NCBI RefSeq assembly: GCF_002733835.1
Contig: NZ_NVWY01000031.1
Span: 1-64,000 of the forward strand
Length of the DNA: 64,000 nucleotides
Origin: Alcanivorax sp.
GTDB lineage: Bacteria > Pseudomonadota > Gammaproteobacteria > Pseudomonadales > Alcanivoracaceae
Direction of reading: 5' to 3'
Each line of letters begins with the position of its first letter. The first letter of the stretch is position 1. The notes under the pieces are model-generated. The model was given only the letters and a program-made list of their open reading frames with translations. It searched no databases and was not told the DNA's origin. A program made the position numbers and the translations under genes. Positions 1 to 64,000 of the stretch are shown in pieces.

Positions 1-37
1 AAAGACATCCTTCATCCTGAGCCTGACAGGCACAAAA

Positions 38-65
38 AAAGCGAACCTCAAATGAGGTTCGCTTT
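38..65. terminator. Bidirectional intrinsic terminator
   Basis: Arms AAAGCGAACCTCA (38-50) and its exact reverse complement (53-65) form a strong hairpin. An A-run precedes it (34-40) and T residues follow, so it could stop transcription on either strand. It probably closes a gene left of the window. Confidence 0.75.
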
Positions 66-91
66 ATGAGGCTGCCAACTGTGGGACAGCA

Positions 92-114
92 GTGGCCCAC
101 GGGCCGCTTTTTTT
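92..114 (+). terminator. Intrinsic terminator
   Basis: A 6-bp stem, GTGGCC (92-97) with GGCCGC (102-107, one G-T pair), carries loop CACG and is followed by seven T residues (108-114). It gives a second stop before the PhoX-type gene. Confidence 0.6.
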
Positions 115-236
115 ATGTTTGTCGCGGAATGGCGTGATGCGCCTGTTTCAGGCAGAGCCCATTGTCTGGCCTTGGCAACGGGAGCGTGCTGGATGTCCGA
201 CGCTGTGGTTTTGTGTTGAATAAATTCTTCTTATCT

Positions 237-254
237 CTGTGACAGTTTTGTCAT
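237..254 (+). promoter_or_regulatory. PHO box upstream of the PhoX-type gene
   Basis: CTGTGAC (237-243), a 4-bp spacer AGTT, then TTGTCAT (248-254) reproduce the PhoB pattern of two CTGTCAT-like heptamers separated by 4 bp, matching 5/7 and 6/7. It lies 52 bp upstream of a predicted phosphatase, so induction under phosphate starvation is inferred. The -10 is not obvious. Confidence 0.7.
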
Positions 255-306
255 AAAAAACCGCTTCACTGTTCGCCTCTGAAAACAATTCACGGGGAGA
301 ACACTC

Positions 307-2151
307 ATGTACCGGATTCCGTTTGCCAAAACGGCACTGGCGACTAAAGTCAGTGCTGTAACGTTAACTGCTCTTCTGCTTGCTGCCTGTGGTGGCGACA
401 GTGATTCTAATGACCCTGTTGCACCTGGCGACCCGGCTGGAAAAACCCTTTCCTTCACGGCGGTGAAAGCCCCGGAAACGGATCTGGAAAAGCGTCAGAT
501 CCTGGCGTCTCCTTCCGTTGAGGTGGATGGTGAGACCTACGAGATCGGTTTCCATACCCTGTTGCGTTCCGGCGATGCGGTAAACGGGGATGTGGTCTTC
601 GGCCAATTGGTCGACAAGATGGGGCAGCCGCTCTATGGCAACGACGGCAAGCTGAGTGTTACCGATTCCAATGAGCACACCTCCCTGTTGCCGATCGGTG
701 ATCGTTTGTTCTCCGTCTCCCAGATGGAAACCCGCCCAGGCGCCATGTTCCTGATGGAGCTGGATCAGAACAAACAGACTGGCCATCTTTCCGTCAAGGA
801 TCTCTGGCAAATCGACCAGTCCGGTGTGGACGGTGGTTGGGTGCACTGTGCTGCCAGTGTGACCCCCTGGAATACTCATCTGGCCAGCGAAGAGTACGAA
901 CCGGATGCTTCCGAGCGTGACCCGGTGACTGGTGAGATTGATGGTTACTATGAGCCGATGGCAGATTACTTCGGGGGTGATCTGACGGCCATGAATCCTT
1001 ACTGGTGGGGCTGGAATATCGAGATTACCGTGGCTGCCGAGGGTGACAGCGCGCCCACCAGCGATCTTGTCAAACATTACGCCATGGGCCGCCTGGCCTT
1101 TGAGCTTTCTTATGTCATGCCCGACGAAAAAACCGTCTACATGACAGATGATGGCACCAACGTGGGCTTCTACATGTTTGTTGCGGATACCGCCGGTGAT
1201 CTGAGTGCGGGCAGCCTCTATGCCGCCAAATGGAACCAGACATCGGCGGCGGGTATCGGTGAGGCGGATCTGGAATGGATCAGCCTGGGCCATGCCAGCA
1301 ACAGCGATATCGAAGCGCTATTCGCCAGCCCGGATGAGCCGTCATTCGATGACCTGTTCGAAACCGCAGCCATGACCGGTGAGGATTGTCCGGATGGTTT
1401 CACTGCCACCGCATCCAATGGCAATAAGGAATGCCTGAAAGTGAAGCCCGGTATGGAGTTGGCGGCATCCCGTCTTGAGACTCGCCGCTATGCTGCGTTG
1501 ATGGGGGCGACCACAGAGTTTCGTAAAGAAGAAGGTGTGACCTTCGACCCGGATGGCGGCAAGCTTTATGTGGCGATGAGTGAAGTGGGGCGTGGCATGG
1601 AAGATAACTCTTCCAGCGATCTGTCCACGATCAATCATGTTCGTATTGCTGAAGCTAACAGCTGCGGTGGTGTGTATGCACTGGATGTTGGTAGTGATGC
1701 CGGCATCGGCTCTGATTACGTGGCGCAGAACATGAAAGGCTTGATTGCCGGTCAGCCTGCCAGCTATTCGGCTGACAGCCCGTTTGCGTCTTACTCCTGT
1801 GACGCAAACGGCCTGGCCAATCCGGATAATGTGACCTTTATCACCGGTTACAACACGCTGATTATTGGTGAGGACACCGGTTCCGGGCACCAGAATGATG
1901 TGATCTGGTCGCTGAACCTTGACGAGGTGGATGCGACGGATTTCTCCGCCGGTCTGACCCGTATCCAGACTACCCCTTATGGATCGGAAACCACCTCTCC
2001 CTATTGGTACCCCAACGTGAATGGCTTCGCCTACCTGATGAGTGTGGTGCAGCACCCCTATGGCGAATCTGACTCCGGCAAGATCCCGGATGGCTCATTG
2101 GACCACCGTGCCTACACCGGGTATGTCGGTCCGTTCCCGGCCATGGATTGA
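307..2151 (+). CDS. PhoX-family (DUF839) alkaline phosphatase lipoprotein
   Basis: Predicted to release phosphate from organic phosphoesters at the cell surface. The 614-aa product starts with a lipoprotein signal ending LLLAAC (Cys28 lipidated), followed by a Gly/Asp/Ser linker. The C-terminal half has blocks typical of DUF839/PhoX proteins: EEGVTFDPDGGKLYVAMSE near residue 407 and NPDNVTF...GEDTGSGHQND near 500-530. Characterised PhoX enzymes use Fe and Ca and are usually Tat-exported; this one looks Sec/Lol-routed instead. The ATG follows AGGGGAGA-like sequence ('cggggagaacactc'). The PHO box upstream fits a phosphate-starvation role. Substrate is unproven, and some DUF839 proteins are not phosphatases. 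Confidence 0.8.
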   Translation: MYRIPFAKTALATKVSAVTLTALLLAACGGDSDSNDPVAPGDPAGKTLSFTAVKAPETDLEKRQILASPSVEVDGETYEIGFHTLLRSGDAVNGDVVFGQLVDKMGQPLYGNDGKLSVTDSNEHTSLLPIGDRLFSVSQMETRPGAMFLMELDQNKQTGHLSVKDLWQIDQSGVDGGWVHCAASVTPWNTHLASEEYEPDASERDPVTGEIDGYYEPMADYFGGDLTAMNPYWWGWNIEITVAAEGDSAPTSDLVKHYAMGRLAFELSYVMPDEKTVYMTDDGTNVGFYMFVADTAGDLSAGSLYAAKWNQTSAAGIGEADLEWISLGHASNSDIEALFASPDEPSFDDLFETAAMTGEDCPDGFTATASNGNKECLKVKPGMELAASRLETRRYAALMGATTEFRKEEGVTFDPDGGKLYVAMSEVGRGMEDNSSSDLSTINHVRIAEANSCGGVYALDVGSDAGIGSDYVAQNMKGLIAGQPASYSADSPFASYSCDANGLANPDNVTFITGYNTLIIGEDTGSGHQNDVIWSLNLDEVDATDFSAGLTRIQTTPYGSETTSPYWYPNVNGFAYLMSVVQHPYGESDSGKIPDGSLDHRAYTGYVGPFPAMD

Positions 2152-2173
2152 AATTAATCACGGTAACGAGGAG

Positions 2174-2197
2174 GGCCGGGGTTATCCCCGGCCTTTT
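2174..2197 (+). terminator. Terminator hairpin just ahead of the next ATG
   Basis: GGCCGGGG (2174-2181), loop TTAT, CCCCGGCC (2186-2193), then TTTT. It is a textbook terminator for the PhoX-type gene, yet the next gene's ATG is only 10 nt beyond the stem and that gene's best Shine-Dalgarno, GAGGAG (2168-2173), sits directly on the 5' side of the stem. Confidence 0.75.
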
Positions 2198-2203
2198 GCT
2201 GCT

Positions 2204-3874
2204 ATGAAAAATATTTTTTTTATTTTGGGTATGTCTGTTTCGGTATGGCAGCTGAGTGGTTGTGACCAATCTGATGCGTCGCAGGGGGATAATCTGGGGC
2301 GCCTGTATTTGTCCAATCCATCGGCAACGATTCCTGCACAGTGTTATACCAAAACCGAAGATGCCAAGGGGATGGTGAGTAACCCCTGTTATGTCTGTCA
2401 TACCGCCAGTAAAGAACCGAATTTCACCAACGATCTTGATCTGCAGCTGGCCTACGATTTTGCCCGGCCTGCCACGGTTAATCGTTGGGATAATCTTTTC
2501 GTGGATCGCAGCGAAGAGCGTGAGGCGATCAGTGATGAGGCGATTCTGGCTTATGTGCGAACCGATAATTATCAGTCCGGGGGCGTGGTGCAACTGGCCA
2601 AAACCCTGACCGGAAAACTGCCTGCGCATTGGGATGGTGATGGTAATGGCCGCTGGGATGGTTACGTGCCTGACGTGGCCTACCGCTTTGATGAGCAGGG
2701 TTTTGACCGCGATGCGCAAGGCAAGCTGACGGGGTGGCGTGCTTTGGCGTATACGCCGTTTCCGGGCACATTTTTCCCCACTAATGGTTCTGCGGATGAT
2801 GTGCTGATTCGTCTGGATTCTCCATACCGCCAGAATGAAAAAGGCGAGCCCGACATACGGGTTTACCGTCTCAACCTGGCGATCGTGGAGTCGCTGATCA
2901 AGCGTGAGGATGTGGCGATAGAGGCGGTAGAGGAAGCTGATTACGGGGTCGACCTGAATCGCAACGGTGTGTTGGATCGTGCTACTGAAGTGGTATTCGA
3001 CTGGGCTCCCCTTGAGGGGCGTGACATGCAGTATGTGGGGCTGGCCAGGGTGGCCCAGCAACAGGGGGCGGCGCCACTGTCAGCAGGAGCTTATCCGCTG
3101 GGTACCGAGTTTGTACATAGCGTGCGCTATCTGGATATTGCCGATGATGGCGAAGTGGTGATGGCGCCGCGAATGAAGGAGCTGCGCTACAGCCGTAAAA
3201 CGCGCTGGCTGACATATTTTCAGCACCGGGAGCTGGCGGACGATGAGCTCAAGGATGCGCATGATTTTCCTGACCGCATGGAGCCTGTCATCGGTGATAT
3301 AGAGCGCGGGGTGGGTAATCGTCGCGGCTGGCGTTTCAGTGGCTTCATCGAGGATGACCAGGGCGCGCTGCGGCCTCAGTCGTATGAGGAACTGGCTACC
3401 TGCGCCGGGTGCCACGGGGCAGTGGGCGCGCTGGCTGACAGTACCTACACCATGGAAAGAAAGCTGGATGCCGAGCAGGGATTTCAGCGGGGCTGGTATC
3501 ACTGGAGCCAGAAAAGCCTGGCGGGTATTCCCGAGCCACAGCGGCAAGATGGCCGGGGCGAGTATGCGTTTTACCTGGAACAGGTGGGAGGGGCGGATGA
3601 GTACCGGTCGAATCAGGAAGTGCGTGAGCGTTTCTTCGATGAGGGCGGGAACTTGAGACCGGCCATGTTGGCGCAACTGAAGGGCGATATCAGCGCGCTG
3701 GTGGTGCCTTCAGCCCGCCGGGCACTGGAGTTGAACAAGGCCTACCTGTCTGTCGTCGAAGAACAGAGCTATATCCGCGGCCGCGACGCGGTGCTCGCCC
3801 CAATGGTCAATGTGCACAAGGAGGTGGAGGCCGGGCAGCGTACAGCCATTACCGAGCCGGTGACGTATCGCTGA
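2204..3874 (+). CDS. Two-heme c-type cytochrome lipoprotein
   Basis: A secreted protein of 556 aa, probably anchored to the outer membrane, whose biological role I do not recognise. The signal peptide ends in the lipobox LSGC (Cys20). Two heme c attachment motifs are visible: CYVCH (Cys62-His66) and CAGCH (Cys400-His404), so two covalently bound hemes are expected. The region between them is Asp/Arg rich without another motif I know. The frame is open 54 codons further upstream, but only the ATG at 2204 gives a signal peptide (Lys2 then a hydrophobic stretch), so I use it. A terminator-like hairpin lies between the likely ribosome site and this ATG. Confidence 0.75.
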   Translation: MKNIFFILGMSVSVWQLSGCDQSDASQGDNLGRLYLSNPSATIPAQCYTKTEDAKGMVSNPCYVCHTASKEPNFTNDLDLQLAYDFARPATVNRWDNLFVDRSEEREAISDEAILAYVRTDNYQSGGVVQLAKTLTGKLPAHWDGDGNGRWDGYVPDVAYRFDEQGFDRDAQGKLTGWRALAYTPFPGTFFPTNGSADDVLIRLDSPYRQNEKGEPDIRVYRLNLAIVESLIKREDVAIEAVEEADYGVDLNRNGVLDRATEVVFDWAPLEGRDMQYVGLARVAQQQGAAPLSAGAYPLGTEFVHSVRYLDIADDGEVVMAPRMKELRYSRKTRWLTYFQHRELADDELKDAHDFPDRMEPVIGDIERGVGNRRGWRFSGFIEDDQGALRPQSYEELATCAGCHGAVGALADSTYTMERKLDAEQGFQRGWYHWSQKSLAGIPEPQRQDGRGEYAFYLEQVGGADEYRSNQEVRERFFDEGGNLRPAMLAQLKGDISALVVPSARRALELNKAYLSVVEEQSYIRGRDAVLAPMVNVHKEVEAGQRTAITEPVTYR

Positions 3875-3937
3875 GACCGCGCAGCGTGTCGGTTTCGCAG
3901 ATCTGTCGAGAGAAAATGGATGTTTCCCGTCGCAGGC

Positions 3938-4180
3938 TTACTTGCGGCGGGTAATCACAATCAGTGCCACGGTGACGCCGACCACGGCGATGGGGAAAAA
4001 CAGCAGGTAGCGTTTGCGGCGGGCTTCTTTTTCCCGGTGCGCGTCAGCCTGCTGAATGGCTGGGTGGACGGATTCGGTGGCTTGCACCGCATTATCCGGC
4101 TCGGCGTAGGTGGCCACGGGGGTGAGGGCCAGGCCACAGGCCAGCACAAGTGCAGCGATCACGGGGCGAAGGAGTGTCAT
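3938..4180 (-). CDS. Small membrane protein of unknown function
   Basis: 80 aa: an N-terminal signal peptide (cleavage probably after VATYA near residue 26), a charged middle rich in Ala/Glu/His, and one C-terminal membrane segment (LLFFPIAVVGVTVALIVI) followed by TRRK. The product is therefore predicted to lie mostly in the periplasm with a short basic cytoplasmic tail. No family recognised. It converges on the cytochrome gene. An overlapping plus-strand frame of 93 codons exists, but it lacks a signal or any protein-like pattern and I reject it. The ribosome site is weak. Confidence 0.6.
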   Translation of the reverse strand: MTLLRPVIAALVLACGLALTPVATYAEPDNAVQATESVHPAIQQADAHREKEARRKRYLLFFPIAVVGVTVALIVITRRK

Positions 4181-4227
4181 ATTGGCCTGCGCTATGAGTG
4201 ATTGGGGGGTGGGCCGGGCCCGAAACG

Positions 4228-4252
4228 AAAAAGGGCCCCCGTCTGGGAGCCC
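4228..4252 (-). terminator. Terminator of tRNA-Leu
   Basis: Read on the minus strand, GGGCTCCC, loop AGAC, GGGGGCCC (8 bp with one G-T pair), then five T residues. It follows the 3' end of the tRNA by about a dozen bases. Confidence 0.75.
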
Positions 4253-4263
4253 TCTTTCTTAAT

Positions 4264-4350
4264 TGGTGCCGAGGAGAGGACTTGAACCTCCACGCCCTTG
4301 CGAGCACTAGCACCTGAAGCTAGCGTGTCTACCAATTTCACCACCTCGGC
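4264..4350 (-). tRNA. tRNA-Leu (anticodon CAG)
   Basis: 87 nt on the minus strand. The acceptor stem GCCGAGG pairs with CCTCGGC, the discriminator base is A and CCA is encoded. The anticodon stem CTAGC/GCTAG encloses loop TTCAGGT, giving anticodon CAG for CUG codons. A long variable arm (class II tRNA) and the T-loop GTTCAAGTC are visible. It has its own terminator. Confidence 0.95.
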
Positions 4351-4422
4351 TTCGCTATGCGTGGGCTAAATTTATTAGCCGTTCATCGCGAAAGCGGGTG
4401 CATTCTAGTATATGATGGGCCA

Positions 4423-6918
4423 ATGTCAAATTCCTTTTCGAAAAAATCTTCGATGACCTCAAAAAAACGCTATAGCGATCCCCATGCCGACCGAGAGGCG
4501 GAAAAGTACGAAAACCCTGTTCCCAGCCGGGAGCTGATTCTGGATGTGCTCAATGATCAGGGCAAACCCCTGTCATTTGAGCTGCTGGCACAGCTGCTGG
4601 AAGTGGATGAAGAGGGTGAAGTCGGGCTGGATCGCCGTATCAAGGCCATGCTCCGTGATGCCCAGCTGGTTCAGAACCGCAACGGCAAAGTGGGTGTGGT
4701 GTCCAAAATGGACCTGATCGCCGGTCGAGTGCAGGGCCATAAAGATGGCTTTGGTTTCCTGATTCCCGATGACAAGGCCCAGGGTGATCTGTTTCTCGCC
4801 CCCCGGCAGATGGAAAACGTCATGGACGGGGACCGGGTGCTGGTCAGCAATGCGGGTTATAACCGCTTTGGCAAGAAAGAAGCCCGGATCGTTGAGATTA
4901 CCGATCGCGTGGCCACGGAAGTGGTGGGCCGCTATGCCGAGGAAGCGGGGATCAGCTTTATCGAGCCGGAAAATCGCCGGATTACCAAAGAAGTCCTGAT
5001 CGAGGACAAGAACGGCATCAAGCCAAACCCCGGCGACCATGTTCGCGCCACCATTACCCAGTACCCCAGCCGCGACCACCATGTGTTGGTGCGCCTGGAA
5101 GAGATTATTGCCACCCCGGATGAAGCCGGCATGGAAGTGGAAGTGGCGCTACGTCGCTTCGAGATTCCCCATGTCTGGCCGGAAGGGGTGGAGGCTGCCG
5201 CCGAGAAGTTCGGTGACAAGGTGCCTCACAAGGCCAAGGCCCACCGGGTGGATCTGCGTGATTTGCCACTGGTTACCATCGATGATGAAACCGCCCGGGA
5301 TTTCGATGATGCGGTTTATGTAGAGCGTCGTCCCCGCGGTGGCTGGCGCCTGATCGTGGCCATCGCGGATGTGAGCCATTATGTGCATCCCGGTTCCGAG
5401 CTGGATCAGGAAGCGGCCAATCGCGGTAATTCCGTGTACTTCCCCAATCGGGTGATTCCGATGTTGCCGGAGGCGCTGTCCAACGGGTTATGTTCCCTGA
5501 ACCCCCATGTGGACCGCCTGTGCCTTTACTGCGACATGAAGATTTCCGCCAATGGCCGGCTTACCCGGTTTATTTTCCGTGAAGGGGTAATGCGCTCGCG
5601 GCACCGCCTGACCTACAACAAGGTTGGCGCGATCATCGAAGAGCCGGAGTCCGAACTGGCCCAGGATACCGTGGCCAGCCTGGACGATGAGTCCCTGGGC
5701 ATGATCTGGTCGTTCCACGAAATGTTCCTGGCCCTGCGCCGACGTCGTGCAGAGCGCGGTGCCATCGACTTCGACAGCGATGACACCCGTATTATTTACG
5801 ACGAGAACAAGAAGATCGAAGCCATCGTGCCGGTGCAGCGCAATGTGGCGCATATCATGATCGAGGAGGCCATGCTGGCCGCCAACATCTGTTCTGCCAA
5901 ATTGCTGGAAAAAGCCGGTGTGCCGGCGCTTTACCGGAACCACGAGCCGCCCAAGGAAGAGCGCCTGAGCAAGTTGCAGCAGTTCCTGGGTGGGTTGGGC
6001 TTGAGTATCGCCTGGTCGGAAGGGGCGGCACCAAAGCCTTATGTCTTCCAGGACCTGCGCGAGGAAATTCTGGAACGCCCGGATCGCAACGTGATCCAGA
6101 CCATGATGTTGCGCACCATGAGCCAGGCCAAGTACGAGGCCGAGAACAAAGGCCACTTTGGCCTGGCCTACAAGGCGTACACCCATTTCACCTCGCCGAT
6201 TCGGCGCTACCCGGATCTGCTGGTGCATCGTGCCATCCGGTTCCTGATCCGCAGTAACGGTGAGCCGAACCACGTGGATAACCCGGGCGACTTGCCGGAG
6301 ATCCCACGCCAGAAAATCCTGCCTTATAGCCAGGCGGACATGGTGGCGATTGGTGAACAGTGCTCCATGACCGAGCGTCGTGCCGATGAGGCGACCCGCG
6401 ATGTGGTGTCCTGGCTCAAATGCCAGTTCATGGAGGCGCATCTGGGCCAGGTCTTTGAGGGCACCATCAGTGGCGTGGCCAGTTTCGGTTTGTTTGTGCA
6501 ACTCAGTGACCTGCACATTGATGGCCTGGTGCATGTGGCGAACCTGGATAGTGACTACTACCACTTCGATGAAGTGAGCCTGACCCTCACCGGTGAAAGT
6601 AGTGGTCGTCAGTTCGGGCTGGGCGATGCGGTCACGGTCTGCGTGGCGGCGGTGCATACCGAAGACCGCAAGATCGACCTGCAGCTGGAGTCCTTTACGC
6701 CCAGCGGCAAGGGTCGCCCCAAAGCCGGCAGCAAGAAAAAGCCGTCTGGCGGCAGAGGAGGCAGGGGTGGCCGCTCGAAGAATGCCGCCAAGGCAGACTC
6801 GGGCACGTCCGAGCGGGAAAAGCTGGCCAAGGGGGATATTCCCAAGGCTAAACCCAAGGCCAAGCGCAAGAGGTCGGCCCGCGGCAAGAAAGCGTCCGGG
6901 CGTAGCAGCAAAGGCTAG
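4423..6918 (+). CDS. rnr: Ribonuclease R
   Basis: 3'-5' exoribonuclease that degrades structured RNA and takes part in RNA quality control. 831 aa from the chosen ATG. Order of domains: N-terminal winged helix (about 35-100), cold-shock OB folds, the RNB catalytic domain with TIDDETARDFDDAVY (Asp cluster about 287-297), an S1 domain beginning near residue 675, and a Lys/Arg/Gly-rich tail from about 765 typical of RNase R. The frame is open back to 4357. The start could be 4423 (just behind a possible -10, TATGAT at 4411) or 4453 (MTSKKR), the latter aligning best with the E. coli N terminus. Neither has a clear Shine-Dalgarno. rlmB follows, as in E. coli. Confidence 0.93.
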   Translation: MSNSFSKKSSMTSKKRYSDPHADREAEKYENPVPSRELILDVLNDQGKPLSFELLAQLLEVDEEGEVGLDRRIKAMLRDAQLVQNRNGKVGVVSKMDLIAGRVQGHKDGFGFLIPDDKAQGDLFLAPRQMENVMDGDRVLVSNAGYNRFGKKEARIVEITDRVATEVVGRYAEEAGISFIEPENRRITKEVLIEDKNGIKPNPGDHVRATITQYPSRDHHVLVRLEEIIATPDEAGMEVEVALRRFEIPHVWPEGVEAAAEKFGDKVPHKAKAHRVDLRDLPLVTIDDETARDFDDAVYVERRPRGGWRLIVAIADVSHYVHPGSELDQEAANRGNSVYFPNRVIPMLPEALSNGLCSLNPHVDRLCLYCDMKISANGRLTRFIFREGVMRSRHRLTYNKVGAIIEEPESELAQDTVASLDDESLGMIWSFHEMFLALRRRRAERGAIDFDSDDTRIIYDENKKIEAIVPVQRNVAHIMIEEAMLAANICSAKLLEKAGVPALYRNHEPPKEERLSKLQQFLGGLGLSIAWSEGAAPKPYVFQDLREEILERPDRNVIQTMMLRTMSQAKYEAENKGHFGLAYKAYTHFTSPIRRYPDLLVHRAIRFLIRSNGEPNHVDNPGDLPEIPRQKILPYSQADMVAIGEQCSMTERRADEATRDVVSWLKCQFMEAHLGQVFEGTISGVASFGLFVQLSDLHIDGLVHVANLDSDYYHFDEVSLTLTGESSGRQFGLGDAVTVCVAAVHTEDRKIDLQLESFTPSGKGRPKAGSKKKPSGGRGGRGGRSKNAAKADSGTSEREKLAKGDIPKAKPKAKRKRSARGKKASGRSSKG

Positions 6919-6931
6919 GCTCTGTATCACC

Positions 6932-6961
6932 CACAGGAGCGGCTCAAGCGCTGCTCCTGTG
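6932..6961. repeat. REP-like palindrome (copy 1)
   Basis: 30-nt hairpin CACAGGAGC...GCTCCTGTG with core GGCTCAAGCGCT, between rnr and rlmB. It shares its core with the palindrome at 36693-36722, whose outer arms differ but are again self-complementary. This resembles the REP sequences of pseudomonads (GTAGGAGCGGCT type). Confidence 0.7.
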
Positions 6962-7026
6962 TCTCTCGATTTCATCTCCCCGCGTCGCGCGTTTTTGCGT
7001 GGTGCGTGTAGCGTGCAGGCGTCGTT

Positions 7027-7776
7027 ATGAATAAACCCCTGATGTATTCCGGCTTTCACGCGGTGGAGGCCTTGTTGCGTCATCGCCCTGAGGCGGTGCT
7101 GGAACTGTTTGTGCAGGATACCCGCGCAGACCGTGATGATCCGCGTCTTGCTGCCATGATGCAGGCGGCAAAGGACTTCGGGATTGCTGTGCAACGGGCT
7201 CGCCGCGAGGTGCTGGAAAAGCATGCCGGGCCACAGCACCAGGGGATCGTAGCGCGGGCGCGCCCGCGCCGTCCGGCGGACGAGAGTGCGCTGCTGCAGT
7301 GGCTGGACGGCAAACCGGCCAGCCCGCTGTTGCTGATTCTGGAAAATGTCACCGACCCGCATAATCTGGGCGCCTGCCTGCGTAGCGCAGATGCGGCCGG
7401 GGTTCAGGCGGTGATCGTGCCGCGCCGCAATGCGGCAGGGCTGACCCCGGTGGCGTGTCGCACTGCGGTGGGTGCGGCGGAGAGCCTGGCCTATTACGAA
7501 ATCGGTAATCTGGCCAGTTTGCTGGATCAGTTGCGTGATCGCGGCGTGTGGGTGGTGGGCACGGCTCTGGAAGAACGAAGTGAGTCCTTGTTTACCTTTC
7601 AGCCCCCGGAATCACTGGCCATTGTAATGGGGGCCGAGGGGAGTGGGTTGAAGCGTCTGACCCGTGACAAGTGCGACCAGCTGCTGGAAATTCCCATGGC
7701 CGGTGAGGTGCAGAGCCTCAATGTGTCGGTGGCCACGGGTGTGATGTTGTTTCAGGTCAGGGCTCAGCGTAGCTGA
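7027..7776 (+). CDS. rlmB: 23S rRNA (guanosine-2'-O)-methyltransferase RlmB
   Basis: SpoU-family enzyme that 2'-O-methylates G2251 of 23S rRNA using SAM. 249 aa, the normal length. An N-terminal substrate-binding domain (MYSGFHAVEALL) is followed by the SPOUT knot motifs LENVTDPHNLGACLRSADAAG (motif 1, near residue 105), GAEGSGL (motif 2) and IPMAGEVQSLNVSVATG (motif 3). It follows rnr, as in E. coli. The stop overlaps the convergent unknown gene by 13 bp. Confidence 0.95.
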   Translation: MNKPLMYSGFHAVEALLRHRPEAVLELFVQDTRADRDDPRLAAMMQAAKDFGIAVQRARREVLEKHAGPQHQGIVARARPRRPADESALLQWLDGKPASPLLLILENVTDPHNLGACLRSADAAGVQAVIVPRRNAAGLTPVACRTAVGAAESLAYYEIGNLASLLDQLRDRGVWVVGTALEERSESLFTFQPPESLAIVMGAEGSGLKRLTRDKCDQLLEIPMAGEVQSLNVSVATGVMLFQVRAQRS

Positions 7777-8363
7777 GAATGGCTGACGAAATGCTGCTGG
7801 TTGAGTTCGGGGGGCGGCAGGTTTGCCCGGCTGGCGGCCATTTCCCGTTGTAGTCGGGTGTTGTCTTCAAGCAACGTTTCGGGAATTTCTTCTTTGGCAG
7901 GGTCGGCGGGGGATGCCGGCGGTTCACCGGTCAGCGCCTTTTCTGACAGCTGTTGTTGCGGCAGTGGCGGCAGCGGAAAACTCAGATGGGTGGTGCGGTC
8001 GTAGCGAATAGGCTCCTGGTAGTTGGGCTGCTTGTAGCCTTGTGCATTGTGCAGCGCGGTATCCAGGTCTTCGGGGCCGGTAACATGGTGCCAATTCGGC
8101 TGTGGTGCCGGTGCGGGAGGTGCAATGGACTCTCCCCGAGCCAGTTTGGCCTCCAGTTCGCTTTTGTGGCGTTGCCAGGCGAGCAGGTCGGTGACGAACC
8201 GGTCCTGGCGCGTGTAGTCGCGAATTTCCGGTCTTGGCCCCAAAGCGCGCGCCAGCGCATCTTGCTGTGATTCCACGCCTTGGGCGGCCAGCGCTTGCCC
8301 GTTCAGGGCCAGCATCATGACACTGATCAGCATAATGGGGGTATGCAGCACGCGCCCGGTCAT
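7764..8363 (-). CDS. Secreted protein of unknown function (paralogue B)
   Basis: 199 aa with a signal peptide (hydrophobic core LISVMMLALNGQALA). Function not recognised. The mature part is Pro/Gln/Glu rich, with a helical stretch around residues 45-75 and a block near 100-135 (Y-D-R-T-T-x-x-S-F-x-L-P-P-L) that is repeated in the protein encoded immediately upstream. The start lies 2 bp after the stop of that gene, so the two are almost certainly one operon. Its 3' end overlaps rlmB tail to tail by 13 bp. Confidence 0.7.
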   Translation of the reverse strand: MTGRVLHTPIMLISVMMLALNGQALAAQGVESQQDALARALGPRPEIRDYTRQDRFVTDLLAWQRHKSELEAKLARGESIAPPAPAPQPNWHHVTGPEDLDTALHNAQGYKQPNYQEPIRYDRTTHLSFPLPPLPQQQLSEKALTGEPPASPADPAKEEIPETLLEDNTRLQREMAASRANLPPPELNQQHFVSHSQLR

Positions 8364-8365
8364 GG

Positions 8366-9067
8366 CTACCTCAACCTCCCCTCCACGGTACCCTCTATAA
8401 GGAAGGCTTCGCCGGTGTTATCCAGATACAGGAGCAGATTGCCGCTGCGATACACGCCGCTGAACTGCTGGGTGTCAGCAATAAACGCCGCGCGGCTGGC
8501 CTGGCGCTCCTGCTTGGGAAGCAGCTCATAACTGAACTGGACCTCTTGCTGTTGTGCTTCGCCGCCATCATTGATGCCGTCGAGCTGCATGCCGACAATG
8601 GTCATGGGCAGAAACAGCGGTGTCTCGGAGCCTGCGTTGGCCAGGAGGGTGCGGATGCGCTCGCTGGCCAGGGAGTCTCCGCCGAGAGGCGGCAGCACAA
8701 AGCTTCTCGAGGTGGAGCGGTTATACCAGGTGCGATTGCGCTGGTAGTCGATCGGTTGCAGCTTGCCGGTGCGGGCCAGGGCGCTGGACAAGGTTTCCGG
8801 CTCGTCGATGACGGTCGGGTCGCTGCTGGCCACCGGGTGAGGCAGATAGTCATCCGGGCAGGCATTGCGGTGGCTCGCCAGGTCTCGCTGGGCCTGCTTG
8901 TATTTCATGATCTGTAGCAGGAAATCGCTGTAGTCCGGGTAATCTTCCAGCAGCGGTTTGTCTGGCACCTTCAGCGCGTGGCCGCAAGGCGTATGTGACT
9001 CCTCGGCCTGAACCGGAGTCAGCAAGAAAACACTGCACAGGCCGATGGCCAGGGCTCGAAAGTGCAT
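8366..9067 (-). CDS. Secreted protein of unknown function (paralogue A)
   Basis: 233 aa with a signal peptide (MHFRALAIGLCSVFLLTPVQA). No family recognised. Residues about 40-70 (DYPDYSDFLLQIMKYKQAQR) and 95-135 (TLSSALAR...IDYQ...WYNRSTSRSFVLPPL) align with the downstream gene product, so they are divergent paralogues. It has an extra C-terminal domain with alternating hydrophobic residues that may be beta structure. Divergent from the rpsF operon; first gene of a two-gene unit. Confidence 0.7.
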   Translation of the reverse strand: MHFRALAIGLCSVFLLTPVQAEESHTPCGHALKVPDKPLLEDYPDYSDFLLQIMKYKQAQRDLASHRNACPDDYLPHPVASSDPTVIDEPETLSSALARTGKLQPIDYQRNRTWYNRSTSRSFVLPPLGGDSLASERIRTLLANAGSETPLFLPMTIVGMQLDGINDGGEAQQQEVQFSYELLPKQERQASRAAFIADTQQFSGVYRSGNLLLYLDNTGEAFLIEGTVEGRLR

Positions 9068-9201
9068 TGTCGTATCCCGTTGTTGTTGTTTTCCCCTGTG
9101 TTTTCAGGGGCTTGGGGTTAACGACGCTTTTTGTAAGCGTTTGTAGCGTTTTGTTTTATCTGAGCATACGTCCGTCGCCGGCAGATGGCAATGGATATGC
9201 C

Positions 9202-9231
9202 TTGAGGTTGCCCCCTGCAATGGGATAGAAT
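9202..9231 (+). promoter_or_regulatory. Sigma-70 promoter of the rpsF operon
   Basis: TTGAGG (9202-9207), 18-bp spacer, TAGAAT (9226-9231). It gives a leader of about 125 nt before rpsF. Confidence 0.6.
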
Positions 9232-9284
9232 CGCGCGCTTCCTGCGTCTCCCCCGGTTTTTGGGGCGGGGATGCAGGTCTCCTT

Positions 9285-9321
9285 GCTTCACCGTGCGTTG
9301 ATCATGATCACGGCGGGAAGC
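9285..9321 (+). promoter_or_regulatory. Possible S6:S18-binding leader hairpin
   Basis: GCTTC (9285-9289) pairs with GAAGC (9317-9321) and CCGTG (9291-9295) with CACGG (9309-9313), leaving A on one side and CGG on the other as an asymmetric internal loop. A bulged stem with a conserved CCG is known from rpsF leaders, where the S6:S18 complex represses its own mRNA. Assignment rests on position and shape only. Confidence 0.5.
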
Positions 9322-9362
9322 TGAATTGGCGTCGTGAGGCGTCGCAACCGTAAGGAGCTAAC

Positions 9363-9704
9363 ATGCGTCATTACGAAGTTGTGTTCCTGGTTCACCCGGA
9401 CCAGAGCGAACAGGTCTCTGCCATGGTCGAGCGCTACAGCGCGATCGTGACCGATGGCAAAGGCACTATCCACCGTGTTGAAGATTGGGGCCGTCGTCAG
9501 TTGGCATACCCGATCAACAAGATCCACAAAGCTCACTATGTGATGCTGAACATCGAATGTGACGGCGAGACCCTGGGCGAGCTGGAAAACACTTTCCGCT
9601 TTAACGATGCCGTAATCCGTCACCTCGTAATTCGTCGCGACAACGCCGTAACCGAGCCGTCGCCGCTGGCGAAACACGACGAGAAGGAAGGGGCTGCCAG
9701 CTAA
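9363..9704 (+). CDS. rpsF: 30S ribosomal protein S6
   Basis: Component of the small-subunit platform; binds S18. 113 aa starting [18 protein letters not shown], with the family motif [21 protein letters not shown] near residue 40. Acidic C-terminal tail ([10 protein letters not shown]). A good ribosome site (AAGGAG) lies 6 bp before the ATG. First gene of rpsF-priB-rpsR-rplI. Confidence 0.97.
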
Positions 9705-9706
9705 TT

Positions 9707-10015
9707 TTGGAAAGCAACCACTGCGAACTCACTGGTGTGATCGTCACCTTGGAAAAGGTGGCCCTGACTCCAGCCGGAGTGCCCCGCCAGCGAGTCTGGC
9801 TGGAACATCGCTCCCGGCAACTGGAAGACGGACATCCCCGTGAAGTCCAGGCCCGCATTGCCGTGATTCTGGCGGGCGGGATGACCCAGCAGGCCAAGGG
9901 CCTGAAAGAGGGTCAGCGAATCAAGGTAACCGGATGCCTCAGCCGCGCCGGTTACAAGGGAGACGCCCGGGACCGTTTGCAATTGCTTGCCCAAACGCTG
10001 CAAAGCCTTAACTAA
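9707..10015 (+). CDS. priB: Primosomal replication protein PriB
   Basis: Single-strand DNA-binding OB-fold protein of the PriA-dependent replication restart pathway. 102 aa, usual length. It begins 2 bp after rpsF with a TTG codon ([12 protein letters not shown]), since no ATG or GTG in frame gives a complete OB fold. Placement between rpsF and rpsR is the conserved gammaproteobacterial arrangement and is the strongest evidence. Likely translated by coupling to rpsF. Confidence 0.9.
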
Positions 10016-10037
10016 GGATTCGACAGGAGATTATCCA

Positions 10038-10268
10038 ATGGCCCGTTTTTATCGCCGCCGCAAGTTCTGCCGCTTTACCGCGGAAGGTGTTGAGTACATC
10101 GATTACAAAGATCTCGACACCCTGAAAGCCTACATCACCGAGACTGGCAAGATCGTGCCCAGCCGTATTACCGGCACCAAGGCACGCTACCAGCGTCAGC
10201 TGGCCTCTGCTATCAAGCAGGCTCGCTTCCTGGCGCTGCTGCCGTACTCTGACAGCCACGACAATTAA
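10038..10268 (+). CDS. rpsR: 30S ribosomal protein S18
   Basis: 76 aa, [17 protein letters not shown], binds S6 in the small subunit. The open frame extends upstream into priB, but the ATG at 10038 has the ribosome site AGGAGA and gives the family N terminus. The family block [20 protein letters not shown] is near residue 45. Confidence 0.97.
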
Positions 10269-10283
10269 GCCGAGGGGACCATC

Positions 10284-10736
10284 ATGCAAGTGATCCTGCT
10301 GGAAACGATCAAGAACCTGGGCGATTTGGGCGCAGTGGTAGACGTACGTTCCGGTTACGGCCGTAACTTCCTGATCCCGCAAGGCAAAGCGCTGCCTGCC
10401 ACCAAAGCCAACCTGGCGGAAGTGGAGCAACGTCGCGCCGAGCTGGAAAAGCACGCTGCAGAGCAGCTGGGTGCTGCCCAGGAACGCGCCGAGAAGCTGA
10501 ACGAAGCCGCAGTTTCCATCGCCGCCAAAGCGGGCGACGAAGGCAAGCTGTTCGGTTCTGTGGGTACCCGCGACATCGCGGAAGCCATTTCCTCTTCCAC
10601 TGGCGTGGACGTGGAAAAAGCAGAAGTGAAGCTGCCCCACGGTGCACTGCGCACCACCGGTGAGTTCGAAATCGACCTGGCGTTGCACGCCGAGGTAACT
10701 GTGACCATCAAACTGGCTGTGGTTCCTGCCGAGTAA
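10284..10736 (+). CDS. rplI: 50S ribosomal protein L9
   Basis: Large-subunit protein that binds 23S rRNA near the L1 stalk. 150 aa, with the N-terminal signature [19 protein letters not shown] and [13 protein letters not shown], a long connecting helix rich in Glu/Ala/Lys (about 45-75), and the C-terminal domain. Preceded by GAGGGGAC. Last gene before a clear terminator. Confidence 0.97.
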
Positions 10737-10788
10737 TCGGCAGAACTGACACTCGGTTTGCCCCCGCGGGGGTGCGGTGACAGAATCA

Positions 10789-10835
10789 GGGCATTGTCCG
10801 AAACCTGTTTTCAGGTGGGGGCAGTGCCCTTTTTT
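10789..10835 (+). terminator. Terminator of the rpsF operon
   Basis: GGGCATTG (10789-10796) pairs with CAGTGCCC (10822-10829), followed by six T residues. The loop is long and can form an inner stem (ACCTG/CAGGT). Confidence 0.75.
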
Positions 10836-10850
10836 GTTGAAGGGTAGTGC

Positions 10851-11000
10851 AAAGTTAAAAGTTTAAAGTTGAAACGCGAGTGGAGCCGGTGTGCTCTGAG
10901 CGGTAGAAGGCCGCGACTACAGCGTTGTCGAGGCTTATAGAGTCTAGCGATGGGTGCATGCCCGGGTCGCGTTTCAACTTTAAACTTTGCTCTTTCAACT
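10851..11000. repeat. Heptamer-armed inverted-repeat element A
   Basis: Left arm 10851-10879 is built from 7-bp units of AAAGTTN type; the right arm is 10967-11000. The inner 22 bp of the arms (10858-10879 and 10967-10988) are perfect reverse complements. The 87-bp interior has no open frame of note but contains AGCGTTGTCG (10921) and AGAGTCT (10939), both also present in the same order in element F. Lies between the rplI terminator and dnaB. Same arm subfamily as element B. Confidence 0.85.
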
Positions 11001-11026
11001 CTATTTCCCAACACGTTGGCTTATCC

Positions 11027-12421
11027 ATGAATGAACCCATGTCGCTGGACAAACACCTGCCTGAGAACCTGCGTATTCCTCCCAATTCGGTGGAGGCAGA
11101 GCAGGCGGTACTGGGCGGTTTGCTACTCAATAACAGCGCCTGGGATGATGTGGCCGAGCGGGTGGGCGCGCGGGATTTCTACCGTAAGGAGCACCGCCTG
11201 ATTTTCGAGGTGATTGCCCAGCTGGTGGAAGAGGAAAACCCCAGTGACCTGGTCACCGTCTCCCAGGCGCTCAATAACCTGGGGCAGCTCGAATCCATTG
11301 GTGGCATGACCTATCTGTCGGAGCTGGCCCGTAACACCCCCAGCGCGGCCAATATTACCGCTTATTCGGATATTGTCCGTGAGCGCAGTATCCTGCGTCA
11401 GCTGATCAATGTTTCACACCAGGTGGCGGATAGCGCGTTTAATACCGAAGGCCGTAAATCCCTGGAAATTCTCGATGAGGCGGAATCCTCCATCTTCGAG
11501 ATTGCCGAGCAGCAGAAGAAAGGTGACGGCCCCCAGAACATCAAGTCGGTGTTGAAAAAAGCGGTAGACCGCATTGATGAGCTGTACAAAACCAAGAGCG
11601 CACTCACCGGCCTGACCTCCGGCTTTGAAGAGCTGGATAAAATGACCGGGGGCTTGCAGCCCGCCGACATGATCGTGGTCGCTGGCCGTCCTTCCATGGG
11701 TAAGACCACCTTCGCCATGAACCTGTGTGAAAACGTGGCGATCAAAAGCAACAAGCCGGTGCTGGTGTTCTCCATGGAGATGCCGGCGGAATCCATCGTC
11801 ATGCGGATGCTCTCCTCGCTGGGGCGTATTAATCAGGGCGCGATCCGTTCCGGTAATCTGGAAAAGGATGACTGGCCGCGTATCACCTCTGCCATTCATA
11901 TGCTCAGTGAGCAGCGCTTCTTTATCGACGACACGCCGGCACTGAGTCCGCTGGAAATGCGCGCCCGTGCCCGCCGGGTGGCCCGTGAATGTGGCGGCGA
12001 GCTGGGCCTGATCATGGTCGATTACCTGCAGCTGATGCAGGTGCCGGGGGTGGAAAACCGGGTGAACGAAATTTCGGAAATTTCCCGCTCATTGAAAGGG
12101 ATTGCCAAGGAACTGAATTGCCCGGTGCTGGCCCTGTCCCAGTTGAACCGTTCCCTGGAACAACGGCCCAACAAGCGCCCGGTGATGTCGGATCTGCGGG
12201 AATCCGGGGCGATTGAGCAGGATGCGGATTTGATCGTTTTCCTGTACCGGGACGAGGTGTACAACAAGGACAGCAACGAGCGCGGTGTGGCCGAAATCAT
12301 TATCGGCAAGCAGCGTAATGGTCCTATCGGCACCGTGCGGCTGGCCTTCCGCGGTGAGTTCACCCGCTTCGATGACCTGGCGCCGGAATACTATGCCCAG
12401 CTGGCGGCAGGGGATGAATAA
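11027..12421 (+). CDS. dnaB: Replicative DNA helicase DnaB
   Basis: Hexameric helicase that unwinds DNA at the replication fork. 464 aa from the ATG at 11027, the usual length. N-terminal domain (LRIPPNSVEAEQAVLGGLLL), linker, then the RecA-like domain with Walker A GRPSMGKTTFAMN (near residue 222), Walker B LIMVDYLQLM and the arginine-finger region. The frame continues 34 codons upstream, but that extension is read from the inverted-repeat element A and is not part of the gene. An ATG at 11039 is a second possibility. Confidence 0.96.
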   Translation: MNEPMSLDKHLPENLRIPPNSVEAEQAVLGGLLLNNSAWDDVAERVGARDFYRKEHRLIFEVIAQLVEEENPSDLVTVSQALNNLGQLESIGGMTYLSELARNTPSAANITAYSDIVRERSILRQLINVSHQVADSAFNTEGRKSLEILDEAESSIFEIAEQQKKGDGPQNIKSVLKKAVDRIDELYKTKSALTGLTSGFEELDKMTGGLQPADMIVVAGRPSMGKTTFAMNLCENVAIKSNKPVLVFSMEMPAESIVMRMLSSLGRINQGAIRSGNLEKDDWPRITSAIHMLSEQRFFIDDTPALSPLEMRARARRVARECGGELGLIMVDYLQLMQVPGVENRVNEISEISRSLKGIAKELNCPVLALSQLNRSLEQRPNKRPVMSDLRESGAIEQDADLIVFLYRDEVYNKDSNERGVAEIIIGKQRNGPIGTVRLAFRGEFTRFDDLAPEYYAQLAAGDE

Positions 12422-12502
12422 AACGCTGGACGCTAGACGCCGGATGCCGGATGCGACGTCCCGTTCTTTAAACGTCAGGCGTCAGGCGTCCGGCGTTGGG
12501 CT
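12422..12502. repeat. Heptamer-armed inverted-repeat element G
   Basis: The left arm starts at the base after the dnaB stop codon and consists of 7-bp units (ACGCTGG, ACGCTAG, then variants) to about 12460. The right arm (12471-12501) is the reverse complement of ACGCCGG/ACGCCTG units. The arms match imperfectly (about 19 of 24). Ends 9 bp before the alr ATG. Same subfamily as H and I. Confidence 0.75.
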
Positions 12503-12511
12503 GCACCTGCT

Positions 12512-13573
12512 ATGAGAAGCACCCGAGTCGAAATTCGTCCTTCTGCGCTGGCGCATAATGCGCGTCTGGCCTGGCAACTGGCTGATGGGGCTGAGGTGTT
12601 TGCCATGGTCAAGGCCAACGGCTACGGGCACGGCCTGTTGCGGGCGGCGGATGCCATGCACGACAACGTGTCGGGCCTGGGGGTGGCGCTGGTCGAAGAG
12701 GCACGTGCGCTGCGAGAACACGGCATGACCTTGCCGATTCTTGTGGCCGAAGGCTTCTTCGATGCCGAAGAGCTGAAGGAGGCGGAGCGGCTATCCCTTG
12801 AGGTAGTCGTGCACTCGTTATGGCAAGTGGATTTGCTGCTGGCCAGCCCTTGCCCGGTGCGCATCTGGTTGAAAGTGAACACGGGCATGAACCGTCTTGG
12901 TTTTCGTCCGGACACGGCCCTGCAGGCAGCGGCGCAATTGCGGGCAGCGGGAATGGCACCGGTGGGTGTCATGAGCCATTTTGCCTGTGCGGATGTGAGT
13001 CAGGATACCTATTCCGAGAAACAGCTGCTGGTCGCCGGGCAGATCGCGGAGCAACTGATGCTGCCGTTATCGGCGTCCAACTCGGCAGCGCTGCTGCGTT
13101 ACCCCCAGGCCCGCGCGCAGCGGGTGCGTCCCGGCATCATGCTGTACGGCTCGTCTCCTTTCGACTGGCAAACGGCCAGCGAGCTGGGCCTGGCGGTCAG
13201 CCACCGGTTTACCGCCCGTGTAATTGCCATTAATGCGGTGGAGGCAGGTGAAAGTGTGGGCTACGGCGCGACCTGGACCGCAGCTGAACCCTGTCAGGTC
13301 GGTGTGGTCGCCGTGGGCTATGGCGATGGCTACCCGCGGCATGCCCCCAGTGGTACGCCGGTGGCCGTGAACGGGGTTGTCACGCAATTGGTGGGCCGTG
13401 TTTCCATGGATATGCTTACCGTTGACGTGACCGGGCTGGGTGCCAGTGTGGGTGATGAGGTGGAATTATGGGGCGACGTGGTGGATGTGGATGACGTTGC
13501 CCGCGCCTGTGGCACCATCAGTTATGAATTATTCTGCCAGATCACCGGTCGACCGGAACGCATCATCGTCTGA
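12512..13573 (+). CDS. alr: Alanine racemase
   Basis: PLP enzyme making D-alanine for peptidoglycan. 353 aa. The PLP-binding Lys34 sits in AMVKANGYGHG and the catalytic Tyr251 in ESVGYGATW; residues VGRVSMDM (substrate and PLP contact) and the C-terminal beta domain are present. It follows dnaB, as in many gammaproteobacteria, with the heptamer element G in between. Confidence 0.96.
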   Translation: MRSTRVEIRPSALAHNARLAWQLADGAEVFAMVKANGYGHGLLRAADAMHDNVSGLGVALVEEARALREHGMTLPILVAEGFFDAEELKEAERLSLEVVVHSLWQVDLLLASPCPVRIWLKVNTGMNRLGFRPDTALQAAAQLRAAGMAPVGVMSHFACADVSQDTYSEKQLLVAGQIAEQLMLPLSASNSAALLRYPQARAQRVRPGIMLYGSSPFDWQTASELGLAVSHRFTARVIAINAVEAGESVGYGATWTAAEPCQVGVVAVGYGDGYPRHAPSGTPVAVNGVVTQLVGRVSMDMLTVDVTGLGASVGDEVELWGDVVDVDDVARACGTISYELFCQITGRPERIIV

Positions 13574-13584
13574 TTCGACGTCGC

Positions 13585-13761
13585 TGTAGGAGCGCCACTT
13601 GAGGCGCGAACAAAACAGTTACAAGTTGCGAGTAGCGAGTTTCGAAAACCAAACCTATCAGGCCCGGCAGGTTCCTGTTGTGCTTTTCGCTACTCGAAAC
13701 TCGTTACTCGCTAACGCTCGTATCCGCACCTCAAGCGGTGTTATTCGCTACGTTCCTGCAG
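13585..13761. repeat. Composite: heptamer element C nested in a REP-like pair
   Basis: Inner element: left arm about 13625-13647 (units TAGCGAG, TTTCGAA) and right arm 13684-13715. GCGAGTAGCGAGTTTCGA at 13628-13645 matches the reverse complement of 13694-13711 in 17 of 18 positions. Outer copies: CTGTAGGAGCG..CCACTTGAGGCGCGAA at 13585-13610 and a diverged inverted copy ending at 13761 (reverse complement CTGCAGGAACG, then ACCGCTTGAGGTGCG). It fills the alr-radA gap. Arm sequence as in element D. Confidence 0.75.
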
Positions 13762-13799
13762 TGGCTTTGTAGATAGCAATACACGAGAAGGACTTGTTT

Positions 13800-15167
13800 G
13801 TGGCCAAGAAAAAAATCGCGTTTGTATGCACGGATTGCGGAGCGGATTTTCCCAAATGGCAGGGGCAGTGCCCGGCATGCAATGCCTGGAATACCTTGCA
13901 GGAATTTGTCCACGACCCCGCCACACCCTCGTCCAAAGGGGCGGGCAGCCGCGGCGGTTTTTCCGGCCAACTGTCAGAAGTGCAGAACCTCAACGATATT
14001 GTGCTGGAGGAAACCCCGCGCATTGGTTCCGGCATGGGCGAGCTGGATCGCGTGCTGGGTGGTGGGCTGGTGCCCGGCTCGGCGATCCTGATCGGCGGCC
14101 ACCCTGGTGCCGGTAAATCCACCTTGCTGCTGCAGACACTGTGCAAACTCTCGGACAGCCAAAGCTGCTTGTATATCACCGGTGAGGAATCCCTCTCCCA
14201 GGTGGCCATGCGCGCCGATCGTTTGAAACTGCCCAAGGAAAAACTGCGCCTGGCGGCGGAAACGGATGTGGAACAGATTCTGGAGCTGGCCCGTAAGGAA
14301 ATGCCACGCATCCTGGTGGTGGATTCCATTCAGGTGATGTTTCTCGCGGCGTTGCAGTCAGCGCCGGGGAGTGTGGCCCAGGTGCGCGAATGTGCGGCAG
14401 CCCTGACCCGCTTTGCCAAACAAACCGGCACCGTGTTGCTGCTGGTGGGGCACGTTACCAAGGACGGCACCCTGGCAGGGCCCAAGGTGCTCGAGCATAT
14501 GATCGATTGCTCACTGATGCTGGAAGGCTCCACGGATTCCCGCTTTCGCACCCTGCGCGGCCTGAAAAACCGTTTCGGGGCGGTGAATGAGCTGGGGGTG
14601 TTCGCCATGACTGGCGAGGGCCTGAAAGAAGTGAAGAACCCGTCTGCCATTTTCCTGAATCGGGCTGATGAGATTGCCTCGGGCTCGCTGGTTACCGTGG
14701 TCTGGGAAGGTACACGACCGTTGCTGGTAGAGCTGCAGGCGTTGGTGGATGCCTCCCATTTTGGCAACCCCAGGCGTATCTGTGTGGGACTGGAAGGTAA
14801 CCGACTGGCCATGTTGCTGGCGGTGCTACACCGTCATGGTGGTATCCAGGTGGGCGATCAGGATGTGTTCATGAATGTGGTTGGTGGGGTCAAAGTGACG
14901 GAAACCGCCGCGGACCTGGCCCAGGTGCTGGCGATTGTGTCCAGCTTCCGGGACCGTGCGCTGGAGCGCGAGTTGGTGGTGTTTGGTGAGGTGGGGTTGT
15001 CCGGTGAGATCCGGCCGGTTCCCCAGGGGCAGGAGCGGCTCTATGAAGCGGTGAAGCACGGCTTCAAGAAAGCCATCGTTCCCAAAGCGAACCTGCCAAG
15101 AAAACTGCCCGATGGTGTGGAAATCATCGGTGTGAGCAATGTGGCCGAGGCGCTGGAGTACCTTTGA
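13800..15167 (+). CDS. radA: DNA repair protein RadA
   Basis: RecA-like ATPase that helps process recombination intermediates and branch migration. 455 aa. N-terminal four-Cys zinc finger (CTDCG...CPAC), Walker A GGHPGAGKST, the RadA-specific KNRFG motif, and a Lon-like C-terminal domain. The frame also has a TTG at 13794, but GAGAAGGA (13785-13792) lies 7 bp from the GTG at 13800 and only 1 bp from the TTG. The GTG also gives the family N terminus (V/MAKKKIAFVC), so I choose it. Confidence 0.95.
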   Translation: MAKKKIAFVCTDCGADFPKWQGQCPACNAWNTLQEFVHDPATPSSKGAGSRGGFSGQLSEVQNLNDIVLEETPRIGSGMGELDRVLGGGLVPGSAILIGGHPGAGKSTLLLQTLCKLSDSQSCLYITGEESLSQVAMRADRLKLPKEKLRLAAETDVEQILELARKEMPRILVVDSIQVMFLAALQSAPGSVAQVRECAAALTRFAKQTGTVLLLVGHVTKDGTLAGPKVLEHMIDCSLMLEGSTDSRFRTLRGLKNRFGAVNELGVFAMTGEGLKEVKNPSAIFLNRADEIASGSLVTVVWEGTRPLLVELQALVDASHFGNPRRICVGLEGNRLAMLLAVLHRHGGIQVGDQDVFMNVVGGVKVTETAADLAQVLAIVSSFRDRALERELVVFGEVGLSGEIRPVPQGQERLYEAVKHGFKKAIVPKANLPRKLPDGVEIIGVSNVAEALEYL

Positions 15168-15325
15168 TCAATTGACAGTTGATAGTGGATAGTTGGCAGC
15201 TCGCGAACTGAGCGTTGTCGTTGTTTTAGATGGTTGAGGCCGCGTCCAGAGTCTCGGCGCGGGATTAAACACCTGATGAAATGACGGCGCTACCCCCGCG
15301 CCGCTGTCAACGATCAACTGTGATC
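15168..15325. repeat. Heptamer-armed inverted-repeat element F
   Basis: Left arm 15169-15200 (units AGTTGAT, AGTGGAT, AGTTGGC) begins 1 bp after the radA stop. The right arm, 15302-15325, is complementary but one unit shorter. The stop codon of the convergent membrane-protein gene (15314-15316) lies within the right arm, so this element joins two stop codons. Arm subfamily shared with element E; interior words shared with element A. Confidence 0.8.
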
Positions 15326-15760
15326 CGGGTGGAGGGTCACACGGTCACCTTGGGCCCAGCACCAGGCATCGACCACGTCGAAGAACAGGCTAATGGCGTT
15401 GACCATGAATACCGCAAGGGTAAAACCCCACAGTGCCGGTGTCAGGTGATCGTCGCCCCAGCGCCCCGCCAATTGCCCGAGCAGGGCGATTTCCAGTGGA
15501 ATCCAGGCTAGCAGGTGCACCAGTGACATGTCTTTGTTCATGCCGCGGTGGTGCCACATCAGGGGCAGGTTCACGGCGAGGACCAGCAGCAGGGCCAGCG
15601 CGATGGCCTGGCCAGAGAACGTATCCAGCAACAGCAGACTGGCCCCGTTGAGGGGCATCAGGATAAGGGCGACCCAGCCCTGCAGCCAGCGTGGCAGGTT
15701 GCGAAACGACAACCAGATGCTATGCAGGCGGTGTGTGGTGGTTGCGTGGTAGGCGTCCAT
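15314..15760 (-). CDS. Inner-membrane protein of unknown function
   Basis: 148 aa with four hydrophobic segments (about 27-48, 52-70, 80-98, 108-128), so probably a four-span inner-membrane protein. No family recognised. His-rich N terminus (HATTTHRLH). A good ribosome site (AGGAG) precedes the ATG. Follows the DUF547 gene by 27 bp on the same strand and is likely co-transcribed with it. Its last two codons and stop are inside the right arm of repeat element F. Confidence 0.7.
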   Translation of the reverse strand: MDAYHATTTHRLHSIWLSFRNLPRWLQGWVALILMPLNGASLLLLDTFSGQAIALALLLVLAVNLPLMWHHRGMNKDMSLVHLLAWIPLEIALLGQLAGRWGDDHLTPALWGFTLAVFMVNAISLFFDVVDAWCWAQGDRVTLHPDHS

Positions 15761-15787
15761 GCCATGTTTCTCCTAGAGTGGGTTAGG

Positions 15788-16573
15788 TTACTGGGTGTTC
15801 AGTGACCAGTCATAGGGTAAAAACTGCACCTCCAGGTCCCCGTCGTCCAGTGCCTTTTGGCGATTGGCGGGTATGCCCAGCGTGTCCGAGTATTGCAGAA
15901 GGTAATGGGACAGGCTGCCGGCGGCATCTTCAAAATCGTCTTCATACCAGTCGAAAATCTTCGAGACTTCCAGGGCGTCCTGCTCGCTGTTGTAGCGATT
16001 GCGTTGTTTGTCGCTGAGAAATTGCCTTGTACTGTCCTCCAGTTGCGTATCCAGCTGGTCACCGGTGTAGGCGGTGGTGCGCAGGGCGGGGCAGCCGATG
16101 GACGCGCAGTTCACAGCGAAATGAATGCGCGGGTCCATCAGGTCTGGATTGCCACGAATCATTTCATGTTCCAGTTCATCCAGCGTCCGGGACTCTCCCA
16201 GCAAGGAAAAGAATGCCTTGTCCCAGGGGCTGGAAAAGAGATTGCCAATATCGCGAATCGAGTCAGGCTGATTTTCCCGAAGGATCAATTCAATGGTAAA
16301 GGCGTTGTAGGCGTTGATCAGGAACGCCAGTTTTTCATTGCGACTGAAGGCGTTGAATTCACCTTGAGTGACTGCGGAAAGACTGTCCAGATACGATTGC
16401 AGGGCCTCATGGTTCTCGGCGACTCCATCATAGTCCACTGCCGTGGCAACGCCGCCGCGCTGCGGTTGCACATGTTGCTGCAGCAATGTGTTCCAGCGGC
16501 TGTGGTCAAACGCCATGACCTGACTGCTTAACAAAAGCAGGCTGATCACCAGTGCGGACATCCATTGACGCAT
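15788..16573 (-). CDS. DUF547 domain-containing secreted protein
   Basis: 261 aa with a signal peptide (cleavage after QVMA). The body carries the DUF547 pattern: LAFLINAYNAFTIELIL near residue 100, IHFAVNCASIGCPALR near 167, and SKIFDWYEDDFE near 218. The biochemical function of DUF547 is not established. A strong ribosome site (AAGGAG) precedes the ATG. It sits downstream of the PepSY and TonB-receptor genes, which suggests an envelope role linked to that block, but this is inference. Confidence 0.8.
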   Translation of the reverse strand: MRQWMSALVISLLLLSSQVMAFDHSRWNTLLQQHVQPQRGGVATAVDYDGVAENHEALQSYLDSLSAVTQGEFNAFSRNEKLAFLINAYNAFTIELILRENQPDSIRDIGNLFSSPWDKAFFSLLGESRTLDELEHEMIRGNPDLMDPRIHFAVNCASIGCPALRTTAYTGDQLDTQLEDSTRQFLSDKQRNRYNSEQDALEVSKIFDWYEDDFEDAAGSLSHYLLQYSDTLGIPANRQKALDDGDLEVQFLPYDWSLNTQ

Positions 16574-16631
16574 GGGAGGCTCCTTGTGGTCGTCAGCTTT
16601 CAGTTAAGCATGGAAGGGGGGCAACAGGGCG

Positions 16632-17762
16632 TCAACGTGCCTGTTGCCGTGCCCGCTTGCGGCGTTGTGCCTGCAGGCGAAGCTGGCGTTTTTGCCACCA
16701 CATGTAGGTGCCGGTGATAAAGAACAGCAAGGGCGTCAGCCCGCTGATCAGGACGATGATGCGCCCCGGCATGCCCAGGGCATCACCATTGTGGAGCGGG
16801 AACTGCCAGGTCATGAGCTGGCTGCCGGCGGCCACATTGGGGGCGTCCCATACCGCCAGTACCTCGCCGCTGTACTGGTCTACCCAGATACGGCTGGCGC
16901 CGTAATGCTGCCAGGGTTCTCCGTCCCGGTTGAACGCCAGCGAATAACTGCCGGTTTCACTGCGGGGGAAATCGAGGCGAATCAGCGGCGCCTGTGGGAA
17001 AACGGTGCGGGCAATATCCAGTGATCGCTGCGGGGAAATAGAGGGGGTGCCCGGGCTGTCCGGTAGCGTTGATGAAGGCGAGGGGCGTTTTTCCAGAGGG
17101 AGCACGGCATCCACCAGCGCCGCGACCTGGGTCGGGAAAATCAGGGTGACCCCGGAAAAGGCGACCACCAGCAGTACCGGGAGAAAATAGATGCCGATGA
17201 CCTGGTGCAGATCAAAGTGTAATCGGTAGGTGCCGCCGCTCCGTTTAATGGTCAGGTTGCGACGCCACTTTCCCTTGCGCTTGCCGGTGGGCCACCACAG
17301 GTAAACGCCGGTCAGACAGAAACCGAGCAAGCACAGGCCAAGCACGCCAACCACAATCTCGCCAATTTCGCCGGACAACAGGGTGTAATGCAGGCTGTAG
17401 ATCCAGGTCATCAGGTAGTCGCCCCAGGTGCGAATCGCAAGCACCTCGCCGGTATAGGGAGAGACGCTGACCTGAATCGGGCCGGGTTCGCCCGGTGGAG
17501 CAAAAAAGCGCAGGGTGTGGGGGCTGCCGGGGGCCTGTGCCGGCTCGATACGCAATGCTTTGCGGCCCAGCTCGGCTTCGGCGTTGGCGACGATGTCGTT
17601 AAGGGGAAGCGTGCTTTTCCCCTGAGTCATCAGTTGCGGATTGAGCGACTCGTCCAGCCCCTCATGGAAGACCAGTAAACTGCCGCTGAGGCCGATAACC
17701 ACCAGCAACAGCCCGGTGATCAGGCCGGTGTATTTGTGTAAAGTGAAAAGCAGGTTGCGCAT
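16632..17762 (-). CDS. PepSY-associated TM protein (PiuB-like)
   Basis: 376 aa inner-membrane protein of the PepSY_TM family, which often lies beside siderophore receptors and is thought to help reduce or handle iron from siderophores. The N terminus LLFTLHKYTGLITGLLLVV is the family hallmark, with His8 a possible heme or metal ligand. Further spans lie near 140-160, 190-210 and 340-360, with periplasmic PepSY domains between. The C terminus is strongly basic (KRQLRLQAQRRKRARQQAR). Downstream of the receptor gene but behind a terminator, so partial read-through or a separate promoter is needed. Confidence 0.85.
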   Translation of the reverse strand: MRNLLFTLHKYTGLITGLLLVVIGLSGSLLVFHEGLDESLNPQLMTQGKSTLPLNDIVANAEAELGRKALRIEPAQAPGSPHTLRFFAPPGEPGPIQVSVSPYTGEVLAIRTWGDYLMTWIYSLHYTLLSGEIGEIVVGVLGLCLLGFCLTGVYLWWPTGKRKGKWRRNLTIKRSGGTYRLHFDLHQVIGIYFLPVLLVVAFSGVTLIFPTQVAALVDAVLPLEKRPSPSSTLPDSPGTPSISPQRSLDIARTVFPQAPLIRLDFPRSETGSYSLAFNRDGEPWQHYGASRIWVDQYSGEVLAVWDAPNVAAGSQLMTWQFPLHNGDALGMPGRIIVLISGLTPLLFFITGTYMWWQKRQLRLQAQRRKRARQQAR

Positions 17763-17779
17763 AAAGTATCAGGCTCGGA

Positions 17780-17808
17780 AATAAAACGGGCAGCCATTGG
17801 CTGCCCGT
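17780..17808 (-). terminator. Terminator after the second TonB receptor
   Basis: Read on the minus strand, ACGGGCAGCC, loop AAT, GGCTGCCCGT (10-bp perfect stem), then TTTATTT. It lies between the receptor stop and the PepSY gene. Confidence 0.8.
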
Positions 17809-17827
17809 TAGCTAGCTGGGCGACTTA

Positions 17828-19930
17828 TTAGAAGTCCAGATTGTAGCCCAGAGTGACGGTACGACCACGGCCCTTGAAGTTCTGGTCATCACGGGTGGTG
17901 GCTGTTTGCGAGAAGTAGCTGAAGTAATCCTCGTTAAGCAGGTTTTCGATGCCGGCAGTGACTTGGCCTTTGGGCAGCGCGTATCCCAGAGACAGGTCAA
18001 CCAGTTGGTAGGAGCTGAAGTCGTTCGTGTCGCCTTCGAAATCCTTGTTGAAGTAGTGAGTCCCCTGAAGCTGGGTATGCAGCTTGCTGGTCCATTTGGC
18101 ATGCCAGCGCAGCTGAATGCTGTCAGGGGCGATATTGCGGCCATCCAGCCGAGTGTCTACGGTGCCGTCATCATCACTGTCGAACTTGCCGCTGATGTGG
18201 GCATAAGTGGCGTTCAGATAGTGCACCGGATTGATTTGCCATCCTGCGTCGGCCTCGATGCCCTGGATTTCGGTTCGCTCACGGCTGACTTCGAAGATGC
18301 CGCCGTTATTTTGCAGTCGTTGGCCCAGGTCGGAATCGGAGCTGAAATGGCTGAGCTCAAAGTGGGCGCCGCCGTTATGCAGGCGGATACCGATTTCGGT
18401 GTTGTCGGTCACAATGGGTTGCAGATCGAGGAAGTCTTCCACGCTCTGGTTGGCCTGGTTGATGCCGCGCAGAACACGGCCCACATCGGGCATGCCGAAC
18501 CCTTCAGAGTAGTTGGCAAACAACTGCGCGTTCTCGGTGGCCTGGAAGACCAGGCCGTAATTGAGCAGGGTTTCGTCAAAATCCGGGCTACCGCCTTCGA
18601 CTTGCTGGCTGCCGTAGGAGGCCAGGGTGGTGAAATCGTCCACGTTCAGTTTCGCGTATTCATAGCGCACTCCGGCATTCAGGGTCAGTTGTTGCATGGG
18701 GCTGACTTCTGCCTGCAGGAAGGGCGCAATGTTGCGGAACTGGGTTTCCGGTACCCATTCGCGATTGGTCTGTGCCAGGATCTGGGTGGTTTCGTCCTGC
18801 AGCAGGTCCAGACCGGTGGTCAGCTTCAGACGGTTATTAAACATGCCGTCACGGGACAGGGTCAGTTTGCCGCCAATCTTGTCGGATTCGTTCTGGGACT
18901 GGTCGTAGACATTGGTCCCATAGGCCGGGTCCTGGAAGGTAGCGAAGACCCCCCCGCCGTAACGGGCCTTGAAGCTCTGGCTGTAAAGCTGGGTAATAAA
19001 GTGATTCCCGGCAAGATTGCTGTGGGTGTAGTTCAGCCCGACGGTCAGTACTTCATTCATGGCGGGGTCGCCTTGCGGGTCACCTTTTCGTGAGGTGGTA
19101 GGGATGCCGTTAACCCAGTTGCCGTCCACCGCTTCGTAGTCATGTTTCCCTTCCAGGGAAAAACGGTTAATGCTGAGCTCTACGTTTTGTTCATCGTTGA
19201 TCCAGTAGCCCAGCTTCAGGAAGATGTCATGGCTTTCACTGTTCATGATGTCACCCTGGGTGTTGTCTACCCCAATGAGCTCGCTCTCGGCGTCGTAGAA
19301 CATGCCGCGATCGGTGTAGCTAAGGCCGAGAAGATAATCCCAATTCCCTTTGATGCCGTCGGCGCGATAATCCACTTTGTATCCGAGGCTGTTGGAGTGG
19401 ATGTCATTGGTGGGCGCGGTCATTTTTACGCCGACATGCTGATTCAGGGTGCCGGATTCCGGGCGACGGGTAACAAAGTTAATGATCCCGCCTGTGGCTC
19501 CCAGCCCGTGTTCGGCGCTGGCGCCATAAATCACCTCGATGCGTTCAACCATGGACAGGTCAATGGTGTAGCCATCACGTGACCCGTCGCGAAGGGGGTT
19601 GGATTGCGGAATGCCGTCGATGAGAAAGAGAGGATTACGTCCCCGGAATGTTTCCCCTGAGTTGCTAAGCTTTTGACGGCTGGGTGTGTATGACGGAATC
19701 AGGTTGCTTAGTACCTGGGACTGATCAGAAGTGATGCGCAATTGCTCATCAATTTCGTCGCGGGTAATGACGGTAACTTTTTGGGAGGTCTTGCCAACTT
19801 CGCTATTGGCGCGAGTGGCAGAAACCGTAATGGCCCCCAGTTCGTTAGCGTCCGACTCCGCGATGGCAAGTGGTGAAGCTGCAAGCGTGAACAATGAGAT
19901 AGGCAAGCCAATAAAGTAAGTACGGAGCAC
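17828..19930 (-). CDS. TonB-dependent siderophore receptor (copy 2)
   Basis: Outer-membrane gated barrel for import of a ferric chelate. 700 aa. Signal peptide to SPLAIAE, TonB box ELGAITVSATR, plug domain (about 45-170, GATGGIINFVTRR), then a barrel ending in Phe (GYNLDF). The frame opens at 19954, but the GTG at 19930 has AAGGAGAG 5 bp upstream and gives the same N terminus (VLR-Y-GLP-SL) as the paralogue, so I prefer it. A Fur-like box lies about 57 bp upstream. Ligand unknown. Confidence 0.9.
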   Translation of the reverse strand: MLRTYFIGLPISLFTLAASPLAIAESDANELGAITVSATRANSEVGKTSQKVTVITRDEIDEQLRITSDQSQVLSNLIPSYTPSRQKLSNSGETFRGRNPLFLIDGIPQSNPLRDGSRDGYTIDLSMVERIEVIYGASAEHGLGATGGIINFVTRRPESGTLNQHVGVKMTAPTNDIHSNSLGYKVDYRADGIKGNWDYLLGLSYTDRGMFYDAESELIGVDNTQGDIMNSESHDIFLKLGYWINDEQNVELSINRFSLEGKHDYEAVDGNWVNGIPTTSRKGDPQGDPAMNEVLTVGLNYTHSNLAGNHFITQLYSQSFKARYGGGVFATFQDPAYGTNVYDQSQNESDKIGGKLTLSRDGMFNNRLKLTTGLDLLQDETTQILAQTNREWVPETQFRNIAPFLQAEVSPMQQLTLNAGVRYEYAKLNVDDFTTLASYGSQQVEGGSPDFDETLLNYGLVFQATENAQLFANYSEGFGMPDVGRVLRGINQANQSVEDFLDLQPIVTDNTEIGIRLHNGGAHFELSHFSSDSDLGQRLQNNGGIFEVSRERTEIQGIEADAGWQINPVHYLNATYAHISGKFDSDDDGTVDTRLDGRNIAPDSIQLRWHAKWTSKLHTQLQGTHYFNKDFEGDTNDFSSYQLVDLSLGYALPKGQVTAGIENLLNEDYFSYFSQTATTRDDQNFKGRGRTVTLGYNLDF

Positions 19931-19986
19931 GGGGGCTCTCCTTATTGTAAGCAATGTAAATTCAGGCGTTGAAAGCTAAGGTTGGC

Positions 19987-20005
19987 GGGAATGATTGTCA
20001 ATATC
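19987..20005 (-). promoter_or_regulatory. Fur-like box
   Basis: The reverse complement GATATTGACAATCATTCCC matches the 19-bp Fur consensus GATAATGATAATCATTATC at 14 positions. It lies upstream of receptor copy 2 and fits iron repression. Confidence 0.65.
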
Positions 20006-20045
20006 GTTTTGGTGGCGCGGGCAGCGTGGTTCTTTTAATGGGGAG

Positions 20046-20072
20046 GGCACGGGCTGCGGTAGAGCCCGTGCC
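20046..20072 (-). terminator. Hairpin after receptor copy 1
   Basis: GGCACGGGCT and AGCCCGTGCC (10-bp perfect stem, 7-nt loop) just after the receptor stop. There is no T-run after it on the minus strand, so it may be an RNA stabiliser or a factor-dependent stop rather than a simple terminator. Confidence 0.5.
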
Positions 20073-20079
20073 GATGAGG

Positions 20080-22197
20080 CTAGAAATCTACGCTATACCC
20101 CAGGGTGTAGGTACGACCACGGCCCTTGAAGTTGTACTCGTCACTCACGCGGGCGGCCTGGGAGTAGTAGGTGAAGTAATCTTCGTCTGTCAGATTTTCT
20201 ATGCCCAGATCCAGTTTACCCGCGGGTAGCTTGTAGCTGACCATGGCGTCGACCAGGCTGTAGCCGTCAAAGTCCAGGTCCGGGTCATCAAAGCCGCGGC
20301 TGAAGAAGTGGCTGACTTGCAGGTAGGATGAGACGGTGCGGCTCCAGCCGGCATTCCAGCTCATCTGTACCGTGTCGGGGGCAATACTCATGCCGCTCAG
20401 TTCGGTATCGACAACGCCGTTGCGATCGGTGTCGGATTCGCCGTCCTCGTGGGAATAGGACAGTTTGACGCGATGTGCATCATTAACCTGCATGTGCCCG
20501 GACAGTTCCACGCCCTGGATTTCGGTTTTCTCCCGGCTGCCTTCAAAGGTGCCGGTGGTGGTGTTGTAGGTGAGGCGCTCGCCCAGGTCCGAGTTGGATT
20601 CGTAGTAGCTTACCTCGAAGCCGTAGCGTGCCCAGTTGAAGCGCCCACCAATTTCCTGGTTGTCGGTAACGATAGGTTGTAGATCCAGCAGGGTGTCCAC
20701 GTCCTGGCCGGGGGTGTTGATGCCACGCAAGACCCGGCCCACATCGGGCATACCAAACCCTTCCGAGTAGCTGCCGTAGAGCTGCGCCCAGCTTGTCAGC
20801 TGGTATACCAGCCCGGCGTTGTACAGGGTTTCGCTGAAGTTCGGGTTGCCGCCTTCCACAACCACGTTGTCATTGACCACGTTGCTCCGATCGATGGTGG
20901 AGTAAGTATCCACTTTTAGCTCGGCTTTTTCATAGCGGGCACCGGCATTCAGGTTGAGCTTGTCGGTGAGTTTGAAGTGGCCTTGCAGGAAGGGGGCGTA
21001 ATTACGGTACTGGGTTTCCGGCACATAGGTTCGTCCGGTATGGACCAGATCCTGATTGGTTTCATCCTGCAGCAGATCCAGGCCGGTAGTAATGCCCAGG
21101 CGGTTGTTGAGCAGGCCGTTGCGGGTCAGGGTGAATTTGGCGCCGATTTTGTCTGATTCGTTGCGGGTCTGGTCGAGCTGATCATTCCCGGCACTGTCCA
21201 CGTAAGGGAAGAACGGGGTGGTGGCAAACTGGGCGCGGAACTGCTGGCTATACAATTGCACGTCCGCCTTGTTGCCAAACCAGTCTGCATGGCTGTAGGA
21301 GAAACTGGCGGTGGTCACCTTGTTGAAGCCCGGGTCGCCTACCGGGTCGCCTGGGCGCGCTCGGGTGGGGATACCTTCATCCCGATTGCCGGGCACCGGC
21401 ACATAATCGCCTTCGCCTTCCAGTTCGAAGTGATTGAGCATCAGTTCGACGTTCTGGTTATCGTCAATCCAGTAGCCGACCCGACCCATTACGTCATAGC
21501 TGGTAGAGTTCTGCAGTTCACCAGGGTAGGCGATGCCAACCAACTGGTCGTTACCGTCATAGAAGACGCCACGCTTTTGCTGGCTGATGGCGCCCAGGTA
21601 ATCCCAGTCGCCTTTCTGGCCACTGATGCTGTAGTCCACCTTGTGGCCCTGACCATCGGAATCAAAATCATCATCGGAAGTCAGGCTGACAGAGGCTTGC
21701 TGATTGATGGTGCCGGTGTCGGCGCGGCGGGTTATATAGTTGATAATCCCGCCGGTGGCGCCCAGCCCGTGCTCGGCGCTGGCGCCATAAATCACTTCGA
21801 TACGCTCCACCATGGAGAGGTCGATGGTATAGCTGTCGCGGGCACTGTCTCGCAGCGGGTTGCTTTGCGGTACACCATCGATCATGAATAGCGGCGAACG
21901 GCCACGGAAGCTCTCGCCGGCATTGGAGAGCTTCTGGCGGCTGGGCGAGTAGGAGGGAATCAGGCTGCTGAGTACCTGCCCCGGGTCATTACTGATGGCC
22001 AGTTGTTCTTCAATTTTTTCGCGGCTGATGATGAGGACTTTCTGCGGAGTCTCAGCAACGGTGGAGTGGGCGCGGGTGGCTGAGACCGTAATCTGGCCCA
22101 GCTCATGGGCGCCAGCGGCTTCTTCGGCCAGAGCAAACGGGGAACACGCAAGGGATAATAACGATACAGGCAAGCCATAACGGTAAAAGCGGAGCAC
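20080..22197 (-). CDS. TonB-dependent siderophore receptor (copy 1)
   Basis: Outer-membrane ferric-chelate importer, 705 aa, paralogous to the next gene along most of its length. GTG start with AAGGAGAG. Signal peptide to SPFALAE, TonB box ELGQITVSATR, plug with GATGGIINYITRR, and a barrel with GYSVDF at the C terminus. The motif FNKVTTASFSYSH in a mid-barrel loop differs from copy 2 and may reflect a different ligand. A strong Fur-like box lies upstream at 22243-22271. Confidence 0.9.
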   Translation of the reverse strand: MLRFYRYGLPVSLLSLACSPFALAEEAAGAHELGQITVSATRAHSTVAETPQKVLIISREKIEEQLAISNDPGQVLSSLIPSYSPSRQKLSNAGESFRGRSPLFMIDGVPQSNPLRDSARDSYTIDLSMVERIEVIYGASAEHGLGATGGIINYITRRADTGTINQQASVSLTSDDDFDSDGQGHKVDYSISGQKGDWDYLGAISQQKRGVFYDGNDQLVGIAYPGELQNSTSYDVMGRVGYWIDDNQNVELMLNHFELEGEGDYVPVPGNRDEGIPTRARPGDPVGDPGFNKVTTASFSYSHADWFGNKADVQLYSQQFRAQFATTPFFPYVDSAGNDQLDQTRNESDKIGAKFTLTRNGLLNNRLGITTGLDLLQDETNQDLVHTGRTYVPETQYRNYAPFLQGHFKLTDKLNLNAGARYEKAELKVDTYSTIDRSNVVNDNVVVEGGNPNFSETLYNAGLVYQLTSWAQLYGSYSEGFGMPDVGRVLRGINTPGQDVDTLLDLQPIVTDNQEIGGRFNWARYGFEVSYYESNSDLGERLTYNTTTGTFEGSREKTEIQGVELSGHMQVNDAHRVKLSYSHEDGESDTDRNGVVDTELSGMSIAPDTVQMSWNAGWSRTVSSYLQVSHFFSRGFDDPDLDFDGYSLVDAMVSYKLPAGKLDLGIENLTDEDYFTYYSQAARVSDEYNFKGRGRTYTLGYSVDF

Positions 22198-22242
22198 GGC
22201 GCTCTCCTTATCAATATCTTCAAGGCAGGACGGCCGTGCACC

Positions 22243-22271
22243 GTAATGATAATGAGAATAATTGTCAATTG
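22243..22271 (-). promoter_or_regulatory. Overlapping Fur-like boxes
   Basis: AATGATAATGAGAATAATTG (from 22245) is the extended gammaproteobacterial Fur-box pattern of repeated NATWAT hexamers, continuing into GTCAATTG. It lies 46 bp upstream of the GTG of receptor copy 1. Confidence 0.8.
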
Positions 22272-22282
22272 TGATGTTGTGG

Positions 22283-24427
22283 TTAGCGCCGAATCTCGTG
22301 AAGCCGCTCTACCCAGCGTAACAGTCCCTCTGGCTTGCGGGCTTTTTTCCATTCCCCGGCAGCAAACTTGTTGGCTTCGGCCATGGTCGGGTAGATATGG
22401 ATGGTGCCGAGGATCTTGTTCAGACCCAGCTTGTGTTTCATGGCCAGTACGTACTCGGCAATCAGCTCCCCGGCGTGCTGGCCGACAATGGTAACGCCGA
22501 GAATCCGGTCGCTGCCTGTGGCGGTCAGTACTTTCACAAAACCCAGGTCGGCACTTTCGGCGATAGCTCGGTCCAGGTCGTCAATGCCGTAGCGGGTGAC
22601 CTCGTAATCGATGCCTTGCTCGTTGGCTTCCTGTTCATTCAGACCGACCCGGGCGACTTCCGGGTCGGTAAAGGTGCACCAGGGGATCACCCGATAGTCC
22701 ACTTTGAATTTTTTCGCGAAACCAAACAGGGCATTGACCGAGGCATACCATGCCTGGTGAGAGGCGGTATGGGTAAACTGGTAGGGGCCGGCCACATCGC
22801 CGCAGGCATAAATATTCGGGAAGCGGCTTTGCAGGTGGTCGTTGACGGTGATGGTGCCGTTGCCATTGGTGGGCAGTTTCAGTGTTTCCAGTCCCAGCCC
22901 TGTGGTGTTGGCTTTGCGCCCCACGGCCAGCAATAACGTATCGAATACGATCCGCTTTTCCTGTCCGTCCCCCGTGACATACAACACCTTTTCACCCTCT
23001 TCCCGGGCAAAGCGCACGGTGGTGTGATCGACCAGTACCGTGACGCCGCTCTCTTTCAGTGCGGTGGTGACCTGTGCTGCGGCGTCTTCATCCTCGCGGG
23101 GCATCAGGCGCGGGCCTTTCTGTATCTGCGTCACCTGGCTGCCCAGACGGGCAAACGTTTGCGACAGCTCACAGCCAATGGGGCCGCCACCCAGGATCAC
23201 AAGGCGCTGGGGCTGCTCTTCAATGTTCCACAGCGTGTCGGAGGTGAGTGCATCCATGTCCTCGATACCGGGAACCGGTGGAATAAACGGTTGGGCGCCG
23301 GTGGCGATAATAATGCTGCGGGCGGTCAGGCGTTCGCGGTGATCACCGTTGCGGATCTCTACTTCCCAGGGGGAAATAAAAGTCGCTTCACCTTGCCGAC
23401 AGTCCACCCCCAGTTTGCTGTAGCGTTCTACAGAGTCATGGGGCTCGATTTTCTTGATGATGGTGTGGACACGTTCCATCAATGTACGGAAACGGAAGTC
23501 ATTGCGAATGCTGTCGAAGCCGAATTTTTCCGCCTGCTTTTCATAGAAGGCCACGCGGGCACTCTTGATCAGTGCCTTGGACGGCACGCACCCGGTATTC
23601 AGACAGTCGCCACCCATTTTGTGTTTCTCTATCAGGGTCACTTTCGCTTTGACGGTGGCGGCAATGTAGGCGCTGACCAGCCCGCCAGAGCCTGCGCCAA
23701 TCACAATCAGGTTGCGGTCAAACTGTTTGGGTTTTTTCCAGCCCTTATACACTTTGCGTGACTGCAAGCGGGCCATGATCGCCTTGGCTATCCAGGGGAA
23801 AATACCCAGCAGCACAAAGGCGCCCAATAACTGAGGCGAAAGTAAGCCGCCAAGGCTATCGATCTGGCCGAGCTGGGTGCCCGCATTCACGTAGACCGCC
23901 GTGCCTGCCAGCATGCCCACCTGGCTGACCCAGTAAAAGGTGCGCGCTTTGATGGGGGTGAGGCCCATAACCAGATTGATAATGAAAAACGGGACAACAG
24001 GCACCAGACGCAATGTGAAAAGATAAAATGCGCCTTCTTTTTTGACTCCCTCATTGAGTTTTTTCAGCCGTTCGCCAAAGCGATTCTGCACCGTGTCATG
24101 AAACAGGAAACGGGAGGCGAGAAACGCCAGGGTAGCGCCCGCTGAGGAGGCAAAGGACACCAGTGCCAGGGCAATCCAGAAGCCGAACAGGGCCCCGGCG
24201 GCCAGCGTCATGATAGCCGCGCCGGGCAGGCTGAGTGCCGTGACAATGACATAGAGCGCGAAAAAGCCACCGAGGATCAACGCAGGGTTGTCCTGATAAA
24301 GAGCATCAAAGGCACTTTGTTGTTCTTTGATATAGCCGAGGCTGAAATACTGCCCCAGATCGAAAACGAAGTAGCTGGCAATCAGCGCGGCGATGATGAC
24401 AAGTAACAGCGCTTTTTTGATGTTCAT
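22283..24427 (-). CDS. VTT-domain / FAD-dependent disulfide oxidoreductase fusion
   Basis: 714 aa joining a TVP38/TMEM64-type membrane domain (VTT/DedA-like, residues about 1-220, several spans, GAAIMTLAAGALFG and LRLVPVVPFFIINLVMG) to a pyridine-nucleotide disulfide oxidoreductase of the mercuric-reductase/lipoamide-dehydrogenase type. FAD site VIGAGSGGLVSA near 243, redox pair GGDCLNTGCVPSK, NAD(P) site ILGGGPIGCELSQ and dimerisation domain are present. It lacks the N-terminal HMA domain and the C-terminal vicinal Cys pair of MerA, so mercury reduction is unlikely. The cytosolic enzyme is tethered to the membrane; substrate unknown. Good ribosome site (AAGGAAG). Confidence 0.88.
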   Translation of the reverse strand: MNIKKALLLVIIAALIASYFVFDLGQYFSLGYIKEQQSAFDALYQDNPALILGGFFALYVIVTALSLPGAAIMTLAAGALFGFWIALALVSFASSAGATLAFLASRFLFHDTVQNRFGERLKKLNEGVKKEGAFYLFTLRLVPVVPFFIINLVMGLTPIKARTFYWVSQVGMLAGTAVYVNAGTQLGQIDSLGGLLSPQLLGAFVLLGIFPWIAKAIMARLQSRKVYKGWKKPKQFDRNLIVIGAGSGGLVSAYIAATVKAKVTLIEKHKMGGDCLNTGCVPSKALIKSARVAFYEKQAEKFGFDSIRNDFRFRTLMERVHTIIKKIEPHDSVERYSKLGVDCRQGEATFISPWEVEIRNGDHRERLTARSIIIATGAQPFIPPVPGIEDMDALTSDTLWNIEEQPQRLVILGGGPIGCELSQTFARLGSQVTQIQKGPRLMPREDEDAAAQVTTALKESGVTVLVDHTTVRFAREEGEKVLYVTGDGQEKRIVFDTLLLAVGRKANTTGLGLETLKLPTNGNGTITVNDHLQSRFPNIYACGDVAGPYQFTHTASHQAWYASVNALFGFAKKFKVDYRVIPWCTFTDPEVARVGLNEQEANEQGIDYEVTRYGIDDLDRAIAESADLGFVKVLTATGSDRILGVTIVGQHAGELIAEYVLAMKHKLGLNKILGTIHIYPTMAEANKFAAGEWKKARKPEGLLRWVERLHEIRR

Positions 24428-24497
24428 TTGGCTTCCTTGATCAGTATTACGGTGCTGGAGGGGCTTGGCCAGAGTTCATGCTCGTCGGGCGTTTGAG

Positions 24498-24574
24498 TTG
24501 CGAGATGCGAGTAACGAGTTTCGAAAGGCAAAACCCGGAAGGGTGATCACGCTTTTGATCTTCGTTACTCGCTA
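24498..24574. repeat. Heptamer-armed inverted-repeat element D
   Basis: The left arm 24498-24525 is exactly four 7-bp units (TTGCGAG, ATGCGAG, then TAACGAG and TTTCGAA variants). The right arm 24561-24574 carries two complementary units; the core GCGAGTAACGA (24507-24517) is perfectly matched at 24562-24572. Arms and interior words (CCCGG.AGG, GCTTTT) resemble element C. It lies between the arsM stop and the VTT/flavoprotein gene. Confidence 0.75.
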
Positions 24575-24609
24575 CTGTCTTCTTCGTTTGCAAGAAAACG
24601 ACTTCGGCT

Positions 24610-25650
24610 TTAGCAGCAACTTGCTGCACTGCCTTCCTGATTGTCTTCGAAAGGCACATTCAGCCCGCAGCCTTCGAAGATACCGTAATGGGTGTTGAAG
24701 TTACCGATGAAATCAAAGTGTGTGGCAAAGCGGCTTTTTTCCAGCATCAACCAGGTATTGCCGCAAACCGGGAAGACTTTGCCCGCTTCAATAAAATGAT
24801 GGTCGTCCAGGGCAAAGGCGTTGGGACTGTTTTTCAGGGTGCCTTTGTAGACCACCGCCTGGCCATAATCTTCACAGGCTGGTTCCAGAGAATCGATATT
24901 GAACAGCCGGTAGGTGGCGGAATAAAAGCGGATATTGCCCAGCGTTTTTTCGATGGTCGGGTTTTCAATGGTCAGCGGGCGGGATTCCACCAGTCTTGGA
25001 TCGGCAAAGCCGCAGCGCTTGCTCAGGTTGATGAAATCATTCCAGTACAGGGCGCCGGACAGACACTCTCCGTACAGCACCGGGTCTTTGGCCAGTGAGG
25101 CAGGGATGCGCCGGTCTGCATAAACATCGGAAAAAAAGAACTCGCCGCCGGGTTTCAGCAGGCGTTTTACGTCGGCGATGACCTTGGCCTTGTCGGTGCT
25201 CAGGTTGATGACACAGTTGGAGATGACAATGTCGAAATAACCGTCCTGCAAATCCAGTTTGTCGAGCTCTTCAATATAGCCTTTCAAAAAACGCACATTG
25301 CTGTTGGCGTAACCAAAAGCGTCACGGTGATAGTCGAGGTGGCGATTGGCCACCGCCAATTGCTCGTCGGTCATGTCCACGCCAACCACTTCGCCGTGCT
25401 CGCCCACCAGTGCCGATAGCAGGTACACATCTCGCCCGGAGCCGGAACCCAGATCCAGAATGCGCATGCCTTCCAGTTGATCCGGGGCCACCAGCCCACA
25501 GCCATAGTAGCGGCTGACCACTTCATCATGGAGTTGTGCCAGCAGGGGCTTGAGATGTTCCGGCGGTGCCTGGTCACAGCAGGCATTGGTTTGCAGGTCT
25601 GCACTGGAATGCAGCTGTTTGCCGTAATAATCCTGCACGTCTTCACGCAT
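24610..25650 (-). CDS. arsM: Arsenite S-adenosylmethionine methyltransferase (ArsM type)
   Basis: Predicted to methylate As(III) with SAM. 346 aa: SAM-binding LDLGSGSGRDVY (motif I, near 68) and GEVVGVDMTDEQL. The three cysteine positions expected for ArsM are present in CCDQ (Cys24/25), SNCVINL (near 155) and GECLSG (near 207). The chain ends in SCC, as in many proteobacterial ArsM. A good ribosome site (AGGAG) precedes the ATG. No ars repressor or pump is adjacent. It is divergent from pstS, notable because arsenate enters by phosphate transport; a functional link is only inference. Confidence 0.85.
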   Translation of the reverse strand: MREDVQDYYGKQLHSSADLQTNACCDQAPPEHLKPLLAQLHDEVVSRYYGCGLVAPDQLEGMRILDLGSGSGRDVYLLSALVGEHGEVVGVDMTDEQLAVANRHLDYHRDAFGYANSNVRFLKGYIEELDKLDLQDGYFDIVISNCVINLSTDKAKVIADVKRLLKPGGEFFFSDVYADRRIPASLAKDPVLYGECLSGALYWNDFINLSKRCGFADPRLVESRPLTIENPTIEKTLGNIRFYSATYRLFNIDSLEPACEDYGQAVVYKGTLKNSPNAFALDDHHFIEAGKVFPVCGNTWLMLEKSRFATHFDFIGNFNTHYGIFEGCGLNVPFEDNQEGSAASCC

Positions 25651-25858
25651 TGCTGACTCTCCTGGGTATCAAGCTGTCCGGGTAAGGCTAATAGGATGCA
25701 GCAAATGGCTGCAGGTTACAGTGCCGATGGAATGTTTGGTTAGCGTTTGTGCAGCGCCAACGCTACTAAGACGCTTTTGAGTGTAATAGTTGCATGAGTG
25801 TGGCATCAAAGCTCAGCAGATAACGTGAAGACAGAAAATAACCGGGCGGGAGAAGACA

Positions 25859-26668
25859 ATGTTGAGCAGGTTGCAGTGCTCCTTGGGATTAATGGTTGCG
25901 GTGTTTCTGGCAGGGTGTGGAGAGTCTGGCAGTGCGATAACCGTCAGCGGTTCCAGCACTATTGCGCCGCTAATGGCGGAGCTGGCGGAACGCTACGAAA
26001 CAGAAACAGGAATACAGGTGGACGTGCAAAGTGGCGGCTCAGGGCGAGCCATTGCAGATGTCCGCCAGGGGTTGGCTGATCTGGGCATGGTCAGTCGTGC
26101 GCTGAAAGAGGATGAGCAGGACCTGGAGGGGTACCTCATTGGGCGTGATGGTATTGCCATCATCGTTAACAGTGCAAACCCGGTGCGGGCGCTCAGTGAT
26201 GACCAGATTCGAGCCATTTACACTGGAAAAACTCAGCGCTGGGAAAGCGGACCGGGCGAGGGAAGAGACATTACCGTTGTTCACAAGGCGCAAGGGCGAT
26301 CGACTCAGGAGCTTTTCCTGGCCTACTTTCAGCTGGAAAACAGCCAGGTCCAACCAGACCAGGTGATTGGGGAAAATCAGCAGGGCATAAAGGCGGTGGC
26401 GGGGGATCCTTTCGCCATTGGTTATGTGTCCATTGGTACCGCGATTTATGAAGCCGAAAATGGCACCCCTATTCGGCTGTTGCCTCTGGAGGGCGCGCCC
26501 GCGTCGTTGGCCGTGCTGGCGCAGGGCAATTATCCGTTGGCTCGTGAGTTGAACCTGGTGACCCACGGAGCGGTGTCGCAGCCGGTGGCTGACTTTCTGG
26601 CATTTGTAACCCGTACAGACATGGCGGATGTCTACCATGATTACTACTTCCTCCCTGCCGTTGAGTGA
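25859..26668 (+). CDS. pstS: Phosphate ABC transporter substrate-binding lipoprotein
   Basis: Periplasmic phosphate-binding component. 269 aa with lipobox VFLAGC (Cys20) and the family fingerprint ITVSGSSTIAPLMAELAE, QSGGSGRAIADVRQG and GMVSRALKEDE, followed by GYVSIGTAIYE. These match the PBP_like_2/PstS family but on the short side, like many membrane-anchored PstS. First gene of pstSCAB; ribosome site GGGAGAAG. Confidence 0.88.
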   Translation: MLSRLQCSLGLMVAVFLAGCGESGSAITVSGSSTIAPLMAELAERYETETGIQVDVQSGGSGRAIADVRQGLADLGMVSRALKEDEQDLEGYLIGRDGIAIIVNSANPVRALSDDQIRAIYTGKTQRWESGPGEGRDITVVHKAQGRSTQELFLAYFQLENSQVQPDQVIGENQQGIKAVAGDPFAIGYVSIGTAIYEAENGTPIRLLPLEGAPASLAVLAQGNYPLARELNLVTHGAVSQPVADFLAFVTRTDMADVYHDYYFLPAVE

Positions 26669-27491
26669 TCGCCTGCTGGCACTGGTGCTGCGCCTGTGCG
26701 GGGGGCTGGCGGCACTGGTGCTTGGCGGTATCGTGACGGTGTTGTTGGTGCGGGCGCTTCCGTTTCTGGTCAGCGAAGGCGCGGGTATCTGGAAAAGCAC
26801 CTGGCAGCCGGGGCAGGGCGAATACGGCATGGCGCCGATGATCGCCGGATCGCTGTTTGTCAGTGTGCTGGCATTGTTGCTGGCCGCCCCGGTGGCGATC
26901 TTGCTGGCAGCCTGGCTGCGCTATTTCGCGCCACGGCTACGCCGCCCGGTGTTGGCTGGTGTGGAGCTAATGGCGGGCATTCCGTCTGTGGTTTATGGGT
27001 TGTGGGGCATGCTGGTGCTGGTGCCCTGGATCAATCAATGGGTGCCGCCCGGCGCCTCCTGGCTGGCCGGTTCGCTGGTGCTGGCGCTGATGATTGTGCC
27101 GTTGGCGCTGCTGGTGACGGACGCGGCGTTGGGGCAGTTGCCGCTGCGTTATCAGCGCGCCGGTGAGGCGCTGGCTCTGTCCCGGGTGGGCATGTTGCGG
27201 CGGGTGCTGTTGCCCCGGGCTGCGCCTGCGATTGTGGGTGGGGTGGTACTGCAGTTCGGGCGTGCATTGGGAGAGACCATGGCGGTGCTGATGGTGTGCG
27301 GCAACGTGGTGCAATGGCCGGATTCAGTGTTCGCCCCGGTGCGCACGCTGACCGCGAATATCGCTCTGGAGATGGCCTACGCCACCGGTGACCACCGCGT
27401 GGCGCTGTTTGCCAGTGGCTTGCTGCTAATTGCCGTGACCGGGGTGTTGTTGATGGCCAGTTGGCGGTTGCGAGGAATGTCCCATGGCTGA
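26628..27491 (+). CDS. pstC: Phosphate ABC transporter permease PstC
   Basis: Inner-membrane permease, 287 aa, with six predicted spans and the MetI-type loop EALALSRVGMLRRVLLPRAAPAIVGG. The ATG at 26628 lies within the last 41 bp of pstS; a second ATG at 26637 gives a 32-bp overlap. Either way translation is coupled to pstS. GELMAGIPSVVYGLWG is the permease signature region. Confidence 0.9.
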   Translation: MSTMITTSSLPLSDRLLALVLRLCGGLAALVLGGIVTVLLVRALPFLVSEGAGIWKSTWQPGQGEYGMAPMIAGSLFVSVLALLLAAPVAILLAAWLRYFAPRLRRPVLAGVELMAGIPSVVYGLWGMLVLVPWINQWVPPGASWLAGSLVLALMIVPLALLVTDAALGQLPLRYQRAGEALALSRVGMLRRVLLPRAAPAIVGGVVLQFGRALGETMAVLMVCGNVVQWPDSVFAPVRTLTANIALEMAYATGDHRVALFASGLLLIAVTGVLLMASWRLRGMSHG

Positions 27492-28311
27492 TCGTGTAGC
27501 CTGGCTGGCCGGGCTGGTTTTGCTTGCATTGGTGATGGTGCCAGTGGTGTTGATGGTGACGGCACTCTGGCAGCAAAGTGCCGATGTGCTGAGTGCGGGA
27601 TTTCTGTTGGAGGACCCTGGGCGGGCCGGTCGCAGTGGTGGCATTGCCGCGTTGCTGATCAGCACCGCCTGGATTCTGGGGCTTTGCCTGATGGTGGCGG
27701 TGCCGTTGGGGCTTGGCTGCGCGCTATATTTGAGCGAATCGTTGCCGGCTGATAGCCGCCGCGCCCAGTGGTTGGGTGGGGTGCTGGACATGCTGGCGGC
27801 GGTGCCGTCGATTGTCTATGGGCTGTTCGGCTACCAGTTTTTTGCCATTACGCTGGGGCTGGGTTTTTCCATTCTCAGTGGCGCGTTGGCTCTGTCGCTG
27901 ATGGTCTTGCCGTTGATGATCCGCAGTGCCGAGCAGGCCATGCGTGCGGTGCCAATGGGCTATCGCCAGGCCCGGGATGCGCTGGCGCTGAGTCGCTGGG
28001 GCTGGGTGCGGCGGATTCTGCTGCCCTGCGCCGCCCCGGGTATTGCGGTGGGCATTATTCTCAGTGCCGGGCGGGCGCTGGCGGAAACGGCGGTGCTGCT
28101 GTTTACCGCCGGCTACGTGTTGCGCCGCCCCGATTCCCTTTTCGATTCCGGGCGTACCTTGAGTGTGCATATTTACGATCTGGCCATGAATGTGCCCGGC
28201 GGCATGCCGCGGGCTGCGGCCACGGCGGTAGTGCTGGTGGGCTTGCTGGTGATACTGAATCTGCTGGTGCGCCGTGTGTTGCGCCAGCCCATGACAGAGG
28301 CTTTGGTATGA
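27484..28311 (+). CDS. pstA: Phosphate ABC transporter permease PstA
   Basis: Second permease, 275 aa, six spans, with DMLAAVPSIVYGLFGYQFF and the loop DALALSRWGWVRRILLPCAAPG. The ATG overlaps the pstC stop by 8 bp. The stop codon overlaps an ATG that opens a 5-codon minicistron leading into pstB. Confidence 0.92.
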   Translation: MADRVAWLAGLVLLALVMVPVVLMVTALWQQSADVLSAGFLLEDPGRAGRSGGIAALLISTAWILGLCLMVAVPLGLGCALYLSESLPADSRRAQWLGGVLDMLAAVPSIVYGLFGYQFFAITLGLGFSILSGALALSLMVLPLMIRSAEQAMRAVPMGYRQARDALALSRWGWVRRILLPCAAPGIAVGIILSAGRALAETAVLLFTAGYVLRRPDSLFDSGRTLSVHIYDLAMNVPGGMPRAAATAVVLVGLLVILNLLVRRVLRQPMTEALV

Positions 28312-28321
28312 GTGAGCGGCT

Positions 28322-29104
28322 ATGAGTGAGCAACAAACGCACCGGGCGCCGTCATTGGTGCTGGAATCTGTGTCCGTCAGCTATGGAGAGCAAGTGGCGA
28401 TCAGCGATGCGTCCTTGCAGGTGCAGCCGGGTGAGCTGATGGCGCTGGTGGGCCCCAGTGGCTGCGGCAAGAGTAGCCTGCTGGCGACCATTAACCGCAT
28501 GAGTGACGGGGTCAGCGGTTGCCGGGTGGGCGGAAAAATATGGCTTGATGATGAGGATATCCGCCAGCGGGGGGATCTGGTGGCGTTGCGCAGGCAGGTG
28601 GGCATGGTGTTTCAGCAGCCCAATCCCTTTCCGCTATCGATTATCGACAATCTGCTTTTCCCTCTGGCGGAGCACCGGGTTCCTCGCAGCCAGCGGCGTG
28701 CCCGTGCCGAACAGGCGCTGCGCGATGTGGGCCTGTGGGAGGAGGTAAAAGGGCGGCTTTCCCAGCCAGCGCTGGGGTTGTCGGGTGGGCAGCAACAGCG
28801 GTTATGCATTGCCCGGACCCTGGTGCTTGAGCCACAGGTGTTGTTGCTGGATGAGCCCTGCTCTGCACTCGACCCGGTTTCCTCAAGGGTGGTTGAAGCA
28901 CTGATTCGCTCTCTGAAGAGGCGCTATACCATTTTGATGGTGACCCACAATCTGGCCCAGGCGCGGCGCCTGGCGGACAGTGTGACGGTTTGCTGGCTGG
29001 AGGGGCAGTGTGGCTGTGTGGTGGAGTCTAACGGCTGCGAACAGGTGTTTGAGAACCCCGCCCACCCGATCACTGCCGCTTATTGTGCGGGGGAGGCTGG
29101 TTAG
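28322..29104 (+). CDS. pstB: Phosphate ABC transporter ATP-binding protein PstB
   Basis: ATPase driving phosphate import, 260 aa. Walker A GPSGCGKSS, Q-loop FQQPNPFP, signature LSGGQQQRLCIAR, Walker B VLLLDEPCSALDP and the switch His in MVTHNLAQA are all present. Its ATG overlaps the stop of a 5-codon minicistron (28308-28325). No phoU follows: the next gene is convergent and overlaps by 4 bp. Confidence 0.95.
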   Translation: MSEQQTHRAPSLVLESVSVSYGEQVAISDASLQVQPGELMALVGPSGCGKSSLLATINRMSDGVSGCRVGGKIWLDDEDIRQRGDLVALRRQVGMVFQQPNPFPLSIIDNLLFPLAEHRVPRSQRRARAEQALRDVGLWEEVKGRLSQPALGLSGGQQQRLCIARTLVLEPQVLLLDEPCSALDPVSSRVVEALIRSLKRRYTILMVTHNLAQARRLADSVTVCWLEGQCGCVVESNGCEQVFENPAHPITAAYCAGEAG

Positions 29105-29334
29105 CGATCCTGAGAGCTGTCGAGGCGCTCCAGAACTTCCCGGGTGCGAGCGTCATCGAGAGCATCCGGATTGCGGGGGAGGCTGTTCAGCAGGACGCGC
29201 AACTGACGTACGTAGCGGCGACAGTGGTGGCATATCAGTAGATGCAGACGCAGTGCGAAGCGCTCCCGTTTGCTTAGCGGGGCGCCATCCACCAGGGCGT
29301 CGGCTTTTTCGACGACGTGTTTGCACTTCAACAT
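29101..29334 (-). CDS. Zinc-finger anti-sigma factor
   Basis: 77 aa, cytoplasmic, with the ZAS motif HLLICHHC (His-x3-Cys-x2-Cys) that binds zinc in anti-sigma factors. No membrane segment is present, so it would be a soluble inhibitor like ChrR-type or RsrA-type proteins but shorter. The ATG overlaps the end of the sigma-factor gene by 7 bp, so the pair is made from one message. The inducing signal is unknown; redox or metal sensing through zinc cysteines is possible. Converges on pstB with a 4-bp overlap. Confidence 0.8.
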   Translation of the reverse strand: MLKCKHVVEKADALVDGAPLSKRERFALRLHLLICHHCRRYVRQLRVLLNSLPRNPDALDDARTREVLERLDSSQDR

Positions 29335-29936
29335 TCGCCTGTCTCCTGAAAATGATCCACCAGCTCAAACAACCGCGCGCGGGCACGGTGCAGCAGCACA
29401 CGTACATTGGATGCACTAACGTCGAGCATGTTACAGATATCGTCGAAGTCCATCCCTTGCAGGTCCCGCAGTTCCAGTACCAGGCGCTGATTGTCCGGCA
29501 TCTTTCCCAGGGTTTTTTCCATGCAGTGGCGCAGCTCGTCGCGGGTCAGCAGAGCGTCTGGGCCGCTCAGATCCCAGTGTTGTGGCGGATGGTCCCAGTG
29601 CCCGCCGTCACGAAAGCGGTGCGCCAGTGGGTCCTGTTCATCGCTGGGGTCAAACTGAATCTCGCGGCCGCCCTTGCGCAACATCATCCGTGCCTGGTTG
29701 ATGACGATGCGGGTAAGCCAGGTGCGCAGCAGGCTGCGGCCTTCGAACTTGGCAATGGCGCGGTGGGCAGCGATCCAGCCATCTTGCACCGCTTCTTCCG
29801 CATCCGCGGGCGACAGCATGGTGCGAGCGGTGGCCAGCAGCATGTTGTGATGGGCTTTGACCAGTAGCCCAAAGGCAGCTCGGTCTCCCTGGCGCAGGCG
29901 GTCAACAAACTCCGGGCTTTCCAGGGTCGGGTCCAA
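29328..29936 (-). CDS. ECF RNA polymerase sigma factor
   Basis: 202 aa group 4 sigma factor. Region 2 (about 20-90) contains ADAEEAVQDGWIAAHRAI and LLRTWLTRIVINQARMML; region 4 (about 140-195) contains MPDNQRLVLELRDLQGMDF and VSASNVRVLLHRARARL. The start is a TTG (29934-29936) with GGAGAG upstream. It is preceded 4 bp away by the PilZ gene and followed by its anti-sigma factor in a 7-bp overlap. Target promoters are unknown. Confidence 0.88.
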   Translation of the reverse strand: MDPTLESPEFVDRLRQGDRAAFGLLVKAHHNMLLATARTMLSPADAEEAVQDGWIAAHRAIAKFEGRSLLRTWLTRIVINQARMMLRKGGREIQFDPSDEQDPLAHRFRDGGHWDHPPQHWDLSGPDALLTRDELRHCMEKTLGKMPDNQRLVLELRDLQGMDFDDICNMLDVSASNVRVLLHRARARLFELVDHFQETGEC

Positions 29937-29940
29937 GGTG

Positions 29941-30300
29941 TCAGCTCTCCGGGGTCAGCAGGGTGGCGGGGTCATCTTCGCCGTCGTCGCCCTGATGCAG
30001 CATGACAATGCGGCGTAGATGCTGCATGTCATCCACGGATGGGCGATCAAACATGATGCCAATATCATGGCCCTCCTGGCGCTTTACTTTTGCCGGGAGG
30101 GTGAGCGTGATATCAGAGTCTTCCAGAGTAATGGTCAGGGTGACCGGGGCCGCATCGGGCAGCGCGAGCGGCGTGCTGCTGTTGAGCCGTGCGCCCATGA
30201 TGGAAATGTCGTCCAGTGACACGGGGTAGCTGTCCTGCTGGAAAGCCAGGGTGGCCTCCCCGTCGAAGTCCACCCGATTGGCTCGCCGTCTTTCGTTCAT
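29941..30300 (-). CDS. PilZ domain protein
   Basis: 119 aa. RRRANR at the N terminus and DDISIMGARL (D/NxSxxG) are the c-di-GMP-binding motifs of PilZ domains. The frame is open to 30351, but the ATG at 30300 has AGGGA at good spacing. It lies 4 bp upstream of the ECF sigma gene, so c-di-GMP binding and the sigma factor may be coupled by co-expression. Confidence 0.83.
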   Translation of the reverse strand: MNERRRANRVDFDGEATLAFQQDSYPVSLDDISIMGARLNSSTPLALPDAAPVTLTITLEDSDITLTLPAKVKRQEGHDIGIMFDRPSVDDMQHLRRIVMLHQGDDGEDDPATLLTPES

Positions 30301-30364
30301 GCTGTCGTCCCTGTTACGTCCCCGGCCGACACGTTGTTGCTGTGTCGGCATTATCCTGTACGAA

Positions 30365-32032
30365 TCAGACTTCGATTCGTTTGTACTTCATGCGCTTGGG
30401 TTGCAGGGCCGCATCGCCCAGCTGCTTGCGTTTGTATTCTTCGTACTCGGTGTAAGAGCCTTCGAACCATTCCACCTGGGCATCCCCTTCGAAGGAGAGG
30501 ATGTGGGTGGCGACGCGGTCCAGGAACCAGCGATCGTGCGAGATCACGATGGCGCAGCCGGGGAATGCCAGCAGGGCTTCTTCCAGTGCCCGCAGGGTTT
30601 CCACGTCCAGGTCGTTGGTGGGCTCATCGAGCAGCAGCACGTTGGCGCCCTGCTTGAGCAGCTTGGCCAGGTGCAGACGGTTGCGTTCACCGCCGGACAG
30701 ATCGCCGACCCGCTTCTGCTGGTCGCCACCCTTGAAGTTAAACCGGCCCAGATAGGCGCGGCTGGGGACTTCATAGTTGCCGATGCGCAGGATGTCGTTG
30801 CCGTCGGAGACTTCTTCCCAGACCGTCTTGTTGCTGTCCAGGTCTTCACGGCTTTGGTCCACATAGGCCATCTGTACGGTATCGCCGGTGACGATCTCGC
30901 CGCTGTCCGGGGTTTCCTGGCCGGCCAGCATGCGGAACAGGGTCGTTTTACCGGCACCGTTGGGGCCGATGATGCCGACAATAGCGCCACGGGGAATCTG
31001 GAAATCCAGATCTTCGTAGAGCAGCTTGTGGTCGAATTGCTTGGCCACATTCTTGATTTCAAACACCTGCTCGCCCAGGCGTTCACCCGGCGGGATGTAC
31101 AATTCCTGGGTTTCGTTGCGCTTCTGGAATTCCTGGCTGGCCAGCTCTTCGAACGCAGACACACGGGCCTTGTTCTTGGCGCGGCGGCCTTTCGGGTTCT
31201 GGCGCACCCATTCCAGTTCTTTTTCCACCGTTTTGCGGTGGGCCGACTCGCTCTTCGCTTCCTGTTCCAGACGCTGTTCTTTCTGTTCCAGCCAAGAGGA
31301 ATAGTTGCCCTGCCAGGGAATGCCTTCGCCGCGATCCAGCTCCAGAATCCACTCACAGGAATTATCCAGGAAGTAGCGATCGTGGGTCACCGCCACCACG
31401 GTGCCGGGGAATTCGTGCAGGAAGCGCTCCAGCCAGGCCACGGACTCCGCGTCCAGGTGGTTGGTGGGCTCATCCAGCAGCAGCATGTCCGGGGCGCTCA
31501 TCACCAGCCGGCACAGGGCAACACGGCGGCGCTCACCCCCGGACAGGGTTTTCACGCTGGCGTCCCAGGGCGGCAGACGCAGCGCGTCGGCGGCGATTTC
31601 CAGTTTGCGCTCAAGGTTGTGCGCATCGCTGGCTTCGATGATGTCTTCCAGCTTGGCCTGTTCGGCGGCCAGCTTGTCGAAATCCGCGTCTTCCGCCGCA
31701 TAGGCTTCGTAGACTTCTTCCAGGCGCTGCTGGGCGTTACGGATATCCGCCACGGCTTCTTCGACGATCTCGCGGACATTCTTTTCCGGGTCCAGCTCCG
31801 GCTCCTGGGGCAGGTAGCCGATATTGGTGCCCGGCTGCGGCCGTGCTTCACCCAAGAAGTCCTTGTCCACGCCGGCCATGATGCGCAGCAGCGTGGATTT
31901 ACCGGAGCCGTTCAGGCCCAGCACGCCGATCTTGGCGCCGGGAAAGAACGACAGGGAGATGTTCTTCAGGATGTGTTTCTTGGGTGGGACAACCTTGCCC
32001 ACCTTGTCCATGGTAAAGATGTACTGGCTCAT
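30365..32032 (-). CDS. ettA: Energy-dependent translational throttle protein EttA
   Basis: ABC-F ATPase that binds the ribosomal E site and gates entry into elongation according to ATP/ADP ratio. 555 aa from the ATG at 32032, exactly the E. coli length; the frame extends 7 codons further but MSQYIFTMDKVGKVVPP is the family start. Two ABC domains: Walker A GLNGSGKST and GPNGAGKTT, signatures LSGGERRRVALCR and LSGGERNRLHLAK, with the ABC-F linker and the arm insertion. Confidence 0.96.
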   Translation of the reverse strand: MSQYIFTMDKVGKVVPPKKHILKNISLSFFPGAKIGVLGLNGSGKSTLLRIMAGVDKDFLGEARPQPGTNIGYLPQEPELDPEKNVREIVEEAVADIRNAQQRLEEVYEAYAAEDADFDKLAAEQAKLEDIIEASDAHNLERKLEIAADALRLPPWDASVKTLSGGERRRVALCRLVMSAPDMLLLDEPTNHLDAESVAWLERFLHEFPGTVVAVTHDRYFLDNSCEWILELDRGEGIPWQGNYSSWLEQKEQRLEQEAKSESAHRKTVEKELEWVRQNPKGRRAKNKARVSAFEELASQEFQKRNETQELYIPPGERLGEQVFEIKNVAKQFDHKLLYEDLDFQIPRGAIVGIIGPNGAGKTTLFRMLAGQETPDSGEIVTGDTVQMAYVDQSREDLDSNKTVWEEVSDGNDILRIGNYEVPSRAYLGRFNFKGGDQQKRVGDLSGGERNRLHLAKLLKQGANVLLLDEPTNDLDVETLRALEEALLAFPGCAIVISHDRWFLDRVATHILSFEGDAQVEWFEGSYTEYEEYKRKQLGDAALQPKRMKYKRIEV

Positions 32033-32237
32033 AAACTCCGACCGCAGTGTCATTAAGTGTGCGGAGCCCGCTGGACCCCGTCGGAATGGCGCCTAAGCTA
32101 ACGGAAAGCGGGGGATTATGAAAGTGGGGCCGGGAGCGTGGCTCATCTGTTCTTCGTAGTTCAAAAAACGTCCGCCCTTGTAGGAGATTGACTACAGATT
32201 ATGTAAGTGTTCGCCCTTTTGCCTCATTTGGGGGATG

Positions 32238-32253
32238 TGTGACTGGGGTCACA
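32238..32253 (+). promoter_or_regulatory. CRP/Vfr-type site
   Basis: TGTGA (32238-32242), 6 bp, TCACA (32249-32253): a perfect match to the CRP half-site consensus. It lies about 70 bp before the ATG of the large lipoprotein, so cAMP-receptor-type control is inferred. No -10 was assigned. Confidence 0.6.
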
Positions 32254-32323
32254 ACTACTATTGTTGGCTCTTTAAAAATGGGGTTGTCGGCAAGAAGCCG
32301 GCAATATCGAGAAGGAGATTGGC

Positions 32324-35119
32324 ATGTTCAAAAAAACAGCACTGAGTCTGGCCGTGTTGGCCTTGGCCGCCTGTGGTGGCGGAGGCGGCAGCAGTAGTGG
32401 CGGCGGCGGCGGAGGCAGCACCTCCGCGTCTACGGAAGGCACCGCTTCCAAGGGGATCATCAGCGGAGCGCTGGTCGAGGCCCATAAGGCCAATGGTGAC
32501 CTTATCGGCACTGCCACGACTGCTGAAGATGGCAGCTACAGTATTGATCTGGGTAATTACAATGGTGCGGTCCAGCTGATACTGAAGCAGCCGGAGGGGG
32601 GCGGTGCCCTGGTGACCTGTGATGTGGCTTCCTGTGGCCCCGCTGGCCCTGGTGACATTAGCGGTGATGACGACAACGTTGATTTTGGCGAGCAGTACGC
32701 CCTGGATTACGAACTGCGTTCCGTTGTGCATGTGGACAGCTCAGCCTCTACCGTCAGTGCTCATATCACTCCTTTAACCACGCTGGTGGCCGATAAGGCG
32801 GGCGTGGGTGCCGATCAGGCGGCGGTTGCCGCAGCCAACAGTTTTGTGAAGAACATGCTGGGCCTGGATGCCAACCCCAGCGAAGTGAAGCCGGTGGATC
32901 TGACCAACGCCACTGAAGGCTCTGATCAGGAGCTGCGCTTTGCCTTGCTGAATGCGGCCATTGAAGAGCAGGCGCAAAACAGTGTCTCAGATGTGACCAC
33001 GGTGCTGGGTGACCTTTCCGCTAATTTTGCGGCCAATCAGGTGGATAAAGGGGCGCTGGATGGTCTGGTAGGTAGTATTGCCAAGGTCGAAACAGCGGTG
33101 TCGAACGGTAATGGCGCTCTTGATGTGGCCAGCGCGGCCAGCGGGGCAGAGAACAATGCCCAGAGCGCGATTGATGAGGCCTGTGCAACGGGTGGGGGTG
33201 AGGAAGCGTCCGAGTCCTGCTCTCCAAAAGTGGAGCTGGACGGCGAGCTGGGTGACAACCTGGAAAAGGCCAAGGCTTTGGTTGCTACCGCGCGCAAGGT
33301 GTCCATCGAGGCGCTCGAAAGCGTTGATGCCGAGCTGAACGAAGAGAGTGAGGGGTATAACCCGGACAATCTGATCGTCAAAATCTCCAATGTGGCCGAT
33401 GACGTGGATACCGATACCCGAAAGGTCGTTCAGGCCTTTGGTGAAGTGGCTGGTGTGCTGGTGGATCAGATCGTACGGGGAGTCATTGAAGAAGAGTCGC
33501 TGACCACTGATTTGGTTGATGCTGCAAGTCTTTATTATGAGGCGTCTTATGATAATGACTGCGAATTCTACCCACTAGAAATGCAGGCCCAGTGCAACAC
33601 TGACTATGAGGAAGACAAGGCAGAATTCGTTTCTCACTTTGTCGGTGGAACGGTATCCAGAACGGATAATGACTGGTCAGTAAGCTCCGCTACCTTCGAC
33701 CTGGATGGCGATGATGGCACCGTTGGTGACCAGGTTTCAGTGAATCTGGGGGTGACGTTGCCGACTGTCGCAGGTGATGGTGAAACTGGCATCGGTCTCA
33801 ATGCGGGTGTAAATACACTATCCATTGATGGTTTGGCCGCGATTCCTGATGTCGCCAGCTTTACGGTGAACGAAGGCTCCAGCCTGGTTGTCGAGCTGAA
33901 CAATACTTTTATCGCCGATGACGAAAGTGAGCCGGAAGATGCCATCAAGCGGGTGGCACTGGATGTGAGCGCGGAGCTGACCAACAACGAATTGACCTTC
34001 AACGGTGGGGTGGAAGTCGTTGTTCGTGAGTCCAGCAAACAGAAGTCGCTGAACACTCCCATGCCTGAAATCCTGCTGCCGATGCCTGAGAAACTCGCTC
34101 TAAATGGCAAGTTTGAAGAGGCAGCCACTGGCAATAGCCTTGATGCCAATGTGTTGCTGACCGTTTCCAACGCTAGCCAGTTCGGTTTCTACCAGGAAGG
34201 CCTGGAGCGTGATCTGGTCAGCTATAGCTATGACGAGGAAAATAACGCTTTGTCGGTAACCATCGGCTCTGGTGAGAATCAGGCTGAGGTGGCGTTCTCT
34301 CTGGAAGAAACGGTCAATGGCGAGGGAGAATCGTGGGAGTGGTCCGAATTCACTATTACTTCAGAATGTATTTCCACCTCCGGTGATGCTTCTTGCCCAG
34401 CGAATAACGAGTATTGGGTAGGCGGGTATAACGTGGTCGCAGAGGGTGTCGACAGTGAGGAGGCTTGTGCCGATCCTGAGCAAGCGGGTTCGATGTATAC
34501 CTGGTGGCATGATGATAGTCAGTGCATTGCCTGGATTGATTCTCAGCATGAAGATTTCGATAGCAATATTCGCAACTTCTTCACCGCTGATGCAGATTGG
34601 TATCTGGATGGTATGCGTGCCTATGTGACAGGTGAAGGCTGGTATCAGGTGGGCCCGGATGATTTCTATGATGATTATGCAGGAACGTCCCTGTTCCCCG
34701 CTGATGGAGATACCGCAGTCGCGCATCTGGATGAGTCAGATATGGACTTTGATGCAGAAGGTCGTTATCTGACCGGCACACTCCGCGTAGAGACGGCTGG
34801 AAAACTGTCAGCCAACCTGCCGGAAATGGATGTCAAGTTGGTGGCCACTCGCACAGGCTATGAGCTGGGTGAGGCAACGCTTGATCTGGCCTGGGATGGT
34901 GATTCACTCAAGGTTGTCTATCCATATTCCGGTGAAGGTAGTCGCACCGTTACCCTGGAAGATGGTGAAGGTACTGTTATGACCGTAGAGTTTGATGACA
35001 GTGCCGAAACGGCAACCGGTGAAATTCGTAAGGACGGCACCGTATATGGAACCTTCCGCGATGAAAACGGGCAGTACATCATTACTTGGATTGATAACAC
35101 TATCGAATCCCTGTATTAA
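32324..35119 (+). CDS. Large surface lipoprotein of unknown function
   Basis: 931 aa. Lipobox ALAAC (Cys17), then a run of Gly and Ser (GGGGGSSSGGGGGG) that would form a flexible tether. Next comes a carboxypeptidase-regulatory-like beta domain (about 45-90; GALVEAHKANGDLIGTATT, DGSYSIDLG). The remainder is acidic, Asp/Glu/Asn/Val/Thr rich with alternating hydrophobics, suggesting extended beta structure. Function not recognised; a surface adhesin-like or binding role is inference. Preceded by a strong ribosome site (GAGAAGGAG) and a CRP-type site. Base composition is lower in G+C than its neighbours. Confidence 0.8.
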   Translation: MFKKTALSLAVLALAACGGGGGSSSGGGGGGSTSASTEGTASKGIISGALVEAHKANGDLIGTATTAEDGSYSIDLGNYNGAVQLILKQPEGGGALVTCDVASCGPAGPGDISGDDDNVDFGEQYALDYELRSVVHVDSSASTVSAHITPLTTLVADKAGVGADQAAVAAANSFVKNMLGLDANPSEVKPVDLTNATEGSDQELRFALLNAAIEEQAQNSVSDVTTVLGDLSANFAANQVDKGALDGLVGSIAKVETAVSNGNGALDVASAASGAENNAQSAIDEACATGGGEEASESCSPKVELDGELGDNLEKAKALVATARKVSIEALESVDAELNEESEGYNPDNLIVKISNVADDVDTDTRKVVQAFGEVAGVLVDQIVRGVIEEESLTTDLVDAASLYYEASYDNDCEFYPLEMQAQCNTDYEEDKAEFVSHFVGGTVSRTDNDWSVSSATFDLDGDDGTVGDQVSVNLGVTLPTVAGDGETGIGLNAGVNTLSIDGLAAIPDVASFTVNEGSSLVVELNNTFIADDESEPEDAIKRVALDVSAELTNNELTFNGGVEVVVRESSKQKSLNTPMPEILLPMPEKLALNGKFEEAATGNSLDANVLLTVSNASQFGFYQEGLERDLVSYSYDEENNALSVTIGSGENQAEVAFSLEETVNGEGESWEWSEFTITSECISTSGDASCPANNEYWVGGYNVVAEGVDSEEACADPEQAGSMYTWWHDDSQCIAWIDSQHEDFDSNIRNFFTADADWYLDGMRAYVTGEGWYQVGPDDFYDDYAGTSLFPADGDTAVAHLDESDMDFDAEGRYLTGTLRVETAGKLSANLPEMDVKLVATRTGYELGEATLDLAWDGDSLKVVYPYSGEGSRTVTLEDGEGTVMTVEFDDSAETATGEIRKDGTVYGTFRDENGQYIITWIDNTIESLY

Positions 35120-35141
35120 AAATAAACCGAAGGGTTAAAGG

Positions 35142-35166
35142 GGGCCGCCGCAGGGCGGCCCTTTTT
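35142..35166 (+). terminator. Terminator hairpin just ahead of the next ATG
   Basis: GGGCCGCC (35142-35149), loop GCAG, GGCGGCCC (35154-35161), then TTTTT. It ends the lipoprotein gene, and the next ATG (35171) is 4 nt after the T-run. AAAGG (35137-35141) abuts the 5' side of the stem. Same layout as at 2168-2206. Confidence 0.8.
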
Positions 35167-35170
35167 CGTT

Positions 35171-36211
35171 ATGCGAAATATTATTTATCTTACATTGCTG
35201 GCAACGATGGGGGCGGAAGCGGTGGGGCTTGATGTCGCCGTTACCAGCCGTTCCGTTAGTGAACCCATGGCTATCGAGGGATTTACGAATGAATGGGATG
35301 GTGACCTGCACAAGGGAGATATTGCCTGGACCCGGAATCGACTGGATATCGGGGTGCGACAGGGGGCATGGCGAATTGGTTATACACAACGGTATGACTA
35401 TACCCTGAAATTCAACAATGAAACGGCGGACCTGTATTACCGGTCGGAGAACGATTTGCCGGAGCCAGCAGGAGACGTACCGGTTCGTCTGGATGCCTGG
35501 CATATGCGTGCGCAGGGAGTGAAGCTCTCCTGGCAGTGGACTTCCGGCGGCTTTTTTGTCGAACCAGCTGTTTCTTTGCTGTCGGGGTGGCAGTTTCAGG
35601 ATGGCAGCCTGAATGGTTTTTTGCGTAACGAAAATGGCGACCTTTCCGGCCAGGCAGAGCTGGATTACCGCTACTCGCAAGATCTGCTGCTGGACCACCA
35701 GTTTGACAGGCCGTCTGGCAGAGGGGTGGCTGTTGACCTTTTGTTGGGCTGGGAGGGAGAGGAAAGAGGTGCCAATCTGGAAATACAGGATCTCTATGGT
35801 CGCATGTGGTGGCGTGATGCGCCGTACACTCGTGGAACCTTTAATACGGTCAGCCGTAACAATCCGGGAGTGGTGCGACTGGACCCTGCGTTCAGTGGTG
35901 TGCGTGATATAGAGGATTACCAGCAGAGGTTGTCGACCTACATGCTGGGAAATTATTGGCAAGACCAGGGTGACTGGCGGTGGTCTGTGGATGCCGAGTA
36001 TTTCCTGGATCGTTTGTGGGTGCGCCCTGGGGTGAGCCTGACTCAGGTTCCGGGTAACCCCTATCTGGGGCATGAATTACGTGATCGACAGTGGTTGCTG
36101 GGGGTCGCTGATGATGATCAGCGCTGGCATGCGCAGCTTGGCTCGGATGACTGGGATCTGGCGGAGGCGAGGAGTCTGACTGTGCAGCTGGGCTATCGTT
36201 ACGTTTGGTAG
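35171..36211 (+). CDS. Outer-membrane beta-barrel protein, unknown function
   Basis: 346 aa. Short signal peptide (MRNIIYLTLLATMGAEA), then many amphipathic strands of alternating hydrophobic and polar residues rich in Trp, Tyr, Asp and Arg, ending GYRYVW. The C-terminal Trp and strand periodicity indicate an outer-membrane barrel. No family recognised. It directly follows the large lipoprotein and may form a partner for it. The ATG lies 4 nt past a terminator-like T-run, so translation initiation is unusual. Confidence 0.65.
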   Translation: MRNIIYLTLLATMGAEAVGLDVAVTSRSVSEPMAIEGFTNEWDGDLHKGDIAWTRNRLDIGVRQGAWRIGYTQRYDYTLKFNNETADLYYRSENDLPEPAGDVPVRLDAWHMRAQGVKLSWQWTSGGFFVEPAVSLLSGWQFQDGSLNGFLRNENGDLSGQAELDYRYSQDLLLDHQFDRPSGRGVAVDLLLGWEGEERGANLEIQDLYGRMWWRDAPYTRGTFNTVSRNNPGVVRLDPAFSGVRDIEDYQQRLSTYMLGNYWQDQGDWRWSVDAEYFLDRLWVRPGVSLTQVPGNPYLGHELRDRQWLLGVADDDQRWHAQLGSDDWDLAEARSLTVQLGYRYVW

Positions 36212-36285
36212 TAATGGTGCGCAAAATGTTGATTTTGCAAGCGCGCTCCGACACAGGTGGAGTAGCAGGGTAGAGGTCAACCTAA

Positions 36286-36547
36286 GGAGCCTCTGAATAA
36301 CTCCTTGCGTGCTCAGCGAGACCTGAAGCGTGCAGCTGTTGTGTCTTGTCTCGACGGACAGGGTGGTTCCCTTTCCTAGAGGCAAGGCACAGCAGATGGG
36401 CGCTTCAGGCCGCGCCCTCCGGGTCTTCCAGGCTGGCCCGCACTCGTCGTTACAATTTCTCGATGGATGGACATACACCTTCAAAATTGTGCCTAGATTA
36501 CGAACCAGCCTGAAAGACTGAGCATGCAAGGAGTTATTCAGAGCCCC
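36286..36547. mobile_element. MITE-like element, IS5-type ends
   Basis: 262 bp bounded by terminal inverted repeats of about 30 bp sharing CTCTGAATAACTCCTTGC (left GGAGC.., right GGGG..; about 28 of 31 match with one 1-nt indel) and flanked by the 4-bp duplication CTAA (36282-36285 and 36548-36551). IS5-group transposons typically duplicate CTAR or YTAR. No transposase frame, so it would need a transposase in trans. It fills most of the gap after the barrel gene. Confidence 0.85.
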
Positions 36548-36631
36548 CTAAGCCTATCTTCGCCGAGATAACCATGGTTGATTAAACTTGAGTCCAAGTC
36601 GGGTGATGCTCTCATGTCTGGCCGCAGCAGC

Positions 36632-36662
36632 CCCAAGAGCGGGAAGAGCCTCCGCTCTTGGG
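36632..36662. terminator. Long hairpin, possible bidirectional terminator
   Basis: CCCAAGAGCGG (36632-36642) and CCGCTCTTGGG (36652-36662), an 11-bp perfect stem. It lies in the convergent gap between the barrel protein and the next lipoprotein. No T-run, so factor-dependent or structural. Confidence 0.45.
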
Positions 36663-36692
36663 AGTGTTTCGCCTGGCATGATTTCGTTCTCA

Positions 36693-36722
36693 GTAGGTGC
36701 GCGGCTCAAGCGCTGCACCTAC
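36693..36722. repeat. REP-like palindrome (copy 2)
   Basis: 30-nt hairpin GTAGGTGC...GCACCTAC with core GGCTCAAGCGCTGC, the same core as copy 1 at 6932-6961 but with different, still complementary, arms. Located just after the stop of the lipoprotein gene on the minus strand. Confidence 0.7.
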
Positions 36723-36745
36723 GAAAAACCAAATGTATAACCGGG

Positions 36746-37738
36746 TTAATAATCAAAGGCGCTGGCGGAAAAGTGGAGCTCCAGATCGAAATCTTTACTT
36801 AGCCCGAGAGCGTCAACCGTGCCACTCAGGCTGGCAGTAATCTCGGTGCCTTCATCGCCCAGCCGTGTCCCGGTCAATTCCTTGATATTCAAGGAGTTGA
36901 CTTGAGCGCTCTCTGCATCGACCAGCTCAAGAATTTTGTCTTTCAGTTGTTGAATAGTGATCGCCTCATTCATGGTGTAGGGCTCATTGCCGAATAGAGC
37001 TTCGCCATCGACCGTGCCGCTATAGGTGAGTGACCATTGGACAGGGTAGCCAGCGTGCAGGCTTCCCAGGCTGTCCTCGACATTACTGAGCGCTCCAATT
37101 GTAATAGTGTCGTTTTCGGATAGCTCGTCCAGACCTGCTTGAATCGCTTCTGGCAGGATAGCGGTGTTGAAGAAGTTGAATCCCCCCATAGTGCCAGCGA
37201 TTTTCGTTAGTTGATCCGCAAAGTCCTGGTTGCAGTAATCGTTTTGAGGGTTCTGCTCCCAGTTATCCCAGTTGTCGAACAAATCCGGGGAAATGCCGGA
37301 GGTTTGCTCCATGGTGTAATGGGTCAGGGCATTGGCATTGACCCGGTTGCCGGATGCGTACACGGTGTTGCACAGTACGCTGTAGTACTCGGCATTTTCT
37401 TCTCCGTTCAGAGTGGCCCGCACCAGAACGGGGGCCTGCAGGCCGAAGAATGGGTGGTGGGCATCCTCATCATCTTCGTCGAACTCATCACTCCAGATGA
37501 AATGGCCGTTGTTATCTGTTGTCAGGCGCTTGCGATCACCGTGAGCATCCTTGATGTCTACGGTTGCCCCCAAGGCGGGATTGCCATAGGCATCTGTTAC
37601 GCTGCCCTGTAGCAATACGGCTGCTGTGGTGTTGTCTTCGTCATCGTCATCGGTGACATCTGTGAGCTTGCAACCGCTTAGCGCCAGTCCGCTGAGAGCA
37701 ACGACCATCGCCAGTGTCCATTTCTGTGTTGATTTCAT
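36746..37738 (-). CDS. Lipoprotein with carboxypeptidase-regulatory-like domain
   Basis: 330 aa. Lipobox LALSGC (Cys23) is followed by an acidic tract (DVTDDDDEDN). Residues about 45-100 (QGSVTDAYGNPALGATVDI, TTDNNGHFIW) form the carboxypeptidase-regulatory-like beta sandwich seen in surface proteins. The rest is an unrecognised domain with two Cys (CNTVY and DYCNQDF) that could pair. Probably co-transcribed with the upstream TraF-like barrel gene, 15 bp away. Surface location is inferred. Confidence 0.75.
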   Translation of the reverse strand: MKSTQKWTLAMVVALSGLALSGCKLTDVTDDDDEDNTTAAVLLQGSVTDAYGNPALGATVDIKDAHGDRKRLTTDNNGHFIWSDEFDEDDEDAHHPFFGLQAPVLVRATLNGEENAEYYSVLCNTVYASGNRVNANALTHYTMEQTSGISPDLFDNWDNWEQNPQNDYCNQDFADQLTKIAGTMGGFNFFNTAILPEAIQAGLDELSENDTITIGALSNVEDSLGSLHAGYPVQWSLTYSGTVDGEALFGNEPYTMNEAITIQQLKDKILELVDAESAQVNSLNIKELTGTRLGDEGTEITASLSGTVDALGLSKDFDLELHFSASAFDY

Positions 37739-37753
37739 CTTGTTTCCCCCAGT

Positions 37754-38929
37754 TTAAATCTTGAAACCCAGTTGTAATGCCGCGCCCAAGGTGTCGCCTT
37801 CGCCGACGGCGGCACTCAGGTCGATATTGAATCGGTCAAAGGGCGTGATGCCGATGCCCGCTGTCACCAGGTTGGAGACATTGCTCTGAATATCCGTGCG
37901 ATAACCGGCGCGTAAATGAATATGGCGGCCAGCAGAAAATTCAGCGCCAGCTCGCAGGTACTGGGTATCTTCCAATAACTCGAAACCATTGCGTTTGGTC
38001 AGGTCGATATTGGCTTCCAGCTTCATCCAGTTATTGTATTGAAAGCCGAATGCGGTGGTGATGACAGGCGCCATTTTGTACTCAGTGTCATTGGGCCCGG
38101 AAAAAGTCTTTGGGATAAGGTTCTCAATGGTTGCCGCAACAATGTACTGCTTCTTGTCGCCCAGGCGAGCAAGGGCCCCGAGATCCAGATTGAGATTGGT
38201 GTGTGATTCGAGGTTGTCAGAATCGGTCATGTCATCGGCCTCGAAGGCCGAGGGGGTGGCTGAATAGTGGATCAGTTCGATCGTCTGGACTTTTACTGTA
38301 GCGCCGGTTTCCAGGGTGGTGCCACGAATATCGAAATTATGCCCGCCCATCAGGCCGTATTCGTGTACCCATACCAGGGAAGAGTCCGCCGTGGATTGCA
38401 GGTCATCTTCATCCGCTGCGCCATCAGCAATGTCTTCCAATACCTGGCGGTCACTATCTATATAGGTTGTGCTGACGCCTGCGGACGCTTTTGCGCGGCT
38501 CACGAAGGCGGCGGGCATAAAGCGATTGGGTACGCCCACCATAACGGCGCCGCCGGCATCCAGCTGGAGTTGCTTGTCACTGAGTGACTGGAGTGTGCCT
38601 TCCGCCTCATCAATGGCGTCATCTCTCTCCGGCCCTGCTGGTGGAGGGTTGTCCTCCAAGTCTTCAATCTGGTCACTGAAGTCGTCCAGCTCATCAACCA
38701 TGCCATCCTGATCGTAGGCGATGGCGCCCACATTCAGGGCGAAGCTGAATGCATCTTTATCGTCGTAGGTATTGATCAGGGCCGGGTTGTAAAGCGCCTG
38801 ATTGTACTCCCCCATGGTCATCCCCGCGCCTCCACGTGCCATGGCACGGGCATCATGGATCTCGGCGTTAGCCAGACATGGCAGCAGGGTGGCGGCTGAA
38901 ACCGCAGCCGCAAGCGTGCGTAGCTTCAT
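37754..38929 (-). CDS. TraF_2-type outer-membrane protein
   Basis: 391 aa. Signal peptide to CLANA, then IHDARAMARGGAGMTMGEYNQALYNPAL, the start of the 'plasmid transfer operon TraF' (TraF_2) domain found in chromosomal outer-membrane proteins resembling long-chain fatty-acid transporters. The C terminus (LGAALQLGFKI) is strand-like. Despite the name, no conjugation genes are nearby, so a role in transfer is not implied. A helical acidic insert (DELDDFSDQIEDLEDN) lies near residue 85. First gene of the pair with the lipoprotein. Confidence 0.78.
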   Translation of the reverse strand: MKLRTLAAAVSAATLLPCLANAEIHDARAMARGGAGMTMGEYNQALYNPALINTYDDKDAFSFALNVGAIAYDQDGMVDELDDFSDQIEDLEDNPPPAGPERDDAIDEAEGTLQSLSDKQLQLDAGGAVMVGVPNRFMPAAFVSRAKASAGVSTTYIDSDRQVLEDIADGAADEDDLQSTADSSLVWVHEYGLMGGHNFDIRGTTLETGATVKVQTIELIHYSATPSAFEADDMTDSDNLESHTNLNLDLGALARLGDKKQYIVAATIENLIPKTFSGPNDTEYKMAPVITTAFGFQYNNWMKLEANIDLTKRNGFELLEDTQYLRAGAEFSAGRHIHLRAGYRTDIQSNVSNLVTAGIGITPFDRFNIDLSAAVGEGDTLGAALQLGFKI

Positions 38930-39931
38930 TATTTTTCCCCAGTTTTATTAATAATGAAAAATGGCAAACCGGGAGGGATCTTATTGGAAAAAAAACTTCA
39001 CAACATCCCCCATTTGGGTGATGTTGATCATGCCGCCTCTCAGTGCCGGCTTTCTTGCGGCTCAGGCCGAAAGTGTGGATCAGCCGTTCCACGGCGGCGT
39101 TGAAGGGAGGGGGGGCTCCGGGATTTTGCTCCGGTTCTGTCGGACCAAGCCCTGAGTGAGACGCTTTGTGGCAAGGCATGCCGACCACGGTAAGCGGGTG
39201 GCTTTGGTCCGGGTGTTGCAGGCTGACTGCCTGATTCTGCAGCTTCTGGTCGTCTTCCGGGTAGTAGGCCCTGAAGCTCTGCTTGGTCTGTACCAGAGTG
39301 GAGTGAGAGGCTCCAGCAGATGGGGGGCACAGATCGTTGGGTTTGACGATGAGGCGGTAGTTAAGAGTGGGTGGCGAATCTGGCTTCGTCGTGCCGGGAG
39401 ACAAGGCCAACTTTACTAATGGGGCCGCGACTCTGAAGCTGGTAGACGGGGTCGTATTTGGCCATGCCCAGCCGGTAGGACGGTTCAGCGACTTTGGGCA
39501 GACCATCATGTGCCGCGTATTCTGGTGATAGTCTTCCACATGGATGCTGCTGGATTGGGCGCTCAGCCGTCGGCACAGCTCGGTAATGTCCAGGCCTCAG
39601 TGTTCGGGACGGCGTGGGGCTTCATAAATATCCCCGATGCACTGAAGAATATTGTCTGTAGCGCTACCCTGAACGGCGCATCCAGAGATGCCCGATTTCA
39701 CCTGGAGTCGTTTTTTCCCGCAAATTCTTATTGCAATCCCCTGTCGGGATTTTTGTGTAGGCAGCCTTGCCGACCTCTGATAAATAAGGGTGCCCCATGT
39801 CTCTTGGGGGTAGGGGCGTCTCAAGTCCGGTGTAGGGTCATTGAGAAATGAAAAGCCTTCATGTGCCAACCCGCCGGGTTTTGGGTAGAATATGCGCCCC
39901 AATCCACTCTTAGCACGTTGACAGGTAGCCC
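38930..39931. other. 1-kb intergenic region without a convincing gene
   Basis: Several overlapping open frames exist on both strands, the longest on the minus strand at 38868-39539 (223 codons), but it overlaps the TraF-like gene, is Pro/His/Ser rich and looks like no known protein. A decayed gene is possible. A likely -10 for glyA, TAGAAT, lies near 39887-39892 (GGGTAGAATATGCG), with no clear -35. Confidence 0.4.
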
Positions 39932-41188
39932 ATGTTCCCGAAATCCATGTCCATCGCCGAGTTTGACCCGGAAATCAAAGCGGCCATCGAGGCCGAAGAG
40001 CGTCGTCAGGAAGAGCATATCGAGCTGATTGCGTCTGAAAACTATGCTTCGCCGAGGGTCATGGAAGCCCAGGGCTCCGTACTGACCAACAAGTACGCCG
40101 AAGGCTACCCGGGCAAGCGTTACTACGGCGGTTGCGAGAACGTGGATGTGGTTGAGCAGCTGGCGATTGATCGCGCCTGTGAGCTGTTCGGCGCCGACTG
40201 GGCCAACGTGCAGCCGCATTCCGGTTCCCAGGCCAATGGCGCGGTTTACATGGCCATGCTGAAAGCGGGCGACACCGTGCTGGGCATGAGCCTGGACGCG
40301 GGTGGTCACCTGACCCACGGCGCCAAGCCGAACTTCTCCGGCAAGACCTACAATGCCATCCAGTACGGCCTGGACAACGAGACCGGCCTGATCGATTACG
40401 AGCAGGTGGCCTCCCTGGCCCGCGAGCACAAGCCGAAAATGATCGTGGCGGGCTTCTCTGCCTACTCCCAGGTGGTGGACTGGCAGCGTTTCCGTGACAT
40501 CGCCGACGAAGTGGGCGCGATCCTGCTGGTGGACATGGCCCACGTGGCCGGTCTGGTTGCCGCAGGCGTCTACCCCAGCCCGGTGGGTATTGCCGACATC
40601 ACCACCACTACCACCCACAAAACTCTGGGTGGTCCCCGTGGCGGCCTGATCATGGGCAAGGCCAACGAAGAGATTCAGAAGAAGATCAACTCTGCCGTGT
40701 TCCCCGGTGGCCAGGGTGGCCCACTGGAGCACGTGATTGCCGCCAAGGCGATCTGCTTCAAGGAAGCCATGCAGGGGGATTTCAAGGGTTACCAGCAGCA
40801 GGTAGTGAAGAACGCCCAGGCCATGGCCGGCGTATTCATCGAGCGGGGTTTCGACGTGGTATCCAACGGCACCGAAAACCACCTGTTCCTGCTCAGCCTG
40901 ATCAAGCAGGACATCACCGGTAAAGATGCCGACGCCGCCCTGGGCCGCGCCAACATCACCGTGAACAAGAACGCCGTGCCCAACGACCCGCGTTCCCCGT
41001 TCGTCACCTCTGGCCTGCGCATCGGCTCCCCGTCCATCACCCGTCGTGGTTTTGACGAAGCGGATGCCAAGGCATTGGCTGGCTGGATTTGCGACATCCT
41101 CGACAATATGGGCGATGAGTCTGTGATTGAGAGTGTGAAAGGCAAGGTGAAGGAAATCTGTGCGCGGTTGCCGGTTTATGAGCGGTAG
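39932..41188 (+). CDS. glyA: Serine hydroxymethyltransferase
   Basis: PLP enzyme converting serine and tetrahydrofolate to glycine and methylene-THF. 418 aa, standard length, with [15 protein letters not shown] near residue 30, [20 protein letters not shown] and the PLP Lys in [14 protein letters not shown]. In gammaproteobacteria glyA often precedes nrdR and the riboflavin genes, as here. Confidence 0.97.
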
Positions 41189-41194
41189 AAGATG

Positions 41195-41659
41195 AGTTGA
41201 CAGTTGACAGTGGATAGTTGACAGCGAAAAGCAAACAATACGTAGAGTCACGGATGACGAGAAAGTATGCAGCGCGGGAGAAATCCCGCGCTTTTGCTTT
41301 GCGGATGATAAAGGTTTATCAGTATCTGCAAGAGCAGAAGCGAGAATACATATTAAGTAAGCAATTGCTGCGCAGCGGAACAGCAATTGGAGCCTTGGTC
41401 AGGGAAGCAGAGCAGGCCGAGAGTCGTGCAGACTTCGTGCATAAATTGTCTATCGCTCTGAAAGAGGCTAATGAAACGGAATATTGGCTGGAGTTGTTGA
41501 TGGAGTCCGGCTATTTGGAGCCTTCGTCTGGTCAGCCGGTTATGGCTGACGCCAAAGAGTTATTGAAGATATTGACGGCAATTATCAAAACCACCAAAAC
41601 TCGCAGATAATCGGGTTTCAAGGTTTTAGCTGTCAATTGTCAACTATCAACTGTCAACT
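41195..41659. repeat. Heptamer-armed element E carrying a four-helix-bundle gene
   Basis: Left arm 41195-41225 and right arm 41629-41659 are each 31 nt and, once reversed, align without gaps at 27 of 31 positions. Both consist of four AGTTGAC-type heptamers plus AGC. The 465-bp unit begins 6 bp after the glyA stop and ends 9 bp before the nrdR ATG, and encloses one gene. The smaller element F has the same arm subfamily but no gene. Confidence 0.88.
41254..41610 (+). CDS. Four-helix-bundle protein (23S rRNA IVP type)
   Basis: 118 aa, basic N terminus (MTRKYAAREKS), entirely helical in character. LLRSGTAIGALVREAEQAES and FVHKLSIALKEANETEYWLE are characteristic of the small four-helix-bundle family found in 23S rRNA intervening sequences and related to Avd of diversity-generating retroelements. 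Family members are thought to bind nucleic acid or protein; function is not established. The frame opens at a TTG (41218) inside the repeat arm; I use the first ATG beyond it. No ribosome site is strong. It sits inside inverted-repeat element E. Confidence 0.85.
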   Translation: MTRKYAAREKSRAFALRMIKVYQYLQEQKREYILSKQLLRSGTAIGALVREAEQAESRADFVHKLSIALKEANETEYWLELLMESGYLEPSSGQPVMADAKELLKILTAIIKTTKTRR

Positions 41660-41668
41660 GGGGTTCCC

Positions 41669-42163
41669 ATGTACTGCCCGTTTTGCTCCGCCCAGGACAC
41701 CAAGGTGATCGACTCCCGTCTGGTTGCGGATGGGGTGCAGATCCGTCGTCGCCGTGAGTGCTTGAGCTGTACCGAGCGCTTTACCACCTTTGAAACAGCA
41801 GAGCTGGTGATGCCGCGCCTGGTGAAAACCGATGGCACCCGCCAGCCGTTCGATGAGGCCAAGCTGCGTGCGGGCATGCTGCGGGCGCTGGAGAAACGGC
41901 CGGTGAGCATGGAAGACCTGGAAGCCGCAATCAGCCGGATTTGTCACCGTCTGCGTGCCACCGGCGAACGGGAGCTGCCGGCCCGGGAGTTGGGCGAGTT
42001 TGTCATGGAAGAGCTGCAACAGTTGGACGATGTGGCCTATGTGCGTTTTGCGTCGGTGTACCGCAGCTTCCAGGACATTTCCGAGTTTTCCGCTGAAGTG
42101 GACCGCCTGAAAAAAGCCGGTGGTAAGTTGGGAGACACGTTGGACGAGCCGAAAGAGTCGTGA
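41669..42163 (+). CDS. nrdR: Transcriptional repressor NrdR
   Basis: Repressor of ribonucleotide reductase genes that senses ATP/dATP. 164 aa: N-terminal zinc ribbon ([17 protein letters not shown], then [12 protein letters not shown]), then the ATP-cone domain ([18 protein letters not shown]). Its stop overlaps the ribD GTG by 4 bp. Confidence 0.96.
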
Positions 42164-43308
42164 GCTTTTCTGCTGCCGACCATCAGTCTATGAGCCGGGC
42201 GCTGCAACTGGCGCGCCAAGGCCTCTACACCACGGACCCTAACCCACGAGTGGGGTGTGTGCTGGTGCGTGATGGCGCCGTGGTCGGTGAGGGCTTTCAT
42301 GCCCGGGCCGGCGAGCCCCATGCCGAGCGTCATGCGCTGGCGGCGGCTGGCGATCGGGCTCAGGGAGCCACGGCCTATGTCACTCTGGAACCTTGCTCCC
42401 ATACCGGGCGTACCGGCCCCTGCGCGGATGCGCTGGTGGACGCCGGGGTGGCGAGGGTTGTTGCGGCCATGGAGGACCCCAATCCCCAGGTGGCGGGGCA
42501 GGGGCTGCAACGGCTGGCGGATGCCGGCATTGCGGTGGCGTCGGGATTGCTGGAAACGCAGGCCCGGGAATTGAATCCGGGGTTCATTGCCCGGATGACC
42601 CGGCAGCGACCTTATATTCGCATCAAGATTGCCGCCAGTGTGGATGGCCGCACGGCCATGGCTAGTGGGGAGTCCCAGTGGATCACCGGCCCGGCGGCGC
42701 GGGAAGATGTGCAGCGCCTGCGGGCCCGCAGTTCAGCGGTGGTCACCGGTGTGGGGACGGTGCTGGCGGATCGGCCTTCCTATACGGTACGCCCGGCGCA
42801 ATGGACCCTGGCGGACTATCACGGCAAGCCGGGAGACCATAATCAGACGGGCCGTGACTGGGTGCGCCAGCCGTTGCGAGTGATTCTGGACAGAACCCTG
42901 CGCACGCCGCCGGATGTGCCGGTGGTCAGTGCGCCGGGGCATTGCCTGCTGGTGGCTGGGGAACAGCACCCGGGGCGCCAGAATGCGCTGGAATCCGCCG
43001 GAGCTGAGGTCATGCACTTGCCGGCCTCTGGCTCCGGGATCGACCTGCAGCAGTTGCTAATCGAATTGAACCGGCGCGAATGTAATGAAGTGCTGGTAGA
43101 ATGTGGCGCCACGCTGGCCGGTGCGTTTGTTCGTGAGGGCCTGTTCGACGAAATTCTCGTCTATATGGCACCGGCCCTGTTGGGCTCGTCAGCCCGGCCG
43201 TTACTGGGGCTGCCGCAGTTGGCCAGCATGAGCGAGAAGGTGGCGTTGCGTTGGCAGGATGTGCGCCAGATTGGCGATGATCTGCGTTTGACGCTGGTTC
43301 CGGCGTAA
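42160..43308 (+). CDS. ribD: Bifunctional pyrimidine deaminase/reductase RibD
   Basis: Second and third steps of riboflavin synthesis. 382 aa from the GTG at 42160, in a 4-bp overlap with nrdR. The deaminase zinc site is [11 protein letters not shown] and [11 protein letters not shown]; the reductase domain starts near [18 protein letters not shown]. Normal length. Its last codons are followed 2 bp later by repeat element B. Confidence 0.95.
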
Positions 43309-43310
43309 TG

Positions 43311-43463
43311 AGTTTAAAGTTCAAAGTTGAAAGTTAAAACGCAGATGAGGGCGGTGCGAGGTTGAGTGGTTGGCGTCGCGATTACCGGTGAACGCGGGCG
43401 CGGAACGGACAACAGGCAAGGCTCTGCCCGCGCTTTTCAACTTTGAACTTTAAACTTTCGACT
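43311..43463. repeat. Heptamer-armed inverted-repeat element B
   Basis: Left arm from 43311 in 7-bp units AGTTTAA, AGTTCAA, then AGTTGAA and AGTTAAA types; right arm to 43463. 43311-43332 and 43435-43456 are perfect 22-bp reverse complements. It begins 2 bp after the ribD stop. Arm subfamily as in element A. The interior is about 100 bp without an open frame. Confidence 0.85.
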
Positions 43464-43509
43464 CAATACCGACGTGTCTGGTCTGCGAGCCTGACGCAGG
43501 AGAGTTTAC

Positions 43510-44175
43510 ATGTTTACCGGCATTATCGAATCCATGGGCAAGGTGGCCGCCATGACCCCGAAAGGCGGCGATGTGACCTTGCTGATCAAGAGCGAAGGGC
43601 TGGACTTTTCCGATGTGCAGCTGGGCGACTCCATCGCAGTGAACGGCGTATGCCTTACCGCCACCGCGTTGCCTGGTGGTGCCTTTGAGGCGGATGTATC
43701 CGGGGAAACGCTGTCGCTGACCTCGCTGGCGCAAATCAGCGTGGGCAGCACGGTGAACCTGGAAAAAGCCCTGACTCCGTCCTCCCGACTGGGTGGCCAC
43801 CTGGTCAGCGGTCATGTGGATGGCCTGGGCAAGATTGTCGAGATGAAGCAGGATGCCCGTTCGGTGCGTATCGATATCGAGGCACCGGCGGAGTTGGCCA
43901 AGTACATTGCCCACAAGGGTTCAATCACCGTCGATGGCATCAGCCTGACGGTGAACAGTGTGGCCGGAGCGGTGTTTTCCCTGAACATTATTCCGCACAC
44001 CCAGGAGGTCACCACCATCGGCCAATGGCAGGTGGGGACGCCAGTGAACCTGGAAGTTGATATCATAGCCCGCTATCTGGAACGTCTGCTCCTGGGAGAG
44101 AAGGCCGCCGAGCCCACTTCCGAGGGGATTTCCATGGCGTTCCTGGCGGAAAACGGGTTTATCAAAGGCGTCTGA
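43510..44175 (+). CDS. ribE: Riboflavin synthase (alpha chain)
   Basis: Dismutates two lumazines to riboflavin. 221 aa made of two homologous lumazine-binding folds (MFTGIIESMGKVA and HLVSGHVDGLGKI near residue 97). Named ribC in some species. Ribosome site GGAGAG. The TGA stop lies inside the left arm of repeat element H. Confidence 0.95.
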   Translation: MFTGIIESMGKVAAMTPKGGDVTLLIKSEGLDFSDVQLGDSIAVNGVCLTATALPGGAFEADVSGETLSLTSLAQISVGSTVNLEKALTPSSRLGGHLVSGHVDGLGKIVEMKQDARSVRIDIEAPAELAKYIAHKGSITVDGISLTVNSVAGAVFSLNIIPHTQEVTTIGQWQVGTPVNLEVDIIARYLERLLLGEKAAEPTSEGISMAFLAENGFIKGV

Positions 44176-44199
44176 CGTCAGACGTCGGACGTCAGACGC
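44168..44199. repeat. Compact heptamer palindrome H
   Basis: 32 nt of four heptamers (GCGTCTG, ACGTCAG, then ACGTCGG and ACGTCAG types) plus ACGC. Arms 44168-44179 and 44188-44199 are exact reverse complements with an 8-nt loop. The left arm contains the ribE stop codon (44173-44175). Same subfamily as G and I. Confidence 0.75.
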
Positions 44200-44270
44200 A
44201 AGGCCGGCTGGCAGAAAGTCTGCGGCGGCGGTGCGTTATTGACCGCAGATGAATTGAAGGCAGCAATTGT

Positions 44271-45380
44271 ATGCAACTCAACAGTATTGAAGAACTGATC
44301 GAAGATATCCGTCAGGGAAAGATGGTTATTCTGATGGACGATGAGGACAGGGAGAACGAAGGCGACCTGGTGATGGCGGCGGAGCATGTGACTGCTGAAG
44401 CCATCAACTTCATGGCCAAGTACGGCCGTGGCCTGATCTGCATGCCCATGTCCCGCGAGCGCTGTGAGTTGCTGGATCTGCCGTTGATGGTGCAGAGCAA
44501 TGGCAGTGGTTTTGGCACCAAGTTCACGGTGTCTATTGAAGCCCGCGAAGGGGTGACCACCGGGATCTCTGCCGCCGACCGTGCCCGCACCGTGCAGGCG
44601 GCCGTAGCCCGCAATGCCCGCGCCTATGACATTGTTCAGCCGGGTCACATCTTCCCGCTGATGGCGGAGCCGGGTGGCGTGCTGCGCCGTGCCGGTCACA
44701 CCGAAGCGTCCTGCGATCTGGCGGCGCTGGCCGGTTGTGAGCCGTCCGGGGTGATCTGCGAAGTGATGAATGAAGATGGCTCCATGGCGCGCCGGGAAGA
44801 CCTGGAAGTGTTTGCTGCAGAGCACGACTTGAAGATCGGCACCATCGCCGACCTGATCCAGTATCGCGCCCTGAACGAACAGACCATCGAGCAGGTGTCT
44901 GACCACGAGCTGGATACCTGGTACGGCGATTTTCGCCTGGTGGCGTTCCGAGACACCGTGGACGGCTTGACCCACGTGGCGCTGGTGAAAGGCGAGATCA
45001 GTGAAGACGAAGAGGTCACGGTACGGGTGCATCAGGTGGACCCGCTGCGTGATCTGATGAGCGCCAAGATGAATGGCCGCACCGGCTGGAACATGCACCG
45101 GGTGCTGGAAACGGTTTCCCAGTCGGATGCCGGGGTGGTGATTATTCTGGGCCAGGATTACGCCTCCAACGATATCGTCGAGCGCCTGGATGCTTTCTTC
45201 GGCGGCACCGCTGGCAAGCCCAAGGGCGAGTCCCGTGCGTACCGCAACATCGGCACCGGTTCCCAGATTCTGAAGGCACTGGGCGTGCGCAAAATGCGCC
45301 TGCTCAGCTCCCCGATGAAATTCAACGCGTTGAGTGGTTTCGACCTGGAAATCACCGAGTACGTGGACGCGGATAGTTGA
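44271..45380 (+). CDS. ribBA: 3,4-dihydroxy-2-butanone-4-phosphate synthase with degenerate RibA domain
   Basis: 369 aa. The RibB half (about 1-205) has the catalytic signatures [19 protein letters not shown] and [13 protein letters not shown], and supplies the four-carbon unit of riboflavin. The RibA-like half (about 206-369) keeps the fold ([23 protein letters not shown]) but lacks the three zinc cysteines and the GTP-contact residues of GTP cyclohydrolase II, so a separate ribA is required. This lesion is common in gammaproteobacterial RibBA. GAAGG precedes the ATG. Confidence 0.93.
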
Positions 45381-45384
45381 ATGA

Positions 45385-45457
45385 GACGCCCGATGCCTGA
45401 CGCCTCAGGCCTGATGCTTGCGATTTTAGCGTTGGGCATTGGGCTTTCGGCGTCAAG
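45385..45457. repeat. Heptamer-armed inverted-repeat element I
   Basis: The left arm (45385-45422) consists of 7-bp units GACGCCC, GATGCCT and related; the right arm (45428-45457) is the reverse complement of GACGCCG and AATGCCC-type units. Arms are diverged but keep the 7-bp phase. Begins 4 bp after the ribBA stop. Subfamily of G and H. Confidence 0.65.
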
Positions 45458-45522
45458 CAGCTAATCGAAACCACTGGACGCTCCTGCCTTGCCAGGTGCG
45501 ACCAATGATCAGGACAAGACAC

Positions 45523-45993
45523 ATGCAAAACATCAAGACTCTCGAAGGTACTCTGAGCAACGTGGGTGGCCGTTACGGTATCGTGGTGGCGCGCTTTAAC
45601 AGCTTTGTGGTGGAAGCCCTGCTGGACGGTGCCGTGGATGCGCTGGTGCGTCACGGGGTGAGCCGTGACGATATCGAAATCATCCGTGTACCCGGTGCCT
45701 GGGAAATGCCGGTGGCGGTGAAAAAGGTCATCGAGAAGCGTAGCTATGACGCGGTGATTGCGCTGGGCGCGGTGATCCGTGGTGGCACTGCCCACTTTGA
45801 GTTCGTGGCCGGCGAAGCCGCCAAGGGCATTGCCTCGGTTCAGAACAGCACCGGTACCCCGGTGGCGTTCGGCGTGCTGACCGTGGACACCATTGAGCAG
45901 GCCATCGAACGCTCCGGCACCAAGGCCGGTAACAAGGGGGCGGAAGCCGCCCTGTGCGCACTGGAAATGGTGTCGCTGTTTAAAGCCCTGTAA
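45523..45993 (+). CDS. ribH: 6,7-dimethyl-8-ribityllumazine synthase
   Basis: Makes the lumazine substrate of riboflavin synthase; forms icosahedral cages. 156 aa from the ATG at 45523 (AGGAC at 9 bp); the longer frame begins in repeat element I. Phosphate/substrate motifs [29 protein letters not shown] and [12 protein letters not shown] are visible. Confidence 0.96.
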
Positions 45994-46053
45994 TTCCAGG
46001 GGCGCGGCGCTGGGCGCAGGCGCCCGGCATCGTTTTCCGTTATCTGAGGTCGC

Positions 46054-46506
46054 ATGAACAATCCATCTACACCCAGTGCCCGTCGCAAGGCGCGTCGTTT
46101 CACCCTTCAGGCGCTGTACCAGTGGCAGCTGGCCGGTGCTGCCGTGAGCGACATTGAAGCCCAGTTTCTGGCGAATCAGGATTTTGCCAAGGTGGACCGT
46201 GAATACTTTCATGATCTGCTGCACGGGGTGCTGGGCCAGGTGAAAGCGCTGGACGAGCAGCTCACGCCCTATCTGGATCGGCGTGTGGAAGAGCTGTCCC
46301 AGGTGGAAAAAGCGATTCTGCGACTCGGCGCCTTCGAGTTGAAGGAACGCCAGGATGTGCCTTACCGGGTGGTGATCAACGAAGGCATTGAACTGGCCAA
46401 GGTGTTTGGCGCAGAAGATTCCTTCAAGTACGTGAATGGGGTGCTCGACAAGCTGGCGCGCCAGTTGCGTTATGCGGAAGCGTCGGAACGCCGCCCCCGT
46501 GACTGA
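46054..46506 (+). CDS. nusB: Transcription antitermination protein NusB
   Basis: Part of the rRNA antitermination complex with NusE. 150 aa, helical. [18 protein letters not shown] at the N terminus, [13 protein letters not shown] and [18 protein letters not shown] are the family motifs. Follows ribH, as in E. coli. Confidence 0.96.
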
Positions 46507-46568
46507 TACCCGCTGCTAGCGTTGGCCTGCCCGTGCGTTCTGCGGGCAAGCCGCGTTATGCTTCTGCC

Positions 46569-47540
46569 ATGACTGATCCTGCCGACTTCTCTCAATCGCC
46601 GCCGCAACCGTCAGTGTCTGGCTCCCTGGACGAATTCTCCCTGATCCGGCGTTATTTTCACCATCGTCAGGGGGGCTCCGTGGTGTTGGGCCCCGGTGAC
46701 GATGGCGCCTTGTTGACCCCTCCCGCCGACCAGCAACTGGTAATGACTCAGGATACCAGTCTGGTCGACCGTCACTTTCCCGCTGATATGGCCCCGGCCG
46801 ATGTGGGCTATCGCTGCCTGGCGGTGAATATTTCGGATCTGGCGGCCATGGGGGCGACACCGCTCTGGTTTTTGCTCTCCCTGACACTCCCGGAGGTGGA
46901 GGCAGACTGGTTGGCAGGCTTTTCCCGGGGGCTGTTTGAGCTGGCCGACCAGGCTGGGATTAGCCTGGTTGGAGGGGATATCACCCGTGGTCCCCTGTCG
47001 GTCTCGATCCAGGCTACCGGGGCCGTGCCTCCGGGGCTGGCGTTGCGTCGTGATGGTGCCCGTGCGGGGGATCAGATCTGTGTAGGCGGCGTGACGGGGG
47101 CCGGCTTGCTTGGGCTGGAGCAGTGGCAGGCCGGGCAGCGTCACGGCCCTGCCGTGGGCCATTTCCGTCGGCCCCGTCCGCAGTGGGAGCTGGGTATGGC
47201 GCTACGTGGTCAGGCCAGTGCCTGCATCGATATTTCTGACGGTGTGCTGGCGGATCTGAACCATATCCTGCAGGCGTCGGGTGAGCTGGGTGCCTGCCTG
47301 GACGAGGCGGCGCTGCCGGATGATCCATCTGTGCTGGCCGGGTGTAGCGTCGATAAGCAGAGAGCCTTGCAGCTGCAGGGCGGTGATGACTATCTGCTAT
47401 TGTTTACCTTGCCGCCATCAAAACCGGTTCCGCAGGGCAGTTATTGCCTGGGTCGAATCGAGGCGCAACCCGGTATGCGTTTACGCCAGCGCGATGGGGC
47501 GGTGCGTACTCTGACCGTTACTGGCTGGCAGCATTTTTGA
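46569..47540 (+). CDS. thiL: Thiamine-monophosphate kinase
   Basis: Phosphorylates thiamine phosphate to thiamine diphosphate. 323 aa from the ATG at 46569 (frame open to 46533). FSLIRRYF, VLGPGDDGALL, QDTSLVDRHFP, NISDLAAMGATP and SLVGGDITRGPLS are the AIR-synthase-fold motifs binding Mg-ATP. The first 20 residues (Pro/Ser/Gln) are longer than in E. coli ThiL, so a later start is possible. Confidence 0.95.
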   Translation: MTDPADFSQSPPQPSVSGSLDEFSLIRRYFHHRQGGSVVLGPGDDGALLTPPADQQLVMTQDTSLVDRHFPADMAPADVGYRCLAVNISDLAAMGATPLWFLLSLTLPEVEADWLAGFSRGLFELADQAGISLVGGDITRGPLSVSIQATGAVPPGLALRRDGARAGDQICVGGVTGAGLLGLEQWQAGQRHGPAVGHFRRPRPQWELGMALRGQASACIDISDGVLADLNHILQASGELGACLDEAALPDDPSVLAGCSVDKQRALQLQGGDDYLLLFTLPPSKPVPQGSYCLGRIEAQPGMRLRQRDGAVRTLTVTGWQHF

Positions 47541-47633
47541 CAAGAGACGCCTGCAAGCAAGACGCAACATGGCTGCACGCTAAACCCTACAAAATCCAAA
47601 GAGATTGCCGAGACCGAGCCCGCGAGGAATAAC

Positions 47634-48119
47634 ATGGAATTTCAACGCCCCAGTATGCGTAACCCGGTGCACTTCCTGGCCTTCGGCTTCGGGTCCGGGC
47701 TGGCGCCTATTGCGCCGGGTACCTTTGGTACGGTGGCGGCCATGCCGATCTGGTGGTTGTGTGCCCAGCTGCCCCTGTGGGGGTATCTGGCGGTGACTGC
47801 AGCGGTGATCGCCGTGGGGCCCTACCTGTGCGGGAAGACCTCCGATGATATGCATGTGCATGATCACCCGGGCATTGTCTGGGATGAAATCGCGGGCCTG
47901 CTGATCACCATGATTGCCGTGCCGATCACACCCTGGGGGGCGCTGGCCGGGTTTGTGGCGTTCCGGGTGTTCGACATTATCAAGCCCTGGCCTATTGGCT
48001 GGCTGGACCGGCGGGTGGCCGGAGGCCTGGGAATCATGGTCGATGACTTGCTGGCAGGGGTTTATGCCGCGGTCGTGGTGCAATTACTGATCTGGCAATT
48101 TCCTGCCATATTTACCTGA
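47634..48119 (+). CDS. pgpA: Phosphatidylglycerophosphatase A
   Basis: Inner-membrane phosphatase making phosphatidylglycerol. 161 aa. NPVHFLAFGFGSGLAPIAPG, then HDHPGIVWDEIAG (metal-binding Asp/Glu) and FRVFDIIKPWPI are diagnostic. Four hydrophobic segments. Follows thiL, as in many gammaproteobacteria. Confidence 0.95.
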   Translation: MEFQRPSMRNPVHFLAFGFGSGLAPIAPGTFGTVAAMPIWWLCAQLPLWGYLAVTAAVIAVGPYLCGKTSDDMHVHDHPGIVWDEIAGLLITMIAVPITPWGALAGFVAFRVFDIIKPWPIGWLDRRVAGGLGIMVDDLLAGVYAAVVVQLLIWQFPAIFT

Positions 48120-48212
48120 TATCGTTTTGTCACTACCGCTGGAGCCAAAGGAATGGCGCTCCTGAAGGTTAACTTTTAACCTGCAGGAAGATTCATTCGC
48201 AAAGGACTTGCA

Positions 48213-49451
48213 ATGTCAGACACGGACCCGCGCTCACGACGGGTGGTGGTGCCAGGAGTGCGCTGGTTGCGCTTCCCCCGGCGCCTGGAAGGGGAGTACC
48301 GGGACTATCAGTGCCAGGAGGCGGTGGAAAGCTTCCGGGTCAATGCCTTCTATATCCTGTTGCTCTACATGCTGCTGATCACCGGCATTTATGCGTTGGC
48401 GCCGGAGCAGATTCGTGGCTGGTGGTTGTCCACCTATATCTGGGTGGGGATCATTGTGCTGGTGGCGGGCCTGCTCGCACAGGTGCGCGCGCTGGATCGT
48501 TTTTTCCCTCTCTATGCCGGTGTCGGCAGCTTTCTTGCCGTGGCGCTGTCCGTGGCTATTCCCGGCTTCATGCGCGACAGCGGCGCCATTCAGTTGGCTC
48601 ATGTGTCTGTTATTTATGCCCTGGTGATCATCTATGCCATGGTCGGGCTGCGCTTTACCGTGGCCGTGCTGGCGGGCTGGGGCGGTGGCCTGGTGGGGGC
48701 ACTGATTGCTGAAAAGCTGGGCCAGGGGCTGGACTGGCAGGTGCTCCACCGTACCTATACCGGGATCAGTTTGCTGGGGATGTTCCTGTGCTATTCCTCG
48801 GAAGTGCGTGATCGGCTGCTTTTTTTCAACCAGCGCCAGCTACAACGCCAGCAACGTCGTACCCAGGCATTGGCAGAACGTCTGCATCGGCTTAGCCGGG
48901 AAGACAGCCTCACGGGGCTGGCCAATCGGCGCTTTTTCGATGAAGCCTTCGACCGGGAGTGGCGGCGTTGCAAACGCAGTGGACAGCCGCTGACCGTAAT
49001 GTTGGTGGATGTGGACCGCTTCAAGGCCTACAACGACCACTACGGCCATCTGCAAGGAGATCTTTGCCTACAGAAGCTGTCAGCGGAATTCCATCGCTAC
49101 AGCCGTCGCGGGGGGGATCTGGTGGCTCGCTTTGGTGGGGAGGAGTTCGTGCTGTTGTACCCGGAAACCGATGAAGTGGAGGCGCAGCAGCTGGCGTCTC
49201 GGCTATGTCGTTCCGTGCGCTCACTGGCCATCCCCCATGCGGATAATCCGCAAATGAACGAAGTGACGGTCAGTGTTGGCGTGGCCACGATGATTCCCGG
49301 CGACCGGCACAGTGCTGGAGACTTGCTGGAGGCTGCGGACCGGGCCCTCTATCTGGCCAAACAAGGCGGACGGGATGACTGGCGAATTTACCAGGCGCCG
49401 CCTGCGGTGCGCTTGGTCAAGGAGCGCAAGAACGACGAAGGGGAGCGATGA
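48213..49451 (+). CDS. Membrane-bound diguanylate cyclase
   Basis: Synthesises c-di-GMP. 412 aa. Five or six membrane segments (about 45-195) form an unassigned sensor domain; a short helical linker rich in Arg/Gln follows (FFNQRQLQRQQRRTQALA); the GGDEF domain is about 225-390, with active-site GGEEF in RFGGEEFVLLYPE and the inhibitory I-site RGGD exactly five residues before it. Catalytically complete. Its stop codon lies in the loop of a terminator hairpin. Unlinked to the PilZ protein at 29941. Confidence 0.92.
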   Translation: MSDTDPRSRRVVVPGVRWLRFPRRLEGEYRDYQCQEAVESFRVNAFYILLLYMLLITGIYALAPEQIRGWWLSTYIWVGIIVLVAGLLAQVRALDRFFPLYAGVGSFLAVALSVAIPGFMRDSGAIQLAHVSVIYALVIIYAMVGLRFTVAVLAGWGGGLVGALIAEKLGQGLDWQVLHRTYTGISLLGMFLCYSSEVRDRLLFFNQRQLQRQQRRTQALAERLHRLSREDSLTGLANRRFFDEAFDREWRRCKRSGQPLTVMLVDVDRFKAYNDHYGHLQGDLCLQKLSAEFHRYSRRGGDLVARFGGEEFVLLYPETDEVEAQQLASRLCRSVRSLAIPHADNPQMNEVTVSVGVATMIPGDRHSAGDLLEAADRALYLAKQGGRDDWRIYQAPPAVRLVKERKNDEGER

Positions 49452-49462
49452 TCGCTCCCCTT
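49438..49462. terminator. Hairpin containing the stop codon in its loop
   Basis: AAGGGGAGCGA (49438-49448), loop TGA, TCGCTCCCCTT (49452-49462); an 11-bp perfect stem, TTT at its end. The three loop bases are the stop codon of the diguanylate cyclase gene. Likely terminator between convergent genes. Confidence 0.65.
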
Positions 49463-49499
49463 TCTGTTGTTGCTTTCCCGTGACTTTGCCGGGGCGGAG

Positions 49500-51422
49500 C
49501 TAGCGCTCCCGGGCTTCGCGAAGGGTCTGTTGGCGGTTCAGGCGTTTGCGGATCTGTTGCTCAATGCCCTCTGCATCCAGGCCCGCTTCGGCCAGTAACA
49601 CATCCCGCTTGCCGTGATGAATGAAGTGATCCGGCAGGGCCAGGTTCAGTACATCCAGCACTACGCCTTCCTCGTGCAGCAGTTCATTCACGGCCGAGCC
49701 TGCGCCCCCCATCTGCTGATGGTCTTCTGCGGTGACCAGCAAGGTGTGCTGCGCGGCGGCGTGGAGGATGGCATCCCGGTCCAGGGGTTTCACCCAGCGC
49801 ATGTCCAGCACGGTGGCATTGAGCGCGTCGGCGGCTTCAAGCGCGGCCGGCACCAGTGCCCCAAAGGCCAGTATGGCCACGTGCTGGCCTTCGCGCAGGG
49901 TGCGCGCCTGGCCGATGGGCAGGGCGGTCATGGTTTCTTCGATGGTGGCGCCGGTGCCGGTGCCGCGCGGATAGCGTACCGCTGCCGGCCCTTCGTGCAG
50001 ATAGGCTGAATAGAGCAGCTGGCGGCATTCGTTCTCGTCGGAAGGGGCCGCGATAATCATGTTCGGCACGGTGCGCAGGTAGGCCAGATCAAACACGCCG
50101 CCATGGGTGGCGCCGTCCTCGCCCACCAGGCCGGCCCGGTCCAGACCGAAGGTTACATCCAGTTCCTGCAGGGCCACATCGTGGATCAGCTGATCATAGC
50201 CGCGCTGCAGGAAAGTGGAATAAATGGCTACCACCGGTTTCTGGTTTTCACAGGCCAGCCCGCCGGCCAGAGTGACCGCGTGTTGCTCACAGATGGCCAC
50301 ATCGTGGTAACGCTCCGGGAAGCGGCGGCTGAATTCCACCATGCCGGAGCCTTCACACATGGCGGGGGTGATGCCCACCAGGCGCGGATCCTGCGCGGCC
50401 ATATCGCACAGCCACTGGCCGAAGATATCCTGGTACTTGGGCAGTTTCGGCTTTTGCGGGACGGCCACCTGAACCTTGGGTTTGGGTTCGATCTTGTTGA
50501 TGGCGTGGTAGCCCACCGGGTCGACTTCTGCGGGCGCAAAGCCTTTGCCCTTGGTGGTATAGATGTGCAGCAGCTGCGGCCCTTCCAGGTCGCGCAGGTT
50601 GCCCAGGGTGCGTACCAGCTCATCCACATTGTGGCCGTCGATGGGGCCGATGTAGTTGAAGCCGATGGCCTCGAACAGCATGTCGGGGCTGACCATGTTC
50701 TTCATGCTTTCTTCAGTGCGGCGGATGAAATCCCAGGCCGCCGGCATGGTGGAAAGCACTTTCTTGCCACCTTCACGCAGGGCGATATAGCTCTTGCTGG
50801 CCCAGATGCGCGCAAAATAATTGGATAGCCCGCCCACATTATGGGAAATCGACATGTTGTTGTCGTTGAGGATGACCAGCAGATTGGAGCGTGTATGTGC
50901 CGCGTGGCTCATGGCTTCAAACGCCTGACCGGCGGTCATGGCGCCGTCACCGATGATGGCCACGGCACGGCGGTCACTGCCGGCCATTTCCGCGCCCAGT
51001 GCCATGCCCAGTGCGGCGCTGATGGAAGTGGACGAGTGGCCCACGCCGAAGGTGTCGTATTCGGATTCGCTGCGCTTGGGAAAGCCGGACAGGCCGCCGG
51101 CCTGGCGGATGCTGGTCAGTGATTCGCGGCGCCCGGTGAGGATCTTGTGGGGGTAACACTGGTGGCCCACATCCCAGACCAGTTTGTCATCAGGAGTGTG
51201 ATACAGGTAATGCAGGGCAACGGTCAGTTCGACCACGCCGAGGCCAGCACCGAAATGCCCGCCACACTGACCTACCGCATAGAGCAGATATTCGCGTAAT
51301 TCATCGACCACGCGCTCCAGTTGGGATGCCGGCAGCTGCCGCAGGTCTGCAGGGCTGTTGAGGGTATCCAGCAACGGGGTGTCAGGTCGCGCCAGCGGAA
51401 TTTGAGTAAACGTCTTGGGCAT
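49500..51422 (-). CDS. dxs: 1-deoxy-D-xylulose-5-phosphate synthase
   Basis: First enzyme of the MEP isoprenoid pathway, TPP-dependent. 640 aa from the ATG at 51422, the family length; the frame is open 132 codons further but that part is antisense of ispA. TPP motif [14 protein letters not shown]...NDNNMSI near residue 155-185, [15 protein letters not shown] near 370, and [15 protein letters not shown] are present. Followed upstream by ispA, the same pathway. Confidence 0.96.
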
Positions 51423-51558
51423 AGGGTCATGCAGCCTGATGAGTGCAAGGCAGAATAATGGCCTGTGGTCCGGGCGAAACGCTGTGTGAAGCAGGCGCTT
51501 TCCGCGTGGACCACTGGCACTAGTATAACTGTCCGGGGGGGCGATCGTCAGTGCTGGA

Positions 51559-52467
51559 TCAGTGATTCCGGGTAATGATGTATTGAGCCAATTGTTGCAG
51601 GGGGAGCGCGCGTGGCCCATAGCCAGCCAGAGCCTGTTGCGCCTGCTCGCATAACTGGCGGGCGCGTTGCTGGCTTTGCTCCAGGCCGAGAAGTGCCGGG
51701 AAGGTGCTTTTTTGCAGCTTTTCATCGGAGCCGGAGGGCTTGCCCAGCTGCTCGGTGCCGCCGATGACATCGAGGATGTCGTCCTGAATCTGGAACGCCA
51801 GACCAATGGTATCGCCAAAATCGGTGAGGCTGTTGAGTAGCGCAGGATCGTTCTTTTCTGCGGCGAAATAGCCCAGCTGCAGACTGGCGGTGATCAAGCG
51901 CCCGGTTTTCAGGTAATGCATCTCTTCCAATGCTGCCACGGTTTGTTGCTGGCCCTGGGCGAGCATGTCCTGCATCTGGCCGGCGGCCATGCCGTCCACG
52001 CCTGCCGCCTGGCACAGGTGCTGAATCAGGGCGATGCGGCTGTCACTGCGGTAGTCGCCATGACAGGCGAGCAGCTCAAAGGCACGGGTGTGCAGGGTGT
52101 CGCCGGCAAGGATGGCGGTGGCTTCGTCGAAAGCCTTGTGACAGGTGGGCTGGCCCCGGCGCAGGTCGTCATCGTCCATGGCGGGCAGGTCATCGTGAAC
52201 CAGGGAGTAGGCATGGATCAGTTCCACTGCCACGGCGGGCACGTCGGCCTGGGCCGGACTCGCGCCTGCCAGCTGGGTGGCGCCGTAGACCAGTAGGGGG
52301 CGAATGCGTTTACCGCCGCTGAGGGCGGCGTAGCGCATGGCCTGGCTGAGCCGGGAGGCGGCGCTCTGGGTGGGCAGGTAGTGGTCCAGGGCCAGCTCCA
52401 GGCGGGCCTTGGCAGTGTCGGTCAGTTGGTCCAGTGCAGCGAATTCGCTCGCCGTCTCACTGTTCAT
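51559..52467 (-). CDS. ispA: Farnesyl diphosphate synthase (IspA)
   Basis: Condenses IPP and DMAPP to geranyl and farnesyl diphosphate. 302 aa. First Asp-rich motif [16 protein letters not shown], second [13 protein letters not shown], substrate-binding [10 protein letters not shown]. The ATG at 52467 has GGTGG upstream; a GTG at 52476 is an alternative. It overlaps xseB by 11 bp. Together with dxs forms an isoprenoid operon. Confidence 0.95.
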
Positions 52468-52699
52468 TATCGCCACCGGTAAAGGGTTCAGGATCGGCTG
52501 CTGTGCTCTGTTCCAGCAGGATGCGGACTTTTTGTTCCGCCTGCTGCAGAGCTTGCTGGCACTCCCGGGACAGGCGCACGCCTTCCTCGAAAGCTTTCAG
52601 GGAGTCTTCCAGGGTCAACTCACCGGATTCCATCCGTTCCACCAGGGTTTCCAGGCTATCCAGCGAGGTTTCCAGCGCGGGGGCTGCGTTTTTTGCCAT
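52457..52699 (-). CDS. xseB: Exodeoxyribonuclease VII small subunit
   Basis: Small subunit of the single-strand nuclease ExoVII. 80 aa, helical, with [29 protein letters not shown] as coiled-coil family core. The frame extends to 52834, but the ATG at 52699 has a GGAGA ribosome site. First gene of the xseB-ispA-dxs operon, as in E. coli. Confidence 0.95.
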
Positions 52700-53138
52700 G
52701 AGCGTCTCCTCGGATCCATCACCGGGACCCCGTCTTTGCTGTCTCTGCCCCTGCAGTGGGCTGTGCTGGCGGCAACAGTAATGCAGCGGCTGTGGTGAAT
52801 CAATTCCAGGTTGCGGGCTGGCTGTGGTGGTCAAACCGGGCCAGGGTAACTGTTCAGCTGATCTGATCTATTCTAAGTGATTGATATAAATAGGGTAAGG
52901 CAGGCGGGGAAAAGAGGGCCGGAAGATTGATTCCAAATGGTTCTAAACAGGGGCTTCCACCCGATCGTGGTGGCTGATTATATTGAAAGGCCCGCCGGAG
53001 CTCGCAGGCTGCTTCTTCCTCTGATCTCCTAAGCTATGGCGTTTCGCTTGCGTCAACCGGCGGGGATTCTGATCAAGCAAGCTTCATGGTGCGCGCAACA
53101 CGCATCATGCTGTAGAAGCCATGGGGATTTTTCCAGGT
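52700..53138. other. Intergenic region upstream of xseB
   Basis: About 440 bp with no protein-like frame. On the minus strand TTGACG near 53056-53061 is a possible -35 with no convincing -10 at the usual spacing. Nothing else identified. Confidence 0.4.
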
Positions 53139-53187
53139 AAAACCCAACAGGCCGCGCCGAGGTTTCGAGCGCGGCCTGTTGGGTTTT
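53139..53187 (-). terminator. Very strong terminator of the porin gene
   Basis: A perfect 19-bp stem (53139-53157 and 53169-53187, AAAACCCAACAGG...) with an 11-nt loop. The A-run on the left gives TTTT after it on the minus strand, T-run on the right would also serve the plus strand. Confidence 0.85.
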
Positions 53188-53245
53188 CGGTGCGCATCAC
53201 ACTAAACCGCGTTGTTGCGTGCAGCGTGATGGGTGCCAGCGGCTC

Positions 53246-54307
53246 TTAAAAATCAAACCGCATGCCCACCGTGAAGACCTGGCCATCGCTTTCCACCTGG
53301 TAGCCCGCCAGCGGGTTGAAGCTTTCGGAGTTGGGGGTGTAGATGGCGTAGCCCAGTTCCTCGTAGAAGTATTCCGCAAAGAACTTCAGGTTCTCGGTGT
53401 GGCGGTAGTCCAGCCCGACCTGGGCAGAATCCCCCTGGAAGAAGGCATCGCCTTCATCGGTTTCTTCACCATGGGCGACCATGGCGCGCAGGGTGTACTT
53501 GTTCCAGCTGTAGGAACCCATCAGGTTATAGGTCACCGGGTCATCGTCCTGCACGGTGTCATCGTTGGTCAGCAGCTGTTCCACCTTGGCGGCGAAGCGC
53601 CAGTTGCCGGGGGACCAGGCTGCGGAGATGCCCGCCTGATCGGCATGCTTGGCGGAGTCCTGCTCACTGTCCTGGTAGCCGATACCAAAGGCCAGCGAGT
53701 CGGTTACCGCATAGGACAGCGCGTACTGCATGGTATCCAGATAGCTGGTGCCCTGCTGATCCGTCAGGTCGACACCGGAAACGGTGGCCGTGAAGCCGCC
53801 CATGCTGGGGGTGGTGTAGGTGAGCGCGTCGCGGCGAAAGGTGGCCTGGGTGGCGTAGCCAGAATAGAAAGAACTGAAGAAATCCAGCGGGTAGGCCACG
53901 TTGTTGTAGTACGCCAGCCACTGGGTACCGACGCGCACGCTACCAAAGCGGTCGTGGGCGACGGTAATGTCGGCGACCCGCGGCTTGTTGTTGCCTTTAT
54001 AACTTTCCTGGAAAAAGGTCGGGTCTTCCGCTTGCAGGCGTGCGGAATTAATCGGGAATTCCACCGTGCCGGTAATGTTGAAATGCTCGAAGTCATTATA
54101 TTTGGCGGTGACACCCAGTCGGGAGTACGCATCCCGAAGCCCGGTGTAGGAATCGTCTTCGCCGGGTTGCGCCTGATCGACAGAAACGGCTTCTGTCTGG
54201 ATGCGCAGGGAGCCGTAGGGCGTCACCTCCAGATCTGCCTGGGCAGGCAGGGCGGCAAAGCCGGCCAGCAGGGCTGTCGATAATGGCAAAATACGTTGCT
54301 GTTTCAT
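53246..54307 (-). CDS. Gram-negative general porin
   Basis: 353 aa outer-membrane trimeric porin. Signal peptide to LPAQA, then LEVTPYGSLRIQTE as first strand, YSRLGVTAKY, GSVRVGTQWLAYY (constriction-loop region) and a C-terminal strand ending in Phe (GQVFTVGMRFDF), the assembly signal. Family Gram_neg_porin (OmpC/OmpU type). Acidic residues suggest cation preference, inference only. Confidence 0.9.
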   Translation of the reverse strand: MKQQRILPLSTALLAGFAALPAQADLEVTPYGSLRIQTEAVSVDQAQPGEDDSYTGLRDAYSRLGVTAKYNDFEHFNITGTVEFPINSARLQAEDPTFFQESYKGNNKPRVADITVAHDRFGSVRVGTQWLAYYNNVAYPLDFFSSFYSGYATQATFRRDALTYTTPSMGGFTATVSGVDLTDQQGTSYLDTMQYALSYAVTDSLAFGIGYQDSEQDSAKHADQAGISAAWSPGNWRFAAKVEQLLTNDDTVQDDDPVTYNLMGSYSWNKYTLRAMVAHGEETDEGDAFFQGDSAQVGLDYRHTENLKFFAEYFYEELGYAIYTPNSESFNPLAGYQVESDGQVFTVGMRFDF

Positions 54308-54880
54308 CAGTTTCTCTCCCTCATTTTTATCGCAAAAAACGTGCGGCCTGGCGCGGGGCAGGCGACAGGCCTATGAGTTGTGGGGTGGTGTAAGGCGAAA
54401 TATTGCGTAATCGCGTTTGGGTTTCGGCAGCGTGTCGCGCAGCGCCCACGACGCAATAAGGGAAAGAAAAACGCACGCAACTGACGGTGGGTGCGTGGAG
54501 ATGGAACACTCGGTAACCCGGAGAAAAGGTGACAGACTTTCTCGGCAGTGTACCCTCTTGCGCCTTCCCGATAAGGCGTTGGTGGCGTTAACCATGCAGG
54601 AAAAAACATGGTGATGCCGTGTCGATGGCGCTCGCGAATGATGCTTTTTTCATTGCGTTCCCTCACGTTGCCAGGGGCGCCAGCTACCGATTTTCCGGCG
54701 TGCGAGTGCCCCCGAGTAGCGTCCATTCTTGCGCAAATTGTTATTTACCGTGGCAAATGAACACCGTTATTGCAAGAAAAGCCGGATGTTTTGTGGTGTG
54801 GTTCGTGGTGGAGAAGGAGAAAGGTTGAATGGATTTTGGCCCGCAATTACTCGTATTCGGCAACGTTGCAGTAGCCTAGA
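54308..54880. other. Intergenic region between porin and dusC
   Basis: About 570 bp. Porin regulation is presumably here, but I found no clear binding site. Short frames on both strands look non-coding. Nothing else seen. Confidence 0.4.
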
Positions 54881-54882
54881 AT
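54877..54882 (+). promoter_or_regulatory. Probable -10 of dusC
   Basis: TAGAAT followed by 7 nt (GCGCGCC) and then the dusC ATG. A start of transcription at the usual distance would make the message leaderless. The -35 is poor. Confidence 0.45.
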
Positions 54883-54889
54883 GCGCGCC

Positions 54890-55828
54890 ATGAAATTGAT
54901 TTTGGCCCCCATGGAGGGCCTGGCGGATTTTTGGGTTCGCCAGGCATTAACGGATGTGGGCGACTACGATTGGTGTGTCAGTGAGTTTGTCCGTGTCAGC
55001 GGGCTGCTGTTGCCGCCGAAGGTGTTTTATCGCTGGTGCCCCGAGTTAAAGCTTGGCGCGCGCACCCGGGCGGGCACGCCTGTGCATCTTCAGCTGCTGG
55101 GCTCCGAGCCTGACTGCATGGCGGAAAATGCGGTGCGTGCAGTGTCACTTGGGGCGCCGGCGATTGATTTGAACTTTGGTTGCCCGGCGAAAACCGTGAA
55201 CCGCCATCGTGGTGGTGCCGTGTTGCTTGATGAGCCAGAGGTGGTGCATGCGGTGACGGCGGCGGTACGTGAGGCCGTGCCGACCAATGTGCCCGTGTCC
55301 GTGAAAATGCGCCTGGGGAATGAAGATGATGGCCGGGCGCTGGATAATGCACGGGCGGTGGTGGAAGCCGGTGCTGCCTGGCTGACGGTACACGGGCGCA
55401 CCAAGCGCCAGGGGTATAAACCGCCGGCCTTCTGGGATCGTATCGGGCGCATCCGTGAGGTGGTATCGATTCCGGTGATCGCCAATGGTGAGATCTGGAC
55501 TGCGGACGATGCGGCCCGCGCCCGCCTGGAAAGTGGTTGTGAGGATCTCATGCTCGGGCGCGGCGCTGTGGCCGACCCCCGTCTGGTCTCCGTGTTGCGT
55601 CATGGCGCGGAGTCGGACTGGAATGCTATCTTGCCGATACTGCAGCAGTTTTGGGTGGATGTGGCGGGTACCGGCACTGATGCGCAATTGGCCGGACGCA
55701 TAAAACAGTGGTTGAGTTACCTGCGCCGGCGCTGGCCCCAGGCGGCGCAATTGCTTGAGCAGCTGAAACGCGAAACCCGGCCCGAGGTTATTGCCCGGAT
55801 TCTGGCTGACTTTGTGCCTGTAACGTAA
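54890..55828 (+). CDS. dusC: tRNA-dihydrouridine(16) synthase DusC
   Basis: FMN enzyme reducing U16 of tRNA. 312 aa. MKLILAPMEGLADFWVR, SEFVRVSGLLLPPKVF, LNFGCPAKTVNRHRGGA (catalytic Cys), KMRLGNEDD, VHGRTKRQGY and IPVIANGEIW match DusC. The ATG at 54890 gives the family start; an ATG at 54881 overlaps the -10. The last 41 bp overlap the convergent hydrolase gene. Confidence 0.93.
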   Translation: MKLILAPMEGLADFWVRQALTDVGDYDWCVSEFVRVSGLLLPPKVFYRWCPELKLGARTRAGTPVHLQLLGSEPDCMAENAVRAVSLGAPAIDLNFGCPAKTVNRHRGGAVLLDEPEVVHAVTAAVREAVPTNVPVSVKMRLGNEDDGRALDNARAVVEAGAAWLTVHGRTKRQGYKPPAFWDRIGRIREVVSIPVIANGEIWTADDAARARLESGCEDLMLGRGAVADPRLVSVLRHGAESDWNAILPILQQFWVDVAGTGTDAQLAGRIKQWLSYLRRRWPQAAQLLEQLKRETRPEVIARILADFVPVT

Positions 55829-56786
55829 AGCGTTGAAAGGGTGGCAAGACAAGGAAGTCGCCTTCGTGCCGATCCGCCAGCGCATGAAACGAGTCATGCA
55901 TATTGTCCAGCCCCCAGGGGAGAGGCTTCACGTCAGGCGTGAGTTCACTGAAAAAATCATCCCAGTGCACCGGTATCACGGTGTGCGCGCCCACCGCCTT
56001 GGCGGTTTCCTCCATGAATGACTGCTGATAGTGATCAGATTGTTTGCCCAGGCTGGCGCTGGCCAGCAGTGCATAGTCGGCCTGGTAGGCATCCAGTGCG
56101 TCGGGAGCTGCCCCTGAACTTCCCTGAATCAATACGGACCCGTTGGGGTGGCTGATAACCACACCATAACTTTGGCCCTCTTCCCAGGCACCTACCCGTG
56201 CAGGGGGAACCACCGGTGCTGGAATGTCGCCCTTGCCGGTCAGGGCTTCCACGGCGGCGGGTAGTGGCACATGGCTGGCAGGGACGAACCGCACGGTGAA
56301 TTGACCAAATTGATAGGGATGATGCGTTTCAATCGTGGTGATTCGCGATTCCGGTAGTTCCCCGCCGCGGCCCACCATGGCGGTGGAGGTGGAGCCCAGC
56401 AGTTGTGCCCCGGTTTTCTGTGCCACCACGGCCACATCCATGGCGTGGTCGAAATGGGAGTGCAGCACCAGTAATGCGTCCAGCGAGGTAATCCCGGCCT
56501 GTTCCAAGACCTGATCAATGCGCTGCTCATCGGGCTGTAGTCGGGTAAACAGCAGCTGGGGAATGGATACCCGGGAAAAATAGCCGTCGGTGAGCAAATG
56601 GGTGGTGCCATCGCTGATCAGGATGGTGCTGGTGCCCAGGTAGGTCAGCGTCACCTGCCCCGGAGCGGGACCCGGTTGCGGCGAGGCGATGGGCCAGCGT
56701 TCCAGGCTGGGGGTAAAGGTCAGCAGCAATACGCCGCACAAGATCACAAGCAGCAAAGCGCTGGAAATCCATCGCGCTATTTTCAT
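55788..56786 (-). CDS. MBL-fold metallohydrolase, membrane-anchored
   Basis: 332 aa with an N-terminal membrane anchor (ISSALLLVILCGVLLLTF) and a metallo-beta-lactamase fold: HSHFDHAMD metal motif near residue 109, TYLGTSTILI at the fold start and IPVHWDDFF towards the end. Resembles UlaG/PE-type lactonase-like hydrolases exposed to periplasm. Substrate unknown. Tail-to-tail overlap of 41 bp with dusC. Confidence 0.82.
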   Translation of the reverse strand: MKIARWISSALLLVILCGVLLLTFTPSLERWPIASPQPGPAPGQVTLTYLGTSTILISDGTTHLLTDGYFSRVSIPQLLFTRLQPDEQRIDQVLEQAGITSLDALLVLHSHFDHAMDVAVVAQKTGAQLLGSTSTAMVGRGGELPESRITTIETHHPYQFGQFTVRFVPASHVPLPAAVEALTGKGDIPAPVVPPARVGAWEEGQSYGVVISHPNGSVLIQGSSGAAPDALDAYQADYALLASASLGKQSDHYQQSFMEETAKAVGAHTVIPVHWDDFFSELTPDVKPLPWGLDNMHDSFHALADRHEGDFLVLPPFQRFTLQAQSQPESGQ

Positions 56787-56959
56787 TGTCTATCCATGGT
56801 TGTTCTTTTCGACGACGCGCCAATCCCTGCCTGCGTAGTGGTGTCGCACAGGCCAAGACCTGCCAGTTTAACGGAAATTTCGCAGCTGCACAGGTCGAGA
56901 GCGGATTTTGCCGGCATGGATAGCGCTGGCCCGTCAGAGCCTGAACCCGTCCCGGCTTC

Positions 56960-56969
56960 GACTAAAGTC
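56960..56969 (+). promoter_or_regulatory. Palindrome GACTAAAGTC upstream of the symporter operon
   Basis: GACT and AGTC arms flank AA, 105 bp before the DUF4212 ATG, followed closely by CATACTGT. A plausible operator or part of the promoter for the symporter operon. No regulator assigned. Confidence 0.35.
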
Positions 56970-57074
56970 ATACTGTGTTGCCATGGCCCTTTGGCTAGTC
57001 TGGAGGTCGAGCCTATCCCTTGTCTGCCTGAAAAGGGGGTGGCCTGATTTCCTGATGACGCAGAGGGACGAGTA

Positions 57075-57332
57075 ATGAAAGAAGAAAACGCCCGCGCCTA
57101 CTGGGCCGCTAACCTGCGATTGATTTTGACCTACCTGGCTGTCTGGTTCGCTGTCTCCTATGGCTGCGGCATTTTGCTGGTGGATGAACTCAATCAAATC
57201 CAATTCTTCGGTTTCAAGCTGGGCTTCTGGTTTGCGCAACAGGGAGCCATCTACGTGTTCCTGGTGCTGATCGTCATGTACGCGCACTCCATGAACAAGC
57301 TGGACCGTAAATTTGACGTCCACGAAGACTAA
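57075..57332 (+). CDS. DUF4212 symporter small subunit
   Basis: 85 aa with two membrane segments (about 14-35 and 53-73). NLRLILTYLAVWFAVSYGCG and FWFAQQGAIYVFLVLIVMY are the DUF4212 pattern; these proteins are encoded beside SSS-type sodium/substrate symporters. 43 bp before the symporter. Confidence 0.92.
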   Translation: MKEENARAYWAANLRLILTYLAVWFAVSYGCGILLVDELNQIQFFGFKLGFWFAQQGAIYVFLVLIVMYAHSMNKLDRKFDVHED

Positions 57333-57375
57333 CCGCTGAAAAGCAGATAAAGAGTCCGATAAAGAGAGACATCCT

Positions 57376-59172
57376 ATGGATATTCAGACACTCACTTATC
57401 TCTTTGTAGGCGGTTCGTTTGCGCTCTACATCGGGATTGCGATCTGGTCACGGGCCGGGTCGACCAAAGATTTTTACGTGGCCGGTGGCGGGGTTTCCCC
57501 GATAGCTAACGGTGCCGCCACCGCAGCCGACTGGATGTCGGCAGCCTCGTTTATTTCCATGGCCGGGATTATTGCCTACTCCGGTTACGATGCGTCGGTG
57601 TACCTGATGGGGTGGACCGGGGGCTATGTACTACTGGCCATGTTATTGGCACCTTACCTGCGCAAGTTCGGCAAGTTTACGGTGCCGGATTTCATTGGTG
57701 ATCGCTATTATTCCAACGTGGCAAGAACGGTAGCGGTGATCTGCGTAATCTTCGTGTCCTTTACCTATGTGGCCGGGCAGATGCGCGGTACCGGCATCGT
57801 GTTCGCCCGTTTTCTGGAAGTGAATGTAAATACCGGTGTAGTGATCGGTATGGCCATCGTGTTTTTCTATGCCGTGCTTGGCGGCATGAAAGGGATTACC
57901 TACACCCAGGTAGCGCAGTATTGCGTGCTGATTTTTGCCTTCCTGGTGCCAGCGGTTTTCCTGTCCATCATGATGACCGGGCATGTTCTTCCACAAACCG
58001 GTTTTGGTGGCACGGTACTGGATGTAGCCGGTGGTGACAGCGGGGTGTATCTGCTGCACAAACTGGACCAGGTAGTGACCGATCTGGGCTTTACCGAATA
58101 CACAGAAGGCTCAAAATCCACTATTGATGTGTTCTTTATTGCTGCGGCATTGATGTGCGGTACTGCGGGCCTGCCCCACGTGATCGTGCGTTTCTTTACC
58201 GTACCCCGGGTGAAAGATGCCCGTATCAGTGCCGGCTGGGCGTTGTTCTTTATCGCCTTGCTGTACACCTCTGCACCGGCGGTGGGCGCATTCGCACGGC
58301 TCAACTTGATCGACACCGTGAACGAAACCCAATACACCGAACTGCCGGAATGGTTCTATAACTGGGAAAACTCCGGGTTGATCGGCTGGGTGGACAAGAA
58401 CGGTGACGGTGCCGTGCAGATGCGCGCCGGAGCACCCTTCGAAGGCAAGCCGACCTATGCCGGCAGCCGTGAAGAAACCAAGGGCAGCTATGGGGAGCGT
58501 GTGCTGACCAATGCCCCCACGGATAACGCCTCGGAAGTGTATATCGACCGCGACATCATCGTGTTGGCTAACCCGGAAATCGGTAACCTGCCTGCCTGGG
58601 TGATTGCCCTGGTGGCGGCCGGTGGGGTGGCGGCAGCACTGTCCACGGCCGCGGGGCTGTTGCTGGTGATATCCAGTGCCATCTCCCATGACCTGCTAAA
58701 GAAAACCCTGATGCCGGGCATCAATGAGAAACAGGAGTTGTTGGCGGCTCGGGGAGCTGCCGTCGTGGCCATCGTCATTGCCGGTTACTTCGGGATCAAC
58801 CCGCCCGGCTTTGTGGCCCAGGTGGTGGCATTTGCCTTTGGCCTTGCCGCTGCCAGCTTCTTCCCGGTGATCCTCATGGGCATTTTCTACAAGCGCATGA
58901 ACAAGGAAGGGGCGATTGCCGGCATGCTGGTTGGGCTGATCTTCACCTTCAGCTACATCGTGTTCTTCAAATTTGTCTCGCCAGAGCTGAACAATGCAGA
59001 ACACTGGTTGCTGGGCGTGTCGCCTGAAGGTATCGGAACGTTCGGGATGATTCTCAACTTTGCTGTGGCCTTCGCGGTATCGCGAGTGACCGCGCCGCCT
59101 CCTGAGCATATCCAGCACATTGTGGAAGACATCCGTATTCCGCGAGGTGCCGGTGAAGCGTCTGCACACTGA
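57376..59172 (+). CDS. Sodium:solute symporter (SSS family, acetate type)
   Basis: 598 aa, about 13 membrane segments. FYVAGGGVSPIANGAATAAD near residue 35 and the SSS signature region GGMKGITYTQVAQY are typical of the VC_2705/ActP-like branch that moves acetate or similar carboxylates with sodium. A hydrophilic insert (about 325-390, Asp/Glu/Gly rich with DKNGDGAVQM) is found in this subgroup. Works with the DUF4212 subunit. Terminator follows. Confidence 0.92.
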   Translation: MDIQTLTYLFVGGSFALYIGIAIWSRAGSTKDFYVAGGGVSPIANGAATAADWMSAASFISMAGIIAYSGYDASVYLMGWTGGYVLLAMLLAPYLRKFGKFTVPDFIGDRYYSNVARTVAVICVIFVSFTYVAGQMRGTGIVFARFLEVNVNTGVVIGMAIVFFYAVLGGMKGITYTQVAQYCVLIFAFLVPAVFLSIMMTGHVLPQTGFGGTVLDVAGGDSGVYLLHKLDQVVTDLGFTEYTEGSKSTIDVFFIAAALMCGTAGLPHVIVRFFTVPRVKDARISAGWALFFIALLYTSAPAVGAFARLNLIDTVNETQYTELPEWFYNWENSGLIGWVDKNGDGAVQMRAGAPFEGKPTYAGSREETKGSYGERVLTNAPTDNASEVYIDRDIIVLANPEIGNLPAWVIALVAAGGVAAALSTAAGLLLVISSAISHDLLKKTLMPGINEKQELLAARGAAVVAIVIAGYFGINPPGFVAQVVAFAFGLAAASFFPVILMGIFYKRMNKEGAIAGMLVGLIFTFSYIVFFKFVSPELNNAEHWLLGVSPEGIGTFGMILNFAVAFAVSRVTAPPPEHIQHIVEDIRIPRGAGEASAH

Positions 59173-59188
59173 GCACGGGTAACACAGG

Positions 59189-59221
59189 AACCGGTGCGGG
59201 GCTTTCCCCGTACCGGTTTTT
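59189..59221 (+). terminator. Terminator of the symporter operon
   Basis: AACCGGTGCGGGG (59189-59201), loop CTTT, complementary arm 59206-59218 (one G-T pair), then TTT. Confidence 0.8.
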
Positions 59222-59265
59222 GCGTTTAATAATGACAGCAAAGACGCAATGGCGGAGTTAACCGA

Positions 59266-61077
59266 ATGATCGAACAGGAACTGAATCAGTATCCGTTCAG
59301 CCAGCTTGGCGAAGCCGGTCGCCGCCGTTTGCAAGAAGGAACCGATCTGGCCTATTACGAGCCGGATGACATTATTCTCGACGCGGCCAGTACCAGCGAT
59401 TCTGTCTTTCTCGTGCACAAGGGCAGCGTGGCAGAGCTGGACGTGAACGCGCCGGATGGCCGTCGCCAGGTGGGGGTTTATGCCGCCGGCGATTTATTCG
59501 GGGCGATTAGTGTACTGAATGGGCAAAGCCGTTACCGGTTTCGTGCCGAGCAGCAGACACTGTGCTACCTGATCCCGGCAGGACTGTTTCGCGAGCTGTG
59601 TGAAAGCGAAGTGGAATTCGGCCGTTATTTCAGCCAGCGGCTGGCGGAGAAAAACCAGCGCCTGGCAGAGCGCCGGGAAGGGGGCGTGACCCTGGCGGGT
59701 TTCATGCTGGCCAGGGTTGAAGAATGCATGCGCGCGCCCCTGATCATGCCGAAACAGGCCACCGTACGGGATGCTGTGTCTGCCTTGAAACAGCACGGTG
59801 TGGACAGCGTGCTGATTGAGCATCAACAGCATTACGCCATTGTCACCAAGACCGATCTGCTGACCGCGCTGGTGATGAGCAATCAATCGCCGGATACCCG
59901 TTTGGCTGAGGTGGCGGAAACGGAGCTGGTTACCGCCGGTCCCGGCGACTACCTGTTCGCGGCCTTGACCCGGATGACCCGGCACAAGGTGGCGCGGGTG
60001 GTGGTCATGGAAAAGGGCGTTGCTGTGGGGGTGGTGGAGCTCACCGATGTGCTTAGCTTCTTTTCCAGTCGCTCCTATGTGGTGGGGCTGGAAATTGAGA
60101 AAGCGGATACGCTGGAGGCGTTGCAACTGGCCAGCGCCCGCCTGCCCGATCTGGTGGATACGCTGATGGCCCAGGGGGTAAAAATGCGGTTCGCCATGGA
60201 TTTGCTGGCTGCGCTCAACGGCCGCTTGATGAGCAAGGCCTATGAAATGGTGGTGCCCGCCGACCAGCAGCGGGCCTGCCTGATGGTGATGGGCAGCGAA
60301 GGGCGTGGTGAGCAGATATTGAAAACGGATCAGGATAACGGCCTGATTTTGGGCGAGCACCAGCAGTGGTCAGGCTGTGATCAGGATATGCAGCGCTTTA
60401 CCCGCACCCTGCTGTCGTTGGGTTATCCGCCCTGCCCGGGGAACGTAATGGTCTCCAATCCGCAGTGGACCGGGCCGGTGTCGCGTTGGCAGCAGCGCGT
60501 GCAGGAATGGGTCGGGGATCCTGGCGGGAAAGGTCTGCTGAACCTGACAATCCTTACCGATGCACACGCCGTCGCCGGTGATCCCGGGCTGCTGGAAACC
60601 GTGCGCGATACCCTGTTTTCACGGTGCAGTGATGATCAATTACTGATGGCCCACTTTGCCCGCCCGGTCCTGCAGTTTGCCACGCCGCTGAACCTGTTCG
60701 GCTCGCTGAAGAAGCCCCAGCATGGCATTGATATCAAAAAAGGCGCCCTGTTCCCGTTGGTGCATGGCGTGCGAGCCATGGCGTTGCAGTGCCGGATTCG
60801 GGAAACCTCGACCCTGGCGCGTCTGGATAAGCTGGTGGCCGCCGGCGCCATGGAGCCCGGCTTTGCTGAAGACCTGGGGGAGGCCATGGAATTGTTCAGT
60901 GAGCTGCGGTTGTCCCGGCAACTGGCCAAATTGCAGGGCGAAGACGAAACAGTGGAGGACAATCATATCGTGGTTCAGCAGCTATCTTCGCTGGAAAGGG
61001 ATTTGCTGCGGGATGCGTTGCATCTGGTCAGCGAGTTCAAGCAACGTTTGTCGCGCCGTTTCCACTTGGAATATTGA
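59266..61077 (+). CDS. DUF294 nucleotidyltransferase with cNMP and CBS domains
   Basis: 603 aa. Cyclic-nucleotide-binding-like domain (about 10-130), CBS pair (about 150-270), DUF294 nucleotidyltransferase core with GSEGRGEQILKTDQDNG (near 343) and DUF294 C-terminal helical domain. Probably a signal-sensing nucleotidyltransferase acting on a protein partner; its target is unknown. Genes of this type commonly sit between an acetate-type symporter and the epsilon-like exonuclease, as here. Confidence 0.9.
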   Translation: MIEQELNQYPFSQLGEAGRRRLQEGTDLAYYEPDDIILDAASTSDSVFLVHKGSVAELDVNAPDGRRQVGVYAAGDLFGAISVLNGQSRYRFRAEQQTLCYLIPAGLFRELCESEVEFGRYFSQRLAEKNQRLAERREGGVTLAGFMLARVEECMRAPLIMPKQATVRDAVSALKQHGVDSVLIEHQQHYAIVTKTDLLTALVMSNQSPDTRLAEVAETELVTAGPGDYLFAALTRMTRHKVARVVVMEKGVAVGVVELTDVLSFFSSRSYVVGLEIEKADTLEALQLASARLPDLVDTLMAQGVKMRFAMDLLAALNGRLMSKAYEMVVPADQQRACLMVMGSEGRGEQILKTDQDNGLILGEHQQWSGCDQDMQRFTRTLLSLGYPPCPGNVMVSNPQWTGPVSRWQQRVQEWVGDPGGKGLLNLTILTDAHAVAGDPGLLETVRDTLFSRCSDDQLLMAHFARPVLQFATPLNLFGSLKKPQHGIDIKKGALFPLVHGVRAMALQCRIRETSTLARLDKLVAAGAMEPGFAEDLGEAMELFSELRLSRQLAKLQGEDETVEDNHIVVQQLSSLERDLLRDALHLVSEFKQRLSRRFHLEY

Positions 61078-61079
61078 AC

Positions 61080-61733
61080 ATGAACCGTGACTGGAGCTGG
61101 AAAAGCATGTTGTCGCAGTGGCCCGGTTGCAAATGGCGCCGATTCCGTGACCGGTGCCGCCATGGGCAGGGCCCCTATGCGCACCTGTTTGCTCCCTATG
61201 ACGGCGATCAGGTAGTGGCCATTGATTGCGAAACCACCGGGCTGGACAGTCGCACCGCTGAATTGGTGTCTATTGCCGCGGTGGTCATAAAAGATGGGCG
61301 GGTGCTGAGCAGCCAGAGCCTGGATGTGAAACTGATGCCACCGGAAAGCCTCAAGGAGGACACGATCCGTATTCACCGGTTGCGGCCGGTGGATCTGGAA
61401 GGCGGTGAAAGTGTGCGCGACGCGCTGGATGCCCTGCTGGCATTGGTTGGCAACCGACCGTTGGTGGGCTGGTGTGTGGCTTTTGATGTGGCCATGATCA
61501 ATCGGTATTTGCGCCCGCTAATGGGGTTTGATTTACCCAATGACATCATCGAGTTATCTGCACTGTATCAAAAGAAAATGCGCTACTGGCAGCCAGACGT
61601 GACTCCCGACCTGCGCTTTGATGCCATGGCCAGCGCCTTGCAGGTGCCGGTGATGGAACGTCACACCGCCCGGGGAGATGCGGTGACCAGCGCGCTGATG
61701 TACCTGCAATTGCAGAAATCCACATTAAATTAA
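61080..61733 (+). CDS. 3'-5' exonuclease (DNA polymerase III epsilon type)
   Basis: 217 aa DEDDh exonuclease. VVAIDCETTGLDS holds the first Asp and Glu, VGWCVAFDVAMINRY the second Asp, and HTARGDAVTSALM the His and last Asp. N-terminal extension (MNRDWSWKSMLSQWPG) is non-catalytic. The ATG is 2 bp after the DUF294 stop (a TTG at 61074 overlaps it). Not the replicative DnaQ, judging by context. Confidence 0.9.
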   Translation: MNRDWSWKSMLSQWPGCKWRRFRDRCRHGQGPYAHLFAPYDGDQVVAIDCETTGLDSRTAELVSIAAVVIKDGRVLSSQSLDVKLMPPESLKEDTIRIHRLRPVDLEGGESVRDALDALLALVGNRPLVGWCVAFDVAMINRYLRPLMGFDLPNDIIELSALYQKKMRYWQPDVTPDLRFDAMASALQVPVMERHTARGDAVTSALMYLQLQKSTLN

Positions 61734-61768
61734 GCCGCTGGCGGCTGAGAAAAAGGAAGGAAGAGCTG

Positions 61769-61984
61769 ATGTTCTATGCAGAAAAAATAGCGCTGATAGT
61801 GGGCCTCTGCCTGGTTCTGTACGCCTATTTTCGCTACTGGCGCCGGACCGGTGATGGTCAGGGCCTGGTGATGTTCTGGCGACGGGCCATGGCACTCAAT
61901 GTGGTGGAGTTCAAACTGCAACGCGGTGGCATTGCCCTTTTACTGGTGGCCGTGGTGCTACGCTTTGTCCAGGCGCTGCTATAA
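61769..61984 (+). CDS. Small membrane protein, unknown function
   Basis: 71 aa with two hydrophobic segments (about 6-21 and 53-70) joined by a basic stretch (RYWRRTGDGQG, FWRRAMALN). No family recognised. It lies between the exonuclease and the sensor kinase, and the position suggests co-expression. Confidence 0.6.
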   Translation: MFYAEKIALIVGLCLVLYAYFRYWRRTGDGQGLVMFWRRAMALNVVEFKLQRGGIALLLVAVVLRFVQALL

Positions 61985-62078
61985 GCTCAACAGGAGTCGT
62001 AACAGGCAGCATGCTCCACGCAACAGGTAAACGCACGATAGGCGATTCCTGATTTGCTTTAACCAACGGGGAGAGGCG

Positions 62079-64000
62079 GTGTTTTCACTGTGGCAATTGG
62101 GTGCGTTGGCGCTGGCTTATGTGTTGGTGTTGTTCGTTATCGCCTGGTGGGGCGATCGGGCTGCCCGTCAGGGCCGCAAGACCTTCCACAATGCCTGGGT
62201 GTACAGCCTGGGGTTGGGGGTTTATTGCACCTCCTGGACGTTCTACGGCGCGGTTGGTGAAGCGGCCCAGAACGGCTGGAACTACCTGCCTATTTATCTA
62301 GGGCCGATCATTACCGTCTTACTGGGCGGTTCACTGATCTACAAGATGGTGTCGGTGGCCCAGCAGCAACACATTACCTCCATTGCCGATTTCCTGGCCG
62401 CCCGCTACGGGAAGTCCCGGCGCCTGGCTGTGCTGGTCACCCTGGTGGCCATTGTCGGGGTGTTGCCCTACATCGCCTTACAGCTAAAAGCCGTCACCCT
62501 GTCGTTTGAGTATGTGCTGGAGGAATCTGCGCCGGGCCAGGTGGATACGGCACTGGTGGTCGCTGCACTGATGGCTATTTTCACCTTGCTGTTCGGTACC
62601 CGGCATATCGATACCACCGAGCACCAATCCGGTCTGATGCTGGCGGTGAGCTTTGAATCCTTTATCAAGGTGGTGGCGTTTGTCGGGCTGGGCTTGTATT
62701 GCCTGTATGCCATTTTTGATGGCCCGGTGGATATGTGGCAGCAGCTGAGCGAGCGCAGCGATGTCATGCAGAGTTTTGAGCCCACCCTGTTCTCGCAAAG
62801 TTTCGTCACTTCATTATTGCTTTCCATGGTGGCGATTCTCTGTCTGCCCCGTCAGTTCCATGCCGGTGTGGTAGAAAACAATGACCTGCGCCATTTGCGC
62901 ACCACGCGCTGGTTGTTTCCGTTGTACCTGGCGCTGTTTGCGATTTTTGTTCTGCCGATCGTGATTGCCGGCGTGATTACCCAGCCCTACCTGATCGGTC
63001 ATGCAGACACTTACATGTTGTCGTTGCCCATGGCCCAGGCCAATCACGGCATGCTGATGCTGTCGTTTATTGGCGGGATTGCGGCGGCCACTGGCATGGT
63101 GATTGTCTCCACCATGGCGCTGGCCATTATGTTGACCAACGAAGTGCTGCTGCCCATGTGGTTGCAGTCGCGGCTCAATGAAAAGGATCAGCTGCCGGAT
63201 CTCAGCACGCAACTGCGCTTTCTGCGCCGGGCCAGCATTCTGGTGTTGCTGGGGCTGGCGTTTGCCTTCCATACGCTGATCGACCGGTTCGACGGCCTTG
63301 CCAGTATCGGGCTGCTGTCGTTTGCCGCCGTGGCCCAGTTCGCGCCATCACTGATCGGTGCCCTGTACTGGCGCAATGGCCATAAGCAGGGCGCGTTCAT
63401 CGGCTTGGCGCTGGGGTTTGTGGTGTGGTTTTACTGCCTGCTGGCGCCGGTAATTCTGCCCGTGGAGTGGGTGACCGTGCTCAATACCCAGGGGCTGTTC
63501 GGCCTGGGCCTGCTACGTCCCCATGCCATGTTCGGCATCGAAGGGCTGGAGCCTCTAACCCATGGTGTGTTCTGGTCGGTGTCCGTGAATCTGGCCGCGT
63601 TTATCTACTATTCCCGCCGGGCCAACCATGATGCCCTGGATGAAGCCCAGGCCGCCCGGTTTGTGGATATGCCCACGGACTGGTGGCGCGAAGGTATGGG
63701 GCACCCCTCCATTACCACCATCGAATTGCTGGAAGTCTGCAAGCGCGGGTTGGGACATCCACGGGCGGAACCTTTGTTCTTCGATTACATGCGCCGGCGT
63801 GGGGTGTCGGAAGAATTGGAATTGCCGGCGCCCCTGCATCTGGTGCGATATGTGGAGCGGTTGCTGGCGGGCACCATGGGGGCCTCCACCGCACGCATTG
63901 TGATGAGTTCGTTGCTGCGCAAACAGAATGGCCGCCACGATGATGTGGTGCGGATGATGGACGAAGCCTCCGAGCTGATTCAGTTCAACCATCAGTTGCT
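62079..64000 (+). CDS. SSS-domain sensor histidine kinase (CbrA/CrbS/NahK type), partial
   Basis: First 640 codons; the gene runs off the window. A GTG at 62079 with GGGGAG upstream starts MFSLWQLGALALAYVLVL. The N-terminal 500 residues are a sodium/solute-symporter domain of about 13 spans (YSLGLGVYCTSWTFYGAVG, ISLADFLAARYGKSRRL-like), followed by a soluble linker and EASELIQFNHQLL, the junction that in this family leads to PAS and histidine-kinase domains. Kinases of this class control carbon and acetate use in pseudomonads and vibrios. Context with the acetate-type symporter fits; the kinase part is not visible. Confidence 0.88.
   Translation, partial: MFSLWQLGALALAYVLVLFVIAWWGDRAARQGRKTFHNAWVYSLGLGVYCTSWTFYGAVGEAAQNGWNYLPIYLGPIITVLLGGSLIYKMVSVAQQQHITSIADFLAARYGKSRRLAVLVTLVAIVGVLPYIALQLKAVTLSFEYVLEESAPGQVDTALVVAALMAIFTLLFGTRHIDTTEHQSGLMLAVSFESFIKVVAFVGLGLYCLYAIFDGPVDMWQQLSERSDVMQSFEPTLFSQSFVTSLLLSMVAILCLPRQFHAGVVENNDLRHLRTTRWLFPLYLALFAIFVLPIVIAGVITQPYLIGHADTYMLSLPMAQANHGMLMLSFIGGIAAATGMVIVSTMALAIMLTNEVLLPMWLQSRLNEKDQLPDLSTQLRFLRRASILVLLGLAFAFHTLIDRFDGLASIGLLSFAAVAQFAPSLIGALYWRNGHKQGAFIGLALGFVVWFYCLLAPVILPVEWVTVLNTQGLFGLGLLRPHAMFGIEGLEPLTHGVFWSVSVNLAAFIYYSRRANHDALDEAQAARFVDMPTDWWREGMGHPSITTIELLEVCKRGLGHPRAEPLFFDYMRRRGVSEELELPAPLHLVRYVERLLAGTMGASTARIVMSSLLRKQNGRHDDVVRMMDEASELIQFNHQL

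What the first reader, a model, noticed from the sequence alone, without database searches (positions are those of the whole stretch)
10851..45457. Family of inverted-repeat elements with arms made of tandem heptamers
Nine intergenic loci (A 10851-11000, G 12422-12502, C about 13625-13715, F 15168-15325, D 24498-24574, E 41195-41659, B 43311-43463, H 44168-44199, I 45385-45457) share one architecture: each arm is three to five imperfect 7-bp units in strict phase, and the opposite end carries the reverse complement. Arms of A and B pair perfectly over 22 bp. I know of heptanucleotide tandem repeats (STRR) in cyanobacteria, but not as inverted pairs, nor of this family in gammaproteobacteria. 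Three heptads span 21 bp, two DNA turns, so a protein could read the phase.
Basis: seen in the sequence. Interest (0 to 1): 0.85.

Follow-up and report, generated by a model that had tools for sequence, protein, structure and literature searches.

The report
Mobile elements with seven-base-repeat inverted ends
The odd inverted repeats look like the ends of a little-known family of tiny genetic elements that carry, or live alongside, a gene for a small four-helix protein and appear to be swapped between species at fixed places between ordinary genes.

Summary
Element E (41195-41659) encloses a gene for a four-helix protein of the 23S-rRNA intervening-sequence family (IVP). All four IVP genes of this Alcanivorax-like genome lie inside inverted heptad arms, each with another heptad. 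Beside 80 IVP genes from many phyla the best repeat lag is 7 in 66, against 21 of 148 control windows. A strict joint test passes 41 of 80 (0 of 80 with shuffled flanks) and 13 of 13 E-like genes in other class genomes. The short ORF-less elements share the arms. In the same genus they number 2-6 per 100 kb in five genomes with IVP and 0-1 in 200 kb of the one without. At glyA-nrdR whole elements seem swapped between species: G000/G010 flanks 92/84%, element 98%; G000/G013 flanks 94/95%, element 71%. Best reading: IVS-type elements living between protein genes, homing-like, with ORF-less satellites. What moves them is unknown; 12 of 18 IVP-positive genomes lack a reverse transcriptase match, and a Y1 transposase is not excluded.

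The parts
41195..41230 (+). Element E, left heptad arm (AGTTGAC AGTTGAC AGTGGAT AGTTGAC AGCGAAAA)
41254..41610 (+). Gene inside E: 118-aa four-helix-bundle protein, 23S rRNA IVP family (start codon chosen by me)
   Evidence: PF05635 E 2.2e-25 (on 41218-41610); TIGR02436 E 3.2e-29; PDB 2rld E 3e-36
41624..41659 (-). Element E, right arm, inverted
10846..10879 (+). Element A, left arm (AGTTTAA class), rplI-dnaB gap
10967..11000 (-). Element A, right arm
12422..12451 (+). Element G, left arm (GACGCCGG class), dnaB-alr gap; ends set by eye
12471..12498 (-). Element G, right arm; ends set by eye
13617..13645 (+). Element C, left arm (AGTAGCG class), alr-radA gap, between REP-like sequences
13687..13711 (-). 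Element C, right arm
15175..15192 (+). Element F, left arm (AGTTGAT class), weak
15304..15321 (-). Element F, right arm
24507..24527 (+). Element D, left arm (AGTAACG class)
24552..24572 (-). Element D, right arm
43311..43332 (+). Element B, left arm (AGTTYAA class), ribD-ribE gap
43435..43456 (-). Element B, right arm, perfect complement
44170..44199 (.). Element H: one GACGTC heptad array, no second arm seen here; ribE-ribBA gap
45385..45418 (+). Element I, left arm (GACGCC class), after ribBA; ends set by eye
45430..45457 (-). Element I, right arm; ends set by eye

Best explanation
The arms are the ends of intergenic IVS-type mobile elements. The complete form is two inverted arrays of 7-bp units around one gene for an IVP four-helix-bundle protein (element E; three more in this genome, one of them a pseudogene). 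The short forms (A-D, F-I) are ORF-less relatives with the same kind of arms and probably depend on IVP supplied in trans. At fixed sites such as glyA-nrdR and upstream of cysC, whole elements are replaced by diverged relatives from other species, with breaks at or near the arm ends, which is homing-like behaviour. Proposed mechanism, inferred: IVP (a pentamer in related crystals, recalled; a relative of the DGR accessory protein Avd) grips the folded arms, as DNA hairpin or RNA stem, at contacts spaced 7 nt apart. It brings the element to a partner site holding another element or the same gene junction, and host recombination, or a Y1 transposase in trans, copies it in. Shown by sequence: arms around IVP, period, polarity, element-specific identity jumps, site-clade linkage, purifying selection. 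Not shown: binding, the catalytic enzyme, movement in the laboratory.
For: IVP inside arms: 4 of 4 in this genome; 41 of 80 named loci by the strict test, 0 of 80 with shuffled flanks; 13 of 13 E-like genes in other class genomes. Best lag 7 in 66 of 80 against 21 of 148 control windows. Polarity: AG conserved at a fixed heptad phase, reading inward, in 60 of the 88 flanks with strong lag 7 (of 158 flanks), CT in 12. glyA-nrdR: element identity exceeds both flanks in 13 of 171 pairs, which come from two groups of species (e.g. G000/G010 98.1 vs 92.2/84.5), while some close pairs differ inside only (G000/G013 70.9 vs 94.2/94.7; G016/G014 72.5 vs 98.2/95.8); in the five pairs displayed the identity changes at, or within about 40 bp of, the element ends. 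cysC site: G005/G002 97.3 vs 82.3/89.2; G008/G007 66.3 vs 89.0/90.6. IVP clade follows site: 8 label changes on the tree, minimum 7, shuffled mean 23.8; two members of another genus (G032, G025) lie inside a well-supported group at glyA-nrdR. dN/dS median 0.11 (91 usable of 171 pairs). Arms: 17 of 37 paired columns changed on both sides, 85% of cells paired, counted on arms chosen for pairing. Satellites: >=20 AGTTNNNx3 in 18 of 24 IVP-positive and 0 of 33 IVP-negative genomes; same genus, 2-6 pairs per 100 kb in five genomes with IVP, 0 in 200 kb without (1 at the looser threshold). ORF-less interiors of B (G007) and H (G011) are 77% identical over 96 nt at different sites.
Against: No catalytic gene is in the element. 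I could not read a target duplication. Of 31 element interiors of 30 nt or more, 22 match no other. The IVP-satellite link rests on two genera and mostly on one heptad class, and the same-genus control without IVP (G015) also lacks Y1 transposases, so it does not separate IVP from them. In the wider family the density link fails: G029 with two IVP genes and G030 with none each give 1 pair in 100 kb. G005 has three IVP genes but only 2 AGTTNNNx3 matches. 39 of 80 loci fail the strict joint test. In most of the 171 glyA-nrdR pairs the element is simply less alike than its coding flanks, as fast evolution alone would give, and short recombination tracts could explain part of the swaps. IVP neighbours show no strong operon bias (35 of 72 with both neighbours on the IVP strand, 10 with both opposite), so looping-out of an operon transcript is not general.
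Confidence: 0.66

Rival explanations
1. REP-like elements mobilised by a Y1 (RAYT-type) transposase; IVP is a passenger or an accessory of that enzyme.
For: Y1_Tnp matches are in 18 of 18 IVP-positive genomes of the 33 searched and absent from G015, which lacks both and has few, decayed-looking elements. Element C lies between REP-like sequences.
Against: 9 of 15 IVP-negative genomes also have Y1_Tnp and hold 0-4 AGTTNNNx3 matches each. Of the proteins looked for, it is IVP that lies inside the arms across phyla.
Confidence: 0.16
2. Host-maintained regulatory hairpins between genes (attenuators or RNase III sites), exchanged by ordinary homologous recombination; IVP is a captured gene.
For: Seven of the window's elements fold as strong stems (z -3.5 to -5.8); arms stay paired through two-sided changes. 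MacGregor proposed regulation for heptamer repeats (PMC4679880, abstract).
Against: Sites can be empty in related genera with the same gene order (9, 5 and 24 bp at glyA-nrdR in G017, G019, G021; two further regions, G018 and G020, gave no anchor). Class and interior change at one site. Identity changes near the element ends. IVP occurs in many phyla.
Confidence: 0.13
3. Neutral by-product: replication slippage makes tandem heptads and template switching at quasi-palindromes makes the arms match.
For: Unit number varies (13 perfect GAGCTAC copies in one arm of L003), and both arms change together.
Against: Period 7 dominates across phyla, other lags are rare. Arms lie around one protein family and keep one polarity.
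Confidence: 0.05

Closest known systems
23S rRNA intervening sequences (IVS) with S23/IVP ORF (Coxiella, Leptospira)
   Same: Terminal inverted repeats around an IVP ORF; Coxiella IVS is 428 nt with three tandem heptamers GACAGAT upstream of the ORF (PMC4990558: passages and Discussion read); horizontal transfer suspected.
   Different: These lie between protein genes, not in 23S rRNA; they have ORF-less satellites and swapping at fixed sites; RNase III excision not tested.
GGGAATC heptamer repeats of Xanthomonas (Rehm 2015, PMC4692102)
   Same: Tandem heptads as inverted pairs; in G422, the only one of 369 class genomes with GGGAATCx3, the one IVP gene found lies between accB and accC inside inverted GGGAATC arms.
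   Different: Described there as quadruplex repeats; 'S23' and 'intervening' occur 0 times in its main text. G422 is unnamed, so Xanthomonas is my inference.
TAACTGA heptamer repeats of Beggiatoaceae and cyanobacteria (MacGregor 2015, PMC4679880)
   Same: Mostly intergenic tandem heptamers with patchy spread over phyla; 'no mechanism is evident' (abstract).
   Different: Reported as direct repeats with one inverted case; 'four helix', 'intervening' and 'S23' occur 0 times; membership not tested here.
Diversity-generating retroelement accessory protein Avd
   Same: PF05635 resembles Avd (PMC10053308, passages).
   Different: DGRs need a reverse transcriptase; RVT_1 has no match in 12 of 18 IVP-positive genomes.
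MITEs and REP/BIME elements
   Same: Short, ORF-less, inverted, intergenic, many per genome.
   Different: No conserved terminal sequence, only a conserved 7-bp period; no transposase with matching ends found, and only Y1_Tnp was searched for.

Membership tests
23S rRNA IVS element | Encodes an IVP/S23 four-helix protein | tested here: met
   E: PF05635 and TIGR02436. The short elements enclose no PF05635 match (one search finds four in the genome, one of them in the window).
23S rRNA IVS element | Complementary terminal repeats | tested here: met
23S rRNA IVS element | Located inside the 23S rRNA gene | tested here: not met
   E lies between glyA and nrdR; Rfam at gathering scores finds only a tRNA in the window.
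23S rRNA IVS element | RNase III excision | not testable with these tools
   needs RNA work
MITE | Terminal inverted repeats, no ORF | tested here: met
   A-D, F, G, I; H has one array only
MITE | Target-site duplication and a transposase with matching ends | tested here: inconclusive
   Empty sites seen, no duplication readable; the ORF-bearing form encodes IVP, not a transposase.
REP/RAYT | Co-occurrence with a Y1 transposase | tested here: inconclusive
   18 of 18 IVP-positive, 9 of 15 IVP-negative genomes
REP/RAYT | Conserved short palindrome with a 5' tetranucleotide (recalled) | tested here: inconclusive
   Arm sequences differ widely between elements and share the period; the tetranucleotide itself was not searched for.
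DGR / Avd retroelement | Reverse transcriptase in the genome | tested here: not met
   No RVT_1 match in 12 of 18 IVP-positive genomes, this draft included; 6 of 18 have one.
Cyanobacterial STRR | Tandem heptanucleotides | tested here: met
   link to cyanobacterial STRR copies not tested.

The most novel reading that the evidence does not exclude
A phylum-spanning class of minimal mobile elements with no nuclease, transposase or reverse transcriptase of their own: a four-helix protein reads the spacing (7 nt), not the sequence, of folded inverted arms and drives site-specific homing of itself and of many ORF-less satellites. rRNA IVSs, Xanthomonas GGGAATC repeats and other bacterial heptamer repeats would all be its products.
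Probability: 0.33. Interest if true: 0.93.

Novelty: new variant of a known kind. Interest (0 to 1): 0.82.

Why it matters
It links three puzzles treated apart: the origin of rRNA intervening sequences and their S23 protein, unexplained heptamer repeats in many bacteria, and a widespread four-helix protein family of unknown role. It also makes them testable, by deleting the protein gene or changing the spacing and seeing whether elements still move. If right, sequence-diverse but spacing-locked ends would be a new way to recognise a mobile element.

Tried and rejected
Chance: rejected. Homogeneous MITE: rejected; 22 of 31 interiors match no other by blastn and the largest group has 5 members, though site B and H interiors match. 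Reverse-transcriptase dependence: not supported (drafts may miss genes). Operon-only, RNA looping-out: not general. AATT heptads as a genome-wide match to the E class: weak, only G009 has several. Known RNA family: none at the arms at gathering scores. Y1 transposase: not excluded. No structure prediction was run, because 2rld matches E at 3e-36. At the looser threshold 0.6 a few pairs at other lags appear: lag 6 in G006, G007 and G029, lag 9 twice in G007, lag 12 in G030, and four in all the shuffles. Rows dropped: one search left out L019 and L132 (no anchor); one search lost L190; one search skipped 8 of 80 loci and lacked anchors for G018 and G020; one search dropped 80 of 171 pairs; one search used 79 of 80; one search used 46 rows, without the L001 pseudogene, L019, L027 and duplicates. 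My note says 12 of 16 genomes lack RVT_1; recounted it is 12 of 18. Literature on an IVP-heptad link: none seen in the listings of searches (open-licence papers only). On checking I lowered some odds or statuses slightly (confidence 0.68 to 0.66, novel case 0.35 to 0.33, REP tetranucleotide to inconclusive) because the looser threshold, G029/G030 and the breakpoint spread had been understated.
Full report
WHAT IS THERE. The window is part (C14) of a 3.6-Mb draft genome. The nearest named match to one of its IVP proteins is Alcanivorax nanhaiticus at 91%, so I read the genus as Alcanivorax. The inverted arms reported at A to F are present; G and I fold as long stems; H is one self-palindromic array. 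A detector for inverted pairs with internal periodicity finds A, B, C, D and E in the window and 10 more in 292 kb of the genome, all at lag 7. At that threshold (0.66) it finds none at lags 4-6 or 8-12 and none in shuffles.

THE GENE INSIDE. Element E encloses 41254-41610, a 118-aa protein of PF05635, 23S rRNA-intervening sequence protein, TIGR02436 four-helix bundle, close to the solved protein 2rld. The genome has four PF05635 genes, one with an internal stop. All four lie between inverted arms whose best lag is 7: GACGTC class, GACGCC class, AGCTACG class and AGTTGAC class. The ORF-less elements of the window use the same or similar classes.

ACROSS PHYLA. In their 250-bp flanks the strongest lag of 4-12 is 7 in 66 of 80, and inverted-arm scores exceed all 60 shuffles in 58 of 80. 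Against flanks paired with the wrong locus, 44 of 79 exceed the 99% level; of 148 windows elsewhere in the same loci 1 does, and lag 7 is best in 21 of 148. The strict joint test gives 41 of 80 against 0 of 80 shuffled. For E-like IVPs found in 13 other genomes of the 369 searched in the class it gives 13 of 13. Heptad sequences differ widely; the period, the inversion and the reading AG inward (60 of 88 strong flanks) persist. Best lag is 8 in 5 of 80 and 6 in 4 of 80.

SATELLITES. ORF-less elements are common where IVP is. AGTTNNNx3 reaches 20 or more matches in 18 of 24 IVP-positive genomes and in 0 of 33 IVP-negative ones; all 18 are from two genera, so relatedness inflates this, and only one heptad class is counted. 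In the same genus, sampled densities are 4.2 (G000), 2 (G013), 6 (G006), 6 (G004) and 6 (G007) per 100 kb with IVP, and 0 in 200 kb for G015 without; at the looser threshold G015 has 1. Further out the link is not seen: G029 with two IVP genes and G030 with none have 1 per 100 kb each. At sites A, G and E, G015 holds elements whose heptads look decayed by eye. G015 also lacks Y1 transposases, so the cause is not separated.

TURNOVER AT FIXED SITES. In the same gene gap, related species hold elements of different heptad class and interior, or none (read by eye). A homologous ORF-less interior is found in the ribD-ribE gap in G007 and in the ribE-ribBA gap in G011 (77% over 96 nt, score 101 against a shuffle maximum of 32). 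At glyA-nrdR, 19 genomes examined carry an IVP element. G000 and G010 share it at 98.1% while flanks are 92.2 and 84.5%; G000 and its close relative G013 differ inside (70.9%) with flanks at 94.2 and 94.7%. Element identity exceeds both flanks in 13 of 171 pairs, not independent of one another; in most pairs the element is the less conserved part. In the five pairs displayed, identity changes at or within about 40 bp of the glyA stop and nrdR start. The cysC site shows the same pattern (gene named). On the IVP tree of 46 rows, clades follow sites (8 changes, minimum 7, shuffled 23.8); G032 and G025 of another genus lie inside a well-supported glyA-nrdR group, while the place of G029 is weakly supported. 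None of the 13 E-like genes outside the family has glyA or nrdR within its 1.5-kb flanks, so the site is not fixed by the protein type alone.

SELECTION. The E protein evolves under purifying selection (median dN/dS 0.11 in 91 usable of 171 pairs). Arms stay paired while both sides change in 17 of 37 columns, on arms that were chosen for pairing, and units at the same heptad position change together (read by eye).

LINK TO PRINTED REPEATS. The GGGAATC repeats of Xanthomonas occur in inverted pairs (PMC4692102, passages). Of 369 class genomes only G422 has GGGAATCx3. Its single PF05635 match lies between accB and accC inside inverted GGGAATC arms, and 3 of 4 other GGGAATC sites are inverted pairs 45-171 bp apart. 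The Coxiella rRNA IVS has tandem heptamers in front of its S23 ORF (PMC4990558). I saw no paper joining heptad arms to IVP (listings of searches).

MECHANISM. Shown by sequence: association, period, polarity, element-specific identity jumps, site-clade linkage, constraint. Inferred: IVP binds the folded arms at 7-nt spacing and promotes copying into a partner site; ORF-less copies use IVP in trans. The catalytic step is open: RVT_1 has no match in 12 of 18 IVP-positive genomes, Y1 transposases are in 18 of 18 and also in 9 of 15 IVP-negative ones, and host recombination is possible.

Noticed in passing
window 36282-36552: Nested inverted repeats (35- and 37-nt arms) that look like another insertion element, not heptad-based.
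   Followed up: no
window 53139-53187: Perfect 19-nt hairpin with an 11-nt loop, terminator-like.
   Followed up: no
window 13587-13612 and 13718-13740: REP-like sequences (TGTAGGAGCGCC...) on both sides of element C.
   Followed up: partly
L074, L076, L086, L095: IVP genes whose flanks prefer lag 8 (first three) or lag 6, possible variants of the spacing rule.
   Followed up: no
L018 and L132 (G003): Two IVP genes about 3.9 kb apart in one genome, one near cysC and one at another site.
   Followed up: no
L001 1501-1809: IVP pseudogene with one stop codon still lies inside well-formed heptad arms.
   Followed up: no
L027 (G051): A weak PF05635 match below cut-off that by eye resembles Avd; I saw no obvious heptad arms in the flanks printed.
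   Followed up: no
L003 1330-1420: 13 perfect GAGCTAC copies in one arm but only a few imperfect ones in the other.
   Followed up: no
G422 (L236): The one PF05635 match in the GGGAATCx3 genome covers only profile positions 1-64 in the frame reported.
   Followed up: no
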